Source: Marinifilum caeruleilacunae (GTDB taxonomy: Bacteria; Bacteroidota; Bacteroidia; Bacteroidales; Marinifilaceae). Taken from it: 64,000 nt of DNA. Positions 1 to 64,000 of this stretch are shown here, in pieces (position 1 is the stretch's first letter; the number at the start of each line of letters is the position of its first letter). The notes beneath the pieces were generated by a model. That model saw only the letters and a program-made list of their open reading frames with translations. It searched no databases and was not told where the DNA came from. The stretch lies in assembly GCF_013141825.1 (NCBI RefSeq), contig NZ_RZNH01000003.1:1-64000 (forward strand), in the 5' to 3' direction. Made by a program: the position numbers and the translations under genes.

Positions 1-123
1 ACTTTCATACAAAATAACTTGTTGAACACCTACAACCAAGTCATTTAGACCAGAATATCTAACTTTTTTATTCTCACATGAGATTAAAAAGATAATTGCT
101 AATATGAAATAAACTATTCTCAT
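1..123 (-). CDS. Partial lipoprotein, N-terminal 41 codons
   Basis: An open frame runs leftwards from an ATG at 121-123 and leaves the window at base 1 without a stop. The first 16 residues are a lipoprotein signal peptide: a short charged start, the hydrophobic stretch IVYFILAIIFL and a lipobox ending ISC (Cys16). The mature part starts ENKKVRYSG. Only 41 residues are visible, so no family can be assigned. It is transcribed away from the SusC gene at 579, so the 455-bp gap between them is a divergent control region. Confidence 0.6.
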   Translation of the reverse strand, partial: MRIVYFILAIIFLISCENKKVRYSGLNDLVVGVQQVILYES

Positions 124-578
124 TCTTCATCAAATGGTTGCCAACGTAAGTGTAAAGTGTAATGCACTTTATCTACCTTATCTGTTGGTTTTTGTATTGT
201 ATTATTATATAGTCATTTGTCCTTCAAAATAGTCTCCAAAGGACTTTTTATTTTTACAAGAGACATTCCCCACACACAACTGCAAACCTCCCCTGCCTCA
301 TCAATGAAAAATAACCGATTGAATTTAACAAGATCTTATTGAATAACAAAATTAAAATTATACGCGACCTATACATTCAAAAACACCCCCTCTTACTCAT
401 CAATTTTTCATGCCAATAAAAACTTAAGTCGATGCTCAGTATGCGTTCGTCGATGCTCAGTATGCGATTGTCGATATCGCTTGTATTGTAAAATAGAAAA
501 CATTTGGTTTAGAAGTTAGAAATATTCCACGCACTGTCCCTAAGTACCAAGTGTATAATAAACTAAATTATAATTTCT
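124..578. promoter_or_regulatory. Divergent intergenic region upstream of the first SusC
   Basis: 455 bases without a gene. A 7-bp inverted repeat (TAAAGTG, 5-base gap, CACTTTA) lies at 153-171, just upstream of the leftward lipoprotein gene, and could be an operator. From 313 onward the sequence is duplicated at 13876 upstream of the second SusC, including the tandem 18-mers at 428-466. Conservation of this block upstream of two otherwise diverged transporter genes suggests it holds their shared promoter. A weak -33/-7 candidate is TTG at 481 with AACATTTG at 499-506; the spacing is short and I do not rely on it. Confidence 0.5.
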
Positions 579-1045
579 ATGAACAAAAAAATGAAAAAAG
601 CCTCAAATTTTGGGCTTATCAGGCAATTGCTAAAGTGTAAATTGCTACTTCTGTTTCTGCTCTATTCCTTTACGGGTTTGGGTGCGAATTTCAAGTCTCA
701 GCAGAGGTTTGCTGCCCCTCTACAAAAGGCAAGTGCAAAAGAGGTATACCAAACCATTACAGAACAAAGCAAATTACACAAGAAAACCATTAGCGGAAAG
801 GTTAGCGACAGCAATGGCGAGCCTTTGCCAGGAGTAACCGTTATTGTGAAAGGCACCACAAATGGGGTTATTACCAATATCGACGGTGCTTATGAATTGC
901 AAGTTGCTCCATCGGCAAAGCTACTCCACTTCTCCTTTATAGGAATGAAAGCCCAGGATATTGAAATTTCGGGGCGCAGCGCAATCGATGTCGTAATGGA
1001 AGAAGAGACGATTGGATTGGAAGAATTGGTTGTTATTGGATATGG
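313..1045. repeat. Duplicated SusC promoter/N-terminus block, copy A
   Basis: About 733 bp matching 13876-14608 at a constant offset of 13563 bp with no gaps noticed. It covers the last 266 bp before the SusC start codon and the first roughly 155 codons. Similarity fades just after the TonB-box-like VVIGYG segment; the plug and barrel that follow are clearly different proteins. Confidence 0.85.
428..483. promoter_or_regulatory. Tandem 18-bp repeats, candidate activator site (module A)
   Basis: The 18-mer GTCGATGCTCAGTATGCG occurs at 428-445 and 449-466, separated by TTC, giving a 21-bp period (two helical turns). A third, degenerate copy begins with GTCGAT at 470 after the spacer ATT. The same array lies at 13991-14046 upstream of the second SusC with one changed base in the first unit. 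Direct repeats two turns apart suit a dimeric or tandem-binding activator. No regulator gene is in this window, so the protein involved is unknown. Confidence 0.5.
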
Positions 1046-3896
1046 TACTCAGAAAAAAGAAAACTTAACAGGTGCAGTAGACCAAGTATCGGCCGAGGTA
1101 CTTAAGAATTCCCCAGTTGGTAGTATTGGAGAAGTATTACAAGGCCAAATGGCCAATGTAAATATTGGGATTGCAGATGGTAAACCAGGTCGAAATGCCA
1201 GTTTTAATATCCGAGGAATGACCTCGATCAATGAAGGAGATCCACTCATATTAATCGATGGAGTTCCTGGTGGGGATATCAATTCATTACCACCCCAAGA
1301 TATTGAAAGTGTGTCCGTATTAAAAGATGCAGCATCCGCAGCTATTTATGGAGGTAGGGCAACTTTCGGTGTCATATTGGTGACAACCAAGCAGGCTAAA
1401 AAGGGAAAATTCTCAGTTGATTATTCAAACAGTTTTTCATTTAGCAAACCAATCATCACTCCCGATGTTTATATGGGAAGTGATTATATGGAGGTACAAG
1501 AAGAGTTTAGTACCAATATTAATCAAACTTTTTTCACCTCCCAGCAAATTGATTACGCAAAACAAGTTGCCATTGATCCATCCCTACCTCATGCAAAATA
1601 TGAAAACGGGCAATTGTATTGTGGAGGAGAAGTTCACAACTATTACAAAGAGTGGTTCAGAGAATATACCCCAAAGCAACAGCATCACCTCGCCATAAGT
1701 AGCGGTGGAGAAAAACTTGACCTGTATACATCAGTTGATTATAACCATACAGAAGGTCCATTAAAATTGAGCCCTACAGTGATTGATAAGTATTACGTAC
1801 GTACCAATGCAAAATACACGGTAAGTGACGATTTCTCAATTTTCCAGAACATATCGTTCAGCAAAAAAAAGTCTGATATTCCTGATACTGACATCTATGC
1901 ATTTCAATCCAACATCTTTCGTTTCTTAGACTTTGTTTGGCCTATGATGCCTGAATATGTAGATGTTAATGGTGAAAAAGTTGCTACAAATACAGGTTGG
2001 ATGAGAGAATACCTGGGAGAAAAATCTTTCAGGTATGAAGACAAACGTAACCTTCGAAACACCTTCGGCTTTGATTGGTCACTTTTTAATGATGTTGTAA
2101 AAATTCATGGTGACTATACCTACGAAAACGTGAACTGGAATAAGGAACGCTTTCGTGATAATTCAGGACCTTTTATCGATAATATCGCAAGTAACAGGAA
2201 CAATATCATTCCAGCTCACCCAAAATTCAGCTCAGAATATTACCGATCCTCATATCGTATCACAAGGAATGTAGTTAACTTATACGGTTCAGTCGAGAAA
2301 AAATTTGAAGACCATTACTTTAAAGGCTTACTTGGTTTTAATCAGGAAGATTACGAAAAAACAAACTATTGGGCTAAAGTTGAGTCTCCCTTAAATATAC
2401 TTCCTGCAAGATCATTAAGCTTAGGAACGGGAATCCAAACTGCCGATGATGGTGACACTAGCAATGCCTTAAGAAGTGCCTTTTTTAGATTGAATTATAA
2501 CTTCAAAGAAAGGTATTTGTTAGAACTTAACGGGGCTTATTTTTTATCTTCTAAATTTTCAAAAAGCAAACGATCATCTTTACAACCTTCAGTTTCAGCT
2601 GGCTGGATCGTATCAAACGAAAAGTTTTTTGATCCACTTAGTGATGTTGTGAATCACCTTAAATTAAGAGCATCCTATGGAACTCTTGGGAATCAAAATA
2701 TCGGCTCGTTCGATTACCTGGAGAACATACCAATTGGGACATTGAATTATTTACTGAATGGTAACACTGTAAGTACAGCTACTAGTCCTAACCCTAAATC
2801 TTCAAATTTCACGTGGGAAAAGGTTACCACCGTAGACCTTGGGTTTGATATGCATTTGTTGCAAAATCGTATTACAACAACATTTGATTACTATCGAAGA
2901 ACAACAAGCGGTATGCTGGCAAAATCTTTTTCGCTGCCATCGGTTTTTGGAGCTCCTGTACCTAAAGAAAACAATGCTGAACTTTTGACCAAAGGCTGGG
3001 AAGTAAGTATCAATTATAAAAACAGGTTTGAATTAAAAGGAAAACCATTTCAGTATGGGTTCAGACTTTCAGTTTCGGACAACACCAGCGAAATTACCAA
3101 GTATAATAACCCAACCGGATATCTGGGAGATTATTACGAAGGGCAAAAGTTAGGTGAAATTTGGGGTTTAACTACTCTTGGCTTATTTAAAGATGACCAG
3201 GAAGCTGCTGCCTGGCCTACCAGCACAAGGTTTTATGCCTATAAAAAAGGTGGCATTAAAGCTGGAGATTTGAAGTTTGCAGATAAAAATAATGATGGGG
3301 TAATCAGTAAAGGAGAATGGACACTTGCTGATCATGGTGATTACACAAAAATAGGAAATGAAACACCTCGCTATCAATTTGGCTTTACAATGAATGCAAG
3401 TTGGAATAATTTCGATTTCAATGCATTCTTTAATGGTGTAGCAAAACGAGATTTTTATCCTGAAAAAGAAACCAACAATTTCTGGTCAGCCTATAACAGA
3501 AAGTATTCTGTATTGTTAGATCATGTTGTTAAAAACAGTTGGACAGAAGATAATCCCGATGCTTATTTCCCTAGACGAAGAGGTTATATCGCACAAGGCG
3601 GATATGAATTAGACATCCCACAAACAAGATATCTGCAAAATGGGGCTTATATGCGCTTAAAGAACTTAACTGTAGGTTACACTCTTCCTCAACACATTTC
3701 TCAAAAAATCAAATTAAAGAAACTTCGGGTTTACTTCAACGGACAAAACCTATGGGAAATTAGCAGCTTGAAAAAGCACTTACTTGATCCTGAGGGACTG
3801 GAAAGAGATCCAGATGCAAACTCAAGATATACAGGAAATGGTACTGCTTATTCTCTATCACGAGTGTATTCATTCGGGATTCAGGCAAACTTTTAA
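579..3896 (+). CDS. SusC/RagA-family TonB-dependent outer membrane transporter (module A)
   Basis: Outer membrane beta-barrel transporter that, with its SusD lipoprotein, imports oligomers using TonB energy. The 1105-residue length is usual for SusC. Seen in order: a hydrophobic signal segment (about 20-36), a carboxypeptidase-regulatory-like domain (about 70-145, with GEPLPGVTVIVKGT), a TonB-box-like ELVVIGYGTQ near 150, a plug, then the barrel ending in an aromatic terminus (IQANF). The usual SusC plug signature YGSRGANGVI appears as YGGRATFGVI. No complete STN domain is present, so signalling through an anti-sigma factor is not indicated. It lies 12 bp before its SusD. The first 155 residues are almost the same as in the SusC at 14142, while the rest has diverged. 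The substrate cannot be read from sequence; neighbours suggest a phosphodiester-containing molecule. Confidence 0.95.
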   Translation: MNKKMKKASNFGLIRQLLKCKLLLLFLLYSFTGLGANFKSQQRFAAPLQKASAKEVYQTITEQSKLHKKTISGKVSDSNGEPLPGVTVIVKGTTNGVITNIDGAYELQVAPSAKLLHFSFIGMKAQDIEISGRSAIDVVMEEETIGLEELVVIGYGTQKKENLTGAVDQVSAEVLKNSPVGSIGEVLQGQMANVNIGIADGKPGRNASFNIRGMTSINEGDPLILIDGVPGGDINSLPPQDIESVSVLKDAASAAIYGGRATFGVILVTTKQAKKGKFSVDYSNSFSFSKPIITPDVYMGSDYMEVQEEFSTNINQTFFTSQQIDYAKQVAIDPSLPHAKYENGQLYCGGEVHNYYKEWFREYTPKQQHHLAISSGGEKLDLYTSVDYNHTEGPLKLSPTVIDKYYVRTNAKYTVSDDFSIFQNISFSKKKSDIPDTDIYAFQSNIFRFLDFVWPMMPEYVDVNGEKVATNTGWMREYLGEKSFRYEDKRNLRNTFGFDWSLFNDVVKIHGDYTYENVNWNKERFRDNSGPFIDNIASNRNNIIPAHPKFSSEYYRSSYRITRNVVNLYGSVEKKFEDHYFKGLLGFNQEDYEKTNYWAKVESPLNILPARSLSLGTGIQTADDGDTSNALRSAFFRLNYNFKERYLLELNGAYFLSSKFSKSKRSSLQPSVSAGWIVSNEKFFDPLSDVVNHLKLRASYGTLGNQNIGSFDYLENIPIGTLNYLLNGNTVSTATSPNPKSSNFTWEKVTTVDLGFDMHLLQNRITTTFDYYRRTTSGMLAKSFSLPSVFGAPVPKENNAELLTKGWEVSINYKNRFELKGKPFQYGFRLSVSDNTSEITKYNNPTGYLGDYYEGQKLGEIWGLTTLGLFKDDQEAAAWPTSTRFYAYKKGGIKAGDLKFADKNNDGVISKGEWTLADHGDYTKIGNETPRYQFGFTMNASWNNFDFNAFFNGVAKRDFYPEKETNNFWSAYNRKYSVLLDHVVKNSWTEDNPDAYFPRRRGYIAQGGYELDIPQTRYLQNGAYMRLKNLTVGYTLPQHISQKIKLKKLRVYFNGQNLWEISSLKKHLLDPEGLERDPDANSRYTGNGTAYSLSRVYSFGIQANF

Positions 3897-3908
3897 AATT
3901 CAAATACG

Positions 3909-5654
3909 ATGAAAAAATATTCAATTATAGTAATATTAGCATTTGTGGGGATCTTAAGCTCATGTAATGATGACTACCTAGAAAGATTACCGGAAACAAG
4001 CCCCACTAAGGAAACATTTTTCACCTCTGCCGAAGCCTTGGAATTGTATACCAATTCTTTTTATGGCTACTTATCCAAGAATGAATACGAGAATGATTAT
4101 CAAAGTGATAATATGGCCGAGCAATCTACACCCGAAGCTGTAAAAACAGGTTTATATTCTATGCCAGTAGAATTAGGTTCTGGAGGTTGGAAGTGGACAC
4201 AATTAAGAGACATCAACTATTTTATTGAAAACTGTAAAGCCTCCAAAGGTATTGCACAGGAAGACAAAGACAAGTATTTGGCTGTTGCCAGATTCTTTCG
4301 TGCCAGATTTTACTTTAGAAAAGTAAAACGCTTTGGTGATGTTCCCTGGTATTCTAAAGTATTAGGTTCAAATGATGAAGAATTGTACAAAGCCAGAGAT
4401 CCAAGAACAATGGTAATGGATTCGGTATTAGCCGATCTAAATTTTGCCGTTCAGCATGCCGAAGTAACCACTTCTAAAAACAGGGTAAACAAGTGGACGG
4501 CTTTGGCATTAAAGTCTAGAGTTTGTCTATACGAAGGAAGCTGGAGAAAATATCACACCGAAGCAGGTCTTGCTGATGCAGATAAATTTCTGACCGAAGC
4601 AGCAAATGCAGCAGGCGAAATAATAAACAGTGGGCTATATTCAACATACAACACAGGAAGCAGTAAAGATTACTACAATTTGTTTAATGCCGAAAAGGCT
4701 GATTCAGATGAAGTAATTATGGCCATTGATCTGGCTGAAGGTAACATTTCGAATTACAATAAAAGCTTTACAACTACTTCTGTGGGTAGAAGAGGCATTA
4801 CCAAATCACTGGTTCATGAATACCTGATGTCTAATGGAAATACTTTCCAATCAAAATATGCTGATGTTGAAACATTGCCATGGTATGATGAGTTTACAAA
4901 CCGTGACCCTCGTCTTGCTCAAACTTCGATGCCACCCAACTTTCACAGGATAGATGAAACGGCAATTGTGCTGCCCTGGTTTGGACAAAACCATACGGGT
5001 TACCAGGTTGTTAAAAGAGTTGGACCAGCAATATACGACAATGGCGATCCACGTGATATCATTGTATTCAGATTGGGTGAAGTTCTCCTGAATTATGCTG
5101 AAGCGCTTGCTGAATTGGGAACCATAACTCAAGCCGATTTAGACAAATCAATTAACGAGCTCAGAAAAAGAGTTCGAATGCCAAAACTAAGCTTAACTCC
5201 TGCTTTAGACTCCTATCTGGATGGACAGTATAAAAGCACCTCAAATCCACTCATCCTGGAAATTAGGAGAGAAAGACGAGTAGAATTGGCAATTGAAGGC
5301 TTTCGATTTGACGATTTGATGAGATGGAAAGAGGGACACTTACTTCGTGATAACGCAGAAGGCATTTATGTAACACTGAATACATATACCGACAGAGATC
5401 AGAATGGAGTTTTCGACTTGTATATCTATGATGGAAACAAGCCTTCGGATGCGGGAAGTTATCCAAAGGTAGATTTCTTCAAACTTGGCGATGCAATGTC
5501 TTTAAGCAATGGTGCAAATGGTAGGTTATTACCTTATAACAAAGCACTTCCCTCTTTTGGTGACTGGGAGTATTTATCGCCAATTCCTTTAGAAGAACTT
5601 ACACTTAATCCTAAGCTAAAACAAAATCCTGAATGGGAAAAAATTAATCCTTAG
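3909..5654 (+). CDS. SusD/RagB-family substrate-binding lipoprotein (module A)
   Basis: Surface lipoprotein that caps the SusC channel and binds substrate. The signal peptide ends in a lipobox with Cys19 (GILSSC). The mature protein starts with the SusD-type ETSPTKETFFTSAEALELY. Family landmarks include ARFFRARFYFRKVKRFGDVPW in the TPR-like region, and the C-terminal block RRERRVELAIEGFRFDDLMRW. At 581 residues it has normal length. It starts 12 bp after the SusC stop and ends 3 bp before the EEP enzyme, so these three genes are very likely co-transcribed and co-translated. Confidence 0.93.
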   Translation: MKKYSIIVILAFVGILSSCNDDYLERLPETSPTKETFFTSAEALELYTNSFYGYLSKNEYENDYQSDNMAEQSTPEAVKTGLYSMPVELGSGGWKWTQLRDINYFIENCKASKGIAQEDKDKYLAVARFFRARFYFRKVKRFGDVPWYSKVLGSNDEELYKARDPRTMVMDSVLADLNFAVQHAEVTTSKNRVNKWTALALKSRVCLYEGSWRKYHTEAGLADADKFLTEAANAAGEIINSGLYSTYNTGSSKDYYNLFNAEKADSDEVIMAIDLAEGNISNYNKSFTTTSVGRRGITKSLVHEYLMSNGNTFQSKYADVETLPWYDEFTNRDPRLAQTSMPPNFHRIDETAIVLPWFGQNHTGYQVVKRVGPAIYDNGDPRDIIVFRLGEVLLNYAEALAELGTITQADLDKSINELRKRVRMPKLSLTPALDSYLDGQYKSTSNPLILEIRRERRVELAIEGFRFDDLMRWKEGHLLRDNAEGIYVTLNTYTDRDQNGVFDLYIYDGNKPSDAGSYPKVDFFKLGDAMSLSNGANGRLLPYNKALPSFGDWEYLSPIPLEELTLNPKLKQNPEWEKINP

Positions 5655-5657
5655 AAA

Positions 5658-6572
5658 ATGATGATGAGAACTTTATTACTAATATTTACTATTACACTAA
5701 CAGTATTTGCATCTGCTTGTGACAAAGGCAGTCCTGGAGGCGAAAAACCAGAACCTCCAAGCCCTCAGCCCTCTTCTTCCTCTGATTTTATAAATGCGGC
5801 CAGCCTTAATATAAGGTACAGTAATAATACCGATGGTATAAATAATTGGGATCACCGCAAGCAATGGGTAGTCGACTTTATCTATTTTTTTGATATTGAT
5901 CTAATTGGATTACAGGAAGAAAAAAACGATCAAACGGCTGAATTGAGAACACTTTTATCCGCTGATTATGGAATGATCGGTAAAGCAAGCAGCTCTCAAC
6001 CAGGTTATGAGTACAATGGCATCTATTATAAAACCGAAAATATTGAACTTTTGGAATCTGGACGTTTTTGGTTATCCGAAACACCAGATGTTGAAAGTGT
6101 TGGTTGGGATGCAAAATATCACCGCCAGGTTACATGGGGGAAATTCAGGCATAAAGCAAGCAACAATGAGTTTTATTTTTTTAACACCCATTTTTCGCAT
6201 GTTGGTGAAACTGCTAGAGAGAATAGTGCCATACTACTAAAAAATAAGATTAAATCCATTGCAAAAGGAGCTGCTGTGATTGCTACTGGCGATTTCAATT
6301 TACGCCCTAACTCATCATCATACAACATTCTTACCCAAGACTCTGATTCAGCCAAAAAACTAAGCGAAGGAAGAATTCTGGTAGATCGTCCATACAATGC
6401 GTTGTGTACAGGCCATTGTTTCGGAACATGCTATAAGGTTGGCAAGATTGTAGACTACGTCTTTGTCAATGACAAAATTGATGTTGAGAAATATGGAATC
6501 TTAACGGAACAAAGAGAAGGTGTTTTCCTGTCTGATCATTATCCTATTTTGACACGATTACGCTTTAAATAA
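5658..6572 (+). CDS. Endonuclease/exonuclease/phosphatase (EEP) family lipoprotein
   Basis: A metal-dependent phosphodiesterase or phosphatase of the DNase I-like fold, probably on the cell surface or in the periplasm. A lipobox ending SAC puts the lipid anchor on Cys21. EEP motifs are complete: SLNIRYSN near residue 50, LIGLQEE with the metal-binding Glu87, NTHFSH, GDFN (Asp212, Asn214) and the terminal SDH (Asp293, His294). Members of this family cleave nucleic acids, sphingomyelin and inositol phosphates, so the exact substrate is open; surface anchoring and neighbouring GDPDs favour a lipid- or phosphodiester-linked substrate over DNA (inference). Three consecutive ATG codons at 5658, 5661 and 5664 are all possible starts. 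Confidence 0.88.
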   Translation: MMMRTLLLIFTITLTVFASACDKGSPGGEKPEPPSPQPSSSSDFINAASLNIRYSNNTDGINNWDHRKQWVVDFIYFFDIDLIGLQEEKNDQTAELRTLLSADYGMIGKASSSQPGYEYNGIYYKTENIELLESGRFWLSETPDVESVGWDAKYHRQVTWGKFRHKASNNEFYFFNTHFSHVGETARENSAILLKNKIKSIAKGAAVIATGDFNLRPNSSSYNILTQDSDSAKKLSEGRILVDRPYNALCTGHCFGTCYKVGKIVDYVFVNDKIDVEKYGILTEQREGVFLSDHYPILTRLRFK

Positions 6573-6643
6573 AAGACAACGATTGTAATAGAAGTAATCC
6601 TGATTCAATATGTTGATTTTCTAAACAATTATAAAATAGAATT

Positions 6644-7786
6644 ATGAAAGCTAATATAAATAGATCAATAATCTACTACATTTTTATAGTAATGCTTATC
6701 AGTTGCGATAAGTCAGATGATATCCCTTTGGACACCACTCCCCCGGCAGAAGTTACAAATCTAACTGCAAGCGCGGGTGATTCAAAAGTGGTATTAGAAT
6801 GGACCGAGCCTTCAGACCAGGATTTTGCCCAGGTACAAATCACATTTACTCCTGAGAATAATCTGGTACAACCCATACCATTAAGCCCTGGATTCCCAAC
6901 CAAAGAATTTTCTGGTTTAGAAAATGGGGTTGAATATACTTTCACAATCCAAACTGTAGATTCGACTGCAAATAAATCGACAGGAGTAAGTGTAAAGGCA
7001 ACTCCTGTTGAACCAGTTGTTGAAGAGCCAACCGAGATGGTTGATGAAAGAGATGGCAAGCGTTATAAAATTGTAAAAATTGGAGAACAGGTTTGGATGG
7101 CTGAGAATCTTGCTTACCTGCCTACCGGAGCAAGTTTATCGGCTAACAATGTAGGTAGCAATAAATCCAATTTCACAAAACACTATTATGTATATGGACT
7201 AGATAATGGAGGAAGCATGGCTGATGTGAATGCAAACCCTGCTGTAAAAGAGAACTTCGATAAATATGGTGTAATGTATAACTGGTTTGCAGCCATTGAC
7301 ATACCAAGTACTGTAACAGATACAACAACGCTTAAAACATACCTTGAATCATCAGCTACCCTACAAGGAATTGCTCCAAAAGGATGGCACGTACCAACCG
7401 ATGAAGACTTTAAAGTTCTTGAAGCTACATTGGGTATGAGTGAAGAAACACAGGACAAGACCAGTTACAGAAACGATAACTCGGAGGGAATGAAGCTGAA
7501 ATCAGAAACAGGTTGGAAAGAAGATTCAGGAACAGATGAGTTTGGTTTTGCCTTATTACCAAGTGGACGTTGGAAGAAAGACAAGTTCCAGTTCCTGACA
7601 GAATATGGATACCTATGGACATCTTCTCTTAGCCATTTCAAGAGCAAAACCGATGCTAATGGTGATGAATATTTTGAAACCAGGGCATGGTTACGATATG
7701 TAAAATACAACAACAATGGTGTTGGACGTGCCAATTGGGAACATTTTAATGGTTATGCCATTCGATGTGTGAAAGATAGCGAGTAA
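6644..7786 (+). CDS. Fn3-like + FISUMP-domain lipoprotein
   Basis: Predicted surface lipoprotein: the signal peptide ends at Cys21 (VMLISC). Residues about 34-125 form a fibronectin type III-like domain beginning TTPPAEVTNLTAS, often used as a spacer. The remainder fits the FISUMP domain (Fibrobacter succinogenes major paralogous domain) by its hallmarks KIGEQVWMAENL, KYGVMYNWFAA, PKGWHVPTDEDF, FALLPSGRW, LWTSS and a final AIRCVKD. FISUMP proteins are common surface proteins of Bacteroidota and Fibrobacter with no settled enzymatic role, so a surface-binding or adhesion function is only inferred. In module B the matching slot holds a PQQ-propeller lipoprotein, which suggests both act as accessory substrate-binding proteins. 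Confidence 0.85.
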   Translation: MKANINRSIIYYIFIVMLISCDKSDDIPLDTTPPAEVTNLTASAGDSKVVLEWTEPSDQDFAQVQITFTPENNLVQPIPLSPGFPTKEFSGLENGVEYTFTIQTVDSTANKSTGVSVKATPVEPVVEEPTEMVDERDGKRYKIVKIGEQVWMAENLAYLPTGASLSANNVGSNKSNFTKHYYVYGLDNGGSMADVNANPAVKENFDKYGVMYNWFAAIDIPSTVTDTTTLKTYLESSATLQGIAPKGWHVPTDEDFKVLEATLGMSEETQDKTSYRNDNSEGMKLKSETGWKEDSGTDEFGFALLPSGRWKKDKFQFLTEYGYLWTSSLSHFKSKTDANGDEYFETRAWLRYVKYNNNGVGRANWEHFNGYAIRCVKDSE

Positions 7787-7796
7787 ACTTTTCAAA

Positions 7797-7832
7797 TATG
7801 AGACTTATCCCTTTCTAAGGGTAAGTCTCATA
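7797..7832 (+). terminator. Intercistronic hairpin between FISUMP and GDPD genes
   Basis: TATGAGACTTATCCCT pairs with AGGGTAAGTCTCATA apart from one bulged base, around a short loop. No T-run follows, so it looks more like an mRNA-stabilising or processing hairpin than a strong terminator. Confidence 0.5.
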
Positions 7833-7859
7833 TAATATCACAAAACAACAGATAAATTT

Positions 7860-8780
7860 ATGAATAAGATATTATTGGTTTTATCACTTGCAATATCATG
7901 CTTTGCTTGTTGTACAGAATGCAAGAAGAATGATGATAAAGTTAAAAATAAGGATACATCAGTCTTACTGGATGAGTATGTAAATGGAAGTAATGTTTTG
8001 GTCATAGCGCATCGGGGCGATTGGAGAAATGCTTGCGAAAATTCCATTCTCGCCATCGAAAATGCCATTAAAATGGGCGTTGACATTGTGGAAATAGACC
8101 TTAAGAGAACTTCAGACAAGCAATTGATTTTAATGCACGACCATACTCTGGACAGGACGACTACCGGCTCTGGTAAAGTAAAAGATCACACACTGAAAGA
8201 GATACAGGAGCTTTTTTTAAAAGACGGAGCAGGACACCGAACAGAGTTCAAGATTCCAACTTTAAAGGAAGCCCTATTAAGCACCAAGGGCAAAATATTG
8301 GTCAACCTGGATCAGTCCTACAAGTATTTCGAAGAGGTTTTACCGATTCTGAAAGAAACCGGGACAATGAATCAGGTGATTATGAAAGGCTATAACGTGC
8401 CCATTGAAGAGGTAAAAAGTAAGCTGGGTGTTTTCTACGACTCTATTCAATATATGCCGATTATAAAATTGGGTGCAAAGGGCTACAAAGAAAGAGTTTT
8501 GGAAGTAAAGAAGAATCATTTCGAGGCCGTCGAATTTACTTTTACTTCCGACACCATTCCTACGGTTCATGAGTTTTTTGATTTTCAAGAAAAAGGCACA
8601 CGAGTATGGGTAAATTCTTTATGGTCGCATCATAACTCTGGACATCACGACGACAGAGCCTATACCGAAAATCCTGATGTTGCCTACGGTTGGTTGGTTT
8701 CAAAAGGAATTAATATGATACAAACCGATCGTCCCCAATTGCTTTTAGAATACCTACGCTCCAAAGGCTTGCATCAATAA
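7860..8780 (+). CDS. Glycerophosphodiester phosphodiesterase (GDPD) lipoprotein, small type, module A
   Basis: Hydrolyses glycerophosphodiesters to sn-glycerol 3-phosphate and an alcohol, or a related phosphodiester. The GDPD TIM-barrel motif set is complete: HRGDW (His51, Arg52), the metal-binding Glu60 in ACENS, EIDL (Glu78, Asp80), LMHD (His93, Asp94), and DRTTTGSGKV. The C-terminus has the typical IQTDRPQLLLEYLRSKG. A short signal peptide has lipobox candidates at Cys14 and Cys17, so export and lipid anchoring are likely. The closest relative in the window is the GDPD at 21606, which has the same C-terminal YLRSKGLH. A hairpin lies on each side of the gene. Confidence 0.93.
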   Translation: MNKILLVLSLAISCFACCTECKKNDDKVKNKDTSVLLDEYVNGSNVLVIAHRGDWRNACENSILAIENAIKMGVDIVEIDLKRTSDKQLILMHDHTLDRTTTGSGKVKDHTLKEIQELFLKDGAGHRTEFKIPTLKEALLSTKGKILVNLDQSYKYFEEVLPILKETGTMNQVIMKGYNVPIEEVKSKLGVFYDSIQYMPIIKLGAKGYKERVLEVKKNHFEAVEFTFTSDTIPTVHEFFDFQEKGTRVWVNSLWSHHNSGHHDDRAYTENPDVAYGWLVSKGINMIQTDRPQLLLEYLRSKGLHQ

Positions 8781-8794
8781 GCGATAAAACCTCT

Positions 8795-8824
8795 ATGAAA
8801 GGCATGAAAACTTATGCCTTTCAT
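8795..8824 (+). terminator. Perfect 11-bp intercistronic hairpin (module A)
   Basis: ATGAAAGGCAT and ATGCCTTTCAT form a perfect 11-bp stem with an 8-base loop. There is no T-run after it. The same hairpin, with the same arms, is at 22489-22518 in module B, in the same gap between a small GDPD and a fibre-like gene. Confidence 0.6.
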
Positions 8825-8902
8825 ACTTCAATAAAATACAACTAACCAATTATTTTTTAATCTAAAACGATTCGAATATGAAAACACAAAAAACATTAAC
8901 AC
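8795..8902. repeat. Conserved leader patch, module A copy
   Basis: About 108 bp, nearly the same as 22489-22595. It contains the hairpin, an AT-rich spacer ending TTTTTTAATCTAAAA, GATTCGAAT just before the start codon, and the first eight codons of the fibre-like gene (MKTxxTLT). The genes on either side are much less similar between modules. Confidence 0.75.
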
Positions 8903-9831
8903 AGTTTCTTGCAATTGCATTATTAATCTTATCAGTCAATAAATTATCAGCACAAAGAGCAAATGATCGTGATGCAAAAGATGATTGGACCAATCACAAT
9001 TCATGGTCCTGGACCCTTGATGATGACAACAATGGAAATGGGGCAGGATTCAGGTGGTGGAAAAATGGAGGAAATGATCTGGATGATCTGATGATGAGAC
9101 TAGATGAAGACAAGAATTTATATAAATATGGCAATACCTTTGTTCAATACAAGGCTTCACAGCGTATTTTTAAGGGATTGTATTTTGTCTCGGATAATAT
9201 TTCCCCAAAAACAGCCATGCTTGGCTGTAATGAAACCACCCTTTACTTAAGTTCAGATATTGCAAGAAACGAACATCCAAGAAATTTAATCATAAATAGT
9301 CTGGGAGACCTTAGCTTACAGAGTAGTTCTGTAACCATTAACGCTACTCCTGAATGCCAGGTATCCATTAATACCGATGCAAAAGTAGAAGATGCTGCTT
9401 TAACAGTGGGAGGTGCTATGTATGTTGGACCCAAGTTAAACCTTACCAGTAGTGAAAAATTTTCAGAAGATCACATTACCAATTATAAACTTTGGGTTGA
9501 AGACGGAATTGTTACCGAGGATATTGCAATCGTATCGGTTAATACCTGGAGAGATGACGTTTTTGAAGAAGATTATTCATTACCAAGCTTAGCTGAAGTT
9601 GAAGGCTTTATTAAGGAACATAAACATTTGGTTGGGATTCCATCGGCCGAAGAGGTTTACAAAGAAGGATATTCTATGCAGGAATTGGATGTGGCACTTC
9701 TAGGCAAAGTAGAAGAACTAACCCTGTATACAATTGAACAAGACAAGAAAATTGAAAGCCAGGATTTGAAAATTCAGGAATTAACTGAAAGGCTGCATTT
9801 ACTGGAGAAGTTACTCGACAAGAACAAATAA
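8878..9831 (+). CDS. Secreted fibre-like protein with Bacteroidota S74/tail-fibre-type C-terminus (module A)
   Basis: 317 residues. A signal peptide (residues 1-26, cleavage after LSAQ) directs export. The middle is rich in short beta segments and resembles repetitive fibre proteins. The C-terminal 100 residues contain the pattern common in Bacteroidota tail-fibre-like secreted proteins: VFEEDYSLPSLAEVEGFIK, a GIPSAEEV segment, MQELDVALLGKVEELTLY, then a charged coiled coil (about 280-317). Such C-termini usually trimerise. It sits between two GDPD genes, as does its counterpart at 22571. A structural or scaffold role for the secreted enzymes is possible but unproven. Confidence 0.7.
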   Translation: MKTQKTLTQFLAIALLILSVNKLSAQRANDRDAKDDWTNHNSWSWTLDDDNNGNGAGFRWWKNGGNDLDDLMMRLDEDKNLYKYGNTFVQYKASQRIFKGLYFVSDNISPKTAMLGCNETTLYLSSDIARNEHPRNLIINSLGDLSLQSSSVTINATPECQVSINTDAKVEDAALTVGGAMYVGPKLNLTSSEKFSEDHITNYKLWVEDGIVTEDIAIVSVNTWRDDVFEEDYSLPSLAEVEGFIKEHKHLVGIPSAEEVYKEGYSMQELDVALLGKVEELTLYTIEQDKKIESQDLKIQELTERLHLLEKLLDKNK

Positions 9832-9856
9832 TTCTCACCTTTAAAAATCAGATATT

Positions 9857-12085
9857 ATGAAATTATTTAAAATATCCTGTTTTGTATTTGGAGTATTCCT
9901 TATGTTCTGGTCGCACCAAGCCAATGCCTCTGTTTATACCATTCATACCAGAGCAAAAAAAAGTTTGGCTTTTCCAATTACAACAGATATAAGACAAAAT
10001 TTTGGAATAAAAGGGAGAGCATCGCAAGGTGCAATTACAGTTCGTATGTATTATGAACCCATGTATAATGATGGTGGAAATCATAGTGATGGACTCATTT
10101 ATGGTATAAAAATAACGAGAGATTACATTACCAATTTTGGAGGTTTAGGATGGATCATTACTGATGAGACCCCCTGGTACTGTAATCTTGGTGTTTGGAC
10201 TTGTGGTGATAGAGACTATACTGTCTGGAGCACGGCTTATAAGAACAGATTTTTAAAAGCGATAAGTCGGGAAAGCAAGGGCTTTTTAGATCTAAGTTCT
10301 TTAGTACGCGGAGAAAAGGATGAGGACAACGAAATATCAGTCATCATTGAGGTGGAGTTTACTGGAAATACCCATATTGAAGATTTGATTGAAATAAAAG
10401 TCCCTGGTATATCGGAGACCATTACCAAGGAAAATCTAGCTGTACTAAAAGTAAAAGGAATTAACTTTCAAAAAAGACCACTTGCCACTAAAGAGCAGCT
10501 AGATGCAGCACATGAAGAATACAATGATAAAGCTGTAAATGCTTTTCCAATTGCTGTAAATTATCAGACTGGATCGTTGGAAAGAGCATACACTTTTCTC
10601 ATTCCACGCCTACCCGATCAAGGCTCGATAAGAAGTAGAGTATATGATACTAATATAGCTCTTCGTCCTCTTTACAATTCCCAAATTGATAAATATGAAT
10701 ATTTTGTGGCCTCAAGCACAAATGCGTTCCTTTTGCCTCCACAAGCCATATCCACAAAGGGAGAAAAACTTTTTCGGGCCCATGCAGAAGGCACCGAACG
10801 CGATTTTTATTTATACAAAATTACACTTCCTTCAGGATGGCTGTCAACTCAAAGGGTTTTAATTCATAACATAAACTCAACAGGACCATTTCCGATCTAT
10901 AATGGCGAAATTCAGATTGAGAGGCCCAGTATTACTAATATCAACCGTAAGATTTACCATAAAAAAAGTCTTTTAGGGGTCAATCGACATTTAATTGCAT
11001 GGCACAGGGGAGATTGGAGAGGAGCCCCGGAAAATACCATGGAATCTATTGCTGCTGCAGCGGATTATGACTTACTGGAATTAGATCTTGCTCGTGCAGG
11101 AGGAGACTTGTCACATGATGGCATTCCACACTACGTTCTTTTTCATGATCCTTTCATGTTTAGAGAATCCAGTACAGGGCCATCTGACCCATGTGTTGAT
11201 CCCTACGATAAGCTTTTGGTTCCCTCAACATTGCTGGCATTTGCCAAGCGTCAAGAACTACGGAACGAGTTGAAAAGGAGATTCCCAGGCTATACGGAAA
11301 GTCAGTACGACGATTGGATTAAAAAACCAGAAGACTTTACTTTTAATGAGTTGACTCAGATGACTGTGAGAGACAGGTTTGGATGTTTAACCGAGGTTAC
11401 CATTCCATCTTTTCATGAAGCCATCAACCTGGCAAGGGATTTAAACCTTGGTATCATGATAGATAAAGGTTGGGATGATATTGATGGAGTATACTGGACT
11501 GCCATTGAGCACAATTATGAGAACAATATATTTTTTAAAGGAGGTCCCAATAGGAATGTAAGTAAACTGGTAGCACAATATGGAGATGAATTAATGCAAC
11601 AGGTTGGATATACACCATTTTATTTTGATAATCTAGCTCAAAAAGCATCGTCGGTAAATGAGAATGGAGAGATCATATTCCTTGAAGAATTTATTGACAA
11701 ACATGACCATCATAAATGGAACATCCCTGGATTCGAATTGCAAATTAAAATGATGGCAGAAGATGGAAGTGCTGAAGATGGTTTCTCACCGGATGGTATC
11801 AACCGCTTGCTTACCTTCAAAGACAAGTACAAACCAAGCAAATGGATTGGAATCACTCAAATTAACCCAACTGCCAGTAATGGATTTGACAATAAGTTAG
11901 TCTATATGGATGCCGGATCTGATCCAAGACAAGCAAATCCGTATTCGTCGAGGTTTGACAGAAGAGCTGATGTAATTTTTAACATTAATTATTTGGAATG
12001 TGATTACTGGACTTCCGATCGTCCTGATGTGATCATTGACTTTTTAAAAACACTTGGTAAATTTTCAACTCATGAAGAACAATAA
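9857..12085 (+). CDS. Large secreted GDPD-family protein with novel N-terminal domain (module A)
   Basis: 742 residues with a cleavable signal peptide (about 1-24, ending QANA). The GDPD domain is in the C-terminal half: AWHRGDWRG (His383, Arg384), APENT (Glu392), LLELDL, LFHD and a terminal SDRPDVIIDFL. The barrel carries a large insertion between the HD motif and the IPSFHEAI segment, unlike the compact enzymes of this locus. Residues about 25-340 match no family I recognise; part of it (IYGIKIT ... VEFTG ... IKVPGIS) is similar to the start of the GDPD at 23806, so the two are a family with this architecture. The gene overlaps the next one by 14 bp from its preferred start. Residues 410-470 contain two cysteines. 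Confidence 0.88.
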   Translation: MKLFKISCFVFGVFLMFWSHQANASVYTIHTRAKKSLAFPITTDIRQNFGIKGRASQGAITVRMYYEPMYNDGGNHSDGLIYGIKITRDYITNFGGLGWIITDETPWYCNLGVWTCGDRDYTVWSTAYKNRFLKAISRESKGFLDLSSLVRGEKDEDNEISVIIEVEFTGNTHIEDLIEIKVPGISETITKENLAVLKVKGINFQKRPLATKEQLDAAHEEYNDKAVNAFPIAVNYQTGSLERAYTFLIPRLPDQGSIRSRVYDTNIALRPLYNSQIDKYEYFVASSTNAFLLPPQAISTKGEKLFRAHAEGTERDFYLYKITLPSGWLSTQRVLIHNINSTGPFPIYNGEIQIERPSITNINRKIYHKKSLLGVNRHLIAWHRGDWRGAPENTMESIAAAADYDLLELDLARAGGDLSHDGIPHYVLFHDPFMFRESSTGPSDPCVDPYDKLLVPSTLLAFAKRQELRNELKRRFPGYTESQYDDWIKKPEDFTFNELTQMTVRDRFGCLTEVTIPSFHEAINLARDLNLGIMIDKGWDDIDGVYWTAIEHNYENNIFFKGGPNRNVSKLVAQYGDELMQQVGYTPFYFDNLAQKASSVNENGEIIFLEEFIDKHDHHKWNIPGFELQIKMMAEDGSAEDGFSPDGINRLLTFKDKYKPSKWIGITQINPTASNGFDNKLVYMDAGSDPRQANPYSSRFDRRADVIFNINYLECDYWTSDRPDVIIDFLKTLGKFSTHEEQ

Positions 12086-13271
12086 AGCATATATCATTGG
12101 GCTATTTCTTATTTTTTGGATGGCAATTAATTTTTCATCTAAAACCCATGGACAATCACTTCCGAAACCCAGCATTCATTGGACTTTTGACTATAATGAT
12201 GCACTGTATCACCAAAGATTGACTTTTCAGCCAAAAGATGGGGATGGAAATGTACTTCATTATTATGATGGTAACTGTGCGATGCGTGCCCCATCAATTG
12301 CAAGTCAAGATGCTCACGGGTATGAGAATTCACATACTGCTTACAGGCTTGAAGGAGATGAATATTTTAAAATTGTTAGCACAACAAATCAGTGTTCTTT
12401 TTTTGGCTTATCCAATAATAACGAAGTAGATGCATTTACGCTTACCCTTTGGGTGAAAATGACTTCAGAATCTGCGGAGGAAAGAATTTTGTTTGGAGCA
12501 AAATACAGAGAAGACGATGTGGATGTTAAGTTTGGACTGTCTTTAATAGGTCAAACACTTTACTTGAAACAATACTTTGAGGAATGGTGGCGTGATGATC
12601 GTTCTAAAACCGTTTCAAGACCATGGAAATACAGGTTATTGGAACCTGCGGCATTTGATGCAGGCCCTGGGTGGTATTATGTCTGTGCCGTTTTTGCTAA
12701 AACCCAAAAATACATGCGAGTTTTTGTTGGCAAGCCGGGAGATGGAACCGAATATGGCTATGGCACAAACAAAGTTAGACGCAAATTCGATGGTCGACTC
12801 ATTTGGATCCCAGGAATTAGAGAAGGTTTGCCTGATTTTTCTGAATGGGTAATCGGTCCGGCAGATGGTCTGGTCTTCTCAGACATGAAAATTTATCACT
12901 ATGCTCTTGATTTGTTGGAAGCCAGAAACATTTACTATGAAGAGCATGACGAACCCGGCAACATGCGAAATTCATCCAAAACTGCCAGTCTGGAATCAAA
13001 AGAGGATCTAAGTGAAGAAATAAATCCCGGAACTCTAAAAGTTTATCCAAACCCCACCGATGGAGAAGCCTATATCGAATTTCCGAACCCCAAGAATACA
13101 ACTTATCAATTACAGGTGGTTCATGCCGGAACATCGAGTGTGGTTTATTCCAACGATAAGGTAAGTGGAAACCGGGTAATCATAGACCGCAAGTACATCC
13201 AGTCTTCGGGTCTTTACATTATCATACTAAGAGGTGAGCAAACCTACAAAGCGAAGTTAATTGTGAAATAA
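12072..13271 (+). CDS. LamG/concanavalin-like protein with T9SS C-terminal sorting domain (module A)
   Basis: 399 residues from the ATG at 12072. This start gives a standard signal peptide (MKNNKAYIIGLFLIFW...); an in-frame ATG at 12054 lies deeper inside the upstream gene and is less likely. The middle part fits a LamG-like jelly roll: FTLTLWVKM, GWYYVCAVF and the closing DMKIYHYALDLLEARNIYY. Such domains bind glycans or other surface ligands. The last 80 residues are a type A T9SS sorting domain (VYPNPTDGEAYIEFP ... KAKLIVK), so the protein should cross the outer membrane by T9SS and end up surface-attached or secreted. That terminal block is nearly the same as in the protein at 25548. Being last in module A and before a good terminator, it closes the operon. 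Confidence 0.85.
   Translation: MKNNKAYIIGLFLIFWMAINFSSKTHGQSLPKPSIHWTFDYNDALYHQRLTFQPKDGDGNVLHYYDGNCAMRAPSIASQDAHGYENSHTAYRLEGDEYFKIVSTTNQCSFFGLSNNNEVDAFTLTLWVKMTSESAEERILFGAKYREDDVDVKFGLSLIGQTLYLKQYFEEWWRDDRSKTVSRPWKYRLLEPAAFDAGPGWYYVCAVFAKTQKYMRVFVGKPGDGTEYGYGTNKVRRKFDGRLIWIPGIREGLPDFSEWVIGPADGLVFSDMKIYHYALDLLEARNIYYEEHDEPGNMRNSSKTASLESKEDLSEEINPGTLKVYPNPTDGEAYIEFPNPKNTTYQLQVVHAGTSSVVYSNDKVSGNRVIIDRKYIQSSGLYIIILRGEQTYKAKLIVK
13023..13271. repeat. Near-identical T9SS tag block, module A copy
   Basis: 249 bp matching 26328-26576 without gaps and with about seven base differences by eye. It encodes the whole T9SS sorting domain plus stop codon. The upstream parts of the two genes are strongly diverged. 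Confidence 0.85.
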
Positions 13272-13307
13272 AGTAGTCTATGTAAGGTGCATAGAGAAAA
13301 ACGAGAA

Positions 13308-13340
13308 GGTGTCCAAAAAGAATTGGGCACCTTTTTTATT
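13308..13340 (+). terminator. Rho-independent terminator, end of module A
   Basis: GGTGTCC at 13308-13314 pairs with GGGCACC at 13325-13331 (one G-T pair), followed at once by TTTTTTATT. It lies 36 bp after the stop of the last module A gene. Confidence 0.8.
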
Positions 13341-13387
13341 CTGCTAAGCTCCTGTTTTTAACTTACTAAACCATGATATTTCAGATA

Positions 13388-13573
13388 AAAACCCTCCGCT
13401 GCCGCACGAATCCTTTCGTGTGGCTTCTACACAATTGGATTAACTAAATAATATCATATTAAATGTTTATTTTAATTTGCTCAAGTTATTATTCTGAAAA
13501 AACCTCAAGTCTTTTATAGAAACATTTTGGTAGTCTCACCACACGAAAGGATTCGTGCGGCAGCGGGGGTTTC
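13388..13573. repeat. 186-bp element with 35-bp inverted ends, each end itself a hairpin
   Basis: The left arm (13388-13423) and right arm (13539-13573) are reverse complements over about 35 bp apart from a base or so near the outer end. Each arm is also an internal hairpin: GCCGCACGAA pairs with TTCGTGTGGC around a TCCT loop. The 115 bp between the arms is AT-rich and has no gene. The arms are GC-rich compared with the surroundings. This structure fits a REP/BIME-like or MITE-like dispersed repeat. No target-site duplication was recognised. Confidence 0.6.
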
Positions 13574-13650
13574 CCAACCAAAACTAATGCGAGTGAAAAA
13601 GCTCGAAAACCTCTGAAACCCTTATACACTAAACACATTGTTAGCGGTTG

Positions 13651-13884
13651 TTATTCCGCTATTTTATCATCAACAAAATCATTAATTGCATTTTCAACTT
13701 TTTCCGTTTGCTTTTCAACAATCCTCTTAGATTTCCTATCCAGAACTCCTGATAGTTTTGATAAACCAGGAATCTCTGCAAGTTTCACGCTCTTATCTAA
13801 AGCATCCATAAGTAAATGGTCCGATTTGTTATAATCAGAAATCAGTTTACCAGGATTTTCAGAACTAACTTCTACAACCGACTG
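13651..13884 (-). pseudogene. C-terminal gene fragment cut off by the duplicated SusC promoter block
   Basis: A minus-strand frame of 78 codons including the stop at 13651-13653. It reads as plausible protein: a segment KLISDYNKSDHLLMDALD, then KLAEIPGLSKLSGVLDRK and a charged helical end EKQTEKVENAINDF...DDKIAE. The open frame ends at a stop codon just inside the duplicated block that starts at 13876, so the 5' part of this gene was probably lost when that block arrived. An ATG at residue 27 of the frame could give a 52-residue protein, but this is probably a remnant. Family not recognised. Confidence 0.5.
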
Positions 13885-14608
13885 AATTTAACAAGATCTT
13901 ATTGAATAACAAAATTAAAATTATTCGCGACCTGTTCATTCAAAAATTACCCCTCTTCCTCATCATTTTTTCATGCCAATAAAAACTTAAGTCGGTGCTC
14001 AGTATGCGTTCGTCGATGCTCAGTATGCGATTGTCGATATCGCTTGTATTGTAAAATAGAAAGCATTTGGTTTAAAAGTTAGAAATATTCCACGCACTGT
14101 CCCTAAGTACCAAGTGCATAATAAACTAAATTATAATTTCTATGAACAAAAAAACGAAAACAGCCTCAAATTTTGGGCTTATCAGGCAATTGCTAAAATG
14201 TAAACTGCTGCTTCTGTTTCTGCTCTATTCCTTTACTGGTTTGGGTACGAATTTCAAGTCTCAGCCGAGGTTTTCTGCACCTCTACAGAAGGCAAGTGCA
14301 AAAGAGGTATATCAAACCATTACAGAACAAAGCAAATTGCAAAAGAGAACCATTAGCGGAAAGGTTAGCGACAGCAATGGCACTCCCCTGCCAGGAGTTA
14401 CTGTAATTGTGAAAGGCACCACAAATGGAGTCATCACCAATATCGACGGTGCTTATGAATTGCAAGTTGCTCCATCGGCAAAGCTACTCCACTTCTCTTT
14501 TATTGGGATGAAAGCACAGGATATTGAAATTTCGGGCCGCAGTGCAATCGATGTCGTAATGGAAGAGGAGACAATTGGATTGCAAGAGGTGGTTGCCATT
14601 GGTTATGG
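13876..14608. repeat. Duplicated SusC promoter/N-terminus block, copy B
   Basis: Counterpart of 313-1045 (offset 13563 bp). The left edge truncates a minus-strand reading frame, which suggests that this copy is the newer insertion. It includes the tandem repeats at 13991-14029 and the first 155 codons of the second SusC. Confidence 0.85.
13991..14046. promoter_or_regulatory. Tandem 18-bp repeats, candidate activator site (module B)
   Basis: Units at 13991-14008 and 14012-14029 plus a degenerate third start at 14033, with the same 21-bp period as at 428. The first unit has GTCGGT instead of GTCGAT; the second is unchanged. The site is 113 bp before the SusC start codon, at the same distance as in module A, so both modules are probably controlled by the same factor. 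Confidence 0.5.
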
Positions 14609-17393
14609 AAAATTGTCAAGACGGAAAGTGCTTGGTGCTGTGTCTTCAATAAAATCAGAAGACATTTCACAATTGCCAGTTGCCAGTGTAAATGAAGCTC
14701 TTTCTGGTCGAACTGCAGGTGTTCAAGTGATAACATCGGGTGCCCCGGGTAGTGCTTCAAGAATACAGGTAAGAGGAGTTGGTAGTATTACTGCTGGTCG
14801 TTCTCCTTTGGTTGTTGTTGATGGTTACCCACTTACAGAGGGCAGTGACTTAAGCGCTGTGAACCCGCAGGATATTGAAAGTATTTCTCTATTGAAGGAT
14901 GCTGCATCTACTGCCATTTATGGTTCAAGGGGAGCCAATGGTGTACTGATGGTGACAACCAAAACAGCAAAGTCGGAGAAGGTGACTTTTAATTTTGAAG
15001 GATACTACGGATTCCAAAACGTTTTAAATCCTATGGAACTGATAAATGCCTATGAGTTTGCACAACTCACAAAAGAGGCCAGGGACTGGGGATATGTATC
15101 TGATGATCCATCAAAAAGATTTGCAACTGATGATAGAGCGACCCGTGAATTAAAAGGAGCATCCTCTAGACAAATTATGCCCGCAAACGTTTCAAAATAT
15201 CTAGATGGTACTCCTGGCTTAACGGATAACAATTGGTTGGACGATCTGTTTCGCGATGGCAAAATTGAAAGCTATAACCTTTCGGTTTCTGGAAGAAATG
15301 GAAATACCAAGTGGATGGTTTCAGGTGGCTATTTTAACCAGGAAGGGATTATTTTAGGATCGGATTACAAACGCTACACTACCAAAATTAACCTTCAAAC
15401 AAAACTTCATGAGAAAATAAAATTTGGAATCAACCTTGCACCAAGTTTATCCTACCAAAATGCCATAATTGATGGCTGGACCGACAGCCCCTTACAACAG
15501 GCTTTTTTAATGGAACCCTATTTTACGCCATATAACGACAAAGGAGAATTGAATATTAGCCAACAAATCAGGTGGCACAACAATGAAGGAACAGGTGGTG
15601 CTTTGGCTGAAAATCCCATAGCAATCGCCCTGCAAAAGAAAGATGAAAAAAATAAATTCCGATTGTTTGGAAGCACCTTTATTGAAGTAGAGATCATCGA
15701 AGGGCTTACTTTTAAAACCTTACTTGGAGGAGATTTCGACTATACTTTAAGAGAACAGTTCAGACCTTCAACAATAGGAAAATACCGAAAAGATGTAGAT
15801 GCTGTCGATCCCTGGGCAAAAGAACAAACCAAGGTAAGACAAAACATTCTCACTGAAAACACTCTGACTTACACCAAAAGTTTTGACAAGCACAACCTGA
15901 ATGCTCTGGCAGGCTATTCTTATCAGAAAGAAAATAAAAAGTACATTACTGTAGATGCCCCGGTATTGGATAACAACTACATTACCAATGTTGCCGGAAG
16001 CGCTACAACCAAAAGCAAAAAGGAGTATTACGATTGGTATTTGATTTCCTACTTTGGGCGTATCCAGTACGACTACGACTCAAAATACCTTTTGAGTGTT
16101 TCTGCAAGAAGAGACGGTTCTTCCCGATTTGGTGATGATACTAAATTCGGATCATTCCCTTCCCTATCTGCTGGTTGGGTGGTTAGCAATGAGGATTTCT
16201 TCCCGAAAGATTTATCGATTAACAATCTGAAATTAAGATACAGCTGGGGAAAAACAGGAAACAATCAAATTTCCGATTATGGCGCAATTGCCACACTAAA
16301 AGCCTCGAATGCCTATTTAGATGGGAAACTGGCACCGGGACAAATCCCAGACACTTCTCCAAACTCAGGCCTCTCTTGGGAAACATCAGTTACCAATAAC
16401 TGGGGTTTCGACCTGGGATTGTTTAACAACAAACTGCTTTTGCAAACCGATTATTTTATTGCCAAAACCAAGGATATGCTCCTGAAACTCCCCGTGTTGG
16501 ATCAATCAGGATTTTCAAGTTCCCGACAGAATGTTGGCAAAATGGAAAATAAGGGTCTTGAATTTGTACTCTCTGCCAATAATATTAAGCTGGGGAAAGT
16601 AAAGTGGACCAGTAGCATCAATTTTTCAAAAGTGAAGAACAAGGTTACGGCTTTGGGACCTGGTCAAACTCAAATTCCAGGAGGGGATACTAATCTAACA
16701 CAAATAGGAAGAGAGATTGGCGAATTCTACGGTTATGTTGTAGACGGAATCTATAAGTCGCAGGCAGAAATTGATGCGTCAGCTCAAAAAGGCAGCACTG
16801 TAAAAGTAGGTGATTGGAGAATTGTGGATGTTTCAGGAAATGGTACTGTTGGTGAAGAAGATAGAAAAGTAATTGGCTCATCGTTGCCTGATTTCACTTA
16901 TGGTTTCAACAACAGATTCTCATATAAAAATTTCGACTTAAATGTATTTATCGACGGGGTTTACGGCATTGATGTTTTAGACAAAACAGTGCGAAATGCC
17001 ACGAATGGGCAAGGTTTTTCCAACCAACTTAAATGGTATTACAAAAACAGGTGGCATCCCCAAAATAATCCAAATGGTACATTGGCAAGACCCGATGCAA
17101 CCCAATCAAGCGAAAGGTTAAGAGCCAATGTTTCAACCGCATTCTTGCAGGATGGTTCCTTCATGCGTATCAGAAACATCACATTAGGGTATAATTTGCC
17201 AAAATCTTTATGCTCTAAAATTGGTGCGGATAAATTGCGCTTGTATGTAACCGCAAAAAATCCGGTAATGTTTACAGATTTTAAAGGATTTAATCCTGAA
17301 CAAGCTACCTCAAACGCACTAAATCCAAGTAATACGCAAGGTGCTTATCCTCAAAATAAATCCTTTGTATTTGGTGTAAATCTATCCTTTTAA
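14142..17393 (+). CDS. SusC/RagA-family TonB-dependent outer membrane transporter (module B)
   Basis: 1083 residues. The first 155 residues (signal segment, carboxypeptidase-regulatory-like domain with TPLPGVTVIVKGT, TonB-box-like EVVAIGYGK) differ from the SusC at 579 at only about ten positions. From the plug onward it is a different transporter: the SusC signature is canonical here (YGSRGANGVLMVTT) and the barrel ends FGVNLSF. The pair thus shares a TonB-facing region but probably has different substrate specificity. It is followed after 19 bp by its SusD. Confidence 0.95.
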   Translation: MNKKTKTASNFGLIRQLLKCKLLLLFLLYSFTGLGTNFKSQPRFSAPLQKASAKEVYQTITEQSKLQKRTISGKVSDSNGTPLPGVTVIVKGTTNGVITNIDGAYELQVAPSAKLLHFSFIGMKAQDIEISGRSAIDVVMEEETIGLQEVVAIGYGKLSRRKVLGAVSSIKSEDISQLPVASVNEALSGRTAGVQVITSGAPGSASRIQVRGVGSITAGRSPLVVVDGYPLTEGSDLSAVNPQDIESISLLKDAASTAIYGSRGANGVLMVTTKTAKSEKVTFNFEGYYGFQNVLNPMELINAYEFAQLTKEARDWGYVSDDPSKRFATDDRATRELKGASSRQIMPANVSKYLDGTPGLTDNNWLDDLFRDGKIESYNLSVSGRNGNTKWMVSGGYFNQEGIILGSDYKRYTTKINLQTKLHEKIKFGINLAPSLSYQNAIIDGWTDSPLQQAFLMEPYFTPYNDKGELNISQQIRWHNNEGTGGALAENPIAIALQKKDEKNKFRLFGSTFIEVEIIEGLTFKTLLGGDFDYTLREQFRPSTIGKYRKDVDAVDPWAKEQTKVRQNILTENTLTYTKSFDKHNLNALAGYSYQKENKKYITVDAPVLDNNYITNVAGSATTKSKKEYYDWYLISYFGRIQYDYDSKYLLSVSARRDGSSRFGDDTKFGSFPSLSAGWVVSNEDFFPKDLSINNLKLRYSWGKTGNNQISDYGAIATLKASNAYLDGKLAPGQIPDTSPNSGLSWETSVTNNWGFDLGLFNNKLLLQTDYFIAKTKDMLLKLPVLDQSGFSSSRQNVGKMENKGLEFVLSANNIKLGKVKWTSSINFSKVKNKVTALGPGQTQIPGGDTNLTQIGREIGEFYGYVVDGIYKSQAEIDASAQKGSTVKVGDWRIVDVSGNGTVGEEDRKVIGSSLPDFTYGFNNRFSYKNFDLNVFIDGVYGIDVLDKTVRNATNGQGFSNQLKWYYKNRWHPQNNPNGTLARPDATQSSERLRANVSTAFLQDGSFMRIRNITLGYNLPKSLCSKIGADKLRLYVTAKNPVMFTDFKGFNPEQATSNALNPSNTQGAYPQNKSFVFGVNLSF

Positions 17394-17412
17394 ACATTAA
17401 GAATATTTTATC

Positions 17413-18825
17413 ATGAGAATTTCAATATACTTATCATTAATTGTAGCAATTGTCTTGAGCACAGCTTGTGAAGACGATTTAAACACAGTCCCGGAGGTGA
17501 AAAATACCAGTGCCGGATTTTATAAGACTGAAGCCGATATAGAGGCTGCGGTAAATGCTGCTTACGCAGGATTGCAAAAAAGTGGACTCTATGGATACAA
17601 CTATCACATTTTAATGGAGTGTAGGTCCGACAATACCTTTGAAGAATCGCCAACCAGTTCTGGTGGGTATGGCGATATTGATCTCTTTAACAAGAACACT
17701 TCAAATTCGGTAATCAAAAATACCTGGAGTCAGACCTACAAAACAATTCAGGCAGCAAACATTGTCCTGAATAGGATTGACGTGATAGACGACATGTCTG
17801 CTGATCTTAAATCAGCCAGGAAAGGTGAAGTAAAATTTATTAGAGCCTTACTTTACTATAATCTTGTTAACCTATATGGAGATGTTCCTTTGGTAACAAA
17901 AGAAACAACTGATCCAACAGACTATTTTGGACAGGGAAGAACACCGCTTGCCGAGGTATATCAACAAATCATAACAGATTTAACAGAGGCTGCAAGCGAG
18001 CTTCCTTCAACAAATGGTACAGGGCGTGCCACAAAAGGAGCTGCCAATGCTTTACTGGGAAAAGTTTACCTGACTATTGGAGATCCGGCAAAGGCCGAAA
18101 CTGCATTACGATCAGTTACAGGCTATAGCTGGATTCCAAAATATTCGAATCTGTTTGGTGTTGACAATGAAAACAATGCCGCTTCCATATTTGAAGTTCA
18201 GTATGAGTCAAATATCAATGGAAACAGTGAAGGAAGTAAATTTGCGGCAAAGTTCACTGCACAGGCAAATCCAGGTTCAAAAGGGAACAATATCATCACA
18301 CAGGATTTAATTGATTCATTTGAACCAGGCGACCTAAGACGAAATGAAATTATACCCGACCGCCAAAATTCATCTCTCTTTATATCTACCAAATATATAG
18401 ATGACAACCGAACTGTGCTTGAAGATGGGGCAAACAATGTGATTGTCTTGCGCTATGCCGATGTTGTATTAATGCTGGCCGAAGCATTAAACGAAAAAGG
18501 ATATGTGGCCGATGGCGAAGCTTTTAGCTTAATCAACCAGGTTAGAAAAAGAGCTGGGCTGGCAGATTTAACAGCAGCAACTGTAAGCAGCCAGGAGGCA
18601 TTTAGGGCAGCCTTGTTAAAGGAAAGAAGGCATGAATTTTTCTATGAGTGCCATCGCTGGTTCGACCTGAAACGCCTGGGAGATCCTGTAAAGGTTATGA
18701 ATGCACACTTTGCTGGTATTCCAGGTCGTAACATCACGATTGCAGCAACTGATTTATTATACCCAATCCCTCAAAATCAGATTGATACTGATCCAGATTT
18801 CATGAAACAGAATCCGGGTTACTAG
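17413..18825 (+). CDS. SusD/RagB-family substrate-binding lipoprotein (module B)
   Basis: 470 residues, about 110 shorter than the module A partner. The lipobox ends STAC (Cys19). Family marks: FYKTEADIEAAVNAAYAGL near the start, FIRALLYYNLVNLYGDVPL in the TPR-like region, and LLKERRHEFFYECHRWFDLKRL near the end. The C-terminus has the usual LYPIPQNQIDTDP...QNPGY. It lies 19 bp after SusC and 30 bp before a GDPD, so the enzyme is likely expressed with the transporter. Confidence 0.94.
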   Translation: MRISIYLSLIVAIVLSTACEDDLNTVPEVKNTSAGFYKTEADIEAAVNAAYAGLQKSGLYGYNYHILMECRSDNTFEESPTSSGGYGDIDLFNKNTSNSVIKNTWSQTYKTIQAANIVLNRIDVIDDMSADLKSARKGEVKFIRALLYYNLVNLYGDVPLVTKETTDPTDYFGQGRTPLAEVYQQIITDLTEAASELPSTNGTGRATKGAANALLGKVYLTIGDPAKAETALRSVTGYSWIPKYSNLFGVDNENNAASIFEVQYESNINGNSEGSKFAAKFTAQANPGSKGNNIITQDLIDSFEPGDLRRNEIIPDRQNSSLFISTKYIDDNRTVLEDGANNVIVLRYADVVLMLAEALNEKGYVADGEAFSLINQVRKRAGLADLTAATVSSQEAFRAALLKERRHEFFYECHRWFDLKRLGDPVKVMNAHFAGIPGRNITIAATDLLYPIPQNQIDTDPDFMKQNPGY

Positions 18826-18855
18826 AAGGGTAAATCTTGATTAAAAAAGTACCAC

Positions 18856-19956
18856 ATGAAACAATATTTGATATACCTGCTCACTTTCATACTTGCTTTA
18901 CCCGCATGCACAAAGGATGATAATGATGTATTGAAAGCATCTTTCACATTCTCACCGGAGAATGTTGTAGTTGGAAATGCAGTACAGTTTACCAACGAGA
19001 GTTTGGGAACAGATGAGTACACGGTTTATGCATGGAATTTTGGAGACGGTACAACATCCGATTCCAAAAATCCAATCCATACCTACCGGGATATTGGAAA
19101 AGGAATTTATGAAGTAAGCCTGACCATTAAAGGTGGCGGTACCGAAAACACCTTTAAGCAGGCCGTTCAGCTTTCCTTACCCGGAACAATAACAGGCAGA
19201 AAATCTTTAAAAGAAAGGCTTGCTAGCGATGCAATCGTAGTTTGTGCCCACAGGGCTTGTCATCAGCAAGTGCCGGAAAACTCTATTGCAGCCATACAAA
19301 ATGCTATTGATGCAGGGATTGATATGGTTGAAATTGATATTCGCAGCACAAACGATGGAGAATTGGTTTTGATGCACGATGCCACAGTCGATAGAACTAC
19401 GAATGGTACAGGAAAAGTTAGCAATCTGAGTTTAGAAGCAATTCGAAAATTAAAACTGTATGACAATAGCGGCAGGCTTACCGATGAACAAGTACCTACT
19501 TTGAAGGAGGTGCTGAAGTTGGCAAGAGGTAAAATCTATATCGATTTGGATATTAGTAAAAAAGCCACATTTGAAAAGGTGTACCCTCTTGTAAAGCAGT
19601 TTGGAATGCTGGAGCAGGTCATGTTCTATTCTTCCGAACTCCAGGTAATCAGCAATATGAGCAGTACAGATGATGAGGTATTGGCAATGCCAATGATTCG
19701 GGACGAATCCGATTTTAACACTTATTCCAATATGGATATCAATTTGCATGTGGTGCATTATTCCAGTAGTTCTTTTAACGAGAGGCTGGTACAAAAAGCC
19801 AAAGATAAAGGGTGGAAAGTTTTTGTGAATGCCTATGTAAACTCCTCTACTACGCCAAGCACAGATAATTACGGAGCAGTAGATAAGGCTCGTGCATTAG
19901 AAGGCAATATTATTCAAACCGACTACCCCATTGAAATCAAACAATATTTACAATGA
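18856..19956 (+). CDS. PKD-GDPD lipoprotein (module B)
   Basis: 366 residues. Lipid anchor at Cys18 (LALPAC). Residues about 28-108 form a PKD domain (VVGNAVQFTNES, YAWNFGDGTTS, NPIHTYRDIG), an Ig-like spacer or binding module. The rest is GDPD: CAHRACH (His132, Arg133) with Ala in place of the usual Gly, VPENS, MVEIDI, LMHD, DRTTNGTGKV and a terminal IIQTDYPIEIKQYL. Catalytic residues appear present. It is the only GDPD directly next to a SusD, taking the position of the EEP enzyme in module A. A strong inverted repeat follows the gene. Confidence 0.92.
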   Translation: MKQYLIYLLTFILALPACTKDDNDVLKASFTFSPENVVVGNAVQFTNESLGTDEYTVYAWNFGDGTTSDSKNPIHTYRDIGKGIYEVSLTIKGGGTENTFKQAVQLSLPGTITGRKSLKERLASDAIVVCAHRACHQQVPENSIAAIQNAIDAGIDMVEIDIRSTNDGELVLMHDATVDRTTNGTGKVSNLSLEAIRKLKLYDNSGRLTDEQVPTLKEVLKLARGKIYIDLDISKKATFEKVYPLVKQFGMLEQVMFYSSELQVISNMSSTDDEVLAMPMIRDESDFNTYSNMDINLHVVHYSSSSFNERLVQKAKDKGWKVFVNAYVNSSTTPSTDNYGAVDKARALEGNIIQTDYPIEIKQYLQ

Positions 19957-20010
19957 AACTTTCCCGGGCAATTAAAAAAATCGCTCACAAATGTGAATGG
20001 AAAGTTTCAT
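19953..20010 (+). terminator. Intercistronic inverted repeat after the PKD-GDPD gene
   Basis: ATGAAACTTTCC at 19953-19964 and GGAAAGTTTCAT at 19999-20010 form a perfect 12-bp stem enclosing a 34-base loop that itself contains TCACA/TGTGA. There is no T-run. The left arm overlaps the stop codon of the GDPD gene. Confidence 0.5.
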
Positions 20011-20038
20011 CAGGGAAATAAAAACAAATTGAAAACAG

Positions 20039-21541
20039 ATGAAAAACAAGTATAAGATAAGCGTAACAACACTGGCAATTTTAGCAATGAATTTGCTTCT
20101 GGCCTCTTGCGACGACGAACCTGGAAGTGTTCATACCATAGAGCCTACTGCTAAATTTTCGGTTGAAGCCGAGAAGATGGAAGCGGAACAAAAAATTATT
20201 TTCAAAAGCCTGTCAAACGACGAAGATGGATTTATTACATCCTGCCAATGGAATTTGGGCGATGGAACTACCGCAACAGGAGAAAAAGTAGAGCACTTTT
20301 ATGCTGTTGGTGGTGAGTATACAGTAAGCTTGGTAGCTACTGATAATACCGGAAGTTCGGGAGAAGCAGCAACAAAAACCATTACAATAGCAGATGCTCC
20401 TGCTGCCGGTAGCATTGAACCGGAGAAAGTCTGGAGTTTTGATTTGCCGGGCAAAGTTCACTACTCATCGCCCGCAATTGGAGATGATGGTACATTGTAC
20501 ATTGGCTTTAACCAGGCCACCCGAGAAAACGGCGGTCCAAACCTCTTTGCCATTAAAGACGGAAGCAAAGTATGGGAGCATGCCTTCCTGGAAGGGTCTG
20601 CAAACAAATCGGACAAAGTGAGTTCATCACCTGCCATTTCAGAAGATGGCTCGCTATACATGGCAAGCTTTTACAGTAGAAATATTTTCAAGTTAAATGC
20701 AGGAACCGGAGCTGTTGACGGAGAATTTTATACCGATGCAAGAATTAGATATTCCTGCCCTGTATTTGCTGCAGATGGAACCGTATACGTTGGTGGTTAC
20801 AGCAAAGGAGGGAAAGGCTTTTATTCTGTAAATGCACCATTAACCACCCAAAACTGGGTGTTTCAGGCTGGAGAAGATTTTAACTCTACACCTGCTGTTG
20901 CAAGCGATGGTACAATCTACGTAAGTTCAACCAACGATTATATCTATGCTGTAAATCCTGATGGTACAGAAAAATGGAATGCCCAATATGGAACCTGGAG
21001 TGCTACAGCAATAGCAATTGGTGCTGATGAGACAGTCTATTTTGCGGGAGAAACTTCTACAGGAGGGGTGTTAATTGCCTTTAATCCTGCTGATGGTACC
21101 GAAAAATGGAGGGTTGATTTACCTCAGAAAGTAAGTCATGGTGGTCCTGCCATTGCTAGCGATGGTACAATTTACCTTGGCGGATATGAAGAAAAACTAA
21201 AAGCTTACAATCCGGATGATGGTTCTGAGAAATGGTCTTATACCGCTAATGGTGCTATTGAAGTCGTTCCTGCCATTGATAACGACGGAAATATCTACTT
21301 CGGTGATAAGGCAGGCTTTTTCCATGTGGTAAATCCTGATGGTGAAAAGCAGAGAAAAACAATAAAAATAGGTGATGAAATAATCTCTTCGGCTGCCATT
21401 GATTCCAATGGAATCATATATGTGGCTGCCAACGAAGGAGAAATAGGGAAAGTTTTTGCCTACAGAACAGATGCCACCGGACCTGCAAGCGGCGGTTGGC
21501 CGATGTATGCCAAAGATGCAAAACATAGTGGAAGAAAATAA
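20039..21541 (+). CDS. PKD + PQQ-like beta-propeller lipoprotein (module B)
   Basis: 500 residues with a lipobox at Cys24 (LLLASC). A PKD domain (about 35-118: KIIFKSLSNDEDGFITSCQWNLGDG) precedes a beta-propeller of repeated blades marked by DGTLYIGF, DGSLYMASF, DGTVYVGGY, DGTIYVSS, DETVYFAGE, DGTIYLGGY and NGIIYVAAN, with several PDGTEKW-type turns. The blades resemble PQQ-like propellers, but nothing shows binding of PQQ; many such proteins are scaffolds or surface-binding proteins. In this locus it is best read as a surface accessory protein, in the place of the FISUMP protein of module A. Confidence 0.85.
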   Translation: MKNKYKISVTTLAILAMNLLLASCDDEPGSVHTIEPTAKFSVEAEKMEAEQKIIFKSLSNDEDGFITSCQWNLGDGTTATGEKVEHFYAVGGEYTVSLVATDNTGSSGEAATKTITIADAPAAGSIEPEKVWSFDLPGKVHYSSPAIGDDGTLYIGFNQATRENGGPNLFAIKDGSKVWEHAFLEGSANKSDKVSSSPAISEDGSLYMASFYSRNIFKLNAGTGAVDGEFYTDARIRYSCPVFAADGTVYVGGYSKGGKGFYSVNAPLTTQNWVFQAGEDFNSTPAVASDGTIYVSSTNDYIYAVNPDGTEKWNAQYGTWSATAIAIGADETVYFAGETSTGGVLIAFNPADGTEKWRVDLPQKVSHGGPAIASDGTIYLGGYEEKLKAYNPDDGSEKWSYTANGAIEVVPAIDNDGNIYFGDKAGFFHVVNPDGEKQRKTIKIGDEIISSAAIDSNGIIYVAANEGEIGKVFAYRTDATGPASGGWPMYAKDAKHSGRK

Positions 21542-21551
21542 TTGAATCACG

Positions 21552-21592
21552 AAAGCCCCTGGACTTCATTGTGGAGTCTAAGGGCTTTTTTA
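21552..21592 (+). terminator. Terminator-like hairpin after the propeller gene
   Basis: AAAGCCC at 21552-21558 pairs with GGGCTTT at 21582-21588; the stem continues inward with GACT/AGTC and is followed by TTTTAAT. It could terminate part of the transcription inside module B and lower expression of the downstream genes. Confidence 0.65.
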
Positions 21593-21605
21593 ATACTTAC
21601 ATTAA

Positions 21606-22472
21606 ATGCAAAATTTATTAACTGAGAGATATTTGTTAGGGATTGGGATTGTGCTACTTGCAAGTCTATGCCTTAATTCCTGTAAGCAGAATGAATCGAC
21701 AATCGAAAAAATTGAGTCTCGTTCGAAAAGCGAAGTCTTGGTTTGCGCCCATAGGTCTTTCCATAAAAATGCTCCTGAAAACTCCATGCAATCTATTTTG
21801 GATGCCATTGATGCAAAAGTAGATATTGTTGAAATTGATGTTCGCACAACAATAGACGATAGTCTTGTTTTAATGCACGATAAAACCATAGACAGGACCA
21901 CTACAGGCAAAGGAAAATTAAAAGATTTCACCTACCAGGAATTGCAGGCTTTCCAATTAAAAATGGGCGATTCTGTTACCACACACAAAATTCCGACACT
22001 TTACCAGGTTATGATCAAGTTGAAAGACAAACCTAATACAATCGCTAATCTTGACCTGAAAGGTGTTCAACCAGAACATTTAATCAAAAAACTAAAGGAA
22101 TGGGGCGTGGTACACCAGGTAATAAGCTATACAGGCTCTCAAAAAAAGACCATGGCAATTCTTAAAGAAGACTCCTTGTATGCTGCTATGCCCTTAATTA
22201 AAAAAGATGAGGATATTCTGTTTTATAAAGAACATATGAGTTCTCCCTTTATACATTTTACCGATTCAACATTTACAGAAAAAAATGTAAGACTGGCAGT
22301 AAAGAACAGGCAGTTGGGCTTTGTAAATATCCTTTGGAATCAGGACAAGGATCTTGTAAAAGGTGACTTTTCTTCGGTTGATAAAGTGATTGCCTTACGA
22401 CCTGCCATTATTCAAACCGATCATCCCAAATTATTGGTGGATTACCTAAGGTCAAAAGGATTGCATCGATAA
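21606..22472 (+). CDS. Glycerophosphodiester phosphodiesterase (GDPD) lipoprotein, small type, module B
   Basis: 288 residues. Probable lipoprotein (Cys26 in CLNSC). GDPD motifs: CAHRSFH (His49, Arg50) with Ser instead of Gly, APENS, IVEIDV, LMHD, DRTTTGKGKL, IANLDLKG, and the C-terminal IIQTDHPKLLVDYLRSKGLH. It is the paralogue of the GDPD at 7860, including its C-terminus and the hairpin that follows it. Both should cut glycerophosphodiester-like substrates outside the cytoplasm. Confidence 0.92.
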   Translation: MQNLLTERYLLGIGIVLLASLCLNSCKQNESTIEKIESRSKSEVLVCAHRSFHKNAPENSMQSILDAIDAKVDIVEIDVRTTIDDSLVLMHDKTIDRTTTGKGKLKDFTYQELQAFQLKMGDSVTTHKIPTLYQVMIKLKDKPNTIANLDLKGVQPEHLIKKLKEWGVVHQVISYTGSQKKTMAILKEDSLYAAMPLIKKDEDILFYKEHMSSPFIHFTDSTFTEKNVRLAVKNRQLGFVNILWNQDKDLVKGDFSSVDKVIALRPAIIQTDHPKLLVDYLRSKGLHR

Positions 22473-22488
22473 TTTACAAACATACAAA

Positions 22489-22595
22489 TGAAAGGCATGA
22501 AAGCTTATGCCTTTCATACTTCAATAAAATACTATTAAGCAAATATTTTTTAATCTAAAATGATTCGAATATGAAAACACGACAAACATTAACAC
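22489..22595. repeat. Conserved hairpin/leader patch, module B copy
   Basis: Counterpart of 8795-8902. The perfect 11-bp hairpin (arms 22489-22499 and 22508-22518) is kept, together with the AT-rich spacer and the first codons of the next gene. One base is missing in the spacer relative to module A. Confidence 0.75.
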
Positions 22596-23806
22596 AATTA
22601 ACTGTTGGCATCATCTTTCTTTTTTGTACTAACATGCTTTCAGCTCAAGTCGTCTTAGATATCACTAATGCAAACGATCATGATGCATATACTTATCGTA
22701 AAAATCAGAACTCTATGTCATGGGTATTGGATAGTGACGACAGTGGAATAGGTGCAGGATTCAGATGGTGGCGCGATGGTGGGCGTTATAAACAGACGCT
22801 AATGATGCGACTAAGCGATAATGGAAACCTTGGAATAGGACGTGGACCATCATTAAATCCGGAAGAAACTTTACATGTTAGTGGTAACTTAAAATTAGAT
22901 TGTTACGGTCCTGACGGAAAAGAAGGAAACATTAAAGGGGTAGATGCACTTGTCGGATATAATGATATCAGGTTCTATAGCACTCTAGCTAGTTATGAGG
23001 CAAGCCCCGATGTGGGGGCGCGCATGTTTCTGAGTGCAGATGGAAAACTTTCAATTGGAATGGGAGAACGACAACCGGATGAAAAATTACATGTTTATGG
23101 CAATATAAAATTAGATGGCGATAACAGTCAAGGAGACATTAGTGGTATTGATGAAATTAAGGGGCATGATGATCTTCGCTTTTCAGGAAATCCAAATGCA
23201 GAAAATCAAATGTACCTATCCTCCGATGGTAAATTGGGAATAGGATGTATACCTACGGTAGCTTTTGATGTGGTTGGACAAGCCAGATTTGTTCGAAATG
23301 AAGTTGAAATATGTATTTCAAACAACAAAAATCACAATCAAGGTTGGATAGGAACAAAGTCAAAACATAATTTAAATTTAGGCACAAGGGGCACCGCAAA
23401 CATTCTTTTAGACACTCTTGATAATGTTGTTATAGGCGGTAATCTTTCAAGAACCATAAATGACCGTCTTTTAAGCTCATACAGCCTATTTGTAAGCGGT
23501 GGAGGTATCCTGTCTGAAGACCTTGCAATAGCTTCCGCAAGCAATTGGGCAGATCATGTTTTTTCCGAAGATTACGATTTAAAACCTTTAGAAGAAATTA
23601 ATGCGTTTATTGAAGAAAATGGCCACTTGCCTAATATTCCTTCTAAGCAAGAGGTAGAGAAGGAAGGGTATTCCGTACATGATATGAATGTTCGTTTTTT
23701 AGAAAAAATCGAGGAGTTAACACTTCATATCATCAAACAGGAAGAAAAAATAAAAGCCATGAGTACACAGCTAAATGAACTTAATGCGAAATTAAATCAG
23801 GAATAA
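22571..23806 (+). CDS. Secreted fibre-like protein with Bacteroidota S74/tail-fibre-type C-terminus (module B)
   Basis: 411 residues. Signal peptide ends in MLSAQ. The body has repeated segments: LHVSGNLKLD ... GNIKGVDALVGYNDIRFYS and LHVYGNIKLD ... GDISGIDEIKGHDDLRFSG, each followed by MFLSADGKLSIG or MYLSSDGKLGIG, a typical beta-helical fibre pattern. The C-terminus has VFSEDYDLKPLEEINAFIE, GHLPNIPSKQEV, FLEKIEELTLHII and a coiled coil. It shares its first residues and C-terminal pattern with the protein at 8878 but has more repeats. Its stop overlaps the start of the next gene (TAATG), so it is translationally coupled to the large GDPD. Confidence 0.75.
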   Translation: MKTRQTLTQLTVGIIFLFCTNMLSAQVVLDITNANDHDAYTYRKNQNSMSWVLDSDDSGIGAGFRWWRDGGRYKQTLMMRLSDNGNLGIGRGPSLNPEETLHVSGNLKLDCYGPDGKEGNIKGVDALVGYNDIRFYSTLASYEASPDVGARMFLSADGKLSIGMGERQPDEKLHVYGNIKLDGDNSQGDISGIDEIKGHDDLRFSGNPNAENQMYLSSDGKLGIGCIPTVAFDVVGQARFVRNEVEICISNNKNHNQGWIGTKSKHNLNLGTRGTANILLDTLDNVVIGGNLSRTINDRLLSSYSLFVSGGGILSEDLAIASASNWADHVFSEDYDLKPLEEINAFIEENGHLPNIPSKQEVEKEGYSVHDMNVRFLEKIEELTLHIIKQEEKIKAMSTQLNELNAKLNQE

Positions 23807-25548
23807 TGCTTATAAATAATTATACAAATACGAAAATTAGAAGAGTTGTATATTGTTTTTTGCCTATATACCTGTTCTTATCTTTATCAATCTCATTCAG
23901 TCAGAGGCATTCGTATTCCTCCCCGGTAACATTAACGGGTAACAATGTTCCAATAGAGGACATGATAAAGTTAGATTATAAAGCACTTTATAATCTGGAC
24001 TATGATATGTCCGAAGGGATTATTGGTCTTACAAATGGAGGGCGAATAGATGTTAGAGTTTACGACTATGACCCATCACAAACAAATGGTAAAGGAGTTG
24101 CTATTTACGGGATATATATTACCGAAAATTCTCCTGACTCCTACAGCGAAAATCATATAAATGCACAGGTTGTATTATCGGGAGCCAATATCGATCAATT
24201 TAATATTGAAGCAGCTGGTAATGATATCAAAAAACGGGCCCAGGATGCAAGGGTGTATAGTCCCGGTCAATGTAATTTAGATTCCTGGACTGATACTTTT
24301 TTATCAATATGGTTTAATGATTGTGTTGGCAATTATGCACCTCCGGTTCAACCCGTGGTGGTAGAAGTAATAAGTTCAGCAAATGCTGAATTTATTAAAG
24401 CAAAAATCCCGGGTATTGGAATCATTAGTATTGATGATCAGAACATTGTAAGACGCCAGGCTGTTGCAAGTTTTTATGATTACTGCGAGGATCATGCTAA
24501 CACTCCACTTTGCCAATTGTTTCACAAAATTATGAATCCCAGCGATGACATCGATGAGGAGGATATTCTTATTGCTGCTCACAGAGGGTGGTGGGGATAC
24601 AATATGGGCGATGGAGATCCTGAAAATACCCTTGCTTCTTTAATTGCCGCACAGGAACAAAAAGGCATTAACATTGTTGAGATGGATGTTACTACAAGTG
24701 CAGATCATCAATTGGTATTGATGCATGATTATGTGATGAGTCGATTAACCAATTATACAGGCAATGAATTCTCTTTTCAATTGCCATGGTTGACCATGAG
24801 TCAATATAAAGTGCGAAAAAGAAACGAAAGTGTGAGTGATTTACCCTTAACACAATTCTCAGAAGTACTTTCTGAAGTTCATCACAGAAGTATGATCTTA
24901 ATGCTTGATATCAAAGAGTTAATAAGCAAAAAAACAGGAAACCAGTGTACTGCAAATTGTGATTTCCAAACCAAGGAACAAAAAAACAGAAGTTGGGTTC
25001 AAATTCTGCGTCAGAGCATTCGCCAGGCTGAATCATTAAATGCAAAAAAGAACTTAATCATTAAAACCTATTTTCACTATGATGATTTGTATGGGTTAAT
25101 TGGCAATCAGGTAGGAAATCTACTTTGGACACCAATGATTGTTCCCAATAACTTTAAAAATGAACACAAGCAACCGGATATTCAATTAATGGCTGATTTT
25201 ATCGATTCCTGGAATACCCCGGAGAATCAGCACATTGTTGCCTGTTTTGAAACCAATTTTTTTAGAGAAGATGATGTAATGTTACAACCTTTTACACGTA
25301 ACGGACACCATTACGATAATTTATTGCATTACATCTATGCCACAACAGGGAAACGTAGTGGGATATTTTCAGAAGAGCCTGTCGGTCCAAAAGGAACCGT
25401 TAACAGGTGGGGGGATTGGAAGGTGAAAGATGGCACTAATGACATCCGTGGTGATCATTTTAAACTGATGTCAGTTCCCTATGCCAATAAAATGTTAATT
25501 ACATCCGACCGATTGGATGTATGGCAGGAAATACAAAATATATTCTAA
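23806..25548 (+). CDS. Large secreted GDPD-family protein (module B)
   Basis: 580 residues; signal peptide roughly 1-32 (LSLSISFSQ). The N-terminal region (about 35-230) is related to that of the large GDPD at 9857 (AIYGIYIT ... VVVEVISS ... IKAKIPGIG). The GDPD domain follows: AAHRGWWG (His259, Arg260), DPENT, IVEMDV, LMHD and a final TSDRLDVW. The Asn-Tyr-rich segment after the HD motif replaces the common DRTT. It begins at a TAATG overlap with the fibre gene and ends at another TAATG overlap with the T9SS-tagged gene, so these three are made together. Confidence 0.88.
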   Translation: MLINNYTNTKIRRVVYCFLPIYLFLSLSISFSQRHSYSSPVTLTGNNVPIEDMIKLDYKALYNLDYDMSEGIIGLTNGGRIDVRVYDYDPSQTNGKGVAIYGIYITENSPDSYSENHINAQVVLSGANIDQFNIEAAGNDIKKRAQDARVYSPGQCNLDSWTDTFLSIWFNDCVGNYAPPVQPVVVEVISSANAEFIKAKIPGIGIISIDDQNIVRRQAVASFYDYCEDHANTPLCQLFHKIMNPSDDIDEEDILIAAHRGWWGYNMGDGDPENTLASLIAAQEQKGINIVEMDVTTSADHQLVLMHDYVMSRLTNYTGNEFSFQLPWLTMSQYKVRKRNESVSDLPLTQFSEVLSEVHHRSMILMLDIKELISKKTGNQCTANCDFQTKEQKNRSWVQILRQSIRQAESLNAKKNLIIKTYFHYDDLYGLIGNQVGNLLWTPMIVPNNFKNEHKQPDIQLMADFIDSWNTPENQHIVACFETNFFREDDVMLQPFTRNGHHYDNLLHYIYATTGKRSGIFSEEPVGPKGTVNRWGDWKVKDGTNDIRGDHFKLMSVPYANKMLITSDRLDVWQEIQNIF

Positions 25549-26576
25549 TGAAAAGCGACATGATTAACTTAAGAAAAAGCATATTGGTTATAATTTTTGC
25601 TGTATTTGCTTTATTTAGCCATGCACAATATTTAACTCCCGAATATAGAACAGTATATACTGCCGATGGAGGTAGCCTTCCAAATAATAATGCTGTAGAT
25701 TTTGAACAAGAAGTAAGGAGTTTTACAGGCGATGGATTTGCGGTTTACATAGAACCTTCCAAGCTTAAGCCATTACCTTCACCTCAGCAAACAAGTACGC
25801 AAATTCCACTTTATGAACTTCGTGTAAATGATCAGGTTATTTTAAGGGTATCTGTTTTAGACAGAACACTTGTTTTAGAACGATACTGGTCAGCCAACAG
25901 CTTTATTCACTATCCTCTGTTCGATGAGTTATTTGTTTTTCCTGAACAGAATGGCGAGGCAGGTATGTTTTATGATGTTACCCTATATTTTACAGCCAGT
26001 TTTATTTGGGTAGAAACCAAGAAACACAACTCGGAGGAGTCAATTTTTGTGAAACACTCGCCCTTGTTTTGGGGGCTGAACTTTGGAAGGAACTCTTACA
26101 TGAGTAACTTCTTAAATCGAGATAGAGCAAGTATACATTTTTTTACAGACCCTGCCTGGGAAGATGTTAAAATTTATGATTTTGATACTGCCAGTTTGGT
26201 AAATGATATCCAACAACACTTCTGCAAAGGACTTCCTAGAACTGCCGCAGCTGCAAGAATGAAAAGCAGTGTTCTAAACATAGAAAATATTGCTGAAGAA
26301 ACAGCTTCTGAGCAAGATTTGACAGGAAATCCCGGAACTCTAAAAGTTTACCCCAACCCCACCGATGGAGAAGCCTATATCGAATTTCCGAACCCCAAGA
26401 ATACAACTTATCAATTACAGGTGGTACATGCTGGAACATCGAGTGTGGTTTACTCCAACGATCAGGTAAGTGGAAACCGGGTAATCGTAGACCGCAAGTA
26501 CATCCAGTCTTCGGGTCTTTACATTATCATACTAAGAGGTGAGCAAACCTACAAAGCGAAGTTAATTGTGAAATAA
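25548..26576 (+). CDS. T9SS-tagged surface protein, module B
   Basis: 342 residues from the ATG at 25548, which overlaps the preceding stop codon; in-frame ATGs at 25521 and 25560 are alternatives. The signal peptide ends in FSHAQ. Residues 28-250 are less regular than the LamG-like partner in module A, yet DPAWEDVKIYDFDTASL resembles the closing strand of such jelly rolls, so a diverged carbohydrate- or ligand-binding fold is likely. The C-terminal 82 residues are a T9SS type A sorting domain nearly the same as that at 13023-13271. Predicted to be exported through T9SS. Confidence 0.8.
   Translation: MKSDMINLRKSILVIIFAVFALFSHAQYLTPEYRTVYTADGGSLPNNNAVDFEQEVRSFTGDGFAVYIEPSKLKPLPSPQQTSTQIPLYELRVNDQVILRVSVLDRTLVLERYWSANSFIHYPLFDELFVFPEQNGEAGMFYDVTLYFTASFIWVETKKHNSEESIFVKHSPLFWGLNFGRNSYMSNFLNRDRASIHFFTDPAWEDVKIYDFDTASLVNDIQQHFCKGLPRTAAAARMKSSVLNIENIAEETASEQDLTGNPGTLKVYPNPTDGEAYIEFPNPKNTTYQLQVVHAGTSSVVYSNDQVSGNRVIVDRKYIQSSGLYIIILRGEQTYKAKLIVK
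26328..26576. repeat. Near-identical T9SS tag block, module B copy
   Basis: Counterpart of 13023-13271 (offset 13305 bp); only two amino-acid changes are seen over the sorting domain (K/Q in SNDxVSG and I/V in RVIxDRK). Confidence 0.85.
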
Positions 26577-26590
26577 AAGTACGATAGCAT

Positions 26591-26608
26591 GGCGGAATAA
26601 TTTCCGCC
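26591..26608 (+). terminator. Short hairpin after module B
   Basis: GGCGGAA and TTCCGCC flank a TAAT loop 15 bp after the last module B stop. It lacks a T-run, so it is at most a weak or processed terminator. Confidence 0.4.
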
Positions 26609-26633
26609 TGCTTTCAACACATACACAGAGAAA

Positions 26634-27806
26634 ATGAAAATAGTTATTACATTGTTATTAGGAGTTTTGAGTGTTTATAGTGTAAATGCTCAAATTGCTG
26701 TAATTCCATTTGATTTAAAGGATGGAATGATATTTCTAGATGTAAAAGTTAATGATAAAACAGAAGCCAGAACATTTATTTTTGATTCTGGCGCAGTTAC
26801 CGACGTAATAGATAGTACAATTGCAAATCAATTACATTTAAAAGGTGATTATAAACTAGAGGTTTCCGGTGCGAGTGGTAAAAAAGCACATGATGTTATT
26901 TTGAATCAAAAGATAAGACTTCAAAATAACATCGAAATAGACAGCACCCATTTGGTTCTTGCCAACTTAGAAAAACTACGTGCGAAAATCGAGCGTAATT
27001 TTGATGGAATTATGGGCTATAGTTTACTTCGGAAGTACATTACAAAAATTGATTATGAAAATCGGAAATTAGAGTTGTATCATAAAATTCAAAATGTGGA
27101 TACACTTGACTATACAGCGATACCCTTTGTGTTTGATAATGGAATTCCAATACCCCAATTCGATATTTCTTTTACATTAAGAAATGGAGAGTCATTTACG
27201 GGTAAGATTTTATTTGATAGTGGTGCATCCTTAACTCTATTCATAAACACTCCTTATAACATACATCACAATATTATCGGAAAATCTGACAAAAGTTTCA
27301 TATCAACATCCGAAAACATATACGGAGAGACAATTTTTAATAATGTTGCAATTCAATCATTAAATATCTGTGGATATGACTTGGGTGAAATGATTATTCC
27401 GATATCACAAGATAAAAATGGGATCAGTAGTCATAAAGATTACCTGGGTCTCCTGGGAGCAAAAGTGATTAGTAGGTTTCATGTAATTTTAGATTACTCA
27501 TCCTTTACCTTATACTTAAAGCCAAATCGTAAATTCAGTACCCCTTTTGAGTTTCCAACTAGTGGGATAAAACTTAAAATGAAGAATGATTGCATTACTG
27601 TAGATCAGGTGGCGAAGATCAGTCCTGCTTATCAAAAAGGAATTCGAAAAGGAGATCAGTTATTATCAGTTAATAAAGATTTATCGGGTAATATCGATAC
27701 TTACCGAACCCTATTGAAAAAAGAAGGCCAGAAAGTGCACTTAGAAATTCTAAATTCAGAGGGGGAAACAAAAACCATAAGAATTAAATTAGAACGGCTG
27801 TTGTAA
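26634..27806 (+). CDS. Retropepsin-like aspartyl protease with PDZ domain
   Basis: 390 residues with a cleaved signal peptide (ending VNAQ). Two aspartyl protease half-sites are seen: FIFDSGAVTD (Asp51) and ILFDSGASLT (Asp195), each with the D-S/T-G core, as in two-lobed retropepsin-like proteases of Bacteroidota. A PDZ domain (about 310-375, AKISPAYQKGIRKGDQLLSVN) may bind a substrate or C-terminal peptide. Such proteins are widespread and poorly characterised. It lies 57 bp after module B and may be a neighbour only; involvement in processing the secreted proteins is possible but has no direct evidence. Confidence 0.85.
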   Translation: MKIVITLLLGVLSVYSVNAQIAVIPFDLKDGMIFLDVKVNDKTEARTFIFDSGAVTDVIDSTIANQLHLKGDYKLEVSGASGKKAHDVILNQKIRLQNNIEIDSTHLVLANLEKLRAKIERNFDGIMGYSLLRKYITKIDYENRKLELYHKIQNVDTLDYTAIPFVFDNGIPIPQFDISFTLRNGESFTGKILFDSGASLTLFINTPYNIHHNIIGKSDKSFISTSENIYGETIFNNVAIQSLNICGYDLGEMIIPISQDKNGISSHKDYLGLLGAKVISRFHVILDYSSFTLYLKPNRKFSTPFEFPTSGIKLKMKNDCITVDQVAKISPAYQKGIRKGDQLLSVNKDLSGNIDTYRTLLKKEGQKVHLEILNSEGETKTIRIKLERLL

Positions 27807-27928
27807 AGCGCTATCGTTCTTTTCTTTTCAATTATTAGAAGCATAAACACAGGTACATAAAAAGTGAATTTTAATCAAATTCAATAGCCTTAATAATTGC
27901 TTCAAAAATTCTTAACAATCGAATCATT

Positions 27929-29527
27929 ATGAAAATTATAAAAAAGAAGGTTATACTCCTGTTCAGGCTGGCACTTGGCTTTGCAATCTTTCTAAACCTG
28001 GCCTCCTGCACCAAAGCAAAACAAGAATACAAGCGTCCAAATATTTTAGTCGCCATAATGGACGATGCCAGCATGGAACACATTGGAGCCTATGGTTGCC
28101 AATGGGTGAATACACCAAGTATGGATCGACTGGCCACAAACGGTATTCTGTTTTCCAATGCCTATACGCCCAATGCCAAATGCGCACCATCCAGAGCTTC
28201 TATTCTAACGGGGCGCAATTCGTGGCAGTTGGAATCGGCAGCAAATCATTATTGCTACTTCCCCAATAAGTTTAAAACCTATTCTGAAGCCTTGGCCGAA
28301 AAAGGCTATCATGTTGGATATACTGGCAAAGGCTGGGCTCCCGGCGTGGTAGGGAAAGTGAATGGCAAAAAAAGAAAACTTACCGGGAAATCGTATAACA
28401 AGATTAAAAAAAGCCCGCCTACCACATCGATCAACAAAACCGATTATGTGGCAAACTTTATCGAGTTCCTGGATTCCAGAAAAGAAGGAAGCCCCTTCCT
28501 CTTTTGGTTTGGCTCAAAAGAACCACACCGTTCCTACGAATATGGATCGGGAATCAGCAAAGGAGGCAAGAAAAAATCTGATATTGATAGTGTTTACTCT
28601 TTCTGGCCCGACTGCGATACAGTAAGAACCGATTTGCTCGACTATGCATTTGAAATTGAGTATTTCGATACTTGTTTGAACAAAATTATCGATGAATTGG
28701 AAAAAAGGAATGAGTTGGAAAATACACTGATTGTGGTGACTTCGGACAATGGAATGCCTTTCCCCAGGATCAAAGGTCAGGAGTATGAATTTTCAAATCA
28801 TATGCCCTTGATTGTAATGTGGCCAAAAGGAATTAAGAGGCCAGGAAGAAGGATTGACGATTTTATCAGCTTTATTGATCTTGCTCCTACCTTTCTCGAA
28901 TTGGCAGAAATTCCCGAAAGTGAAAGCGGCATGCAAGCCATTACGGGAAAAAGCCTGACATCCATATTTTACTCCAGGAAAGAAGGAGTGATTGATACCC
29001 AAAGAAATCATGTATTAATTGGAAAAGAGAGACATGATGTGGGTCGCCCGCATGATTGGGGATATCCCATTCGGGGAATCCGAAAAGGAGATTACCTCTA
29101 CATTCATAATTTTGAACCTTCGCGTTGGCCTGCTGGAAATCCGGAAACGGGTTACCTGAATTGCGATGGAAGCCCTACAAAAACCATTTGCATCGACACA
29201 AAAGATCGCGACAGCACACAACAATACTGGCAATGGTCGTTTGGAAAAAGAGCTGAATATGAATTGTATGATGTAAAAAATGACCCGGAATGCATGACTA
29301 ACTTGTACAAAGACAGTGCATACCGATCGATTGCCAATCTATTGCAGTCGCAGCTGATTAAAGAATTGACAGAACAGCAAGGCCCACGTATATTGGGACA
29401 CGGAGAGGTGTTCGATACCATAAAATACGCGAAACCTTCGAATCGTAATTTTTACGAAAGATATCAGAACAAGGAAGCGATGGAAGCGGGTTGGGTGAAT
29501 TCCAGTGATTTTCAAAAAATGCCATAA
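27929..29527 (+). CDS. S1-family sulfatase lipoprotein (formylglycine Cys type)
   Basis: 532 residues. Lipobox at Cys27 (NLASC). The alkaline phosphatase-superfamily fold begins [13 protein letters not shown], giving the metal-binding Asp45/Asp46. The sulfatase signature is present as [12 protein letters not shown] with Cys85, Pro87, Ser88 and Arg89; Cys85 would be converted to formylglycine by an anaerobic (radical SAM) maturase not found here. Further marks: [16 protein letters not shown]. The overall layout recalls the heparan N-sulfatase-like branch, but substrate assignment is uncertain. In this locus it may remove sulfate from the same substrate that the GDPDs attack, or act on its own. 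Confidence 0.9.
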
Positions 29528-29607
29528 AAAGCCAATTGGTTTCCTGTTCACATGAGACAAATCCGCTGCAAGGACCTCAAGCATCTGGACAGGAAAGCAT
29601 TTCCTTT

Positions 29608-29823
29608 CTACTTCTCACTCTTCTGCTTTAGCAAATCCCTTATTTCAGTAAGCAATTCAATGTCTTTTGGGGTAACCACAGTTTGGTCTTTCACATCCTC
29701 CCCTTTTCTTCTGATTCTGTTGATTACTTTCACTACGGCAAAAATAACCAGGGCAATAATGAAAAAATCGAGAGTGACCTGAATAAAGTTGCCATACTTC
29801 AGTTCTACCAGGTCTTGGATTAA
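29608..29823 (-). pseudogene. mscL: MscL C-terminal half, separated from its start by an insertion
   Basis: The minus-strand frame contains LIQDLVELKYGNFIQVTLDF, the second transmembrane helix (FFIIALVIFAVVKVIN) and the cytoplasmic tail ending in LLTEIRDLLKQKSEK with a TAG stop at 29608-29610. This is the C-terminal half of a large-conductance mechanosensitive channel. Removing 29824-30087 and one TAA copy joins it in frame to the N-terminal half at 30088-30303 to give a 142-residue MscL of normal length. Confidence 0.85.
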
Positions 29824-30090
29824 CCTGAGTTCGAATAAAAATATCGGTCACAGAAAATCATATTTATTCGGGATTTGCATTAAAAAATCAGAAAGAATAC
29901 CGGGGTATTTTGAGGAGTTTTTAATGTAAAGATTGGATGAAGATGATTTTTAAAAGAATTTACCTGCTTTTGGCATAAATTTCCTCAATTTCTCTCGAAA
30001 TATCCCGATATTACTTCGAGTATTTGAGAAAATTTCTACTCAAAACCAGAACAAACTGTGACAATATTTTTAATCGAACTCAGGTTATAA
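29821..30090. mobile_element. 264-bp MITE-like element inserted in mscL
   Basis: The element spans about 29824-30087. Its ends are imperfect inverted repeats of 32-33 bp starting TAACCTGAGTTCGA (left, from 29821) and matching the reverse complement of 30056-30087, with about three differences including one indel. A TAA trinucleotide on each side (29821-29823, 30088-30090) is a probable target duplication, because taking out the element plus one TAA restores the mscL frame. The inner part has no gene and has a second, weaker inverted similarity (CGGGGTATTTTGAGG against CGGGATATTTCGAGA on the other strand). Confidence 0.75.
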
Positions 30091-30303
30091 TTTTCCATCG
30101 GCATTGAGCTGTTTTTCTTGCAAAACAATGCTTAAACCTTGCAGGTTCACCTTACCAACGATGACACTAAAAACAGGCATCAATATATCATTCACAATTG
30201 ACGATACAATTTTATTGAAGGCCACACCAATAATAATACCTATGGCCATATCAAACATATTGCCCTTAATGGCAAATTCTTTGAATTCGTTTATGATCTT
30301 CAT
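30088..30303 (-). pseudogene. mscL: MscL N-terminal half (interrupted gene)
   Basis: From an ATG at 30301-30303 the frame reads [19 protein letters not shown], the first transmembrane helix ([20 protein letters not shown]) and part of the periplasmic loop ([20 protein letters not shown]), then hits TAA inside the inserted element. Without TM2 and the C-terminal helix the product would not form a normal pentameric channel, so the osmotic safety valve from this locus is probably lost. The start 12 bases upstream would be TTG and is less likely. Confidence 0.85.
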
Positions 30304-30451
30304 CCTAAAAAACAATTTGGTTAGAAGCTCAATTAAATCATTTTAAGATAGGAAGATATTTTTAGAATTGTGCATTTGCGTTCAGGGCAAATCACATCAC
30401 AAAAAGGCAAGCTCAATGAGAACCTGCCCTGTTCCTATGCTGTTTATGGCT

Positions 30452-31516
30452 TTAATCGAAAGAATAAGCCAAAGAGAATACATTGGAGTATCGGGCAATG
30501 GACTGATCGCCCACATCGGTTAATGCATAATCGAGGCGGAAGTTTTTGTAATTGATGCCAAGGCCTAAGTTGGGCTGAAAAGTCCAGCTTTTGCTATTGT
30601 CGAAATCTGTTTCTTCCTGGAAGTTGTTGACACCCGCTCGCAGGAAAATAAACTTTTTAAAGGATGCTTCTATTCCCATGTGTGGATCAATACTGACAGG
30701 ATCGCCTTTTACCAGTACATTTCTTTTGCCATCGAAGGTAAAATCGGCATCGAATTCGGCCAATAAGGCAAATTTATCGGACAGTTGAAACTCTCTGCTT
30801 ACGCCTAAAATTAGTTTCGGCAAAGTCAATTCTGTTGAATTTTCGGGTATTTCGTTTCCGGTAACCGCAAATACTTCTTCGAGCTGATCGGTTTTAAACA
30901 CCCAGGAATTAAAAGTACTTGTGGCATCGCGCAAAAGCGCACCAAATTTCCAGGACGAAGTGCTGTAAGTTGCTGCCAAATCGATACCAAAACCATAAGC
31001 CGAAGCAAAATCGCCAGTATGGCGGTAAATCAATTTCACGTTCCCACCAACATTCAGGCCCTTAATTCCGGTTTTCCTGGCATAGGAAATCAGCAAGGCA
31101 TAATCGGCCGAAGTAAAAGTGGTAATTCTATCGTAACGCAGGTTTCCTTCCTTATCGATCAACTCCAGGGTATTGGGAATATCATCTACTCCAAAACGAA
31201 TTAAGCTAAAAGCAATGGCACTTTCCTTGTTCAGTTTCACCGATAATCCTGCATAATCGTAGGCCGATAAACCACCAAAATACTCGGCATGCATGGCAGC
31301 CACATCGTATTTTTTATCGATTTGAACCAAAGATGCTGGATTCCAATACGCCGCCTCCACATTCGATTGGGATGCAACACTGGCATTTCCCATGGCAAAT
31401 GATCGTGCACCTACACCAATGGAAAGGAACTCGTTACTGTAAGTTGGAGCTGTAGTTTGTGCCATCGACAAACTAAAACATCCCAGTATAAAAAAGAGTG
31501 TGAGTAATACTCGCAT
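30452..31516 (-). CDS. PorV/PorQ-family outer membrane beta-barrel protein
   Basis: 354 residues. Signal peptide ends LSMAQ. The mature start SNEFLSIGVGARSFAMGNASVA, followed by AAYWNPASL, is the hallmark of the PorV/PorQ family in the FadL-like superfamily. Family members shuttle or hold type IX secretion cargo at the outer membrane; this one may serve T9SS or be an orphan paralogue. The C-terminus ends in an aromatic-rich strand (FSLAYSFD). It is upstream of the broken mscL on the same strand with a 148-bp gap in which I see no other gene. It is divergent from pssA. Confidence 0.8.
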   Translation of the reverse strand: MRVLLTLFFILGCFSLSMAQTTAPTYSNEFLSIGVGARSFAMGNASVASQSNVEAAYWNPASLVQIDKKYDVAAMHAEYFGGLSAYDYAGLSVKLNKESAIAFSLIRFGVDDIPNTLELIDKEGNLRYDRITTFTSADYALLISYARKTGIKGLNVGGNVKLIYRHTGDFASAYGFGIDLAATYSTSSWKFGALLRDATSTFNSWVFKTDQLEEVFAVTGNEIPENSTELTLPKLILGVSREFQLSDKFALLAEFDADFTFDGKRNVLVKGDPVSIDPHMGIEASFKKFIFLRAGVNNFQEETDFDNSKSWTFQPNLGLGINYKNFRLDYALTDVGDQSIARYSNVFSLAYSFD

Positions 31517-31606
31517 ATCGTAAAATTCTTGAATGGTAAAAATAATATGCTTTTTTTAATCTGATGCATAATTGCTTTGTAAATAAGCAGAATCGAAAAA
31601 ATCACT

Positions 31607-31614
31607 TATTTTTG
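31607..31614 (+). promoter_or_regulatory. Candidate -7 box for pssA
   Basis: TATTTTTG matches the Bacteroidota -7 consensus TAnnTTTG and lies 26 bp before the pssA start codon. No well-spaced -33 TTTG is seen. Confidence 0.35.
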
Positions 31615-31640
31615 TGATTCCATAAACAAAACAATAATTC

Positions 31641-32384
31641 ATGAGCATTGTAAAACACATCCCCAATACCATTACCTGTTTAAATTTATTTTCTGGCTGT
31701 ACGGCAAGTTTGCTTGCGGTTGAAGGCCATTTGGAGTTGGCTGCTGCATTTGTATTAATTGCTGCTGTATTCGACTTTATGGATGGATTATCTGCCAGGT
31801 TATTGAAGGCTTATTCGCCAATGGGTAAAGAGTTGGATTCTCTTGCTGATATGGTAAGCTTTGGATTTACCCCCGGATTGATTGCTTTAGCTTATTTAAA
31901 ATATGCTGTTTTGGGTGATGTTCATGCCGATTTTAATCCCGCAGAATTGGAGGCATCTCAAATTGCCATCCTATTATCGGCTTTTCTTATTCCTGTTTTT
32001 TCTGGATTGAGGTTGGCTAAATTTAATATCGACACCCGTCAAACTGAATCGTTTATAGGGGTAAACACTCCAACCAATGCGATGTTTTGGGCATCAATTC
32101 CTTTGGTTTTGCACTTTGGCGATTATCCTTTTATTCAGGAATGGCTTAGCAATCCTCTGTATATTATCATTGCAATTGTAATTACATCACTACTATTGGT
32201 TTCTGAAATTCCAATGTTTGCGCTTAAGGTTAAAAACCTGACCTGGAAAGATAATAAAGTGAGATACCTGTTTTTAGCATGCTTAATTCTACTTGCTGTA
32301 TTGGTAAAATGGCTGGTAATTCCGTTGATTATTTTTGTTTACATCCTGTTTTCACTGATTGATAATCTGACAAAGAAAAAATAA
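31641..32384 (+). CDS. pssA: CDP-diacylglycerol-serine O-phosphatidyltransferase
   Basis: Makes phosphatidylserine from CDP-diacylglycerol and serine, the precursor of phosphatidylethanolamine, at the inner membrane. The CDP-alcohol phosphotransferase motif is complete: Asp48-Gly49, Ala52-Arg53, Gly62, Asp66, Asp70 (DGLSAR ... GKELDSLAD). 247 residues with several membrane helices, and a start (IPNTITCLNLFSGC) typical of the Bacteroidota PssA. Single-gene unit ending in a strong terminator shared with the convergent CPBP gene. Confidence 0.92.
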   Translation: MSIVKHIPNTITCLNLFSGCTASLLAVEGHLELAAAFVLIAAVFDFMDGLSARLLKAYSPMGKELDSLADMVSFGFTPGLIALAYLKYAVLGDVHADFNPAELEASQIAILLSAFLIPVFSGLRLAKFNIDTRQTESFIGVNTPTNAMFWASIPLVLHFGDYPFIQEWLSNPLYIIIAIVITSLLLVSEIPMFALKVKNLTWKDNKVRYLFLACLILLAVLVKWLVIPLIIFVYILFSLIDNLTKKK

Positions 32385-32395
32385 AACCCAGTATA

Positions 32396-32440
32396 AACAG
32401 AAAGGCCGCAATTGAATAATTGCGGCCTTTCTGTTTTTAT
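32396..32440. terminator. Bidirectional terminator between pssA and the CPBP gene
   Basis: A perfect 18-bp stem (32396-32413 and 32418-32435, core AAAGGCCGCAATT) with a GAAT loop, T-rich on the right side and A-rich on the left, so it can serve both convergent genes. Confidence 0.85.
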
Positions 32441-33273
32441 AGTTCTGATGCTGGTTTTTGACTAAAATACCTTTCAAAATACAGGTAGCAGGAGTACAAG
32501 ATTACAAGTGCCAGGATAAATATTCCTGTTCTCTCCCATGCATTCAAATCGAAGATTTCAGCATAATTTTCTACTTCCGAAAATTGTAAGGAAACGAAGT
32601 AAGCCAATCCATTATTGATGGCATGGATGAGAATACACAAAATCAGCGATTTGGTTTTCCAGTACAGGTAACCGATGGCTACACCTGCAATAAAAGCAGT
32701 CACTAATTGCCAGGGATTCAAATGCATTAACCCAAAGAAAAATGCCGACCATAAAATGGCTTTCCAGGGATGATAATTTTTCAACAAGCCGTTCAGAACA
32801 ATGCCACGCATCAATATCTCCTCGATAATGGGAGCAGCTACCACAACAGTTAAAAATCCCCAAATACTTGGTTCCAGCATACTTTCGAACATCTCTTTCA
32901 ACAAATCGGGAAGAGGCACCCAGGATGAAATTTCCACATTCAAACTAATGATAGCCAAACACATGATTACAACCACAGGGATAATGGCAAGTGGGAAAGC
33001 CTTCAAATTTAATCTGCTCTCATTTTCCTCCTTGCTTTTCCACCACTTGCGGGTAATTAAAATCAGCACCACAAAAGGGATTGCATAATTCAGCAAGAGG
33101 AAAGGACCTTTACCGATGTCCTCGTATACCAGGCTTATGAGTCCAATTGGAAAACTGTAAGCAATAACTACTAAAACTAAAATCCCAATTATTCCCCAGC
33201 CTTGCTTAATACTTGGGTAAGCATTTTTCTCCACAACAGGCATCTCCTGTTCTTCAATCATTGTATTCTCCAT
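32437..33273 (-). CDS. CPBP-family intramembrane glutamic endopeptidase
   Basis: 278 residues with about eight membrane helices. The three CPBP (Abi/CAAX-like) motifs are intact: EEILMR (Glu151, Glu152, Arg156), FGLMH (Phe180-His184) and HAINN (His217-Asn221). Such proteases cut membrane proteins or peptides; the target is unknown. The start codon follows immediately after the stop of the DUF3857 protein upstream, so the two are almost certainly one operon. Confidence 0.88.
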   Translation of the reverse strand: MENTMIEEQEMPVVEKNAYPSIKQGWGIIGILVLVVIAYSFPIGLISLVYEDIGKGPFLLLNYAIPFVVLILITRKWWKSKEENESRLNLKAFPLAIIPVVVIMCLAIISLNVEISSWVPLPDLLKEMFESMLEPSIWGFLTVVVAAPIIEEILMRGIVLNGLLKNYHPWKAILWSAFFFGLMHLNPWQLVTAFIAGVAIGYLYWKTKSLILCILIHAINNGLAYFVSLQFSEVENYAEIFDLNAWERTGIFILALVILYSCYLYFERYFSQKPASEL

Positions 33274-35211
33274 TTACTTCTCCGATATTGTATTGTTCTT
33301 TTTGATCACTACCTGTCCTTTTATCGATGATAACATCTGACTGTACAACTCTCTTAATTCACCGTAATAATCTATTGTAAAGGAAGGTTGTTTAATTTCG
33401 AATACAGTTCTTAACTGCACTCCATTTGTTTGTTTTTGCGCAGTAATTCTAAAATAACCCAAATTATTCGAAAGTTTTACCAATCGCGATTTAGGGCAGT
33501 CTTCTACCATATACTCTTGTGGTAGCTTAATGTTTACCACAATAGATTGATATCGGTTGTAGTTAAAATCTACCCTGTATTGCCTATCTTCTTTCTTAAA
33601 AGGATTGTTGTCTAAAACAGCAGGAAATGGCTCAAAATAGATGATGTCATTCTCCAAATCGATTTCTGCCATCGGAAAGTTAGCCTTCACCAACAATGGC
33701 TTATTTACATTATCGAGATTTTCAATCGTAAGCGAATCTTTGTGCAATTCCATCTCCGATTCATCCACTACTGTTTTTAAAAATTCTTCTAAACCAAATT
33801 CATTAATTAGCTCCCTGGTTTCAGCTGCATAATAACCATTTTCATTCATTTTAAACTGACAGGCAGGCCTCTCTTTATTTGTGAAATCATAATTCAGAAT
33901 TAACTGGCTACGCGATTTGTTAAATGCCTTCACTTTCTCCCAGCGGGTTTTGTTTTTCTCAAGTACAAAGGCATAGAAATTCAAATCTTTTTCGGCCAGT
34001 ATCTGATAAGGTCTGAAGGGTGAAGTTGCATTTAAAAATAGCTTATTATTAAAAATTTCAACATAAGCCAATGCTTGGTTAAACTGGCTCATTAATGGAT
34101 AATCTTTTTGCAGCAATCCCAAATTATTGGTTCTCGACAGTGCAGGTTCCGCTTTAATACCAGCTTCTCTCAATAACAAAACCAAAAGGAAGTTGATCTC
34201 GCAATTGGAAGCAATTTTTTCTTCGATAATTTTTGGAGGTGAATTTTCTGGGTAAATTCTGTATTTCCCATCCCATTTGATATTGGTTCTTACATAGTCG
34301 TAAATTTTTTCTACTTTCTCCCAGCTGTTTTCATCGCCGTCCAGAATTTGGGCAACAGTTTTCTGAGCAAAATTTTTCCTTCCAAAAAATTCAAATGCAT
34401 CCAGGTATTCTTCGGCCAGCTTTTCCCAGGTCGATCGGGCAGTTACAAACTCAACACCACCAGACATGTCGCTCCTGCTTTTGTAATATCCAGTCAACTG
34501 AAAGCGCATTTGCTCCACAAAATCCATATAGTTGTTCACATAGGGCTCCTCTCTAATCGATTTTAGGTTGGTAAGAATCCACTCGTTGGATTTGCTCATT
34601 GGGTATTTCGATTTTAATCGATTCCCGAACATTACAAGGTCATATCGAAAGGATTCAGGCATGTTTACTTTAATAGAACTCCAAAGTGTTGGGATATCAT
34701 CCTGGAAATACCAGGTATCCAAATAGGTATAAAAATTAGAAATTAAGCTGTATCTGTATTCAATAATGGATCCAACTTTCACATTTGGCATTCCAAATCG
34801 AACTGCTCCATAATTTTCATTGATATCAACTTTAAAAACCGATTTTTTCTCAAGAGCATCATCTGTTTTGCCCCCTTTGGCGTCTATATTTACAGTATGA
34901 GCCTTTACTCCTGTAATATTCTCCAGTCCATCTTTTCTCCAGTAAGGAATTTCAATATTGGCACGATCCAATCCTTCTTCTTTCAGAATTTTAATTCTAA
35001 CCAGGTAATTGTACGTTATGGAGCTGTAGCTAATATTAACAGTACAGGTTCTGCTAAGAATGACTGCCTCGGCATCGGGTTCGTAGGCACATTCGGTGAG
35101 TAGAATTTCCTCTTTGGAAAACTTTCCATACTTAAACCCCTTAGCATTAACAATATAGACTGACAACAGAAAGCAACAAAAGACAAGTGTGATTTTTATA
35201 GATGTTTTCAT
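33274..35211 (-). CDS. DUF3857/transglutaminase-like exported protein, copy 1
   Basis: 645 residues with a signal peptide (about 1-23, VYIVNA). The N-terminal part fits DUF3857 (a beta-rich domain: RIKILKEEGLDRANIEIPY, INENYGAVRFGMPNVKVGSIIEY), the middle a transglutaminase-like fold (EKIYDYVRTNIKWDGKYRIYPE, then CEINFLLVLLLREAGI), and the end DUF3858. In the transglutaminase core Cys is present (SNCEINF). The protein is probably periplasmic; family members have no established reaction. It is a paralogue of the next gene upstream (35430). Confidence 0.85.
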   Translation of the reverse strand: MKTSIKITLVFCCFLLSVYIVNAKGFKYGKFSKEEILLTECAYEPDAEAVILSRTCTVNISYSSITYNYLVRIKILKEEGLDRANIEIPYWRKDGLENITGVKAHTVNIDAKGGKTDDALEKKSVFKVDINENYGAVRFGMPNVKVGSIIEYRYSLISNFYTYLDTWYFQDDIPTLWSSIKVNMPESFRYDLVMFGNRLKSKYPMSKSNEWILTNLKSIREEPYVNNYMDFVEQMRFQLTGYYKSRSDMSGGVEFVTARSTWEKLAEEYLDAFEFFGRKNFAQKTVAQILDGDENSWEKVEKIYDYVRTNIKWDGKYRIYPENSPPKIIEEKIASNCEINFLLVLLLREAGIKAEPALSRTNNLGLLQKDYPLMSQFNQALAYVEIFNNKLFLNATSPFRPYQILAEKDLNFYAFVLEKNKTRWEKVKAFNKSRSQLILNYDFTNKERPACQFKMNENGYYAAETRELINEFGLEEFLKTVVDESEMELHKDSLTIENLDNVNKPLLVKANFPMAEIDLENDIIYFEPFPAVLDNNPFKKEDRQYRVDFNYNRYQSIVVNIKLPQEYMVEDCPKSRLVKLSNNLGYFRITAQKQTNGVQLRTVFEIKQPSFTIDYYGELRELYSQMLSSIKGQVVIKKNNTISEK

Positions 35212-35429
35212 AGGTGAGATTTTTTGATCACCTTAAACTAAATAAAATCGTAAAGATTGTAAACTTAATGATTCAAAATCATCACCTGTTTTTTCAATAT
35301 AGATTCTGTAAAAATAAAACAGCTGATCGCATTTTTGCACTTCGCAATTGAAATAGGAAGCTGTTCTGTATAAATACATTAATAGAGCCTTGAGGTAATT
35401 TTAACAAGAATAAACAGTAGCCCGAATTT

Positions 35430-37349
35430 TTATTTCGAAGAATAGGAATTGTCTGTCTGAATCACTACCTGTGCGCTAAGAGATGATAACATGTAGCTAA
35501 ACATCTCTCGCAAGAGCGGATAATATTCCTTCGAAAATCTGGTTTCTTTCAACACGAATTCACTTCTCAATTGCAGGTATTCATCCTTGTTCTGCCCCAT
35601 TATCTTAAAACTTCCCAGAGATTTTGGCAATTGAATGGTTTTATTGCCTGGGAAATTTCTTACCTGGTAAGTACTCGGAAGCTTAATATTAATGAGAACT
35701 GTTTGATGCATGGGATAGTTAAATTCGATAGGATACAGCCTATTTTCACTTAAGAAGGGATTCTCCCCAAGAATTTTAGGAAAGGGTTCAAAATACAGAA
35801 TGTCATCCTCTCTCCATTTGGAGTCTATTAAAAACTCACTTGTTAGCATGATCGGCTTATCGATATCATCCGCATTTTTCACCTGGATTTGCTTATCGTT
35901 TATCTCATAATTCAGATCTCCAATCAACTGATTTATAAACCATTCAAGTCCATCATCTTTTTGAATCAATTCTCTTTTGCTCAAGGCGTAATAGCCGGTT
36001 TCCTGTATTCTAAGCTTACATTTTGGTTTCTTAATATCCGATAAATCGTATGACATCACAATTTGGCTCCTGGAATTGGAGAAGGCTTCGATGTCTTTCC
36101 AATAGCCTTTTTCTTTCTCCATTACAAATGCATACAAATTAAGATCATCTTCGTCCAAAACCCAGTAAGGCCTACATTCCGATGTAGCATTTAGAAATAA
36201 ACTTTCACCATCTATTTCAACATAAGCCAAAGCCTGATTGAATTGACTTAACAATGGAAAATCTTTTGTGATATAACCCGATTTATTTGTTCTTGTTAAT
36301 GCTGGCTCCGACTTAATTCCTGCCTCCCTTAGCAAAAGCACAAGTAGGAAGTTAATTTCCGAATTGGAACCAATCTTATCTTCCAAAACCCTTTTGGGAG
36401 ATTTTTTTGGATAGATCCGATATTTCTTGTTCCACTTCACCTGTGTTCTCACAAAATCGTAGATTTTCTGGAGCTTATCCCTGCTGCTATCTGTTTCTGA
36501 GCAGATCTCATTTACTATTTTTCGGGCGGCATTTTTTCGTGCCAGGAATTTAAAGGATTCCAGGTATTCTTTCGCCAACTCATCCCAGGTGGCACCAAAA
36601 GGTACATAACCTGTACCTGTTGCATAACCCGCCAGTTGAAACCTGATCTGCTCTGTATAATTCTTGCAGTTATTTACAAATGCTTCTTCTTTTATCGATT
36701 TCAGATCGTACAAGGTCCATTGATCGATTTCACATCCCCAGTATTTACAGTTAACCCTTTCTCCAAATAAAATTGCTTTAAACTGATATATGGAATTTTC
36801 ATTGACCTTGATGGAACTTTTTAAGGTTGGGATTTTTTCCTGAAAATACCAGGTATCCAGGAAAGGATTGATCTTCGAAACAAGAGTATATTTATATTCG
36901 ATAATGGATCCAACTTTAATTTGAGGCAAAGAAAAACGGACCGCTCCATAATTTTCATTCACATCGAGGAAGAAAAATGATTCCTCATTTAACACATGAG
37001 TAGTTCTTTTTCCATTGGAATCAAAATTAACGGTTTGTCCCTTTAACTTTATTATTTTTTCCAATTCGTTATTGCGGAAGTATGGAAGTTCTACATCTGC
37101 CCAATCGAAGCCTTCCTCTCTCAAAATCTTGATTCGCACATGATAATTGTAATGAATCGATTCTCTTTTGATATTTACCTCGCAAAACTTACCCAACACT
37201 ACTGCATTAGCATCTTTTTCGTAATCGCATTGGGTCATTTTAATCTCGTAATCCGAGAAGTAAGCAAACATATGTTTTTCACTTCTGCTTTGAAACGAAA
37301 TCAGCACAATACAAATAAAAATAAGAGAAAGTTTAATTGAATGCTCCAT
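35430..37349 (-). CDS. DUF3857/transglutaminase-like exported protein, copy 2
   Basis: 639 residues with the same architecture as the neighbour at 33274 (RIKILREEGFDWADVELPY, VNENYGAVRFSLPQIKVGSIIEYKY, KIYDFVRTQVKWNKKYRIYP). The position of the catalytic-type Cys in copy 1 (SNCEINF) is Ser here (SNSEINFLLVLLLREAG), so this copy probably lacks a Cys-dependent transglutaminase or protease activity, assuming that residue is the nucleophile. A tandem duplication with one possibly inactive copy. The 218-bp gap to copy 1 shows nothing recognisable. Confidence 0.82.
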   Translation of the reverse strand: MEHSIKLSLIFICIVLISFQSRSEKHMFAYFSDYEIKMTQCDYEKDANAVVLGKFCEVNIKRESIHYNYHVRIKILREEGFDWADVELPYFRNNELEKIIKLKGQTVNFDSNGKRTTHVLNEESFFFLDVNENYGAVRFSLPQIKVGSIIEYKYTLVSKINPFLDTWYFQEKIPTLKSSIKVNENSIYQFKAILFGERVNCKYWGCEIDQWTLYDLKSIKEEAFVNNCKNYTEQIRFQLAGYATGTGYVPFGATWDELAKEYLESFKFLARKNAARKIVNEICSETDSSRDKLQKIYDFVRTQVKWNKKYRIYPKKSPKRVLEDKIGSNSEINFLLVLLLREAGIKSEPALTRTNKSGYITKDFPLLSQFNQALAYVEIDGESLFLNATSECRPYWVLDEDDLNLYAFVMEKEKGYWKDIEAFSNSRSQIVMSYDLSDIKKPKCKLRIQETGYYALSKRELIQKDDGLEWFINQLIGDLNYEINDKQIQVKNADDIDKPIMLTSEFLIDSKWREDDILYFEPFPKILGENPFLSENRLYPIEFNYPMHQTVLINIKLPSTYQVRNFPGNKTIQLPKSLGSFKIMGQNKDEYLQLRSEFVLKETRFSKEYYPLLREMFSYMLSSLSAQVVIQTDNSYSSK

Positions 37350-37457
37350 ATGGCGGATGCTTAGGTCATCATAAGATAATGAATATCAAAGACATTACAA
37401 ACACATCAATCAATGATCACTCGAATCCATACAATTTAGATTTTATCAATAGAAATA

Positions 37458-37490
37458 AAAAACGCCACAATCAACAATTGTGGCGTTTTT
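37458..37490 (-). terminator. Terminator of the DAHP synthase gene
   Basis: AAAAACGCCACAA (37458-37470) and TTGTGGCGTTTTT (37478-37490) form a perfect 13-bp stem; read on the minus strand it ends in a T-run, just after the stop at 37513. Confidence 0.8.
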
Positions 37491-37512
37491 CAGATTTATG
37501 ATAGATCTATGA

Positions 37513-38604
37513 TTATCGATTCATCACCTCATTCTGTTTCAGAATGGCTTCCTTATGGATCATGCGTAACAATTGGGTGGTAAATTTTTCTGTAAGTCCT
37601 AAGCTTTTTGCCAGGTCTATCCCTCTTTCTCTCACTTTTTCCCAACGCTCCAATTGCAAAATAGTCATGTTTTTTTCCTGCTTGTAAGCGCCAATTTCTT
37701 CAACAATATTCATTCGCTGAGCAAGCAATTCAATCAACTGGGCATCTACCGAATCAATCTGACTGCGGTATTTAACCAACTGATCGATTTCGTCCTCTCC
37801 CACTACATCGACACGGCAAACCAAACTTCTCAAAATCTGGTTTAAATCCTGTGGTGTAAGTTGCTGTTCGGCATCACTCAAAGCCTCATCCGGATTGATA
37901 TGACTTTCAATCATCAAGCCATCCATATTCAAATCCATGGCCTTTTGTGCCATTTCCTGAATGTACTTTCGGCTTCCGGCAATATGACTCGGATCGCAGA
38001 TAATAGGCAAATTATGAAAACGAGATTTCAATTCGATTGGAATTTCCCATTTTGGGATATTTCGCAGAATGGTTTTTTCGAATGGATAAAACCCACGATG
38101 AATAGCAGCCAGTTTTGTAATGCCTGCCTTATGGATTCTTTCCAATGCCCCAATCCAAAGATTGATATCAGGATTAATTGGATTTTTAACCATTACCGGC
38201 ATATTCATTCCCTGCAAGGCACTGGCCAACTCCTGAACCGAAAACGGATTAGAAGTCGTTCGTGCACCGATCCATAAAATATCTACATTATGGCGCATAC
38301 ACATTTCAACATGCTTTGGCGAAGCAACCTCTACCATGGTAAGCAATCCCGTTTCCAACTTTACGCTGTTAAGCCATTGCAAAGCATCCAAACCTCTTCC
38401 TTCAAAAGAATTTGGTCGGGTTCGGGGTTTCCAAACACCTGCACGAAATATCTGTACCTGTTCTGTTTTGTTCAACTCCTTAGCGGTCGATACCAACTGC
38501 TCTTCAGATTCTGCACTACACGGACCACTAATTACAATCGGATGAGTATCCAATTTTTTATTGAACCAGTTATGTATAGGTTTGATATTTTCCAATCCAC
38601 TCAT
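37513..38604 (-). CDS. Bifunctional 3-deoxy-7-phosphoheptulonate synthase / chorismate mutase
   Basis: Combines the first step of the shikimate pathway (phosphoenolpyruvate + erythrose 4-phosphate) with chorismate mutase. 363 residues: DAHP synthase of the KDSA-like (type I beta) class at about 1-265 (ISGPCSAES, FRAGVWKPRTRPNSFEG, MVKNPINPD, ICDPSHIAG), then an AroQ-type chorismate mutase at about 275-360 (YRSQIDSVDAQLIELLAQRM, IGAYKQEKNM). The C-terminal mutase domain usually also mediates feedback control in such fusions, common in Bacteroidota. It appears monocistronic. Confidence 0.93.
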   Translation of the reverse strand: MSGLENIKPIHNWFNKKLDTHPIVISGPCSAESEEQLVSTAKELNKTEQVQIFRAGVWKPRTRPNSFEGRGLDALQWLNSVKLETGLLTMVEVASPKHVEMCMRHNVDILWIGARTTSNPFSVQELASALQGMNMPVMVKNPINPDINLWIGALERIHKAGITKLAAIHRGFYPFEKTILRNIPKWEIPIELKSRFHNLPIICDPSHIAGSRKYIQEMAQKAMDLNMDGLMIESHINPDEALSDAEQQLTPQDLNQILRSLVCRVDVVGEDEIDQLVKYRSQIDSVDAQLIELLAQRMNIVEEIGAYKQEKNMTILQLERWEKVRERGIDLAKSLGLTEKFTTQLLRMIHKEAILKQNEVMNR

Positions 38605-38701
38605 ATATTAAAAATTAGGCTGCACAAAAATACATTTTTAGTTGAGATCCTAAAATGATTCAAACAAGATTCGGCAAGCGAAAAAGGGCTACCTGTCAAA
38701 T

Positions 38702-38812
38702 TTATTCATCCAATTTCGCCTCTAATTTTAGCAATGCATAACGTACCGCTTTATAGCTGATATAAATGAGCAATGGCCAGGTAAGCAGCCAGATTATTGA
38801 TGATATATACAT
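38702..38812 (-). CDS. 36-residue single-pass membrane peptide after cydB (CydX-like position)
   Basis: An ATG at 38810-38812 opens 12 bp after the cydB stop, with GGGAAA just upstream. The 36-residue product starts MYISSIIWLLTWPLLIYISY, one membrane helix, and ends in a charged amphipathic tail (KLEAKLDE). Its size, single helix and place directly after cydAB match the small third subunits (CydX, CydS, CydH types) known from bd oxidases, although I see no clear sequence match to E. coli CydX. A DUF4492-type small protein already precedes cydA in the same operon, so this would be a second small subunit. Confidence 0.6.
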   Translation of the reverse strand: MYISSIIWLLTWPLLIYISYKAVRYALLKLEAKLDE

Positions 38813-38824
38813 AATTTCCCAGTT

Positions 38825-39958
38825 TTAATATTTATGCTCTTCCGCATTTAATTCTTCTACATCAAGTTTTTTGTTGTTTATGGCTCTCCAGGCCCACACA
38901 ATATAAGCCGCTACAAAAGGAACCATTAAGGACACGTAACTCATTGCCGTTAAGGTATAATGAGATGATGAAGCATTTTGAATGGTCAACGACGATTGCA
39001 AATCGGCTAGCGATGGGTAAAATGCAGTATGATTTAATCCTGCCACCAAAAACAGGGCAAACACAACAAATATGGTTCCTGCACCTGTAAACCAAAATCC
39101 TTTGCTATATTTTTCAATCAGGTAAGATTTAATAAGGCCAAACAGAACCAGGCAAACACCTGCCAAAAACAGGAATATAAGCAATGGCATTTCCAGAAAG
39201 TTATTCAAGTACTTGTACGCTTCAATGCTTACCAATCCGTTTTCCGGATGAACTGCAAATCCATCCATCAGCAATAAGCGAATGGCAAAAAACAAGAACA
39301 TGACCAAAAAAGGGATCCCACAATATAAAAGTTGTTTTCTCGATCGCTTTACAATTTCATCCTGATCGATATGATGAATGAAATACAAACTTCCCAACAG
39401 GCGAGCCAGAAAAAATACGCTTAGGCCAAGTGCCACATTGTGGATATTCAGTACCGCTTCCAAGCCCCCGTATGGCGTTGCCCATCTCGATTGATTCAAA
39501 TCATTTACAGTAAATTCGGCTCCATTGAAAAAGGTTCCCACAGCGGTACCAATTAGAATTGTACCCAATAAACCATTGATAAAAAGAAAGATCTCAAAGG
39601 TTTTTGCTCCCCAAACATTGGAAGGTTTCGAACGAAACTCATACGATACTGCCTGAATGATAAAACAGAACAAAATTGCCATCCAAACCCAGTAAGCTCC
39701 GCCAAAAGAAGTGGAATAGAACAAGGGAAAAGAGGCAAACATAGCTCCTCCAAATGTTACCAATGTGGTAAATGTGAACTCCCATTTTCTACCCAGCGCA
39801 TTAATCAACAAACTGCGCTCCTCTTCTGTTTTCCCAATTCGGTAAATTAAGGTCTGTCCACCCTGAACAAACATCAGGAACACCAAAATACTTCCCAAAA
39901 GTGAGTCGATTACCCACCAATATTGCTGTAATGCCAAATGCGATAAATTCTCAAACAT
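38825..39958 (-). CDS. cydB: Cytochrome bd ubiquinol oxidase subunit II
   Basis: 377 residues with about nine membrane helices. The N-terminus (LQQYWWVIDSLLGSILVFLMFVQGG) and the regions WMAILFCFIIQAVSYEFRSK and NGAEFTVND are typical of the Bacteroidota CydB branch. With CydA it forms a high-affinity quinol oxidase at the inner membrane. It starts 2 bp after the cydA stop. Confidence 0.9.
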   Translation of the reverse strand: MFENLSHLALQQYWWVIDSLLGSILVFLMFVQGGQTLIYRIGKTEEERSLLINALGRKWEFTFTTLVTFGGAMFASFPLFYSTSFGGAYWVWMAILFCFIIQAVSYEFRSKPSNVWGAKTFEIFLFINGLLGTILIGTAVGTFFNGAEFTVNDLNQSRWATPYGGLEAVLNIHNVALGLSVFFLARLLGSLYFIHHIDQDEIVKRSRKQLLYCGIPFLVMFLFFAIRLLLMDGFAVHPENGLVSIEAYKYLNNFLEMPLLIFLFLAGVCLVLFGLIKSYLIEKYSKGFWFTGAGTIFVVFALFLVAGLNHTAFYPSLADLQSSLTIQNASSSHYTLTAMSYVSLMVPFVAAYIVWAWRAINNKKLDVEELNAEEHKY

Positions 39959-39960
39959 GA

Positions 39961-41511
39961 TTAATGTCCTCCATGATTAGGTCCGATTTTAATTTGCTTT
40001 AGCATGATTTTAATTTCAGCAATTAAAAGTCCGGTAAACACAATTAAAAACAAAAAGAAAGTAATCTTAACCGATGTGGTATCGATATTGGAAACTGCCC
40101 TTAGGGTTGGCATTAAATCCTGAATTACCCAGGGTTGTCGGCCCATTTCTGCCACAATCCAACCGCTCTGCGAAGCGATATAGGCCAAGGGAATACTCCA
40201 TATGGCAGCACGCAAAAACCATTTCCTATTTACGATTGTCTCCTTGAACACAAACAAAAGAGCCAATACAAACAAAAGCAGGAACCACATGCCCAGGCCA
40301 ACCATTATATGAAAGCTATAGAATGTGATCGAAATTGGCGGAACAACATCGTAAGGATCATTAAAATACCCGTATCCAAAATATTTGAAGTTCTCATTTA
40401 ACACCGCTAATGACGATTGTGCCAATTCAGTATCCTCTTCTTTTTGAGCCAGCTTGTAGTTCTTTAAAGCCAAAATTGCCTTTTGTCCCATCACAATCTT
40501 CTCATTTACCGATGGATGAACTTCTCCCTCATTATCGGTATAGCCATTGATAATATCATTTACACCCGGAACAAAAGCATTTTTATCCATATAAGCCATG
40601 TAGGACAACAGGTTTGGAATTTCAATCTTAAAATTAAAATCCTTCATGTTCTCATTGCCCGACTCGGAAGATGAAGACATAAATCCCAATGCAACCAGGC
40701 CAGCTCCTTCCGATCCATCATATAAACCCTCCATAGCGGCAAACTTCATGGGCTGGTCTCGTACAATTTCCCGAGCCGAATTATCTCCGGTCATCACCGT
40801 AAACAAAGAGGTAATTAAACCAAAAACGGCAGCTACCACAATACTCTTTTTTGCAAATGCAACATTCAACTTTTTCAGTAAATACCACGAACTTACTCCG
40901 ATTACAAAAATTGCAGCCAAAGTATATGCCGACGAAATGGTATGTAAAAACTTATTCACTGCTGTTGGAGAGAAAAGAACCTCCCAGAAGTTAAGCATCT
41001 CATTTCTTGCAGTATCGGGATTAAATTGCATTCCAACAGGATTTTGCATCCAACCATTTGCTACCAAAATCCACAATGCCGAAAGGTTCGAACCAACAGC
41101 TACCAACCAGGTCGATATCAAATGAAATTTCTTACTCACCTTATTCCAGCCAAAAAACATGACTGCTATAAAAGTTGATTCCATAAAAAAGGCCATTATG
41201 CCTTCTATCGCGAGGGGTGCACCAAAAATATCTCCTACAAACCAGGAGTAATTAGACCAGTTGGTACCAAACTCAAACTCCAGAATAATACCTGTTGCTA
41301 CCCCGATGGCGAAATTGATTCCAAAAAGTGTCATCCAAAATTTGGTAATCTTTTTCCACTCAAGATTACCGGTTTTGTAATAGATGGTTTCCATGATGGC
41401 AATAATAAATGCCAAACCCAGTGTTAATGGTACAAAAATCCAATGGTACATTGCCGTTAGTGCAAATTGAGCCCTCGACCAATCGACCAATGACATGTCA
41501 AAGTTTTCCAT
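39961..41511 (-). CDS. cydA: Cytochrome bd ubiquinol oxidase subunit I
   Basis: 516 residues. Contains the b-type haem subunit landmarks: MYHWIFVPLTLGLA with His23 (equivalent to the haem b595 ligand), FGINFAIGVATGIILEFEFGTNWS, and the terminal GRQPWVIQ motif. The quinol-binding loop lies at about 255-340. With CydB it reduces oxygen to water using quinol, giving respiration under low oxygen. It lies 9 bp downstream of the DUF4492-type gene. Confidence 0.93.
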   Translation of the reverse strand: MENFDMSLVDWSRAQFALTAMYHWIFVPLTLGLAFIIAIMETIYYKTGNLEWKKITKFWMTLFGINFAIGVATGIILEFEFGTNWSNYSWFVGDIFGAPLAIEGIMAFFMESTFIAVMFFGWNKVSKKFHLISTWLVAVGSNLSALWILVANGWMQNPVGMQFNPDTARNEMLNFWEVLFSPTAVNKFLHTISSAYTLAAIFVIGVSSWYLLKKLNVAFAKKSIVVAAVFGLITSLFTVMTGDNSAREIVRDQPMKFAAMEGLYDGSEGAGLVALGFMSSSSESGNENMKDFNFKIEIPNLLSYMAYMDKNAFVPGVNDIINGYTDNEGEVHPSVNEKIVMGQKAILALKNYKLAQKEEDTELAQSSLAVLNENFKYFGYGYFNDPYDVVPPISITFYSFHIMVGLGMWFLLLFVLALLFVFKETIVNRKWFLRAAIWSIPLAYIASQSGWIVAEMGRQPWVIQDLMPTLRAVSNIDTTSVKITFFLFLIVFTGLLIAEIKIMLKQIKIGPNHGGH

Positions 41512-41520
41512 TTCCGTATA

Positions 41521-41745
41521 TTATTTAGGATTAGTTAATTGTTCAATCACGTAATCACCGCGATCTTTATCATTAGAATATTTTGATTTCAGAAAATTGG
41601 GAAAGAAGAAAAATTTTAAAATAAAAAACATAATAAATAATTTCAGAATAATAATGAACCACACTTGCCTGCTCCACTCTTTCTGATGGACAAATCCCTC
41701 ATAATAGAAAAACCATATTTTTCTAAGTATAATCAATGGTTTCAT
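41521..41745 (-). CDS. DUF4492-type small membrane protein of the bd oxidase operon
   Basis: 74 residues: IWFFYYEGFVHQKEWSRQVW, one membrane helix (FIIILKLFIMFFILKFFFFP), then a short charged tail ending in EQLTNPK. The aromatic start, LKLFIMFF core and FFFPNFL segment fit the DUF4492 family found directly upstream of cydA in Bacteroidota. Probably an accessory or structural subunit of the bd oxidase. First gene of the operon, with a 648-bp divergent region upstream. Confidence 0.8.
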   Translation of the reverse strand: MKPLIILRKIWFFYYEGFVHQKEWSRQVWFIIILKLFIMFFILKFFFFPNFLKSKYSNDKDRGDYVIEQLTNPK

Positions 41746-42393
41746 AATTTTTACCCTAAATTAATTTCTTCTAAGTTGATGACACCCACATGATAAATTA
41801 AAGACTAATTCATCTCTTATTATTTATCAATAAACAATCCAAATGTATACTATATTCTGCACCATTCATGCACCATCACATAGATACTTTTTATAACAGC
41901 ATCTAAAAAATCAATAAACATTTAATAAACAGACGGTTGCACAAGGTGTGAATTATCCCACATCTACCTATTAATCTTGATTTTAGCTACATCACACCAG
42001 TACAATTCGAGTATAATTAACAGACAATGCAGTATTTCACTAAATAATAGTTGGTGAGCTCAATAAAGCTCCCAAATCACCCTAATTGTCGATCTTTCAA
42101 GACATTAGATCAAATCATCGAGAAAATGAATTAAAATAATAAAAAAGGCAGTGTCATTCTTAATGCTAAATAGCACGAATATGAATTCGATATATTTCTT
42201 TATATTTGAATGACCACGCAAACGTTGGTATAACATAAAAAGATTAAACAAAAAGCCTTTAAAGCCAGCAGCAACAAGAATTGCCTCTTCTTATTTAGAA
42301 TGGTTTTAAAGAGTAATTTGAATGATCAATGATACGGATCAGCGATCGGTATTTTGACATTATTTTTTGAAAAAAAACTAACCTTAAAGCATA
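41746..42393. promoter_or_regulatory. Divergent control region between bd oxidase and Fe-S/NrfD operons
   Basis: 648 bp, very AT-rich, with no convincing gene. A CRP/FNR-like inverted repeat TGTGA-N6-CCACA lies at 41947-41962 (one mismatch to a perfect TGTGA/TCACA). A -7-like TATATTTG is at 42201-42208, giving a long leader for the rightward operon. A second imperfect palindrome, TTGGTGAGC/GCTCCCAA, is at 42051-42075. Oxygen-linked control of both respiratory operons from here is plausible, not shown. Confidence 0.4.
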
Positions 42394-43329
42394 ATGAAAG
42401 AAGAGACATCAAACCACAGCAGAAGAAAATTCCTGAAAAGTTTTGGTATTTCGGTTGGTGCTGCGGGCGTTGTCAGTAGCTTTTCTCTAATTGGAGCAGC
42501 TAAGGCAGCAGCAAAAAAACCAGCAGAAATGGTGAATTTACTTACACAAGACGGACAACTTGTGCAAGTGGACAAAAACCAGTTGCGACCTACGGTTACT
42601 GAACCACTTGATGAACTTCAGAAAAGAGGTCGCGAAGGGATTCCTGGAAAATCATTCGTAATGGTGATTGATTTGAGCAAGTGCCGAAATGCGAGAAAAT
42701 GTATGGATGCCTGTCAGAATCACCACCAGTTAAGACAAGATCAGCATCACATTAATGTTTTGCAAATGCAGGATGCCGAGCACACAGCTCCTTACTTCAT
42801 GCCAAAACCTTGTCAGCACTGCGACAACCCTCCTTGTACAAAGGTTTGCCCGGTTGATGCAACTTTCAAGCGTCAGGATGGTATCGTGCTAATCGATAAC
42901 GAAAGATGTATTGGTTGCCGATTCTGTATTGCAGCTTGTCCTTACTCTGCACGTATTTTCCAATGGACAGAACCTAAGGATGCAGAAAAATACAAAGATC
43001 TTACCTATAATATTGAAGCAAACGTTCCTCAGAAGAAAGGTACAGTGAGCAAGTGTCTGTTCAGCGCCGACAGGTTGCGCGAAGATAAGCTTCCATCCTG
43101 TGTATCGGCCTGTCCGAATGGCGTATACTACTTTGGTGATCAGAACGAGGATGCCGTTACAAACGGAACCACTGGTGAAACTGTTCGTTTCTCAAAATTA
43201 ATTGAGGATAACGCTGGTTACACTTTAATGGAAGAATTGGGAACCAAGCCAAGAGTGTACTACCTACCTCCTAAAAACAGAGCCTTTGAATTTAATGGCG
43301 ATTTGTTAAACGAAGAGAACCTTCACTAG
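42394..43329 (+). CDS. Tat-exported four-cluster ferredoxin-like subunit (ActB/QrcC-like)
   Basis: 311 residues. A Tat signal (SRRKFLKSF, residues 9-17, then a hydrophobic stretch to about 40) sends the folded protein to the periplasm. Four cysteine motifs: Cys97-Ala100-Cys103-Cys107; Cys140-143-148-152; Cys172-175-178-182; Cys221-Ser224-Cys236-Cys240. Motifs 2 and 3 are complete [4Fe-4S] sets; motif 1 has Ala and motif 4 has Ser where the second Cys is expected, which may give a [3Fe-4S] cluster or altered ligation. The Fe-S domain of ActB in alternative complex III also has a [3Fe-4S] cluster. Next come an NrfD-type membrane protein and a cytochrome c; no molybdopterin subunit is present. 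Confidence 0.88.
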   Translation: MKEETSNHSRRKFLKSFGISVGAAGVVSSFSLIGAAKAAAKKPAEMVNLLTQDGQLVQVDKNQLRPTVTEPLDELQKRGREGIPGKSFVMVIDLSKCRNARKCMDACQNHHQLRQDQHHINVLQMQDAEHTAPYFMPKPCQHCDNPPCTKVCPVDATFKRQDGIVLIDNERCIGCRFCIAACPYSARIFQWTEPKDAEKYKDLTYNIEANVPQKKGTVSKCLFSADRLREDKLPSCVSACPNGVYYFGDQNEDAVTNGTTGETVRFSKLIEDNAGYTLMEELGTKPRVYYLPPKNRAFEFNGDLLNEENLH

Positions 43330-43381
43330 AATATCAATTAAAAAACAATAGATAATTATTTGCCCTAAATAACTTAATCTT

Positions 43382-44722
43382 ATGAATGACTTACCAAAAC
43401 AGAAAGAAACTACTCTTTCGTTTGAGAAAATAAAAAAAGACATTCTACATCCAATGCAAAACCACAAAGGTCTTGAACTTTGGATTGTATTTCTAATTAC
43501 TGTAATTAGTGTTTGCGGTTGGGCCTACTATATTCAATTGAAAGATGGATTAGGTGTTACCGGAATGCGCGATTACGTGTCCTGGGGATTATACATTGCC
43601 AACTTTGTGTTCTTTGTAGCGGTTAGTTTGGTTGGAATGTTGATTTCCTCAATATTAGGATTGCTTCGAATCGACTGGATAACACCCATTTCCCGAATTG
43701 CCGAAATTATAGCCGTCGCCTTTGTGGCCGTGGCAGGTTTGGTAATTGTACTTGATATGGGTCGACCAGACAGAGTGCTAAATGTAATGATTCACGGTCG
43801 TTTTCAATCTCCAATTCTTTGGGATGTTACCGTAATCACCACCTATTTAACGGTGAGTGCTTTGTTATTGATTTTACCAATGATTCCCGATTTGGCAATC
43901 TGTAAAAAAGAATTAACCAAGGCTTCTCCTATTATGAAGAAGTTGTACAATATTCTTTCTTTAGGATATATTAATACACCAGCACAACACAAGCACTTAC
44001 ACCGAATGATTCGTACCCTGATGGTTCTGATCGTTCCTATCGGTTTGGCAATTCACACTGTTACTTCATGGTTGTTTGCTGCAACATTGCGCAATGGTTG
44101 GGATACCACAATTTTTGGTCCTTACTTTGTTGCCGGTGCTTTTGTAGCGGGTTCAGCAGCTTTAATTATTGCCATGTATTTCTTTAGGGTGAATTATAAA
44201 CTTCAGGATTATATTACCGAATTGCAATTCGATAAAATGGGTAAGCTATTGGTAGCTGTATGTTTGGTATACCTGTATTTCAACTTGAACGAATTTTTGG
44301 TTCCTGGATATAAAATGAAGACTGGTGATGACATTCACCTGAAAGAGTTGTTCTATGGAAATTGGGCAATCATGTTCTGGGCTTCTCAATTGCTGGGTAA
44401 TATCATTCCAATTATCCTATTGGTGAATAATAAGTTCAGAAAGCCACTTCCAATCATGATTATCTCATTATTTGTTTTGGCCGGTGCATGGTTCAAGCGT
44501 TACGTAATTGTAATTCCAACAATGCTTCATCCACATTTACCAATTCAGAATGTACCTGAAAACTTTGTACACTACTACCCAAGTGCAATCGAAATTTCGG
44601 TTACCGTATTAAGTTTTGCATTGGTATTGTTGATTATCACTGTACTTTCAAAAATTTTCCCTGTAGTTCCAATTGTAGAAACTGCAGAAAGTAAAGGAAT
44701 TGAAGTAAAAATTGATGCCTAA
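43382..44722 (+). CDS. NrfD/ActC-like integral membrane quinol-interacting subunit
   Basis: 446 residues with about ten membrane helices. NrfD/PsrC marks include YVSWGLYIANFVFFVAVS and LDMGRPDRVLNVMIHGRFQSP. Proteins of this family bind quinol near the periplasmic face and pass electrons to the partner Fe-S protein. Length and layout resemble ActC of alternative complex III. It lies between the Fe-S protein and a membrane-anchored cytochrome c, so it probably oxidises menaquinol for this chain. Confidence 0.9.
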   Translation: MNDLPKQKETTLSFEKIKKDILHPMQNHKGLELWIVFLITVISVCGWAYYIQLKDGLGVTGMRDYVSWGLYIANFVFFVAVSLVGMLISSILGLLRIDWITPISRIAEIIAVAFVAVAGLVIVLDMGRPDRVLNVMIHGRFQSPILWDVTVITTYLTVSALLLILPMIPDLAICKKELTKASPIMKKLYNILSLGYINTPAQHKHLHRMIRTLMVLIVPIGLAIHTVTSWLFAATLRNGWDTTIFGPYFVAGAFVAGSAALIIAMYFFRVNYKLQDYITELQFDKMGKLLVAVCLVYLYFNLNEFLVPGYKMKTGDDIHLKELFYGNWAIMFWASQLLGNIIPIILLVNNKFRKPLPIMIISLFVLAGAWFKRYVIVIPTMLHPHLPIQNVPENFVHYYPSAIEISVTVLSFALVLLIITVLSKIFPVVPIVETAESKGIEVKIDA

Positions 44723-44734
44723 ACGAATCGAATC

Positions 44735-45655
44735 ATGAAGAATACAATGAAAAATATAGCTGCTTTGTTCCTGATTTTTGTTTTCTCAGGCTCAATGGCA
44801 AATGCGCAGGGATGGACAGTTCCAGCTTCTGCAAAAAAGAAACAAAATCCTTACGAAGCTACTTCTAAAAACATTAGCTCTGGTAAGAAAATTTATAATA
44901 TCCAGTGTAAGTCTTGTCATGGCGATCCAACAATGGCAAATATGTTACCATTGGCTCCTGTTGCTCCAACGGATTTAGGAGCCCAAAACTTTTTGGTACA
45001 AAGCGATGGTGAAATTTTCTACAAGGTGAATAAAGGTCAAGGAGCAATGCCGGCCTTCGAAAAAACCATTAGCGACGAAGACAAATGGATGGTGATTGCA
45101 TTTTTAAGATCCTTTGACAAAAATAAAAAGGTGAAACAACAGGTTGCTGAGGTAAAAAATCCAGAAGTAACTGATGTTAAGCTTGAACTAAATGTTAACG
45201 AAGAAGACAAAACCATGTTGGCCAAATTAAGCGGCCTAACGGACAAAGGAAAACGCGTGGGATTGCAAGGCATCGAAATGAGCTTTCTTGTAAAGAGAAG
45301 CTTCGGATATCTTGATGTATCGGGCGAAGACCCATACACAAACGAAACGGGTGATGTTCAGATTCAGTTTCCTGTAGATCTTCCTGGCGACAGAGAAGGA
45401 CAAGTAAACATGCTTGTAAAGGTAACTGATGATGCTTTCTACGGAAAATTGGAAGAAGCCAGGGTGGTAACGCTTGGTGTTCCTACCGACCCGGTAAATC
45501 CGCTTGACGAAAGAGCAATGTGGGGAACAAGAGCTAATGCTCCAATCTGGATCATTGTCACTTTTGTAGGTGGTGTACTGGCCATTTGGAGTGTGATCTT
45601 TATGGTACTGTTCCAAATGATCAAACTGCCAAAATTGGCAAAAAGCAAAGACTAA
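44735..45655 (+). CDS. Membrane-anchored mono-haem cytochrome c with extra beta domain
   Basis: 306 residues. Signal peptide (MANAQ), one haem c site CKSCH (Cys58, Cys61, His62) and a likely sixth ligand Met105 in GQGAMPAF. Residues about 135-250 form an added beta-rich domain, followed by a C-terminal membrane helix (IWIIVTFVGGVLAIWSVIFMVLF). It starts 12 bp after the NrfD gene and would accept electrons from the Fe-S protein and pass them to the cbb3 oxidase encoded next. The haem part resembles ActE; the beta domain between haem and anchor is unusual. Confidence 0.85.
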   Translation: MKNTMKNIAALFLIFVFSGSMANAQGWTVPASAKKKQNPYEATSKNISSGKKIYNIQCKSCHGDPTMANMLPLAPVAPTDLGAQNFLVQSDGEIFYKVNKGQGAMPAFEKTISDEDKWMVIAFLRSFDKNKKVKQQVAEVKNPEVTDVKLELNVNEEDKTMLAKLSGLTDKGKRVGLQGIEMSFLVKRSFGYLDVSGEDPYTNETGDVQIQFPVDLPGDREGQVNMLVKVTDDAFYGKLEEARVVTLGVPTDPVNPLDERAMWGTRANAPIWIIVTFVGGVLAIWSVIFMVLFQMIKLPKLAKSKD

Positions 45656-45789
45656 TCGGTTTCTTCACTTTCATCCTTTTTGGATTTTGACGGTCTTCCC
45701 AGTTTATACAGAAGATATCCAATACCAAATAGAAAGTGAAGGGCGGTTATCGCAACAACAATATAAATTAAACTTGAATCTGTTCTCAT
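45652..45789 (-). CDS. 45-residue single-pass membrane peptide, antisense to the oxidase operon gap
   Basis: Minus-strand frame from ATG 45787-45789 to TAG 45652-45654, which overlaps the cytochrome c stop codon. Product: MRTDSSLIYIVVAITALHFL then FGIGYLLYKLGRP and a charged tail SKSKKDESEETD. A clear membrane helix with a positive-inside flank makes a real gene likelier than chance, and nothing else occupies this 162-bp gap. It faces the incoming ccoI gene, so it would be transcribed from within the ccoI 5' end. Family not recognised. Confidence 0.5.
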   Translation of the reverse strand: MRTDSSLIYIVVAITALHFLFGIGYLLYKLGRPSKSKKDESEETD

Positions 45790-45817
45790 AGTCAGAATTT
45801 AAATTACGCTCTGCAAG

Positions 45818-48292
45818 ATGGCAAATATGCAGCAAGAAACAAAAAATCAAATTTGTGTACACTGTGGCGACGACTGTGGCAAACATCCCGTTATGTGGAA
45901 TGATAAGCCATTTTGTTGCAACGGTTGTTCAACTGTATACCAGCTCTTGCACGAGAATGAACTTTGTTCGTACTACGATTTTGAAGCCAATCCGGGAATT
46001 AAAATCGAAACGGCCAGGTTCAAGGAAAAATTTGCATTCCTCGATGAAGATGAGATTGCAAATCAGCTCTACGATTTCTCTGAAGGAAATATCAGGAAAC
46101 TCAACTTATACATTCCTGCAATTCATTGTAGTTCTTGTATTTGGTTGCTTGAGAATTTAAATATCCTGAATAAGGGTGTGCTAAAATCGGTGGTTAACTT
46201 TGTAAAGAAAGAGGTGAGTCTCACCTTCGATTCGGAGCAGCTAAGCATTCGCCAGCTGGCAGAATTGCTTTCGTCGATTCACTATGTGCCTGAAATTACC
46301 CTGGACAAGTTGCAGCAAAAGCAAAACAAGGATGCCAACAAAAAATTGCTTTACAAAATTGGAATCGCAGGCTTTTGCTTTGGAAACATCATGCTTTTAA
46401 GCTTGCCAGAATATGTACCCGGGAATGAATACCTGGAAACACATTTCAAAAATTTCTTTGGAATGATGAATTTCTTCCTGGTTCTTCCGGTATTTCTATA
46501 TAGTGGAAACGACTACCTGTTTTCGGCATACAAAGCCATTAAGCATCGTTTTGTAAACATCGATGTGCCCATTTCATTGGGGATTTTAACCCTCTTTATT
46601 CAAAGTTCCTTCGAAATTTTTAGCGGCACTGGCGCAGGTTATATGGATTCCCTTACTGGATTGATCTTTTTCCTACTGATTGGAAAATGGTATCAAAACA
46701 GAACCTACCAGGCTTTATCATTCGAAAGAGACTACCGTTCCTATTTCCCTGTTGCTGTAAGTAAAATGGAAAAGGGGCAGGAAGTAAGCACTCCTATCGA
46801 GAAACTGAAAAAAGGTGATATCATTCTAATCAGGAACCAGGAATTGATTCCTGCCGATAGTATCTTAACCAAAGGAGATGCCCAGATTGATTACAGCTTT
46901 GTTACAGGAGAATCGAAACCAGTATTTAAAGAAGCTGGCGACCAGATTTTTGCCGGAGGAAAGCAGATGGGTAGTGCCATTGAACTGACCATTGAGAAAG
47001 ATGTGGTTCAAAGCCGTCTTACCCAGTTATGGAACCAGTTTGAAGAAGAGAATAGTGAAGCTTCCAAATTGAATTCATTGATTGACAGGATTAGCAAACA
47101 TTTTACACTTATCATTATTGCCATTGCAGTATTAAGTGGTGTTTACTGGCTGTTTAATGATACCAGCAAAGCCATTTACGCCTTTACTTCTGTGCTTATT
47201 GTTGCATGCCCTTGTGCCCTGGCACTATCGGCACCATTTGCATTGGGAAATACCATGCGCTTAATGGGACGTGTGGGAATTTATTTAAAATCTTCCCACG
47301 TAATCGAAAAATTAAATGCCATTACAAGCATCGTTTTCGATAAAACGGGAACCATTACCCAGGCCGACGAAGTAAAAATTTCTTTTAAAGGTGATAAACT
47401 GACTGCAGAAGATTATGTAGCTGTAAAATCCTTAACCAGGCATTCTACCCACATCTTAAGCTCATCCATTTACGATTACCTAAAAGATATTAGTCCAGAA
47501 AATGTAGAAGACTATCATGAGCTTCCATCAATGGGGATATCGGGTAAAGTGAATGGACGTGAGATCAAACTCGGTTCAGCAAAATTTATATCGGAAGGAA
47601 TCTCAGAAAGCAAATCGCTAACAACAGAGGTTTACTATTCTGTTGATGATAAAGTGAAAGGTCATTTCAGTTTGAGCAATCAGTACAGGCATGGTTTATC
47701 TGACTTGATCAACAGCTTATCATCGAAGTACGATTTGCATGTACTTACTGGCGATAATGACTCGGAAAGAGAGAACCTGGAAAAAATATTCCCGGCCTCA
47801 TCCAACCTGAGATATGACCAGTCGCCTAAGGATAAATTGGATTACATTAATAAGCTGAAGAGCGAAGGAAAAAAAGTGCTGATGATTGGTGATGGCTTGA
47901 ATGATGCAGGTGCATTAAAGTCGAGCGATGTAGGAATTTCAATTGCAGATGATGTCTATCATTTTTCACCTGCTTGCGATGCCATTCTGGAATCATCTAA
48001 GTTTTCTGATTTGACTCGTTTCCTATCCATTACAAAAAAGAGCATTTGGATTGTAAAATTGAGCTTTTTGCTTTCTTTTATGTATAACTTTGTGGGCCTT
48101 TATTTTGCCATACAAGGGATATTATCGCCAATTGTAGCGGCATTATTAATGCCAATTAGTTCGGTGTCGATTGTTGCATTTACGACCATCACAACCAATT
48201 TAATTGTAAAGAATAGAGAGAATCAGATCAATAGAAAAAAATCGGATAGAATGGAGATGTATCAAACATCAAAATCTGTTCAGTTGAATTAA
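45818..48292 (+). CDS. ccoI: CcoI-type copper-translocating P1B ATPase
   Basis: 824 residues. An N-terminal Cys-rich metal-binding region (CVHCGDDCGKH, then FCCNGCSTVY), an HMA domain with CSSC, a transmembrane CPC motif (Cys464-Pro-Cys466, CPCALALSAP), the phosphorylation site DKTGT at Asp508 and the hinge GDGLNDAGAL. Supplies copper for the CuB site of the cbb3 oxidase. First gene of the oxidase cluster after a 162-bp gap. Start at 45818 or 45827; both fit. Confidence 0.93.
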   Translation: MANMQQETKNQICVHCGDDCGKHPVMWNDKPFCCNGCSTVYQLLHENELCSYYDFEANPGIKIETARFKEKFAFLDEDEIANQLYDFSEGNIRKLNLYIPAIHCSSCIWLLENLNILNKGVLKSVVNFVKKEVSLTFDSEQLSIRQLAELLSSIHYVPEITLDKLQQKQNKDANKKLLYKIGIAGFCFGNIMLLSLPEYVPGNEYLETHFKNFFGMMNFFLVLPVFLYSGNDYLFSAYKAIKHRFVNIDVPISLGILTLFIQSSFEIFSGTGAGYMDSLTGLIFFLLIGKWYQNRTYQALSFERDYRSYFPVAVSKMEKGQEVSTPIEKLKKGDIILIRNQELIPADSILTKGDAQIDYSFVTGESKPVFKEAGDQIFAGGKQMGSAIELTIEKDVVQSRLTQLWNQFEEENSEASKLNSLIDRISKHFTLIIIAIAVLSGVYWLFNDTSKAIYAFTSVLIVACPCALALSAPFALGNTMRLMGRVGIYLKSSHVIEKLNAITSIVFDKTGTITQADEVKISFKGDKLTAEDYVAVKSLTRHSTHILSSSIYDYLKDISPENVEDYHELPSMGISGKVNGREIKLGSAKFISEGISESKSLTTEVYYSVDDKVKGHFSLSNQYRHGLSDLINSLSSKYDLHVLTGDNDSERENLEKIFPASSNLRYDQSPKDKLDYINKLKSEGKKVLMIGDGLNDAGALKSSDVGISIADDVYHFSPACDAILESSKFSDLTRFLSITKKSIWIVKLSFLLSFMYNFVGLYFAIQGILSPIVAALLMPISSVSIVAFTTITTNLIVKNRENQINRKKSDRMEMYQTSKSVQLN

Positions 48293-48338
48293 TATAAACC
48301 AGCTGAAAGCATAGGCAGACAGCTAATAGATAATAAAC

Positions 48339-48539
48339 ATGAGTGTTTTGTTCGTTTTAATCGGTGTGAGTATGATCGTGGCAGGAGGATTCCTATTCGG
48401 ATTTCTATGGGCCGTGAAAAAAGGACAATACGATGACTCTTACTCTCCTTCGGTAAGAATTTTATTCGAAGACAAAGAGAAGAAATCAGAAGAATTACTT
48501 GAATTAGAAAACACAGCAAAGAAGAACCATAAATCTTAA
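48339..48539 (+). CDS. ccoS: cbb3 oxidase assembly protein CcoS
   Basis: 66 residues with one N-terminal membrane helix (VLFVLIGVSMIVAGGFLFGFLWAV) and KKGQYDD, the usual CcoS pattern of a short helix followed by GQ(F/Y)DD. Needed for metal or haem insertion into CcoN. It sits 4 bp upstream of ccoNO. Confidence 0.9.
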   Translation: MSVLFVLIGVSMIVAGGFLFGFLWAVKKGQYDDSYSPSVRILFEDKEKKSEELLELENTAKKNHKS

Positions 48540-48543
48540 TTTA

Positions 48544-50688
48544 ATGGAAACACAACATTTTTCGTACGATAACAAAATCGTTAAATATTTTGCCTACGCA
48601 ACCATACTTTGGGGAGTAGTCGGAATGTTGGTAGGGTTATTGGCAGCATTACAGCTTGCTTTCCCTGTTTTTAATTTTAATTTGGAATACACCACTTTTG
48701 GTCGAATTCGTCCAATCCATACCAATGCGGTAATTTTTGCCTTTGTTGGTAATGGAATTTTCGCAGCGGTATACTATTCGCTACAGCGATTGCTAAAAGC
48801 CAGAATGTTTAGCGACAAGCTAAGCTGGGTTCACTTTTGGGGATGGCAGGCGATTATCGTTTCAGCTGCAATAACATTTGTACTTGGTATCACTACAAGT
48901 AAAGAATATGCCGAGCTTGAATGGCCAATCGATATTGCAATTACCATTATTTGGGTTGTATTCGGATGGAACATGTTTGGTACAATTCTTAGACGTAGAG
49001 CTGACCACCTTTATGTTTCCATTTGGTTCTACATTGCAACATTTGTAACTGTTGCCGTGCTTCACATTGGAAACTCTATTGAGCTTCCATACAGCTGGAT
49101 TCAGTCTTACCCTGTTTACGCAGGTGTTCAGGATGCATTGGTTCAGTGGTGGTACGGTCATAATGCAGTAGCATTTTTCTTAACCACTCCATACCTGGGA
49201 TTAATGTACTACTTCCTGCCTAAGGCTGCTAACCGACCTGTATATTCTTACAGATTGTCGATTATTCACTTCTGGGCATTGGTATTCCTTTATATCTGGG
49301 CTGGTCCTCACCACTTGTTATACACTGCTCTTCCTGATTGGGCTCAATCATTAGGAGTTGTATTCTCAATCATGTTGATTGCACCATCCTGGGGAGGTAT
49401 GTTCAACGGTTTGCTTACCCTTCGTGGTGCATGGGATAAAGTTCGCGATAGCGCAACACTGAAGTTTATGGTAGTTGCCGTTACAGCTTATGGTATGTCA
49501 ACATTCGAAGGTCCAATGATGTCCTTGAAATGGGTAAACTCATTAACTCACTACACCGACTGGACAATTGCTCACGTACATATTGGAGCAATGGGTTGGA
49601 ACGGTTTCTTAACATTCGGTATGCTTTACTACTTGTTCCCTAAAATGTGGAAAACCAAGTTGTATTCAGAAAAGCTTGCCAACGCACACTTCTGGATGGG
49701 TACATTAGGGATGATTTTCTACGCTCTGCCATTGTACTGGGGTGCAGTAGTTCAAACTTTAATGTGGAAAGAGTTTACTCCTGACGGATTATTGGCTTAC
49801 CCTAACTTCCTTGAAACAATTACACAAATTCTTCCAATGTACCACGTTCGTGTACTGGGTGGATTATTATACTTTGCAAGTTTGTTCCTGATGGTTTACA
49901 ACCTTCTTAAAACAGCTGCTTCAGGTAAATGTGCCGACAATGAAGAAGCTTCGGCTCCTGCATTGCATGCACCTAAAAAACGTGAAAAAGGAGAAGGTTT
50001 ACACCGTTGGTTGGAAAGAAAGCCTATACAATTTATGATATTGTCGACAGTGGCAATTCTAATTGGTGGTGCCTTCGAGATTATTCCAACTTACCTGATT
50101 AAATCGAATGTTCCAACAATTGAAAGTGTAAAACCATATACTCCACTTGAATTACAAGGTAGAGATATTTATATCCGTGAAGGTTGTAATACTTGTCACT
50201 CGCAAATGGTTCGTCCGTTCCGTTCAGAAACTGAACGTTACGGTGAGTACTCTAAAGCTGGTGAGTTTGTTTACGATCATCCACACCTTTGGGGATCGAA
50301 ACGTACAGGTCCGGATTTGGCTCGTACAGGTGTTCCTGGTGGTAAGATGTACAAGACCAATGTATGGCATTACAACCACATGCTGGACCCTCAAAAAATG
50401 AATGCTCAATCCATCATGCCGAAGTATCCATGGTTGATTAAAGACGAGTTGGATATTTCATCAACCCCGGCTAAGATTAGAGCAATGACAACACTTGGGG
50501 TTCCTTACGATGAAGAGCCTTATCCTGCTAATTACGACCAGGTAGCAAACGAAGACTTGAAAAAACAAGCCCAGGAAATTGCTGCTGATTTGAATGCAAA
50601 TGGGATCGATGTAACCAGCGATAGAGAAATTATTGCTTTGATTGCTTACCTACAGCGTTTGGGTAGAGATATATCAGTAAAAGAATAG
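48544..50688 (+). CDS. ccoNO: Fused CcoN-CcoO: cbb3 cytochrome c oxidase subunits I and II
   Basis: 714 residues in one frame. Residues 1 to about 470 are the twelve-helix catalytic subunit CcoN (FGRIRPIHTNAVIFAF, WWYGHNAVAFFLTTPYLGLMYYFLP, AGPHHLLYTALPDW, HVHIGAMGWNGF), with histidines for haem b, b3 and CuB. The CcoO part follows after one extra helix, with a single haem c site CNTCH (Cys548, Cys551, His552) in EGCNTCHSQMVRPFRSE. Such fusions are common in Bacteroidota. The terminal oxidase reduces oxygen at very low concentrations and pumps protons. Confidence 0.95.
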   Translation: METQHFSYDNKIVKYFAYATILWGVVGMLVGLLAALQLAFPVFNFNLEYTTFGRIRPIHTNAVIFAFVGNGIFAAVYYSLQRLLKARMFSDKLSWVHFWGWQAIIVSAAITFVLGITTSKEYAELEWPIDIAITIIWVVFGWNMFGTILRRRADHLYVSIWFYIATFVTVAVLHIGNSIELPYSWIQSYPVYAGVQDALVQWWYGHNAVAFFLTTPYLGLMYYFLPKAANRPVYSYRLSIIHFWALVFLYIWAGPHHLLYTALPDWAQSLGVVFSIMLIAPSWGGMFNGLLTLRGAWDKVRDSATLKFMVVAVTAYGMSTFEGPMMSLKWVNSLTHYTDWTIAHVHIGAMGWNGFLTFGMLYYLFPKMWKTKLYSEKLANAHFWMGTLGMIFYALPLYWGAVVQTLMWKEFTPDGLLAYPNFLETITQILPMYHVRVLGGLLYFASLFLMVYNLLKTAASGKCADNEEASAPALHAPKKREKGEGLHRWLERKPIQFMILSTVAILIGGAFEIIPTYLIKSNVPTIESVKPYTPLELQGRDIYIREGCNTCHSQMVRPFRSETERYGEYSKAGEFVYDHPHLWGSKRTGPDLARTGVPGGKMYKTNVWHYNHMLDPQKMNAQSIMPKYPWLIKDELDISSTPAKIRAMTTLGVPYDEEPYPANYDQVANEDLKKQAQEIAADLNANGIDVTSDREIIALIAYLQRLGRDISVKE

Positions 50689-50764
50689 ACATGAGATACA
50701 GGATATGAGAATTGAGATAAAACTTGTCTCACTTCTCATGTCGCTCATCTAAAATCGAAAGAAT

Positions 50765-50965
50765 ATGAAATTAGTTAGTCATTACTTACAAGGAATAGCA
50801 GATGTGGGATTCTTTCCAAGCATTTCACTGATGATTTTCTTCCTGTTTTTTGCAGGAATGGTTTGGTGGGCTTTTAAGAAAAGCAACAAAACCTATTTTG
50901 CTCAAATGGAAAGCTATGCTCTTGATGAAGATGATATGAATTCTTCTGAAATAAATAATAATTGA
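50765..50965 (+). CDS. ccoQ: CcoQ-like small subunit
   Basis: 66 residues with one membrane helix (FFPSISLMIFFLFFAGMVWWAF) followed by KKSNKTYFAQMESYALDED. Position between ccoNO and ccoP and the WWAF(K)K end of the helix match CcoQ, which stabilises the oxidase. Confidence 0.85.
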   Translation: MKLVSHYLQGIADVGFFPSISLMIFFLFFAGMVWWAFKKSNKTYFAQMESYALDEDDMNSSEINNN

Positions 50966-50981
50966 CCCTAAATCTATAGCA

Positions 50982-51545
50982 ATGGATAACGATAAATATA
51001 TTGAAGAAAACAAACACCTGATTAGCGACCACGATTACGATGGTATCAGAGAATTGAATAATCCTATGCCAAAATGGTGGCGATACTTATTCTATGCAAC
51101 AATCGTATTTTCGGCTGTTTACATTTTCCGTTACCATGTATTCGGTGACGACTTACAAATCGCTGAGTACAATAAAGAAATGGCTTTGGCAGAAGCAAAC
51201 AAACCAAAACCAAAGTTCGATGAAAGCGCATTGGTTTTAATGACAGATGCTGAAAATCTTGCCAAAGGAAAGGAAATTTACGACAAGAACTGTATTGCCT
51301 GCCATGGACCCGTTGGAGAAGGAAATGCCATTGGTCCAAACCTTACCGATAAATATTGGTTAAACGGTGGTTCTTTAGAAGATGTTTACCAAATTATTAA
51401 AGTTGGTAGACCACTGAAAGGAATGTTAGCATGGCAAAATCAACTTTCACCAGAACAAATGTTACAAGTTTCTAGTTACACCATGAGTTTGCAAGGAACA
51501 AATCCTCCTAATGCACGAGAAGCTCAAGGTGAATTGGTAGAATAA
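50982..51545 (+). CDS. ccoP: Short mono-haem CcoP subunit
   Basis: 187 residues. The CcoP N-terminal signature DGIRELNNPMPKWW precedes one membrane helix (YLFYATIVFSAVYIF). One haem c site only: CIACH (Cys104, Cys107, His108), with a Met in LKGMLAW as possible ligand. Proteobacterial CcoP is about 300 residues with two haems, so this one is a shortened, single-haem form. It probably takes electrons from the cytochrome c at 44735 or a soluble carrier. Confidence 0.92.
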   Translation: MDNDKYIEENKHLISDHDYDGIRELNNPMPKWWRYLFYATIVFSAVYIFRYHVFGDDLQIAEYNKEMALAEANKPKPKFDESALVLMTDAENLAKGKEIYDKNCIACHGPVGEGNAIGPNLTDKYWLNGGSLEDVYQIIKVGRPLKGMLAWQNQLSPEQMLQVSSYTMSLQGTNPPNAREAQGELVE

Positions 51546-51558
51546 AATTCAAAATACT

Positions 51559-51600
51559 CAAAAGAGTCATCAGCATAGGCTGGTAGACTCTTTTGCTTTT
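51559..51600 (+). terminator. Hairpin terminator between ccoP and ccoG
   Basis: CAAAAGAGTC (51559-51568) and GACTCTTTTG (51586-51595) form a 10-bp stem, extended by ATCAGC/GCTGGT, then CTTTTAT. It may partly separate structural genes from assembly genes. Confidence 0.7.
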
Positions 51601-51621
51601 ATATCCGACAATAAACAAAAA

Positions 51622-53022
51622 ATGACACCCGAAAATCCTTACAACACTTATCGTGATCAGTTGGCCACACTGAACGATAGTGGAAAGCGAAAATGGGTTT
51701 ACGCCCAAAAACCCAAAGGTAAACTTTACAACTACAGAAATGTGGTAAGCTACATCCTGCTTGCGCTGATGTTTGGCCTGCCATTTGTGAAAATTGGCGG
51801 CGAGCCATTGTTTCTGTTTCAAGTTCTGGAGCGTAAGTTTATTGTATTTGGGGTTCGTTTTTGGCCCCAGGATTTCCATATCTTCCTGTTTTCGATGATT
51901 ACACTCTTTGTATTTATCGTATTTTTTACGGTGAGCTATGGTAGAATATGGTGTGGATGGACATGTCCGCAAACCGTATTTATGGAGTTTATTTTCAGGA
52001 AAATTGAATATTTAATTGAAGGATCGCACCAGGAACAACGAAAGCTTGATGCACAATCGTATAACTTCGAGAAATTCTGGAAAAAATCGCTGAAAGCAAT
52101 CATTTTTTACGCGATCTGTTTTCTCATTACCAACACCTTTCTGTCATACATCATTGGAATTGATGAGCTTTGGAAAATCATGAATGATCCCATTTCAGAA
52201 CACAAAGTTGGATTTACAGTAGCATTGGCCTTCTCGGCTGTAATGTACTTTGTATTTGCAAAATTGCGCGAACAGGTATGTTCCATGATTTGTCCTTACG
52301 GCAGATTACAAGGCGTTTTGTTGGATTCTAACACCATTGTTGTAGCATACGACTACAAACGAGGTGAAGAACGCGCTCCGCTAGAGGCAGGAGAAGATCG
52401 AGAAGAGGAAGGTAAAGGCGATTGTATCGATTGTTATCAGTGCGTTGATGTTTGTCCAACAGGTATCGACGTAAGAGATGGCACACAGCTGGAATGTATC
52501 AATTGTACTGCTTGTATTGACGAATGCAACTCGGTAATGGAATGGGTAGGAAAACCTAAGGGATTGATTCGTTTCGATTCTGAAAAAAACATTGCCGAAG
52601 GGAAAAAGAACAACTGGCCAGTGCGAAAAATTGCCTATACCATCGTGCTAACGGCATTAATTGGAGTTGTAATTGCTTTGTTTGCTTCCAGAACCGATTT
52701 AGAGGCAATCATTCTACGCACTCCTGGATTAATGTATCAGCAACAGGATGATGGTAAAATCAGCAATATGTATAACTTTAAAGTGGTTAACAAAACCACA
52801 CAGGAGGTGCCAATTCACTTTAAAATCATGGATCATGAGGGCGAAATAAAAGTGATTGGAGAAGAACTAAAAGCAAATGCAAGCTCCATTAGAGAAGGAG
52901 TCTTTTTTGCCATTCTTCCTATGCAGGAAATAAAAGGAGATCAAATTCCAATTCAAATTGGAGTTTATGCCGATGATAGATTAATAGAGGAAGTAGAATT
53001 AACTTTTGTTGGACCCAATTAA
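51622..53022 (+). CDS. ccoG: cbb3 oxidase accessory protein CcoG
   Basis: 466 residues with about five membrane helices and two cytoplasmic ferredoxin-type motifs (CIDCYQCVDVCPTGIDVRDG and CINCTACIDECNSVM). RIWCGWTCPQTVFME and CSMICPYGRLQG are family hallmarks. CcoG reduces copper for delivery to the cbb3 oxidase. The C-terminal beta domain (about 370-466) lies in the periplasm. Confidence 0.93.
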   Translation: MTPENPYNTYRDQLATLNDSGKRKWVYAQKPKGKLYNYRNVVSYILLALMFGLPFVKIGGEPLFLFQVLERKFIVFGVRFWPQDFHIFLFSMITLFVFIVFFTVSYGRIWCGWTCPQTVFMEFIFRKIEYLIEGSHQEQRKLDAQSYNFEKFWKKSLKAIIFYAICFLITNTFLSYIIGIDELWKIMNDPISEHKVGFTVALAFSAVMYFVFAKLREQVCSMICPYGRLQGVLLDSNTIVVAYDYKRGEERAPLEAGEDREEEGKGDCIDCYQCVDVCPTGIDVRDGTQLECINCTACIDECNSVMEWVGKPKGLIRFDSEKNIAEGKKNNWPVRKIAYTIVLTALIGVVIALFASRTDLEAIILRTPGLMYQQQDDGKISNMYNFKVVNKTTQEVPIHFKIMDHEGEIKVIGEELKANASSIREGVFFAILPMQEIKGDQIPIQIGVYADDRLIEEVELTFVGPN

Positions 53023-53052
53023 AAGTCGAACAAAAATATAGAGGGTTAAAAC

Positions 53053-53499
53053 ATGAAGAAAATCAATTGGGGAACAAAATTGGGAATCATGGCATCGATA
53101 TATGTGATTGGTGTATTGATTTTTGTGGGATTTAGTACCACTCAAAAAATCAATTTGGTTTCGAAAGATTATTATCCAACAGGGGTGAAACATCAGGATA
53201 AAATCGATAAAATAAGGAATGCACAACAACTTGAAACGCCTGTTAGCATTAAACAAACTGGAGAAAGCATTGAAATTAGCTTTCCATCTGAAATGAAATC
53301 CGGCATTGAAGGTAACATTATTGTGTACCGCCCTGCCGATTACGATTTAGATCTAAAGTATAAGCTGGCTGTAAATGATAGCGGAATTCATACCCTAAAA
53401 ACAGATCAGCTCTTACAAGGTAGATATACCATTAAAATAGACTGGGTTCACAACAATATTCCATACTATAAGGAAGAGGCGATTTATTTGAGTAAGTAA
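53053..53499 (+). CDS. ccoH: FixH/CcoH-family cbb3 assembly protein
   Basis: 148 residues: an N-terminal membrane helix (LGIMASIYVIGVLIFVGF), the SKDYYPTGVKHQDKID segment typical of FixH, and a beta-rich periplasmic domain. Required for oxidase assembly. It is 30 bp after ccoG; the operon is then interrupted by the inverted-repeat GxxExxY cassette. Confidence 0.9.
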   Translation: MKKINWGTKLGIMASIYVIGVLIFVGFSTTQKINLVSKDYYPTGVKHQDKIDKIRNAQQLETPVSIKQTGESIEISFPSEMKSGIEGNIIVYRPADYDLDLKYKLAVNDSGIHTLKTDQLLQGRYTIKIDWVHNNIPYYKEEAIYLSK

Positions 53500-54010
53500 T
53501 TAACCACTAAGGACACAAAGGCATTTCACAAAGAACACAAAGTTTATAATTAACAGTTAGTAACATCAAAGTATGGTACCACGCACTTCAATCTTAAGCA
53601 GAGAAATAATCTATAAGAAAGTTCTCGACTGTGCATTTAGAGTTCATACGGCTTTAGGGCCTGGCTTATTGGAAAGTGCCTATGAAGAGTGTTTATTTTA
53701 TGAACTTTGTCAGGAAGGCTTGCATGTTGAGAAGCAAAAAGCGCTTCCTCTGGTTTATAAAGATGTAAAACTTGAAAGTGGATATAGACTAGACCTTCTA
53801 GTAGAAAGCTCTGTAATTGTAGAAATAAAGGCTGTTGAAACTTTAAATGATGTTCATTTGGCACAGATATTAACATACCTGAAACTTTCCAAATGCAAAT
53901 TGGGCTTGTTGGTTAACTTCAATGTCAAATCTCTAAAACATGGTATTAAAAGAGTAATATTTTAAAACTTAGTGTTCTTTGTGAATGAACTTAGCGCACT
54001 TTGTGGTTAA
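53500..54010. mobile_element. GxxExxY gene cassette bounded by 46-bp inverted repeats
   Basis: Left repeat 53500-53545 and right repeat 53965-54010 are inverted copies, 36 of 46 positions alike by eye, beginning TTAACCAC and ending in CACAAAGAACAC/AAGTTT. They enclose a single gene (53573-53965). The right repeat runs up to 14 bp before the start codon of the TauE/SafE gene. Structure suggests a small mobile or self-spreading cassette. Confidence 0.6.
53573..53965 (+). CDS. GxxExxY-family protein (PD-(D/E)XK-like)
   Basis: 130 residues. The family motif appears as Gly31-x-x-Glu34-x-x-Tyr37 within ALGPGLLESAYEECL, followed by GYRLDLLVESSVIVEIKAVE, where the Asp and the E-x-K triplet match a PD-(D/E)XK nuclease core, and HLAQILTYLKL. 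Function of the family is not established. Unrelated to the respiratory genes around it and inside the inverted repeats, so an insertion into the oxidase assembly operon. Confidence 0.85.
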   Translation: MVPRTSILSREIIYKKVLDCAFRVHTALGPGLLESAYEECLFYELCQEGLHVEKQKALPLVYKDVKLESGYRLDLLVESSVIVEIKAVETLNDVHLAQILTYLKLSKCKLGLLVNFNVKSLKHGIKRVIF

Positions 54011-54023
54011 TAATAAAAAATTC

Positions 54024-54749
54024 ATGGTATACATATCAGCATTAACATTAGGACTTTTAGGCAGTTTTCACTGCGTTGGAATGTGTGGACCTATTGCATT
54101 GGCCATTCCACTGAAAACAGATTCTTGGCTGGCCAGAATCTTTGGAGGCGTTTTGTACAATTTAGGCAGAGCCATTACCTATGCAGTAATGGGAGCTGTA
54201 TTCGGACTTTTGGGGCGCGGCCTGGTAATGAGTGGTTTCCAACAGTGGGTTTCCATTATTATGGGTGCCATTATGATTCTTTCGGTAATTACACCATCGA
54301 TTTATAAAAACCGATTCAACGCCGATAAAGGTGTATTCTCTTTTGTTGGCAAGCTAAAAATGTCGCTGGGCAAACTATTTGCACAACGCAGCTACGGATC
54401 ATTACTTATGATTGGCTTGCTAAATGGCTTATTGCCTTGCGGTTTGGTCTACTTCGCCATAGCAGGAGCCATTGCAACCGGTTCGTCGGCAAGTGGTAGC
54501 TTATTCATGTTTATTTTCGGATTGGGTACACTACCCATGTTATTGGCCATTTCGCTTTTGGGCAATATGATTACATTGGAACTCCGAAAAAAAATCACCA
54601 AGCTCATTCCTTACGCCATAGTATTTATTGGTGTGCTATTTATCCTTCGAGGATTAAGTCTTGGTATCCCTTACCTAAGTCCGCCAGAAAAGGCAATGAC
54701 TGTACCGGTTGAAGAAGCTCAGCAGGAAGAACCTTCTTGTTGTCATTAA
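54024..54749 (+). CDS. TauE/SafE-family (DsbD-like) membrane protein of the cbb3 cluster
   Basis: 241 residues from the ATG at 54024. An in-frame ATG at 53985 lies within the inverted repeat of the upstream cassette and would add 13 non-membrane residues, so it is rejected. The start LGLLGSFHCVGMCGPIALAIPL and the second LLNGLLPCGLVYFAIAGA are the paired half-repeats of the DsbD_2/TauE-like family regularly found in cbb3 clusters. The Cys-rich tail (EEPSCCH) and HCxxMC motif suggest a metal, probably copper, role in oxidase assembly. Confidence 0.85.
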   Translation: MVYISALTLGLLGSFHCVGMCGPIALAIPLKTDSWLARIFGGVLYNLGRAITYAVMGAVFGLLGRGLVMSGFQQWVSIIMGAIMILSVITPSIYKNRFNADKGVFSFVGKLKMSLGKLFAQRSYGSLLMIGLLNGLLPCGLVYFAIAGAIATGSSASGSLFMFIFGLGTLPMLLAISLLGNMITLELRKKITKLIPYAIVFIGVLFILRGLSLGIPYLSPPEKAMTVPVEEAQQEEPSCCH

Positions 54750-54773
54750 ATCGATCAAAAAAAAATAAAATTT

Positions 54774-54811
54774 AAACTTTCATAAACATAGCTTTGTGAA
54801 AGTTTTTTTAT
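54774..54811 (+). terminator. Terminator at the end of the cbb3 cluster
   Basis: AAACTTTCA (54774-54782) pairs with TGAAAGTTT (54797-54805), followed by a run of T. Confidence 0.8.
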
Positions 54812-54842
54812 TTTTGGTAAGCCCACATTACCAAATTAAAAT

Positions 54843-55232
54843 ATGATTACTACCCACTTAAACCCTACATCCAAAATTCTGGAGGTTACCTACACTGGTG
54901 ATATTTTTTGTGAAGATATAATTGAATACATTCATGCTACCATGAATCGATCGGATTACCCAAGAGATCTGAAAATTTTAACCAATGCCATTGATGCAAC
55001 AATGTGTTTTGGCCCCGACGACATTCCAAAAATAGTTGCGGCCAACAATCAATCTCTCGAAAAATACGATAGCATCACCGATGCTTTAATTGTTGCAAAC
55101 CCAAACGAAACGGCACTTACTATCTTTTTCAAATTTCTTTCCGAGAACGATAAGTACGCCGTAAATGCATTTGCAACCGAAGAGGCAGCACGTGAGTGGT
55201 TGCAATTCAAAACTCACATAAAAGAATATTAA
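54843..55232 (+). CDS. Small STAS/SpoIIAA-like hypothetical protein
   Basis: 129 residues, soluble, no signal. The alternating pattern (ILEVTYTGDIFCEDIIEYIH, LKILTNAIDAT, DALIVANPNETALTIFFKFLS, VNAFATEEAAREWL) resembles SpoIIAA/STAS-like folds that modulate partner proteins. No specific family could be named. It ends 3 bp before a DUF1801-like gene. Confidence 0.7.
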   Translation: MITTHLNPTSKILEVTYTGDIFCEDIIEYIHATMNRSDYPRDLKILTNAIDATMCFGPDDIPKIVAANNQSLEKYDSITDALIVANPNETALTIFFKFLSENDKYAVNAFATEEAAREWLQFKTHIKEY

Positions 55233-55235
55233 AAT

Positions 55236-55616
55236 ATGGATCATATTGAGGAATACATCTACAATTGTGAAGGAGAGCAAAGAGAAATTCTTTTACAAGT
55301 CCATCAATTGCTTTTGTCTTATCCTCATGTAGTTGCAAAATACAAGTATAAAACTCCATTCTACTACCGAAAATCGTGGATTTGCTACCTGCTTGCCAAT
55401 AAAAATGGAAGTGTAGATCTCTCATTTACAAGAGCGCTCGAATTTGCCGACGAAAACAAAAAACTTGATTTCAGAGATCGAAAAATGGTCGGCAGCATCT
55501 GTCTTAGCAAACTTACAGACATTAATGAAGATGTAATGCTCCTGATTCAAGAAGCACTTCTGATTGATGATACAGTGCCGTATACAAAAAAGTGGTTTGG
55601 GAAGGATAAGAAGTAA
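55236..55616 (+). CDS. DUF1801/YdhG-like protein
   Basis: 126 residues. REILLQVHQLLLSYPHVVAKYKYKTPFYY followed by YLLANKNGSVDLSFTRALEF and MVGSICLSKLTDIN fits the DUF1801 (frataxin-like fold) family. Cytoplasmic; role unknown. Confidence 0.78.
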   Translation: MDHIEEYIYNCEGEQREILLQVHQLLLSYPHVVAKYKYKTPFYYRKSWICYLLANKNGSVDLSFTRALEFADENKKLDFRDRKMVGSICLSKLTDINEDVMLLIQEALLIDDTVPYTKKWFGKDKK

Positions 55617-55682
55617 TTCTCCAAACTCAAAAGCTCAAAATAATTCAGTAATTTCGCCTCAAATTTCTGAAGCTAACTGAAA

Positions 55683-56582
55683 ATGAACAAACAATCTCTT
55701 ATGGTATACGCCAGTATTGTATTGGCGATGCTTTTCTGGAGTTTCTCTTTTGTATGGGTAAAAATTGTGTACCTGGTGTACAATCCAATGACAACAGTTT
55801 TATTGCGCCTTATTATTTCGTCTGCACTTTTATTCCTAATTGGCAAAAGTCTAAAACGAATTCAAGGCATAAGAAAAGAAGACAGAATGCACCTGGTTCT
55901 CCTGGCATTTTTTGAACCTTTCTTGTATTTCCTGGGCGAGAGTTTTGGGTTAAAACTGGTCTCATCTACACTAGGTGCGGTAATTATTTCAACCATACCA
56001 CTCTTCTCCCCTTTCGGCGCTTACTTTTTCCACAAAGAAAAAATCAGTCCGAAAATTGTGCTGGGAATTCTCTTTTCGGTGATTGGTGTGGGTGTAATCA
56101 TTTTCAACAAACAATTCGATTTGGTAGCTTCGCCATTGGGCATTGCCTTAATGTTTGTAGCGGTAGCAGCCGCAGTTGGCTATTCCATTGTGCTAAAAGG
56201 CCTGGCTTCAAAATACAATCCGCTTACGCTGATATCTTATCAAAACCTGATTGGAATCGCATTCTTTTTGCCTTTGTTCCTCACATTCGAATTCAATCAT
56301 TTTATGAATGCTGAACCTACGGCCGAAGTGTGGATTGCATTGGTAGAATTGGCAGTTTTTGCATCATCATTGGCCTTTATCTTTTTTACTTACGGAATAA
56401 AACACCTGGGCATTAACAAATCCAACATTTTTATCAATGCCATTCCTGTGTTTACTGCAATCTTTGCATTTTTTGTACTGAACGAAACACTAACATTTCA
56501 AAAAATGCTTGGAATTTCTATCGTAATTTCCGGATTGTTCCTATCGCAGGCCAAACTAAAATTCTCAAAAGTTAAAAAGTAA
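55683..56582 (+). CDS. EamA/DMT-family transporter
   Basis: 299 residues with ten predicted helices in two EamA repeats (first: AMLFWSFSFVWVKIVYLVYNPMTTVLLRL; second: GIALMFVAVAAAVGYSIVLKG). Drug/metabolite exporter family; substrate unknown. The second repeat ends with AFFVLNETLTFQKMLGISIVISG, typical of EamA. Confidence 0.9.
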   Translation: MNKQSLMVYASIVLAMLFWSFSFVWVKIVYLVYNPMTTVLLRLIISSALLFLIGKSLKRIQGIRKEDRMHLVLLAFFEPFLYFLGESFGLKLVSSTLGAVIISTIPLFSPFGAYFFHKEKISPKIVLGILFSVIGVGVIIFNKQFDLVASPLGIALMFVAVAAAVGYSIVLKGLASKYNPLTLISYQNLIGIAFFLPLFLTFEFNHFMNAEPTAEVWIALVELAVFASSLAFIFFTYGIKHLGINKSNIFINAIPVFTAIFAFFVLNETLTFQKMLGISIVISGLFLSQAKLKFSKVKK

Positions 56583-56585
56583 ATC

Positions 56586-57092
56586 ATGAGCAAAATAAAG
56601 GTCGATTTAGAGCAGTTGAAGGTTAAAGCCAAAAACACCGAGGCCGATACCAAAGAGTTTTTTGCCAGGTTGAAAAAGAAGAAACCAAAACAACTGGATA
56701 CAATTGTTCATGCACTTCACGACGAAGTATTTGAAGAACTGGACTGCCTTGAATGTGCCAATTGTTGCAAAAGCATTAGTCCAATTATTATCGATAAAGA
56801 CATTGAACGCCTGGCCAAACATCTTCGTATGAAACCTGCCGAAGTCATTGATCAATATCTGGAAATGGACAAGGACAACGACTACGTATTTCGCGAAGCT
56901 CCTTGCCCATTTTTAATGCCCGATAATTACTGCATGGTATACGAGAGTCGCCCAAGAGCTTGTCGCGAATACCCGCACACCGATCGAAAACGCTTTTACC
57001 AAATTCTGAATCTTACCTTAAAAAACACACATTATTGCCCGGCAGTGTACGAGGTAACCGATCGATTGAAAAAGAAAAAAGATCAATTGTAA
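56586..57092 (+). CDS. YkgJ-type cysteine-cluster protein
   Basis: 168 residues. Cys pattern CLECANCC, CPFLMPDNYCMVYESRPRAC and REYPHTD match the YkgJ (CxxCxxCC ... C ... C) family, predicted to bind zinc or an Fe-S cluster. Starts 3 bp after the EamA gene, suggesting co-transcription. Function unknown. Confidence 0.85.
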   Translation: MSKIKVDLEQLKVKAKNTEADTKEFFARLKKKKPKQLDTIVHALHDEVFEELDCLECANCCKSISPIIIDKDIERLAKHLRMKPAEVIDQYLEMDKDNDYVFREAPCPFLMPDNYCMVYESRPRACREYPHTDRKRFYQILNLTLKNTHYCPAVYEVTDRLKKKKDQL

Positions 57093-57140
57093 GCCTCGTT
57101 TCAATTCGGATTTATATCTTTAGATTTCTTAAAATATAAG

Positions 57141-58172
57141 ATGAACAGAACACTTTCCATATGTCTCTTCCTAATCCTGTTTGGTTTTCAGACTTTTGCC
57201 CAGTCTGCAGGCGAGAACATCTATGAATTCCTGAACCTGGGAAGCTCGGCTCGTGTTGCCGCTTTGGGTGGCGACCAGGTGGCTTTGGGAAATGTTGATG
57301 CCGACTATGCCTTTTATAACCCGGCGGCTCTTCATCCTGAGTTGGATCAGTCAATCAACCTGAACTATGTAAGTTATTTGGCCGATATCAATTATGGATA
57401 TGCCTCCTACACAAAAAGCTACAAAAAGATCGGAACCTTCTCATTGGGCATGCACTACGTAAACTATGGGAAATTTACCGAAGCCGACGAACTCGGCGAT
57501 ATCACAGGTAATTTTAAAGCTTCCGATTATGCTCTTTTTATCAGTTACGGAAAACAAATCAATGAAAATGTAAGGATTGGAGTAACGCTTAAACCCATTT
57601 ATTCTTCGCTGGAAAAATACAATTCATTTGGTTTGGCAACCGATATGGCAGTAATTTACGATAGTTCTGATAAACTTTTTAGGGCGGCTCTTGTTGCCAG
57701 AAATTTTGGATACCAGGTAAAACCTTACTATGGTTCGCACCGTGAAGATCTTCCCAACGAAGTGCTAATTGGACTCAGCACTAAATTACAGCATGCTCCT
57801 TTCCGATTTGCCTTAACCTATCGTCATCTCGAAAAATTTGATCAATCCTACCAATCGGAATTGAACCAGGTGGATGATTCGTTTTCCAATCAATCTTCGG
57901 AAGATGGATTTGTGGAAAAAGCATTAAAGCACGTAATTTTAGGAGCCGAATTTCTTCCTACCAAGAATTTCTCGGTACGATTGGGATATAATTTTCAAAG
58001 AAGAGACGAGCTAAGCGTAGAAGAAAAAAAATCGACCGTTGGCTTTACATGGGGTTTTGGTTTCAAAATTTCTCGCTTTCGCATCAATTTTGCTTCGGCC
58101 AAATATCATTTGGCTGGTTCGAGCAATCATTTTTCTGTAAGTACACGACTTAGTGACTTTAATTTTAGGTAA
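57141..58172 (+). CDS. porQ: Type IX secretion system protein PorQ
   Basis: 343 residues. Signal peptide ends QTFAQ. The mature start NIYEFLNLGSSARVAALGG and DYAFYNPAALHPE are the PorQ/PorV hallmarks; the gene lies directly before cmk, the conserved porQ-cmk order of Bacteroidota. Outer membrane beta-barrel working with PorZ and PorU in attaching T9SS cargo to A-type lipopolysaccharide. Links to the T9SS-tagged proteins of the GDPD locus. Confidence 0.88.
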   Translation: MNRTLSICLFLILFGFQTFAQSAGENIYEFLNLGSSARVAALGGDQVALGNVDADYAFYNPAALHPELDQSINLNYVSYLADINYGYASYTKSYKKIGTFSLGMHYVNYGKFTEADELGDITGNFKASDYALFISYGKQINENVRIGVTLKPIYSSLEKYNSFGLATDMAVIYDSSDKLFRAALVARNFGYQVKPYYGSHREDLPNEVLIGLSTKLQHAPFRFALTYRHLEKFDQSYQSELNQVDDSFSNQSSEDGFVEKALKHVILGAEFLPTKNFSVRLGYNFQRRDELSVEEKKSTVGFTWGFGFKISRFRINFASAKYHLAGSSNHFSVSTRLSDFNFR

Positions 58173-58276
58173 TTTCCGAATATAAATATCGCATTGCAAT
58201 CGTTTACAGGCGAGTAAGCGCAGGAATAGTCTGCATTTTTTAAACCACGAAACCTATTTTTGATCGATTTTCTTAC

Positions 58277-58284
58277 TACTTTTG
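58277..58284 (+). promoter_or_regulatory. Candidate -7 box for cmk
   Basis: TACTTTTG fits TAnnTTTG and ends 35 bp before the chosen cmk start. A TTTG is at 58259-58262 but only 14 bp away, closer than usual. Confidence 0.35.
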
Positions 58285-58319
58285 TACCCAATTGCACAAA
58301 AAAATCAGCAATACAAAGA

Positions 58320-59015
58320 ATGAACATATCTGAAAAGAAACTAATTATAGCGATTGATGGCCATTCATCTTGTGGTAAAAGCACAGTGGCCAAAGATTTA
58401 GCAAAAAAAATAAATTACACTTATATCGATAGTGGAGCAATGTACAGAGTGGTTACCCTGTTTGCCATGCGAAACAATCTGGTAAGTAACGACAAGGTAG
58501 ATGAAAATAAACTGAACCATTTAATCGATCAGGTCTCTATCTCGTTTCAGTATAATGATGCAAAGCAACGACATGAAACCTATTTAAATGGTGAGTTGGT
58601 AGAAGATGAAATTCGTTCGCTTGAAGTATCGAACAATGTAAGCTTAATTGCAAAAATTAAGTTTGTACGAGAAAAAATGGTTGCTTTTCAGCGTGAGTTA
58701 AGCAAAGAAGGCGGAGTGATTATGGATGGTCGCGACATTGGAACAGTAGTATTTCCCAATGCCGAACTTAAAATTTTCATGACTGCCGATGTTGAGGTGA
58801 GAGCCGTTCGTCGTTATAAAGAACTGAAAGATAAAGGCGAAGATATATCACTTGATGATATCCGTGAAAATGTAAAGAAAAGAGATTATATCGACGAAAA
58901 CAGAGATGAAAGTCCATTGCGAAAAGCCGATGATGCCATTGTTTTGAACAATAGCAACCTGAGCAAGGAAGAGCAATTGGATTGGATTGTTGAAAGAATG
59001 AATGAAGTCGTTTAA
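58320..59015 (+). CDS. cmk: Cytidylate kinase
   Basis: 231 residues from ATG 58320; the frame is open to 58260 but the added 20 residues precede the fold and overlap the likely promoter, so 58320 is chosen. P-loop GHSSCGKST, then DSGAMYRVVTL, GRDIGTVVFPNA and a C-terminal DDAIVLNNSNLS, all typical of Cmk. Phosphorylates CMP and dCMP. Followed after 24 bp by ispH-pfkA. Confidence 0.92.
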   Translation: MNISEKKLIIAIDGHSSCGKSTVAKDLAKKINYTYIDSGAMYRVVTLFAMRNNLVSNDKVDENKLNHLIDQVSISFQYNDAKQRHETYLNGELVEDEIRSLEVSNNVSLIAKIKFVREKMVAFQRELSKEGGVIMDGRDIGTVVFPNAELKIFMTADVEVRAVRRYKELKDKGEDISLDDIRENVKKRDYIDENRDESPLRKADDAIVLNNSNLSKEEQLDWIVERMNEVV

Positions 59016-59039
59016 TTTGCTTTTAATACAAATAGAAGA

Positions 59040-60887
59040 ATGAAGATTGAAATTGATCCTAATGCAGGTTTTTGTTTTGGTGTAGTAAATGCCATTGGTA
59101 AGGCTGAAGAAAACCTTAGCAAAGATGGTCAGCTATACTGTATTGGCGATATTGTTCACAATAGTATTGAGGTAAATCGCCTTAACGATTTAGGATTACA
59201 GACAATCGAGCACGATGAGTTTAAAGGCTTAAAAGGGAAAAAAGTGCTATTTCGAGCACATGGCGAACCGCCATCTTCGTATCAAATGGCGAAGAAAAAT
59301 AAAATCGAAATTATAGACGCTACTTGCCCGGTAGTATTAAACCTTCAGAAAAGAATCAAAAAAGCCTACCGTGCCATTAAAGAAGAAAAGGGCCAGATTT
59401 TAATTTACGGAAAAAAAGGCCATGCCGAAGTAAACGGCCTGGTGGGTCAGACAGAAGGAAATGCAATTGTAATTGAAACAGTTAAAGACCTTAAATCTGT
59501 AAATCTTGAATTACCCGTTGAATTGTTTTCGCAAACCACAAAAACACTTGAAGGTTTTAAGCTGGTAAGGGAACAATTGAAAAACACAATGAAAGCCTCT
59601 TTTAAGGCGCATGATACCATTTGCAGAAAGGTGGCAAACCGGGTTCCTTACATCAAGGAATTTGCACAAAAACACGATGTAGTAGTTTTTGTAAGTGGTA
59701 AAAAAAGTTCAAATGGCAAATTGCTGTTCAATGTTTGCAAAGGAGCAAATCGAAACAGTTATTTCATATCGGAGCCACAAGATATCGATATGAGTTGGTT
59801 TGCCAATGCCAAATCGATTGGTGTTAGTGGTGCTACCTCTACTCCAGCCTGGTTGATGAACGAGATTAGTGAGAAAATCAAACTTGAAAATAAAATAAAT
59901 ATTAGCATGTCAAGAATTAAGAAAATAGGTGTGCTTACATCAGGAGGTGATGCTCCGGGAATGAATGCAGCGATTCGCGCAGTTGTTCGTACTGCAATCT
60001 TCAACAAACTTGAAGTTGTTGGTATCAAACAAGGTTATGAAGGACTGATCAATGGTGATTTCAAAAAAATGAAATCTCACGATGTAAGTAACATCATAGG
60101 AAAAGGAGGAACTATTCTTCGTTCGGCAAGAAGCCAGGAGTTTAGAACTGTAGAGGGAAGACAAAAAGCTTATCAGCAAATGCTTGATAACAAAATCGAT
60201 GCTTTGGTTGTAATCGGTGGTGATGGTACTTTTTCGGGTGCTCGCATCTTTACCCAGGAACACGATATTCCTGTGGTAGGAATACCAGGAACGATCGATA
60301 ACGATTTGTATGGTACTGACTATACAATTGGTTACGATACTGCCATCAATACTGTAATCGATGCTGTAGATAAAATTCGCGACACTGCAAGTGCTCACAA
60401 CCGTTTATTCTTTATCGAAGTAATGGGTCGTGATGCTGGTTTTATCGCTTTGCGTAGTGGTATTGCTACTGGTGCTGAGGCAATTCTGATTCCAGAAAAA
60501 GAAACTCACGCAAAAGAGTTGCAGTCTTACCTTGAAAAAGGATACAAAGAGCACAAATCAAGCGGTATTGTAATTGTTGCCGAAGGTGATAAATCAGGTG
60601 GTGCTTATACCATTGCCAAAGAAATTGAAAAAGAACATCCTGAATATGATATTCGCGTTTCGATACTTGGTCATATGCAGCGTGGTGGTTCTCCATCGGC
60701 TTTCGACCGTGTAACAGCTTCTACTTTGGGTGTTGCTGCTGTTGAAGCATTATTGGATGATCAAAAAAGTATCATGGTAGGATTGGTTCATGGTGATGTA
60801 ACCCACGTTCCATTCAACAAAACCATTAAGAACAAAAAGAAAGTAAAGGATACTTACTTACACATCAACGAGATTCTTTCTATCTAA
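59040..60887 (+). CDS. In-frame fusion: IspH (HMBPP reductase) - PfkA (6-phosphofructokinase)
   Basis: One uninterrupted frame of 615 codons. Residues 1 to about 283 are a complete IspH, last step of the MEP isoprenoid pathway: Cys12 in GFCFGVV, RAHGE, DATCP, GHAEVNG, HDTICR and the final SGATSTPAWLMNE; the three [4Fe-4S] cysteines are present. Residues 290-615 are a complete ATP-type PfkA: MSRIKKIGVLTSGGDAPGMN, GGDGT, PGTIDND, MGRDAGF, LGHMQRGGSPSAFDR; GGDG rather than GGDD and PGT rather than PKT support ATP as donor. The linker is only about six residues (NKINIS). The Met at 59907 would be a normal pfkA start, so pfkA may also be made on its own. Several out-of-frame TAA triplets at the junction mean that a small indel or base error could have removed the ispH stop. 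Confidence 0.85.
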   Translation: MKIEIDPNAGFCFGVVNAIGKAEENLSKDGQLYCIGDIVHNSIEVNRLNDLGLQTIEHDEFKGLKGKKVLFRAHGEPPSSYQMAKKNKIEIIDATCPVVLNLQKRIKKAYRAIKEEKGQILIYGKKGHAEVNGLVGQTEGNAIVIETVKDLKSVNLELPVELFSQTTKTLEGFKLVREQLKNTMKASFKAHDTICRKVANRVPYIKEFAQKHDVVVFVSGKKSSNGKLLFNVCKGANRNSYFISEPQDIDMSWFANAKSIGVSGATSTPAWLMNEISEKIKLENKINISMSRIKKIGVLTSGGDAPGMNAAIRAVVRTAIFNKLEVVGIKQGYEGLINGDFKKMKSHDVSNIIGKGGTILRSARSQEFRTVEGRQKAYQQMLDNKIDALVVIGGDGTFSGARIFTQEHDIPVVGIPGTIDNDLYGTDYTIGYDTAINTVIDAVDKIRDTASAHNRLFFIEVMGRDAGFIALRSGIATGAEAILIPEKETHAKELQSYLEKGYKEHKSSGIVIVAEGDKSGGAYTIAKEIEKEHPEYDIRVSILGHMQRGGSPSAFDRVTASTLGVAAVEALLDDQKSIMVGLVHGDVTHVPFNKTIKNKKKVKDTYLHINEILSI

Positions 60888-61066
60888 TTGTTTCGTACTG
60901 AACTTGAATTGTTTGAAAAGCTTTTGGCCATAAGCCAGTTTCAAACAGCTAAAAGCTTATCTGATTCTGTTAAGCAGATCTAAATCAGACCAGAACCAAA
61001 GCAATACCAAGCTCGAAACGAACTTAGTTACATAATTTGCGACAGCTATTGTTCAAGATATATTTC

Positions 61067-61104
61067 TTCTGATTGGAATTCCAGCCTTGGGATTTCAATC
61101 AGAA
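61067..61104 (+). other. Hairpin in the priA leader
   Basis: TTCTGATTG and CAATCAGAA form a 9-bp stem, extended inward by AAT/ATT after a bulge, ending 29 bp before the priA start. No T-run. The 246-bp gap between pfkA and priA shows nothing else clear. Confidence 0.35.
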
Positions 61105-61133
61105 CTAATAACTTTGGGAAAAATGCCTTAAGA

Positions 61134-63608
61134 ATGAACAATCATCCTAAATTCGCAGATATCATACTGCCGCTTCCACTGGCCGGAGTTTTTACTTATT
61201 CTATACCAGGAGAGTTACAAACCGAATTGGCCATTGGGAAAAGGGTAGTTGTTCCTTTGGGAAGCAAAAAAATGTACACAGGCATTGTACAATCACTTCA
61301 CAGCAATGCCCCAGACGATTATCAAACCAAAGACATCCTGTCATGTCTCGATCATTTTCCGATAATCAATCACATTCAATTGAAATTTTGGGACTGGATT
61401 TCGCAATACTATCAAGCCGTATTGGGCGATGTTTATAAAGCTGCCGTACCTTCCGGCCTTAAACTCGAAAGTCAGACAAAAATTACATTGAACGAAGCTT
61501 TTATGGCCGAAAAGGCACTCAGCAAAAGTGAAGATCAAATTCTGGACATTTTAGGCAATTCAAAAGATGTAAGCATTGCCAGCTTAAACCAGGCAACGGG
61601 TTTAAAAAATACGCTTCCGCAGATTAAATCCCTTTTGGAAAAAGGTGCAGTTTTTGTCGAAGAACAAATATCATCGAATTACAAAGAGAAAAAACAAGAG
61701 TATGTTTGCTTGCATTCAGATTTCTCTGAAGAGCAAATTGGAGACATTCTCGATGGATTAAAAAGAGCAAAAAAACAACAGGAACTCCTGTATTCATACC
61801 TGAATTTATCGAAACATTATTTCGAAGATATCCCTGAAAAAGTAAGTAGCAACGACCTTCTGCAAGCAAGCAATTGCTCAAGAGCTATTCTTAAATCGCT
61901 GGTAGAAAAAAACATTCTCAAATTTTACTTTGAAAAGTTAGACCGACTCGATTTAAGCGAGACTCCACTAAGGGGTTTAAAACAATTAAATCAGCACCAG
62001 GAAAAGGCCATTCACGAAATTCGTGAGAATTTCGAAGAGCAAAATTGTGTGCTCTTGCATGGGGTAACATCGAGCGGAAAAACCGAGATTTACATTCACC
62101 TGATTGAAGAGCAAATCAAACAAGGAAATCAAGTTCTTTACCTGCTTCCTGAAATTGCACTTACCACTCAAATTATCAATCGTTTAAAATCTGTTTTTGG
62201 CAACAAAGTTGGTGTTTACCATTCCAAATTTAACGATGCCGAACGCGTTGAAATTTACAATAACGTACTCGAAAATAAATCTGATAAAGCTTACCAGGTA
62301 ATTTTAGGAGTTCGCTCTTCGGTTTTTTTGCCATTCAGTAAGCTGGGATTGATAATTGTAGATGAAGAACACGAAAACACCTACAAACAATTCGATCCTT
62401 CGCCACGCTATCACGCACGCGATGCTGCTTTATACCTGGCCAACCTGCACGGTGCAAAAACCTTGTTGGGTACTGCAACTCCGGCCGTTGAAAGTTACTA
62501 CAATGCTCAAACTGGCAAATATGGCCTGGTAGAACTGTTTAAGCGACACCAGGAAATTGAAATGCCAGAAATTATTGTGGCCGATATCAAAGAAGCCCGA
62601 AGGAAAAAGATGATGAAATCTATTTTTTCTCCCGAGCTTATGGCACACATGACCGAAAGTCTGGAAAATAAGGAACAAATCATCTTGTTTCAGAACCGAA
62701 GAGGTTATGCGCCTTACCTGGAATGTAAATCCTGTGGCTGGGTTCCTCACTGCCCAAATTGTTCGGTAAGCCTTACCTATCATCGTCATAATAACCTACT
62801 GGTTTGCCACTACTGTGGTCATGGTATGGCTCCACCCAACAATTGTGATCATTGCAGATCGACAGGAATGGAGGATCGTGGTTTCGGAACAGAAAAAATA
62901 GAAGAAGAACTACTCTCCTACTTCCCCGAAGCACGAGTTGGAAGAATGGATTTGGATACTACACGTAAGAAAAATGCTTACGAAAAGTTGATATACAAGT
63001 TCGAGAAACAAGAGTTGGATATCCTGGTAGGAACCCAAATGGTTTCGAAAGGTTTGGATTTCGATCATGTTGGACTGGTTGGGATTCTAAATGCCGATTC
63101 GATGTTGAATTACCCCGATTTTAGAGCCTATGAACGCAGCTTTCAGATGATGGCCCAGGTTTCGGGGCGTGCTGGAAGAAAAAAGAAAAGGGGTAAAGTG
63201 TTAATTCAGACCTATACTCCCGATCACGAAATCATTAAAAATGTTGTAAAGAACGATTATTTTGAAATGTACTCATCACAGCTGTCCGAACGAAAAGAGT
63301 ACATCTATCCCCCATTTTATCGTTTAATCAATATCAGTTTAAAACACAAAAACCAACGTTTGGTAAACGAAGCGGCCAACTACCTGGCTCAATCGCTTCG
63401 AAAGATTTTTGGTATCCGGGTTTTTGGCCCTCAGTCGCCTGTAATTAATCGAATCCAAAATTCCTTTATTGTGAACATTCTTTTAAAAATTGAAAAGAAA
63501 AGTTCTCCCGCCAAGGCAAAATGGATACTGAATCAACAAGCCAATTTCCTAAAAGAGATCGAAAAGTTTAAGAGCATTCAAATTCATTTTGATGTAGATC
63601 CAATGTAA
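61134..63608 (+). CDS. priA: Primosomal protein N' (PriA helicase)
   Basis: 824 residues. 3'-DNA-binding domain at the start, Walker A GVTSSGKTE (310-318, Lys316), DEEH box at 410-413, SATP-like GTATPAVESYY, a zinc-binding cluster of paired cysteines (CKSCGWVPHCPNC ... CHYCGH ... CDHC), and the helicase motif GTQMVSKGLDF followed by SGRAGR. Restarts stalled replication forks. Length and motifs are complete. Confidence 0.95.
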   Translation: MNNHPKFADIILPLPLAGVFTYSIPGELQTELAIGKRVVVPLGSKKMYTGIVQSLHSNAPDDYQTKDILSCLDHFPIINHIQLKFWDWISQYYQAVLGDVYKAAVPSGLKLESQTKITLNEAFMAEKALSKSEDQILDILGNSKDVSIASLNQATGLKNTLPQIKSLLEKGAVFVEEQISSNYKEKKQEYVCLHSDFSEEQIGDILDGLKRAKKQQELLYSYLNLSKHYFEDIPEKVSSNDLLQASNCSRAILKSLVEKNILKFYFEKLDRLDLSETPLRGLKQLNQHQEKAIHEIRENFEEQNCVLLHGVTSSGKTEIYIHLIEEQIKQGNQVLYLLPEIALTTQIINRLKSVFGNKVGVYHSKFNDAERVEIYNNVLENKSDKAYQVILGVRSSVFLPFSKLGLIIVDEEHENTYKQFDPSPRYHARDAALYLANLHGAKTLLGTATPAVESYYNAQTGKYGLVELFKRHQEIEMPEIIVADIKEARRKKMMKSIFSPELMAHMTESLENKEQIILFQNRRGYAPYLECKSCGWVPHCPNCSVSLTYHRHNNLLVCHYCGHGMAPPNNCDHCRSTGMEDRGFGTEKIEEELLSYFPEARVGRMDLDTTRKKNAYEKLIYKFEKQELDILVGTQMVSKGLDFDHVGLVGILNADSMLNYPDFRAYERSFQMMAQVSGRAGRKKKRGKVLIQTYTPDHEIIKNVVKNDYFEMYSSQLSERKEYIYPPFYRLINISLKHKNQRLVNEAANYLAQSLRKIFGIRVFGPQSPVINRIQNSFIVNILLKIEKKSSPAKAKWILNQQANFLKEIEKFKSIQIHFDVDPM

Positions 63609-63680
63609 TAAGCTGAGTTCGATTAAGTGTTAAAAAAATATAAGGCATTTCCTACCTGTTTCCTAACAAACGAATTTGTT

Positions 63681-63688
63681 TATCTTTG
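63681..63688 (+). promoter_or_regulatory. Candidate -7 box for the heptose kinase gene
   Basis: TATCTTTG matches TAnnTTTG exactly, 22 bp before the start codon at 63711. No well-placed -33 box is apparent. Confidence 0.35.
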
Positions 63689-63710
63689 CTGACATAACTT
63701 CGAAAATCGA

Positions 63711-64000
63711 ATGATCGTGAACAAAATAGAACTTGAAAAAACTTTCGAAAGTTTTGCTGATTATAATGTGCTAATTATTGGTGATGTAATGGTTGATGCC
63801 TATGTATGGGGCAAAGTAGAACGTATTTCTCCAGAAGCACCTGTACCCATTGTTTCGTGCGCAAATCGCGAAAGCCGATTGGGAGGAGCAGCCAATGTTG
63901 CTTTAAATATCAAATCGATGGGCGCAAATCCTATCCTTTGCTCAGTAATTGGAAAAGATGAAAAAGGAAAAGAATTCCTGGAATTGCTAACCGAAATTCA
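63711..64000 (+). CDS. D-glycero-beta-D-manno-heptose-7-phosphate kinase (partial, cut by window end)
   Basis: The first 96 codons of a PfkB-family sugar kinase: NVLIIGDVMVDAYVWGKVER, then ISPEAPVPIV and RLGGAANVALNIKSMGANP, the hallmark of RfaE1/HldE-type heptose kinases. It acts in ADP-heptose synthesis for LPS inner core, fitting a Gram-negative cell. Whether an adenylyltransferase domain follows cannot be seen. Confidence 0.85.
   Translation, partial: MIVNKIELEKTFESFADYNVLIIGDVMVDAYVWGKVERISPEAPVPIVSCANRESRLGGAANVALNIKSMGANPILCSVIGKDEKGKEFLELLTEI

Follow-up and report, generated by a model that had tools for sequence, protein, structure and literature searches.

Two SusC/SusD pairs encoded together with five GDPD-family proteins in Marinifilum caeruleilacunae: a probable glycerophosphodiester utilisation locus

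The window, that is, the whole stretch of DNA analysed (64,000 nucleotides of Marinifilum caeruleilacunae), has its base 1 at the start of the contig. Family scans covered its open reading frames (ORFs) up to 33 kb. Between positions 579 and 29527, the plus strand has 18 ORFs with a length of 120 amino acids or more (Table 1). This single strand carries two SusC/SusD pairs, five glycerophosphodiester phosphodiesterases (GDPDs), an EEP enzyme, and a sulfatase, and the locus appears to consist of two related units. The gene order in unit 1 is SusC1-SusD1-EEP-FISUMP-GD1-Fiber1-GD2-T9a. Unit 2 reads SusC2-SusD2-GD3-Prop-GD4-Fiber2-GD5-T9b and is followed by the genes for an aspartyl protease and a sulfatase. 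The genes named in an earlier note on this DNA are all ORFs at the coordinates given there, and the sulfatase and both SusC/SusD pairs reported in it were recovered with matches above cut-offs (TIGR04056 and PF07980 for the pairs).

Table 1. Features of the locus in order of position. Names such as GD1 or T9a are working labels.
Feature	Position	Strand	Basis and remarks
SusC1 upstream region	313..578	+	TCGAT boxes at 429, 450, 471 (21-bp period)
SusC1, SusC/RagA TonB-dependent outer-membrane transporter	579..3896	+	TIGR04056, 834 bits (cut-off 368)
SusD1, lipoprotein lid	3909..5654	+	PF07980, 147 bits (cut-off 23)
EEP-family hydrolase, lipoprotein by eye	5658..6572	+	PF03372, 38.9 bits (cut-off 24.5)
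FISUMP protein, Fn3 + FISUMP lipoprotein	6644..7786	+	Domain matches
GD1, GDPD + DUF4996, lipoprotein by eye	7860..8780	+	PF03009; best solved relative 3i10
Fiber1, tail-fibre-like protein (by eye)	8878..9831	+	Paralogous to Fiber2
GD2, large GDPD	9857..12085	+	N-terminal ~370 aa without Pfam match, then PF03009
T9a, LamG-like + type IX sorting domain	12054..13271	+	Both just under Pfam cut-offs; overlaps GD2 end
SusC2 upstream region	13876..14141	+	95% identical to 313–579; boxes at 13992 (TCGGT), 14013, 14034 (TCGAT)
SusC2	14142..17393	+	TIGR04056, 893 bits (cut-off 368)
SusD2	17413..18825	+	PF07980, 128 bits (cut-off 23); PF14322, 103 bits
GD3, PKD + GDPD, lipoprotein by eye	18856..19956	+	PF03009; adjoins Prop-like genes in several relatives
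Prop, PKD + PQQ-like beta-propeller lipoprotein	20039..21541	+	Domain matches
GD4, GDPD, lipoprotein by eye	21606..22472	+	PF03009
Fiber2, tail-fibre-like protein	22571..23806	+	Relatives in L096, L116, L130
GD5, large GDPD	23806..25548	+	PF03009; identity to two proteins of L116 30% and 38% (aligned parts)
T9b, type IX sorting domain	25521..26576	+	N-terminal part resembles proteins of L116 and L130
Retropepsin-like aspartyl protease + PDZ, membership uncertain	26634..27806	+	Pfam
Sulfatase-family protein, membership uncertain	27929..29527	+	148.8 bits (cut-off 25); C-A-P-S-R motif by eye

Pfam-based annotation (E ≤ 0.001) of the 18 locus ORFs named no glycoside hydrolase or polysaccharide lyase and, as the earlier note had also stated, no phosphate-uptake family; Pho regulator families and the gene of a GlpT-family organophosphate antiporter (OPA) were likewise not found among these ORFs. 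The locus thus has the SusC/SusD pairs of a polysaccharide utilisation locus (PUL), two of them, without the carbohydrate-active enzymes (Pfam, 18 ORFs). The co-localisation of SusCD with phosphomono- or phosphodiesterases, by which phosphate utilisation system (PUS) loci are recognised, is present (five GDPDs and one EEP protein).

All five GDPDs matched PF03009 above the curated cut-off, and no other match to this family (E ≤ 0.001) was found in the genome of 5.27 Mb. The His-Arg, Glu-x-Asp, and His-Asp motifs, the catalytic residues of the family, were read from all five sequences, as originally claimed, and are invariant in the alignments made for GD1, GD2, and GD5. The cut-offs of the GlpQ/UgpQ-type equivalogs NF008354 and NF006989 were missed, the best score being 79.5 bits versus 264 (GD3); GD2 had no NCBIfam match. 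Residues 43–305 of GD1 match the solved structure 3i10 (E 5.9e-73), which is a GDPD only putatively, by its entry name, and names no substrate for GD1. The GD2 query matched eight of 295 genomes of the order, its own included, the other seven solely within the GDPD part, and one scan of genome contigs gave no GD2 relatives. A single pairwise comparison related its N-terminal region to a protein of locus L096 (27% identity over 145 aa, E 5e-7). By eye, GD2 and GD5 seemed likely to be homologous in their N-terminal regions; this is not claimed here, as a profile comparison gave a probability of 3%. A phosphodiester-glycosidase-like domain, suspected by eye at the end of the large GDPD of L096, matched nothing in Pfam or among solved structures at E ≤ 1. 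AlphaFold2 modelling of GD5 and five relatives gave a mean pLDDT of 56.6.

The EEP domain of the protein at 5658 agrees with the earlier note, which had called it a phosphodiesterase. Its solved relatives include mannosyl-6-phosphatase 4c1r (E 2.5e-38), and the protein may therefore be a phosphomonoesterase instead of acting on diesters. The type IX sorting domain scores 22.9 (cut-off 23) with TIGR04183 and 26.6 (cut-off 27) with PF18962 in T9a, and 24.3 and 26.5, respectively, in T9b. The LamG or concanavalin-like match is sub-threshold and occurs in one locus ORF. An acidic run after the lipidated cysteine is a motif rule for surface exposure of lipoproteins. Such a run, read by eye, follows shortly after this cysteine in SusD1, SusD2, GD3, Prop, and the FISUMP protein, which suggests that they are surface-exposed; GD1, GD4, and the EEP protein have none so near to it. 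The sulfatase gene is the last on the plus strand before a minus-strand gene, and the protein may not belong to the system.

Sequence exchange between the two units shows in their DNA, with identities of 93% (313–1045 vs 13876–14608), 97% (13022–13272 vs 26327–26577, the sorting domain), and 82% (8715–8906 vs 22407–22599). Their proteins include diverged paralogues, with identities of 35% for SusC and 22% for SusD; GD1 is 34% identical to GD3 or GD4. An inverted repeat of 34–35 bp (13389–13423/13539–13572) suggested an invertible promoter 5' of SusC2. This idea was rejected because the element recurs as a MITE-like repeat would, with three further copies in the genome (86–89% identity over ~180 bp) and partial ones. 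The TCGAT element precedes SusC1, SusC2, and the gene of the OPA transporter described below. As a marker of a regulon it was also rejected: the genome contains the pattern at 26 sites, 22 of them exact (at contig ends, two pairs could each represent a single site), with mixed genes downstream. The orientation of the element is not evidence, since the scan covered the own-strand downstream side only. Four genomes of the same genus contained no TCGAT element, and 6 of 34 other genomes of the family gave matches with two mismatches only.

The genome encodes one strong match to the OPA family (C2:29606-30973), which is unlinked to the locus; the next candidate is 21% identical (E 7e-6). The strong match is near full-length to GlpT/UhpT/PgtP models and to the GlpT structure. 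Its best solved relative is the glycerol 3-phosphate (G3P):phosphate antiporter GlpT of E. coli (1pw4, E 1.2e-55), with which it aligns two arginines and a histidine that we take to be the substrate site of GlpT. It scores below the cut-offs of the GlpT equivalog TIGR00712 (236 bits vs 633) and of the PgtP equivalog (266 bits vs 408), so that G3P is the likely rather than the proven substrate. By eye, two GlpK homologues were found at C95 together with homologues of GlpF and GlpD, and the C-terminal domain of GlpD exceeds its cut-off there.

The distribution of the locus within the genus, as judged from five other genomes, is patchy. Close GDPDs occur in one of these genomes only (G330, 80% complete), where the order is ECF-FecR-SusC2-SusD2-GD1-GD1-OPA (sigma and anti-sigma factors by eye) and the transporter is 71% identical to that of M. 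caeruleilacunae. Three other genomes have one distant GDPD each, and one has none at E ≤ 1e-8.

The survey of 295 genomes of the order, own genome included in both counts, revealed GD1 matches in 20 and SusD1 matches (E ≤ 1e-20) in 46. Gene maps were made for 22 stretches, which together include each of the 24 GD1 places found outside the own genome, and for 18 further SusD1 places taken from near the top of the SusD1 list, of which they form a part. SusCD beside a GDPD was seen repeatedly in these maps. Ten loci were of the GD1 type; six of them have SusCD and four do not, and in four (L055, L056, L058, and L059) a transporter of the GlpT/UhpT/PgtP family lies beside the GDPD. Locus L055, for example, reads ECF-FecR-SusC1-SusD1-GD3-Prop-GD1-OPA (sigma and anti-sigma factors by eye), and L058 reads SusC1-SusD1-EEP-DUF5689-GH3-esterase-GD1. 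In contrast, the 12 loci with other GDPD types contain SusCD in no case and OPA in one; at a looser threshold, a SusCD pair appears in L074 and a SusC beside a SusD-like ORF in L064. None of the 18 SusD1-relative loci has a GDPD or an OPA gene, and five have an EEP gene. Other loci, too, are thus served by SusD1-type lids, and SusC1-SusD1-EEP can occur without a GDPD. The marker of the system is the GD1-type GDPD, not the SusD1 lid. As SusCD1 and the EEP type co-occur without GDPDs, they may belong to a glycan system, and unit 1 may serve a glycan.

For named genomes, an alignment of 11 GD1-type proteins was used as the query. The best 80 of at least 516 confirmed matches fell in 79 loci, and removal of a duplicate (L142) left 78 distinct loci with 1000 ORFs counted. 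These loci were picked by GD1 sequence, their counts are raw, without the background rate of random genes, and the set overlaps that from the order (L059 is L165, L057 is L170). The earlier note had proposed a search for the same design in other Bacteroidota. Among these best matches, SusC plus SusD were present in 47 of the 78 loci, and a same-strand SusD lay at most four genes upstream in 41; the other 31 loci have no SusC+SusD pair in the stretch examined, and some of them end at contig ends. OPA genes (E < 1e-60) were detected in 26 loci, 17 of which also have SusCD. Twenty-four of the 26 OPA genes lie at most two genes from a GDPD, and the remaining two (L131 and L135) belong to the six loci without any GDPD call. 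At least two GDPDs occur in 22 of the 78 loci, a propeller protein in 16, an MBL-type protein in 8, GH92 in 6, and EEP and sulfatase in 4 each.

Runs of SusC-SusD-GDPD-OPA were found in Bacteroides, Phocaeicola, Aquimarina, Aestuariivivens, and others within this set of best matches; Mucilaginibacter, Sphingobacterium, Chryseobacterium, Maribacter, and others have SusC-SusD-GDPD with no OPA linked to it. GDPD relatives were also seen in MAGs labelled KSB1 and Opitutaceae. Among the matches listed, the gene set of the window appears closest to that of L116 from Bacteroides stercorirosoris: SusD1-GD3-Prop-GD5-GD5-T9b-like-LamG-Fiber2-GD1-OPA, with SusD1 cut by the end of the stretch. GD3, Prop, the large GDPD, the T9b-type protein, and Fiber therefore occur together in another genus. 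L114 from Phocaeicola intestinalis has the order ECF-FecR-SusC1-SusD1-GD3-Prop-GD1, a 128-aa ORF, and OPA (sigma and anti-sigma factors by eye). In L130, a short Dysgonamonadaceae contig without SusCD, Prop-GD1-GD5-T9b-Fiber2 is followed by GD1-OPA; the large GDPD there includes its own type IX sorting domain, below threshold (22.4 bits vs 27).

The recurrence of the SusCD-GDPD and GDPD-antiporter linkages in relatives supports the claim of the earlier note that the locus is devoted to phosphodiesters, with SusC+SusD in 47 and OPA in 26 of the 78 GD1-relative loci (best 80 of at least 516 matches). This support is partial: it does not extend to the substrates proposed in that note or to the membership of unit 1, which is doubtful. 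We consider it probable that this is a glycerophosphodiester utilisation locus, which imports its substrate, releases G3P, and takes up G3P mainly as carbon. At the surface, SusD1, SusD2, GD3, Prop, the large GDPDs, T9a, and T9b would bind and partly cut a substrate bearing glycerophosphodiesters, and the SusCD pumps would import the pieces. GD1, GD4, and the EEP enzyme would finish the reaction in the periplasm, yielding G3P and an alcohol. At the inner membrane, the unlinked GlpT-family antiporter would swap G3P for phosphate, and GlpD would oxidise G3P in the cytoplasm. We infer the enzyme locations, the direction of flow, G3P as the product, and carbon as the goal. Against this reading counts the antiporter itself, which is encoded outside the window and scores under the equivalog cut-offs. 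The 31 GD1-relative loci without a SusC+SusD pair, the SusD1-relative loci without GDPD, the patchiness within the genus, and the SusCD pair of L074 among the other GDPD types also speak against it.

Members of the GlpT family exchange G3P for phosphate, and in E. coli the G3P imported by GlpT is a carbon source and a poor phosphorus source. The gain would thus be mainly carbon. Carbon had been named as a possible goal before, and the recurring GlpT-family partner and the GlpK and GlpD homologues (by eye) strengthen this idea; loci that carry PhoD or EEP phosphatases may use phosphorus. The presence of SusCD suggests that the substrate exceeds a free head group, for instance glycerophosphocholine, in size. 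Because the extra enzymes vary (GH92, GH3, GH65, GFO/IDH/MocA, sugar-isomerase-like barrels, PhoD, and MBL-type proteins), the alcohol part probably varies from locus to locus.

Some of these extra enzymes bear on a possible, if rather doubtful, alternative, in which the locus is a glycan locus after all. The imported compound would be a glycan carrying glycerophosphate as decoration or bridge, the GDPDs would do no more than remove the decoration, and the sugar enzymes would be encoded elsewhere; teichoic-type polymers, phosphoglycerol-substituted sugars, and GPI-like anchors are candidates. Three of the six GH92-containing loci among the 78 (best 80 of at least 516 matches), namely L141, L148, and L167, have this gene inside the SusCD-GDPD run, and GH92 is also present in L054. 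Furthermore, GH3 was found in L058, GH65 with a GFO/IDH/MocA protein (the latter by eye) in L162, and sugar-isomerase-like barrels in L143 and L156. The relationship of the EEP protein to a mannosyl-6-phosphatase, the EEP genes in 5 of the 18 SusD1-relative loci without GDPD, and the LamG-like domain and the sulfatase that accompany the GDPDs point the same way. However, no glycoside hydrolase was named by Pfam in the window locus, and L125 and others have SusC-SusD-GDPD-OPA with none of the glycosidase queries used matching beside it, their neighbours being partly identified. The absence of glycosidases stated in the earlier note thus holds for the window locus and not for those relatives with GH92, GH3, or GH65 in the run.

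Starvation-induced phosphate scavenging, in which phosphate would be stripped from organic phosphodiesters, is an unlikely explanation, even though it is how the closest known system, PusCD and the PUS loci of Flavobacterium, behaves (PMC8115612). In F. johnsoniae, induction of two SusCD complexes that are encoded alongside phosphodiesterases or a phosphatase is confined to phosphate depletion (PMC8115612). PUS loci and the window locus both encode SusCD with phosphodiesterases or phosphatases in place of glycoside hydrolases, and some PUS clusters have inner-membrane organophosphorus transporters, comparable to OPA in the relatives of the window (PMC8115612). The enzymes differ: PUSI has two phosphodiesterases that belong to other families and are predicted to be periplasmic, PUSII has a PhoA, and the window locus has GDPDs, and the strings pf03009, UgpQ, and GlpT are absent from the main text of that paper (PMC8115612), which weakens the parallel. 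Induction by phosphate depletion was shown experimentally for PUS (PMC8115612), whereas the window locus is known from its genes. PhoD or EEP phosphatase genes in some relative loci would suit phosphate scavenging. The lack of phosphate-uptake and Pho regulator families among the 18 ORFs does not, and neither does the recurring transporter: it belongs to the OPA family, in which GlpT gives up phosphate with every G3P imported. Finally, many bacteria use GDPDs as housekeeping enzymes, and SusCD pairs abound in Bacteroidota, but a chance neighbourhood of SusCD and GDPDs serving the turnover of the cell's own lipids is highly improbable, given that SusCD accompanies GDPD in 47 of the 78 loci (best 80 of at least 516 matches), which come from many genera, that accessory genes are partly shared, and that all five GDPDs of the genome lie in the locus.

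Classical PULs resemble the glycerophosphodiester utilisation locus proposed here in SusCD, surface lipoproteins, and operon-like gene order, as well as in the ECF/FecR genes upstream of several relatives (by eye); unlike them, the window locus has phosphodiesterases and no CAZyme recognised by Pfam. The design is already known from PUS loci, and what differs are the GDPDs and, in relatives, the GlpT-family antiporter. In B. thetaiotaomicron, the SusCD pair BT4724-25 has the GDPD-family protein BT4727 nearby (PMC10434189), a likeness to the window locus at the level of annotation. As far as that source could be consulted, they are table or list entries for which no function is proposed, placed in the lowered-gene table of an iron study with p values of 2E-05 to 0.152 and 0.053, respectively (PMC10434189). 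The tags BT4724, BT4725, and BT4727 occurred in no other open-access paper searched, where tags inside printed ranges would escape. No description of SusCD-GDPD as a system was found in the open-access literature searched, which is not proof of absence.

A broader reading is quite tentative: SusCD-GDPD loci, whether or not a GlpT-family antiporter is linked to them, would form a phylum-wide nutrient class for polymers of the poly-glycerophosphate or glycerophospho-glycan kind. Speculative examples are phosphoglycerolated glycans of hosts and algae and the teichoic-type polymers found in Gram-positive bacteria. If this were true, Bacteroidota would eat the phosphodiester polymers of other organisms via pumps viewed as glycan importers. 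If the loci work in the way proposed for the window locus, glycerophosphodiester-based compounds would be a second class of large molecules eaten through SusCD pumps. SusCD systems are usually classed by their CAZymes, and SusCD-GDPD loci are therefore easily overlooked. Named isolates with such loci exist for testing.

Two pairs of paralogues within the locus share patches of near-identical DNA and have diverged elsewhere. One patch covers the start of the two SusC genes (313-1045 versus 13876-14608), and the other covers the type IX sorting domain of ORFs T9a and T9b (13022-13272 versus 26327-26577). Judged from the sequence, this is the pattern that gene conversion would leave.

Repeats and genes in and beside the locus.
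Feature	Window position	Strand	Remarks
MITE-like element	13389-13572		~180 bp; inverted ends 34-35 bp
TCGAT-box element	425-485 and 13988-14048		dispersed element; three TCGAT-type boxes, 21-bp spacing, end TCGATATCGCT
PorV2-type protein	30452-31516	-	NF052325, 505 bits (cut-off 325); just right of locus
CDP-alcohol phosphatidyltransferase	31641-32384	+	just right of locus

The TCGAT-box element is represented by 26 pattern sites across the genome, one copy of which lies upstream of the only strong match to OPA, the GlpT-family organophosphate antiporter; no sites were found in four same-genus genomes. The element may be bound by a regulator, or it may be a repeat specific to this species. Three further genomic copies of the MITE-like element (86-89% identity) were detected, together with partial copies. 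Further right in the window, 33949-35013 and 36108-37151, both located inside adjacent minus-strand ORFs, share 64% DNA identity.

Among the loci fetched from other genomes, L177, from a same-genus genome, contains a PagL (lipid A 3-O-deacylase) family gene (11494-12702) downstream of its SusCD-GDPD-GDPD-OPA cluster. OPA-type transporter genes are also carried by two loci, L108 and L135, that were retrieved around a GD1-type GDPD match and on whose fetched stretches no SusCD was called; these originate from MAGs labelled KSB1 and Opitutaceae, labels that may reflect mis-binning. A lipoprotein, orf355, recurs near GDPDs in L140, L143, L147, L150, L154, L156, and L165 (the same locus as L059). 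Its HIHADH motif, recognized by eye, leads us to suspect a metallo-beta-lactamase fold.
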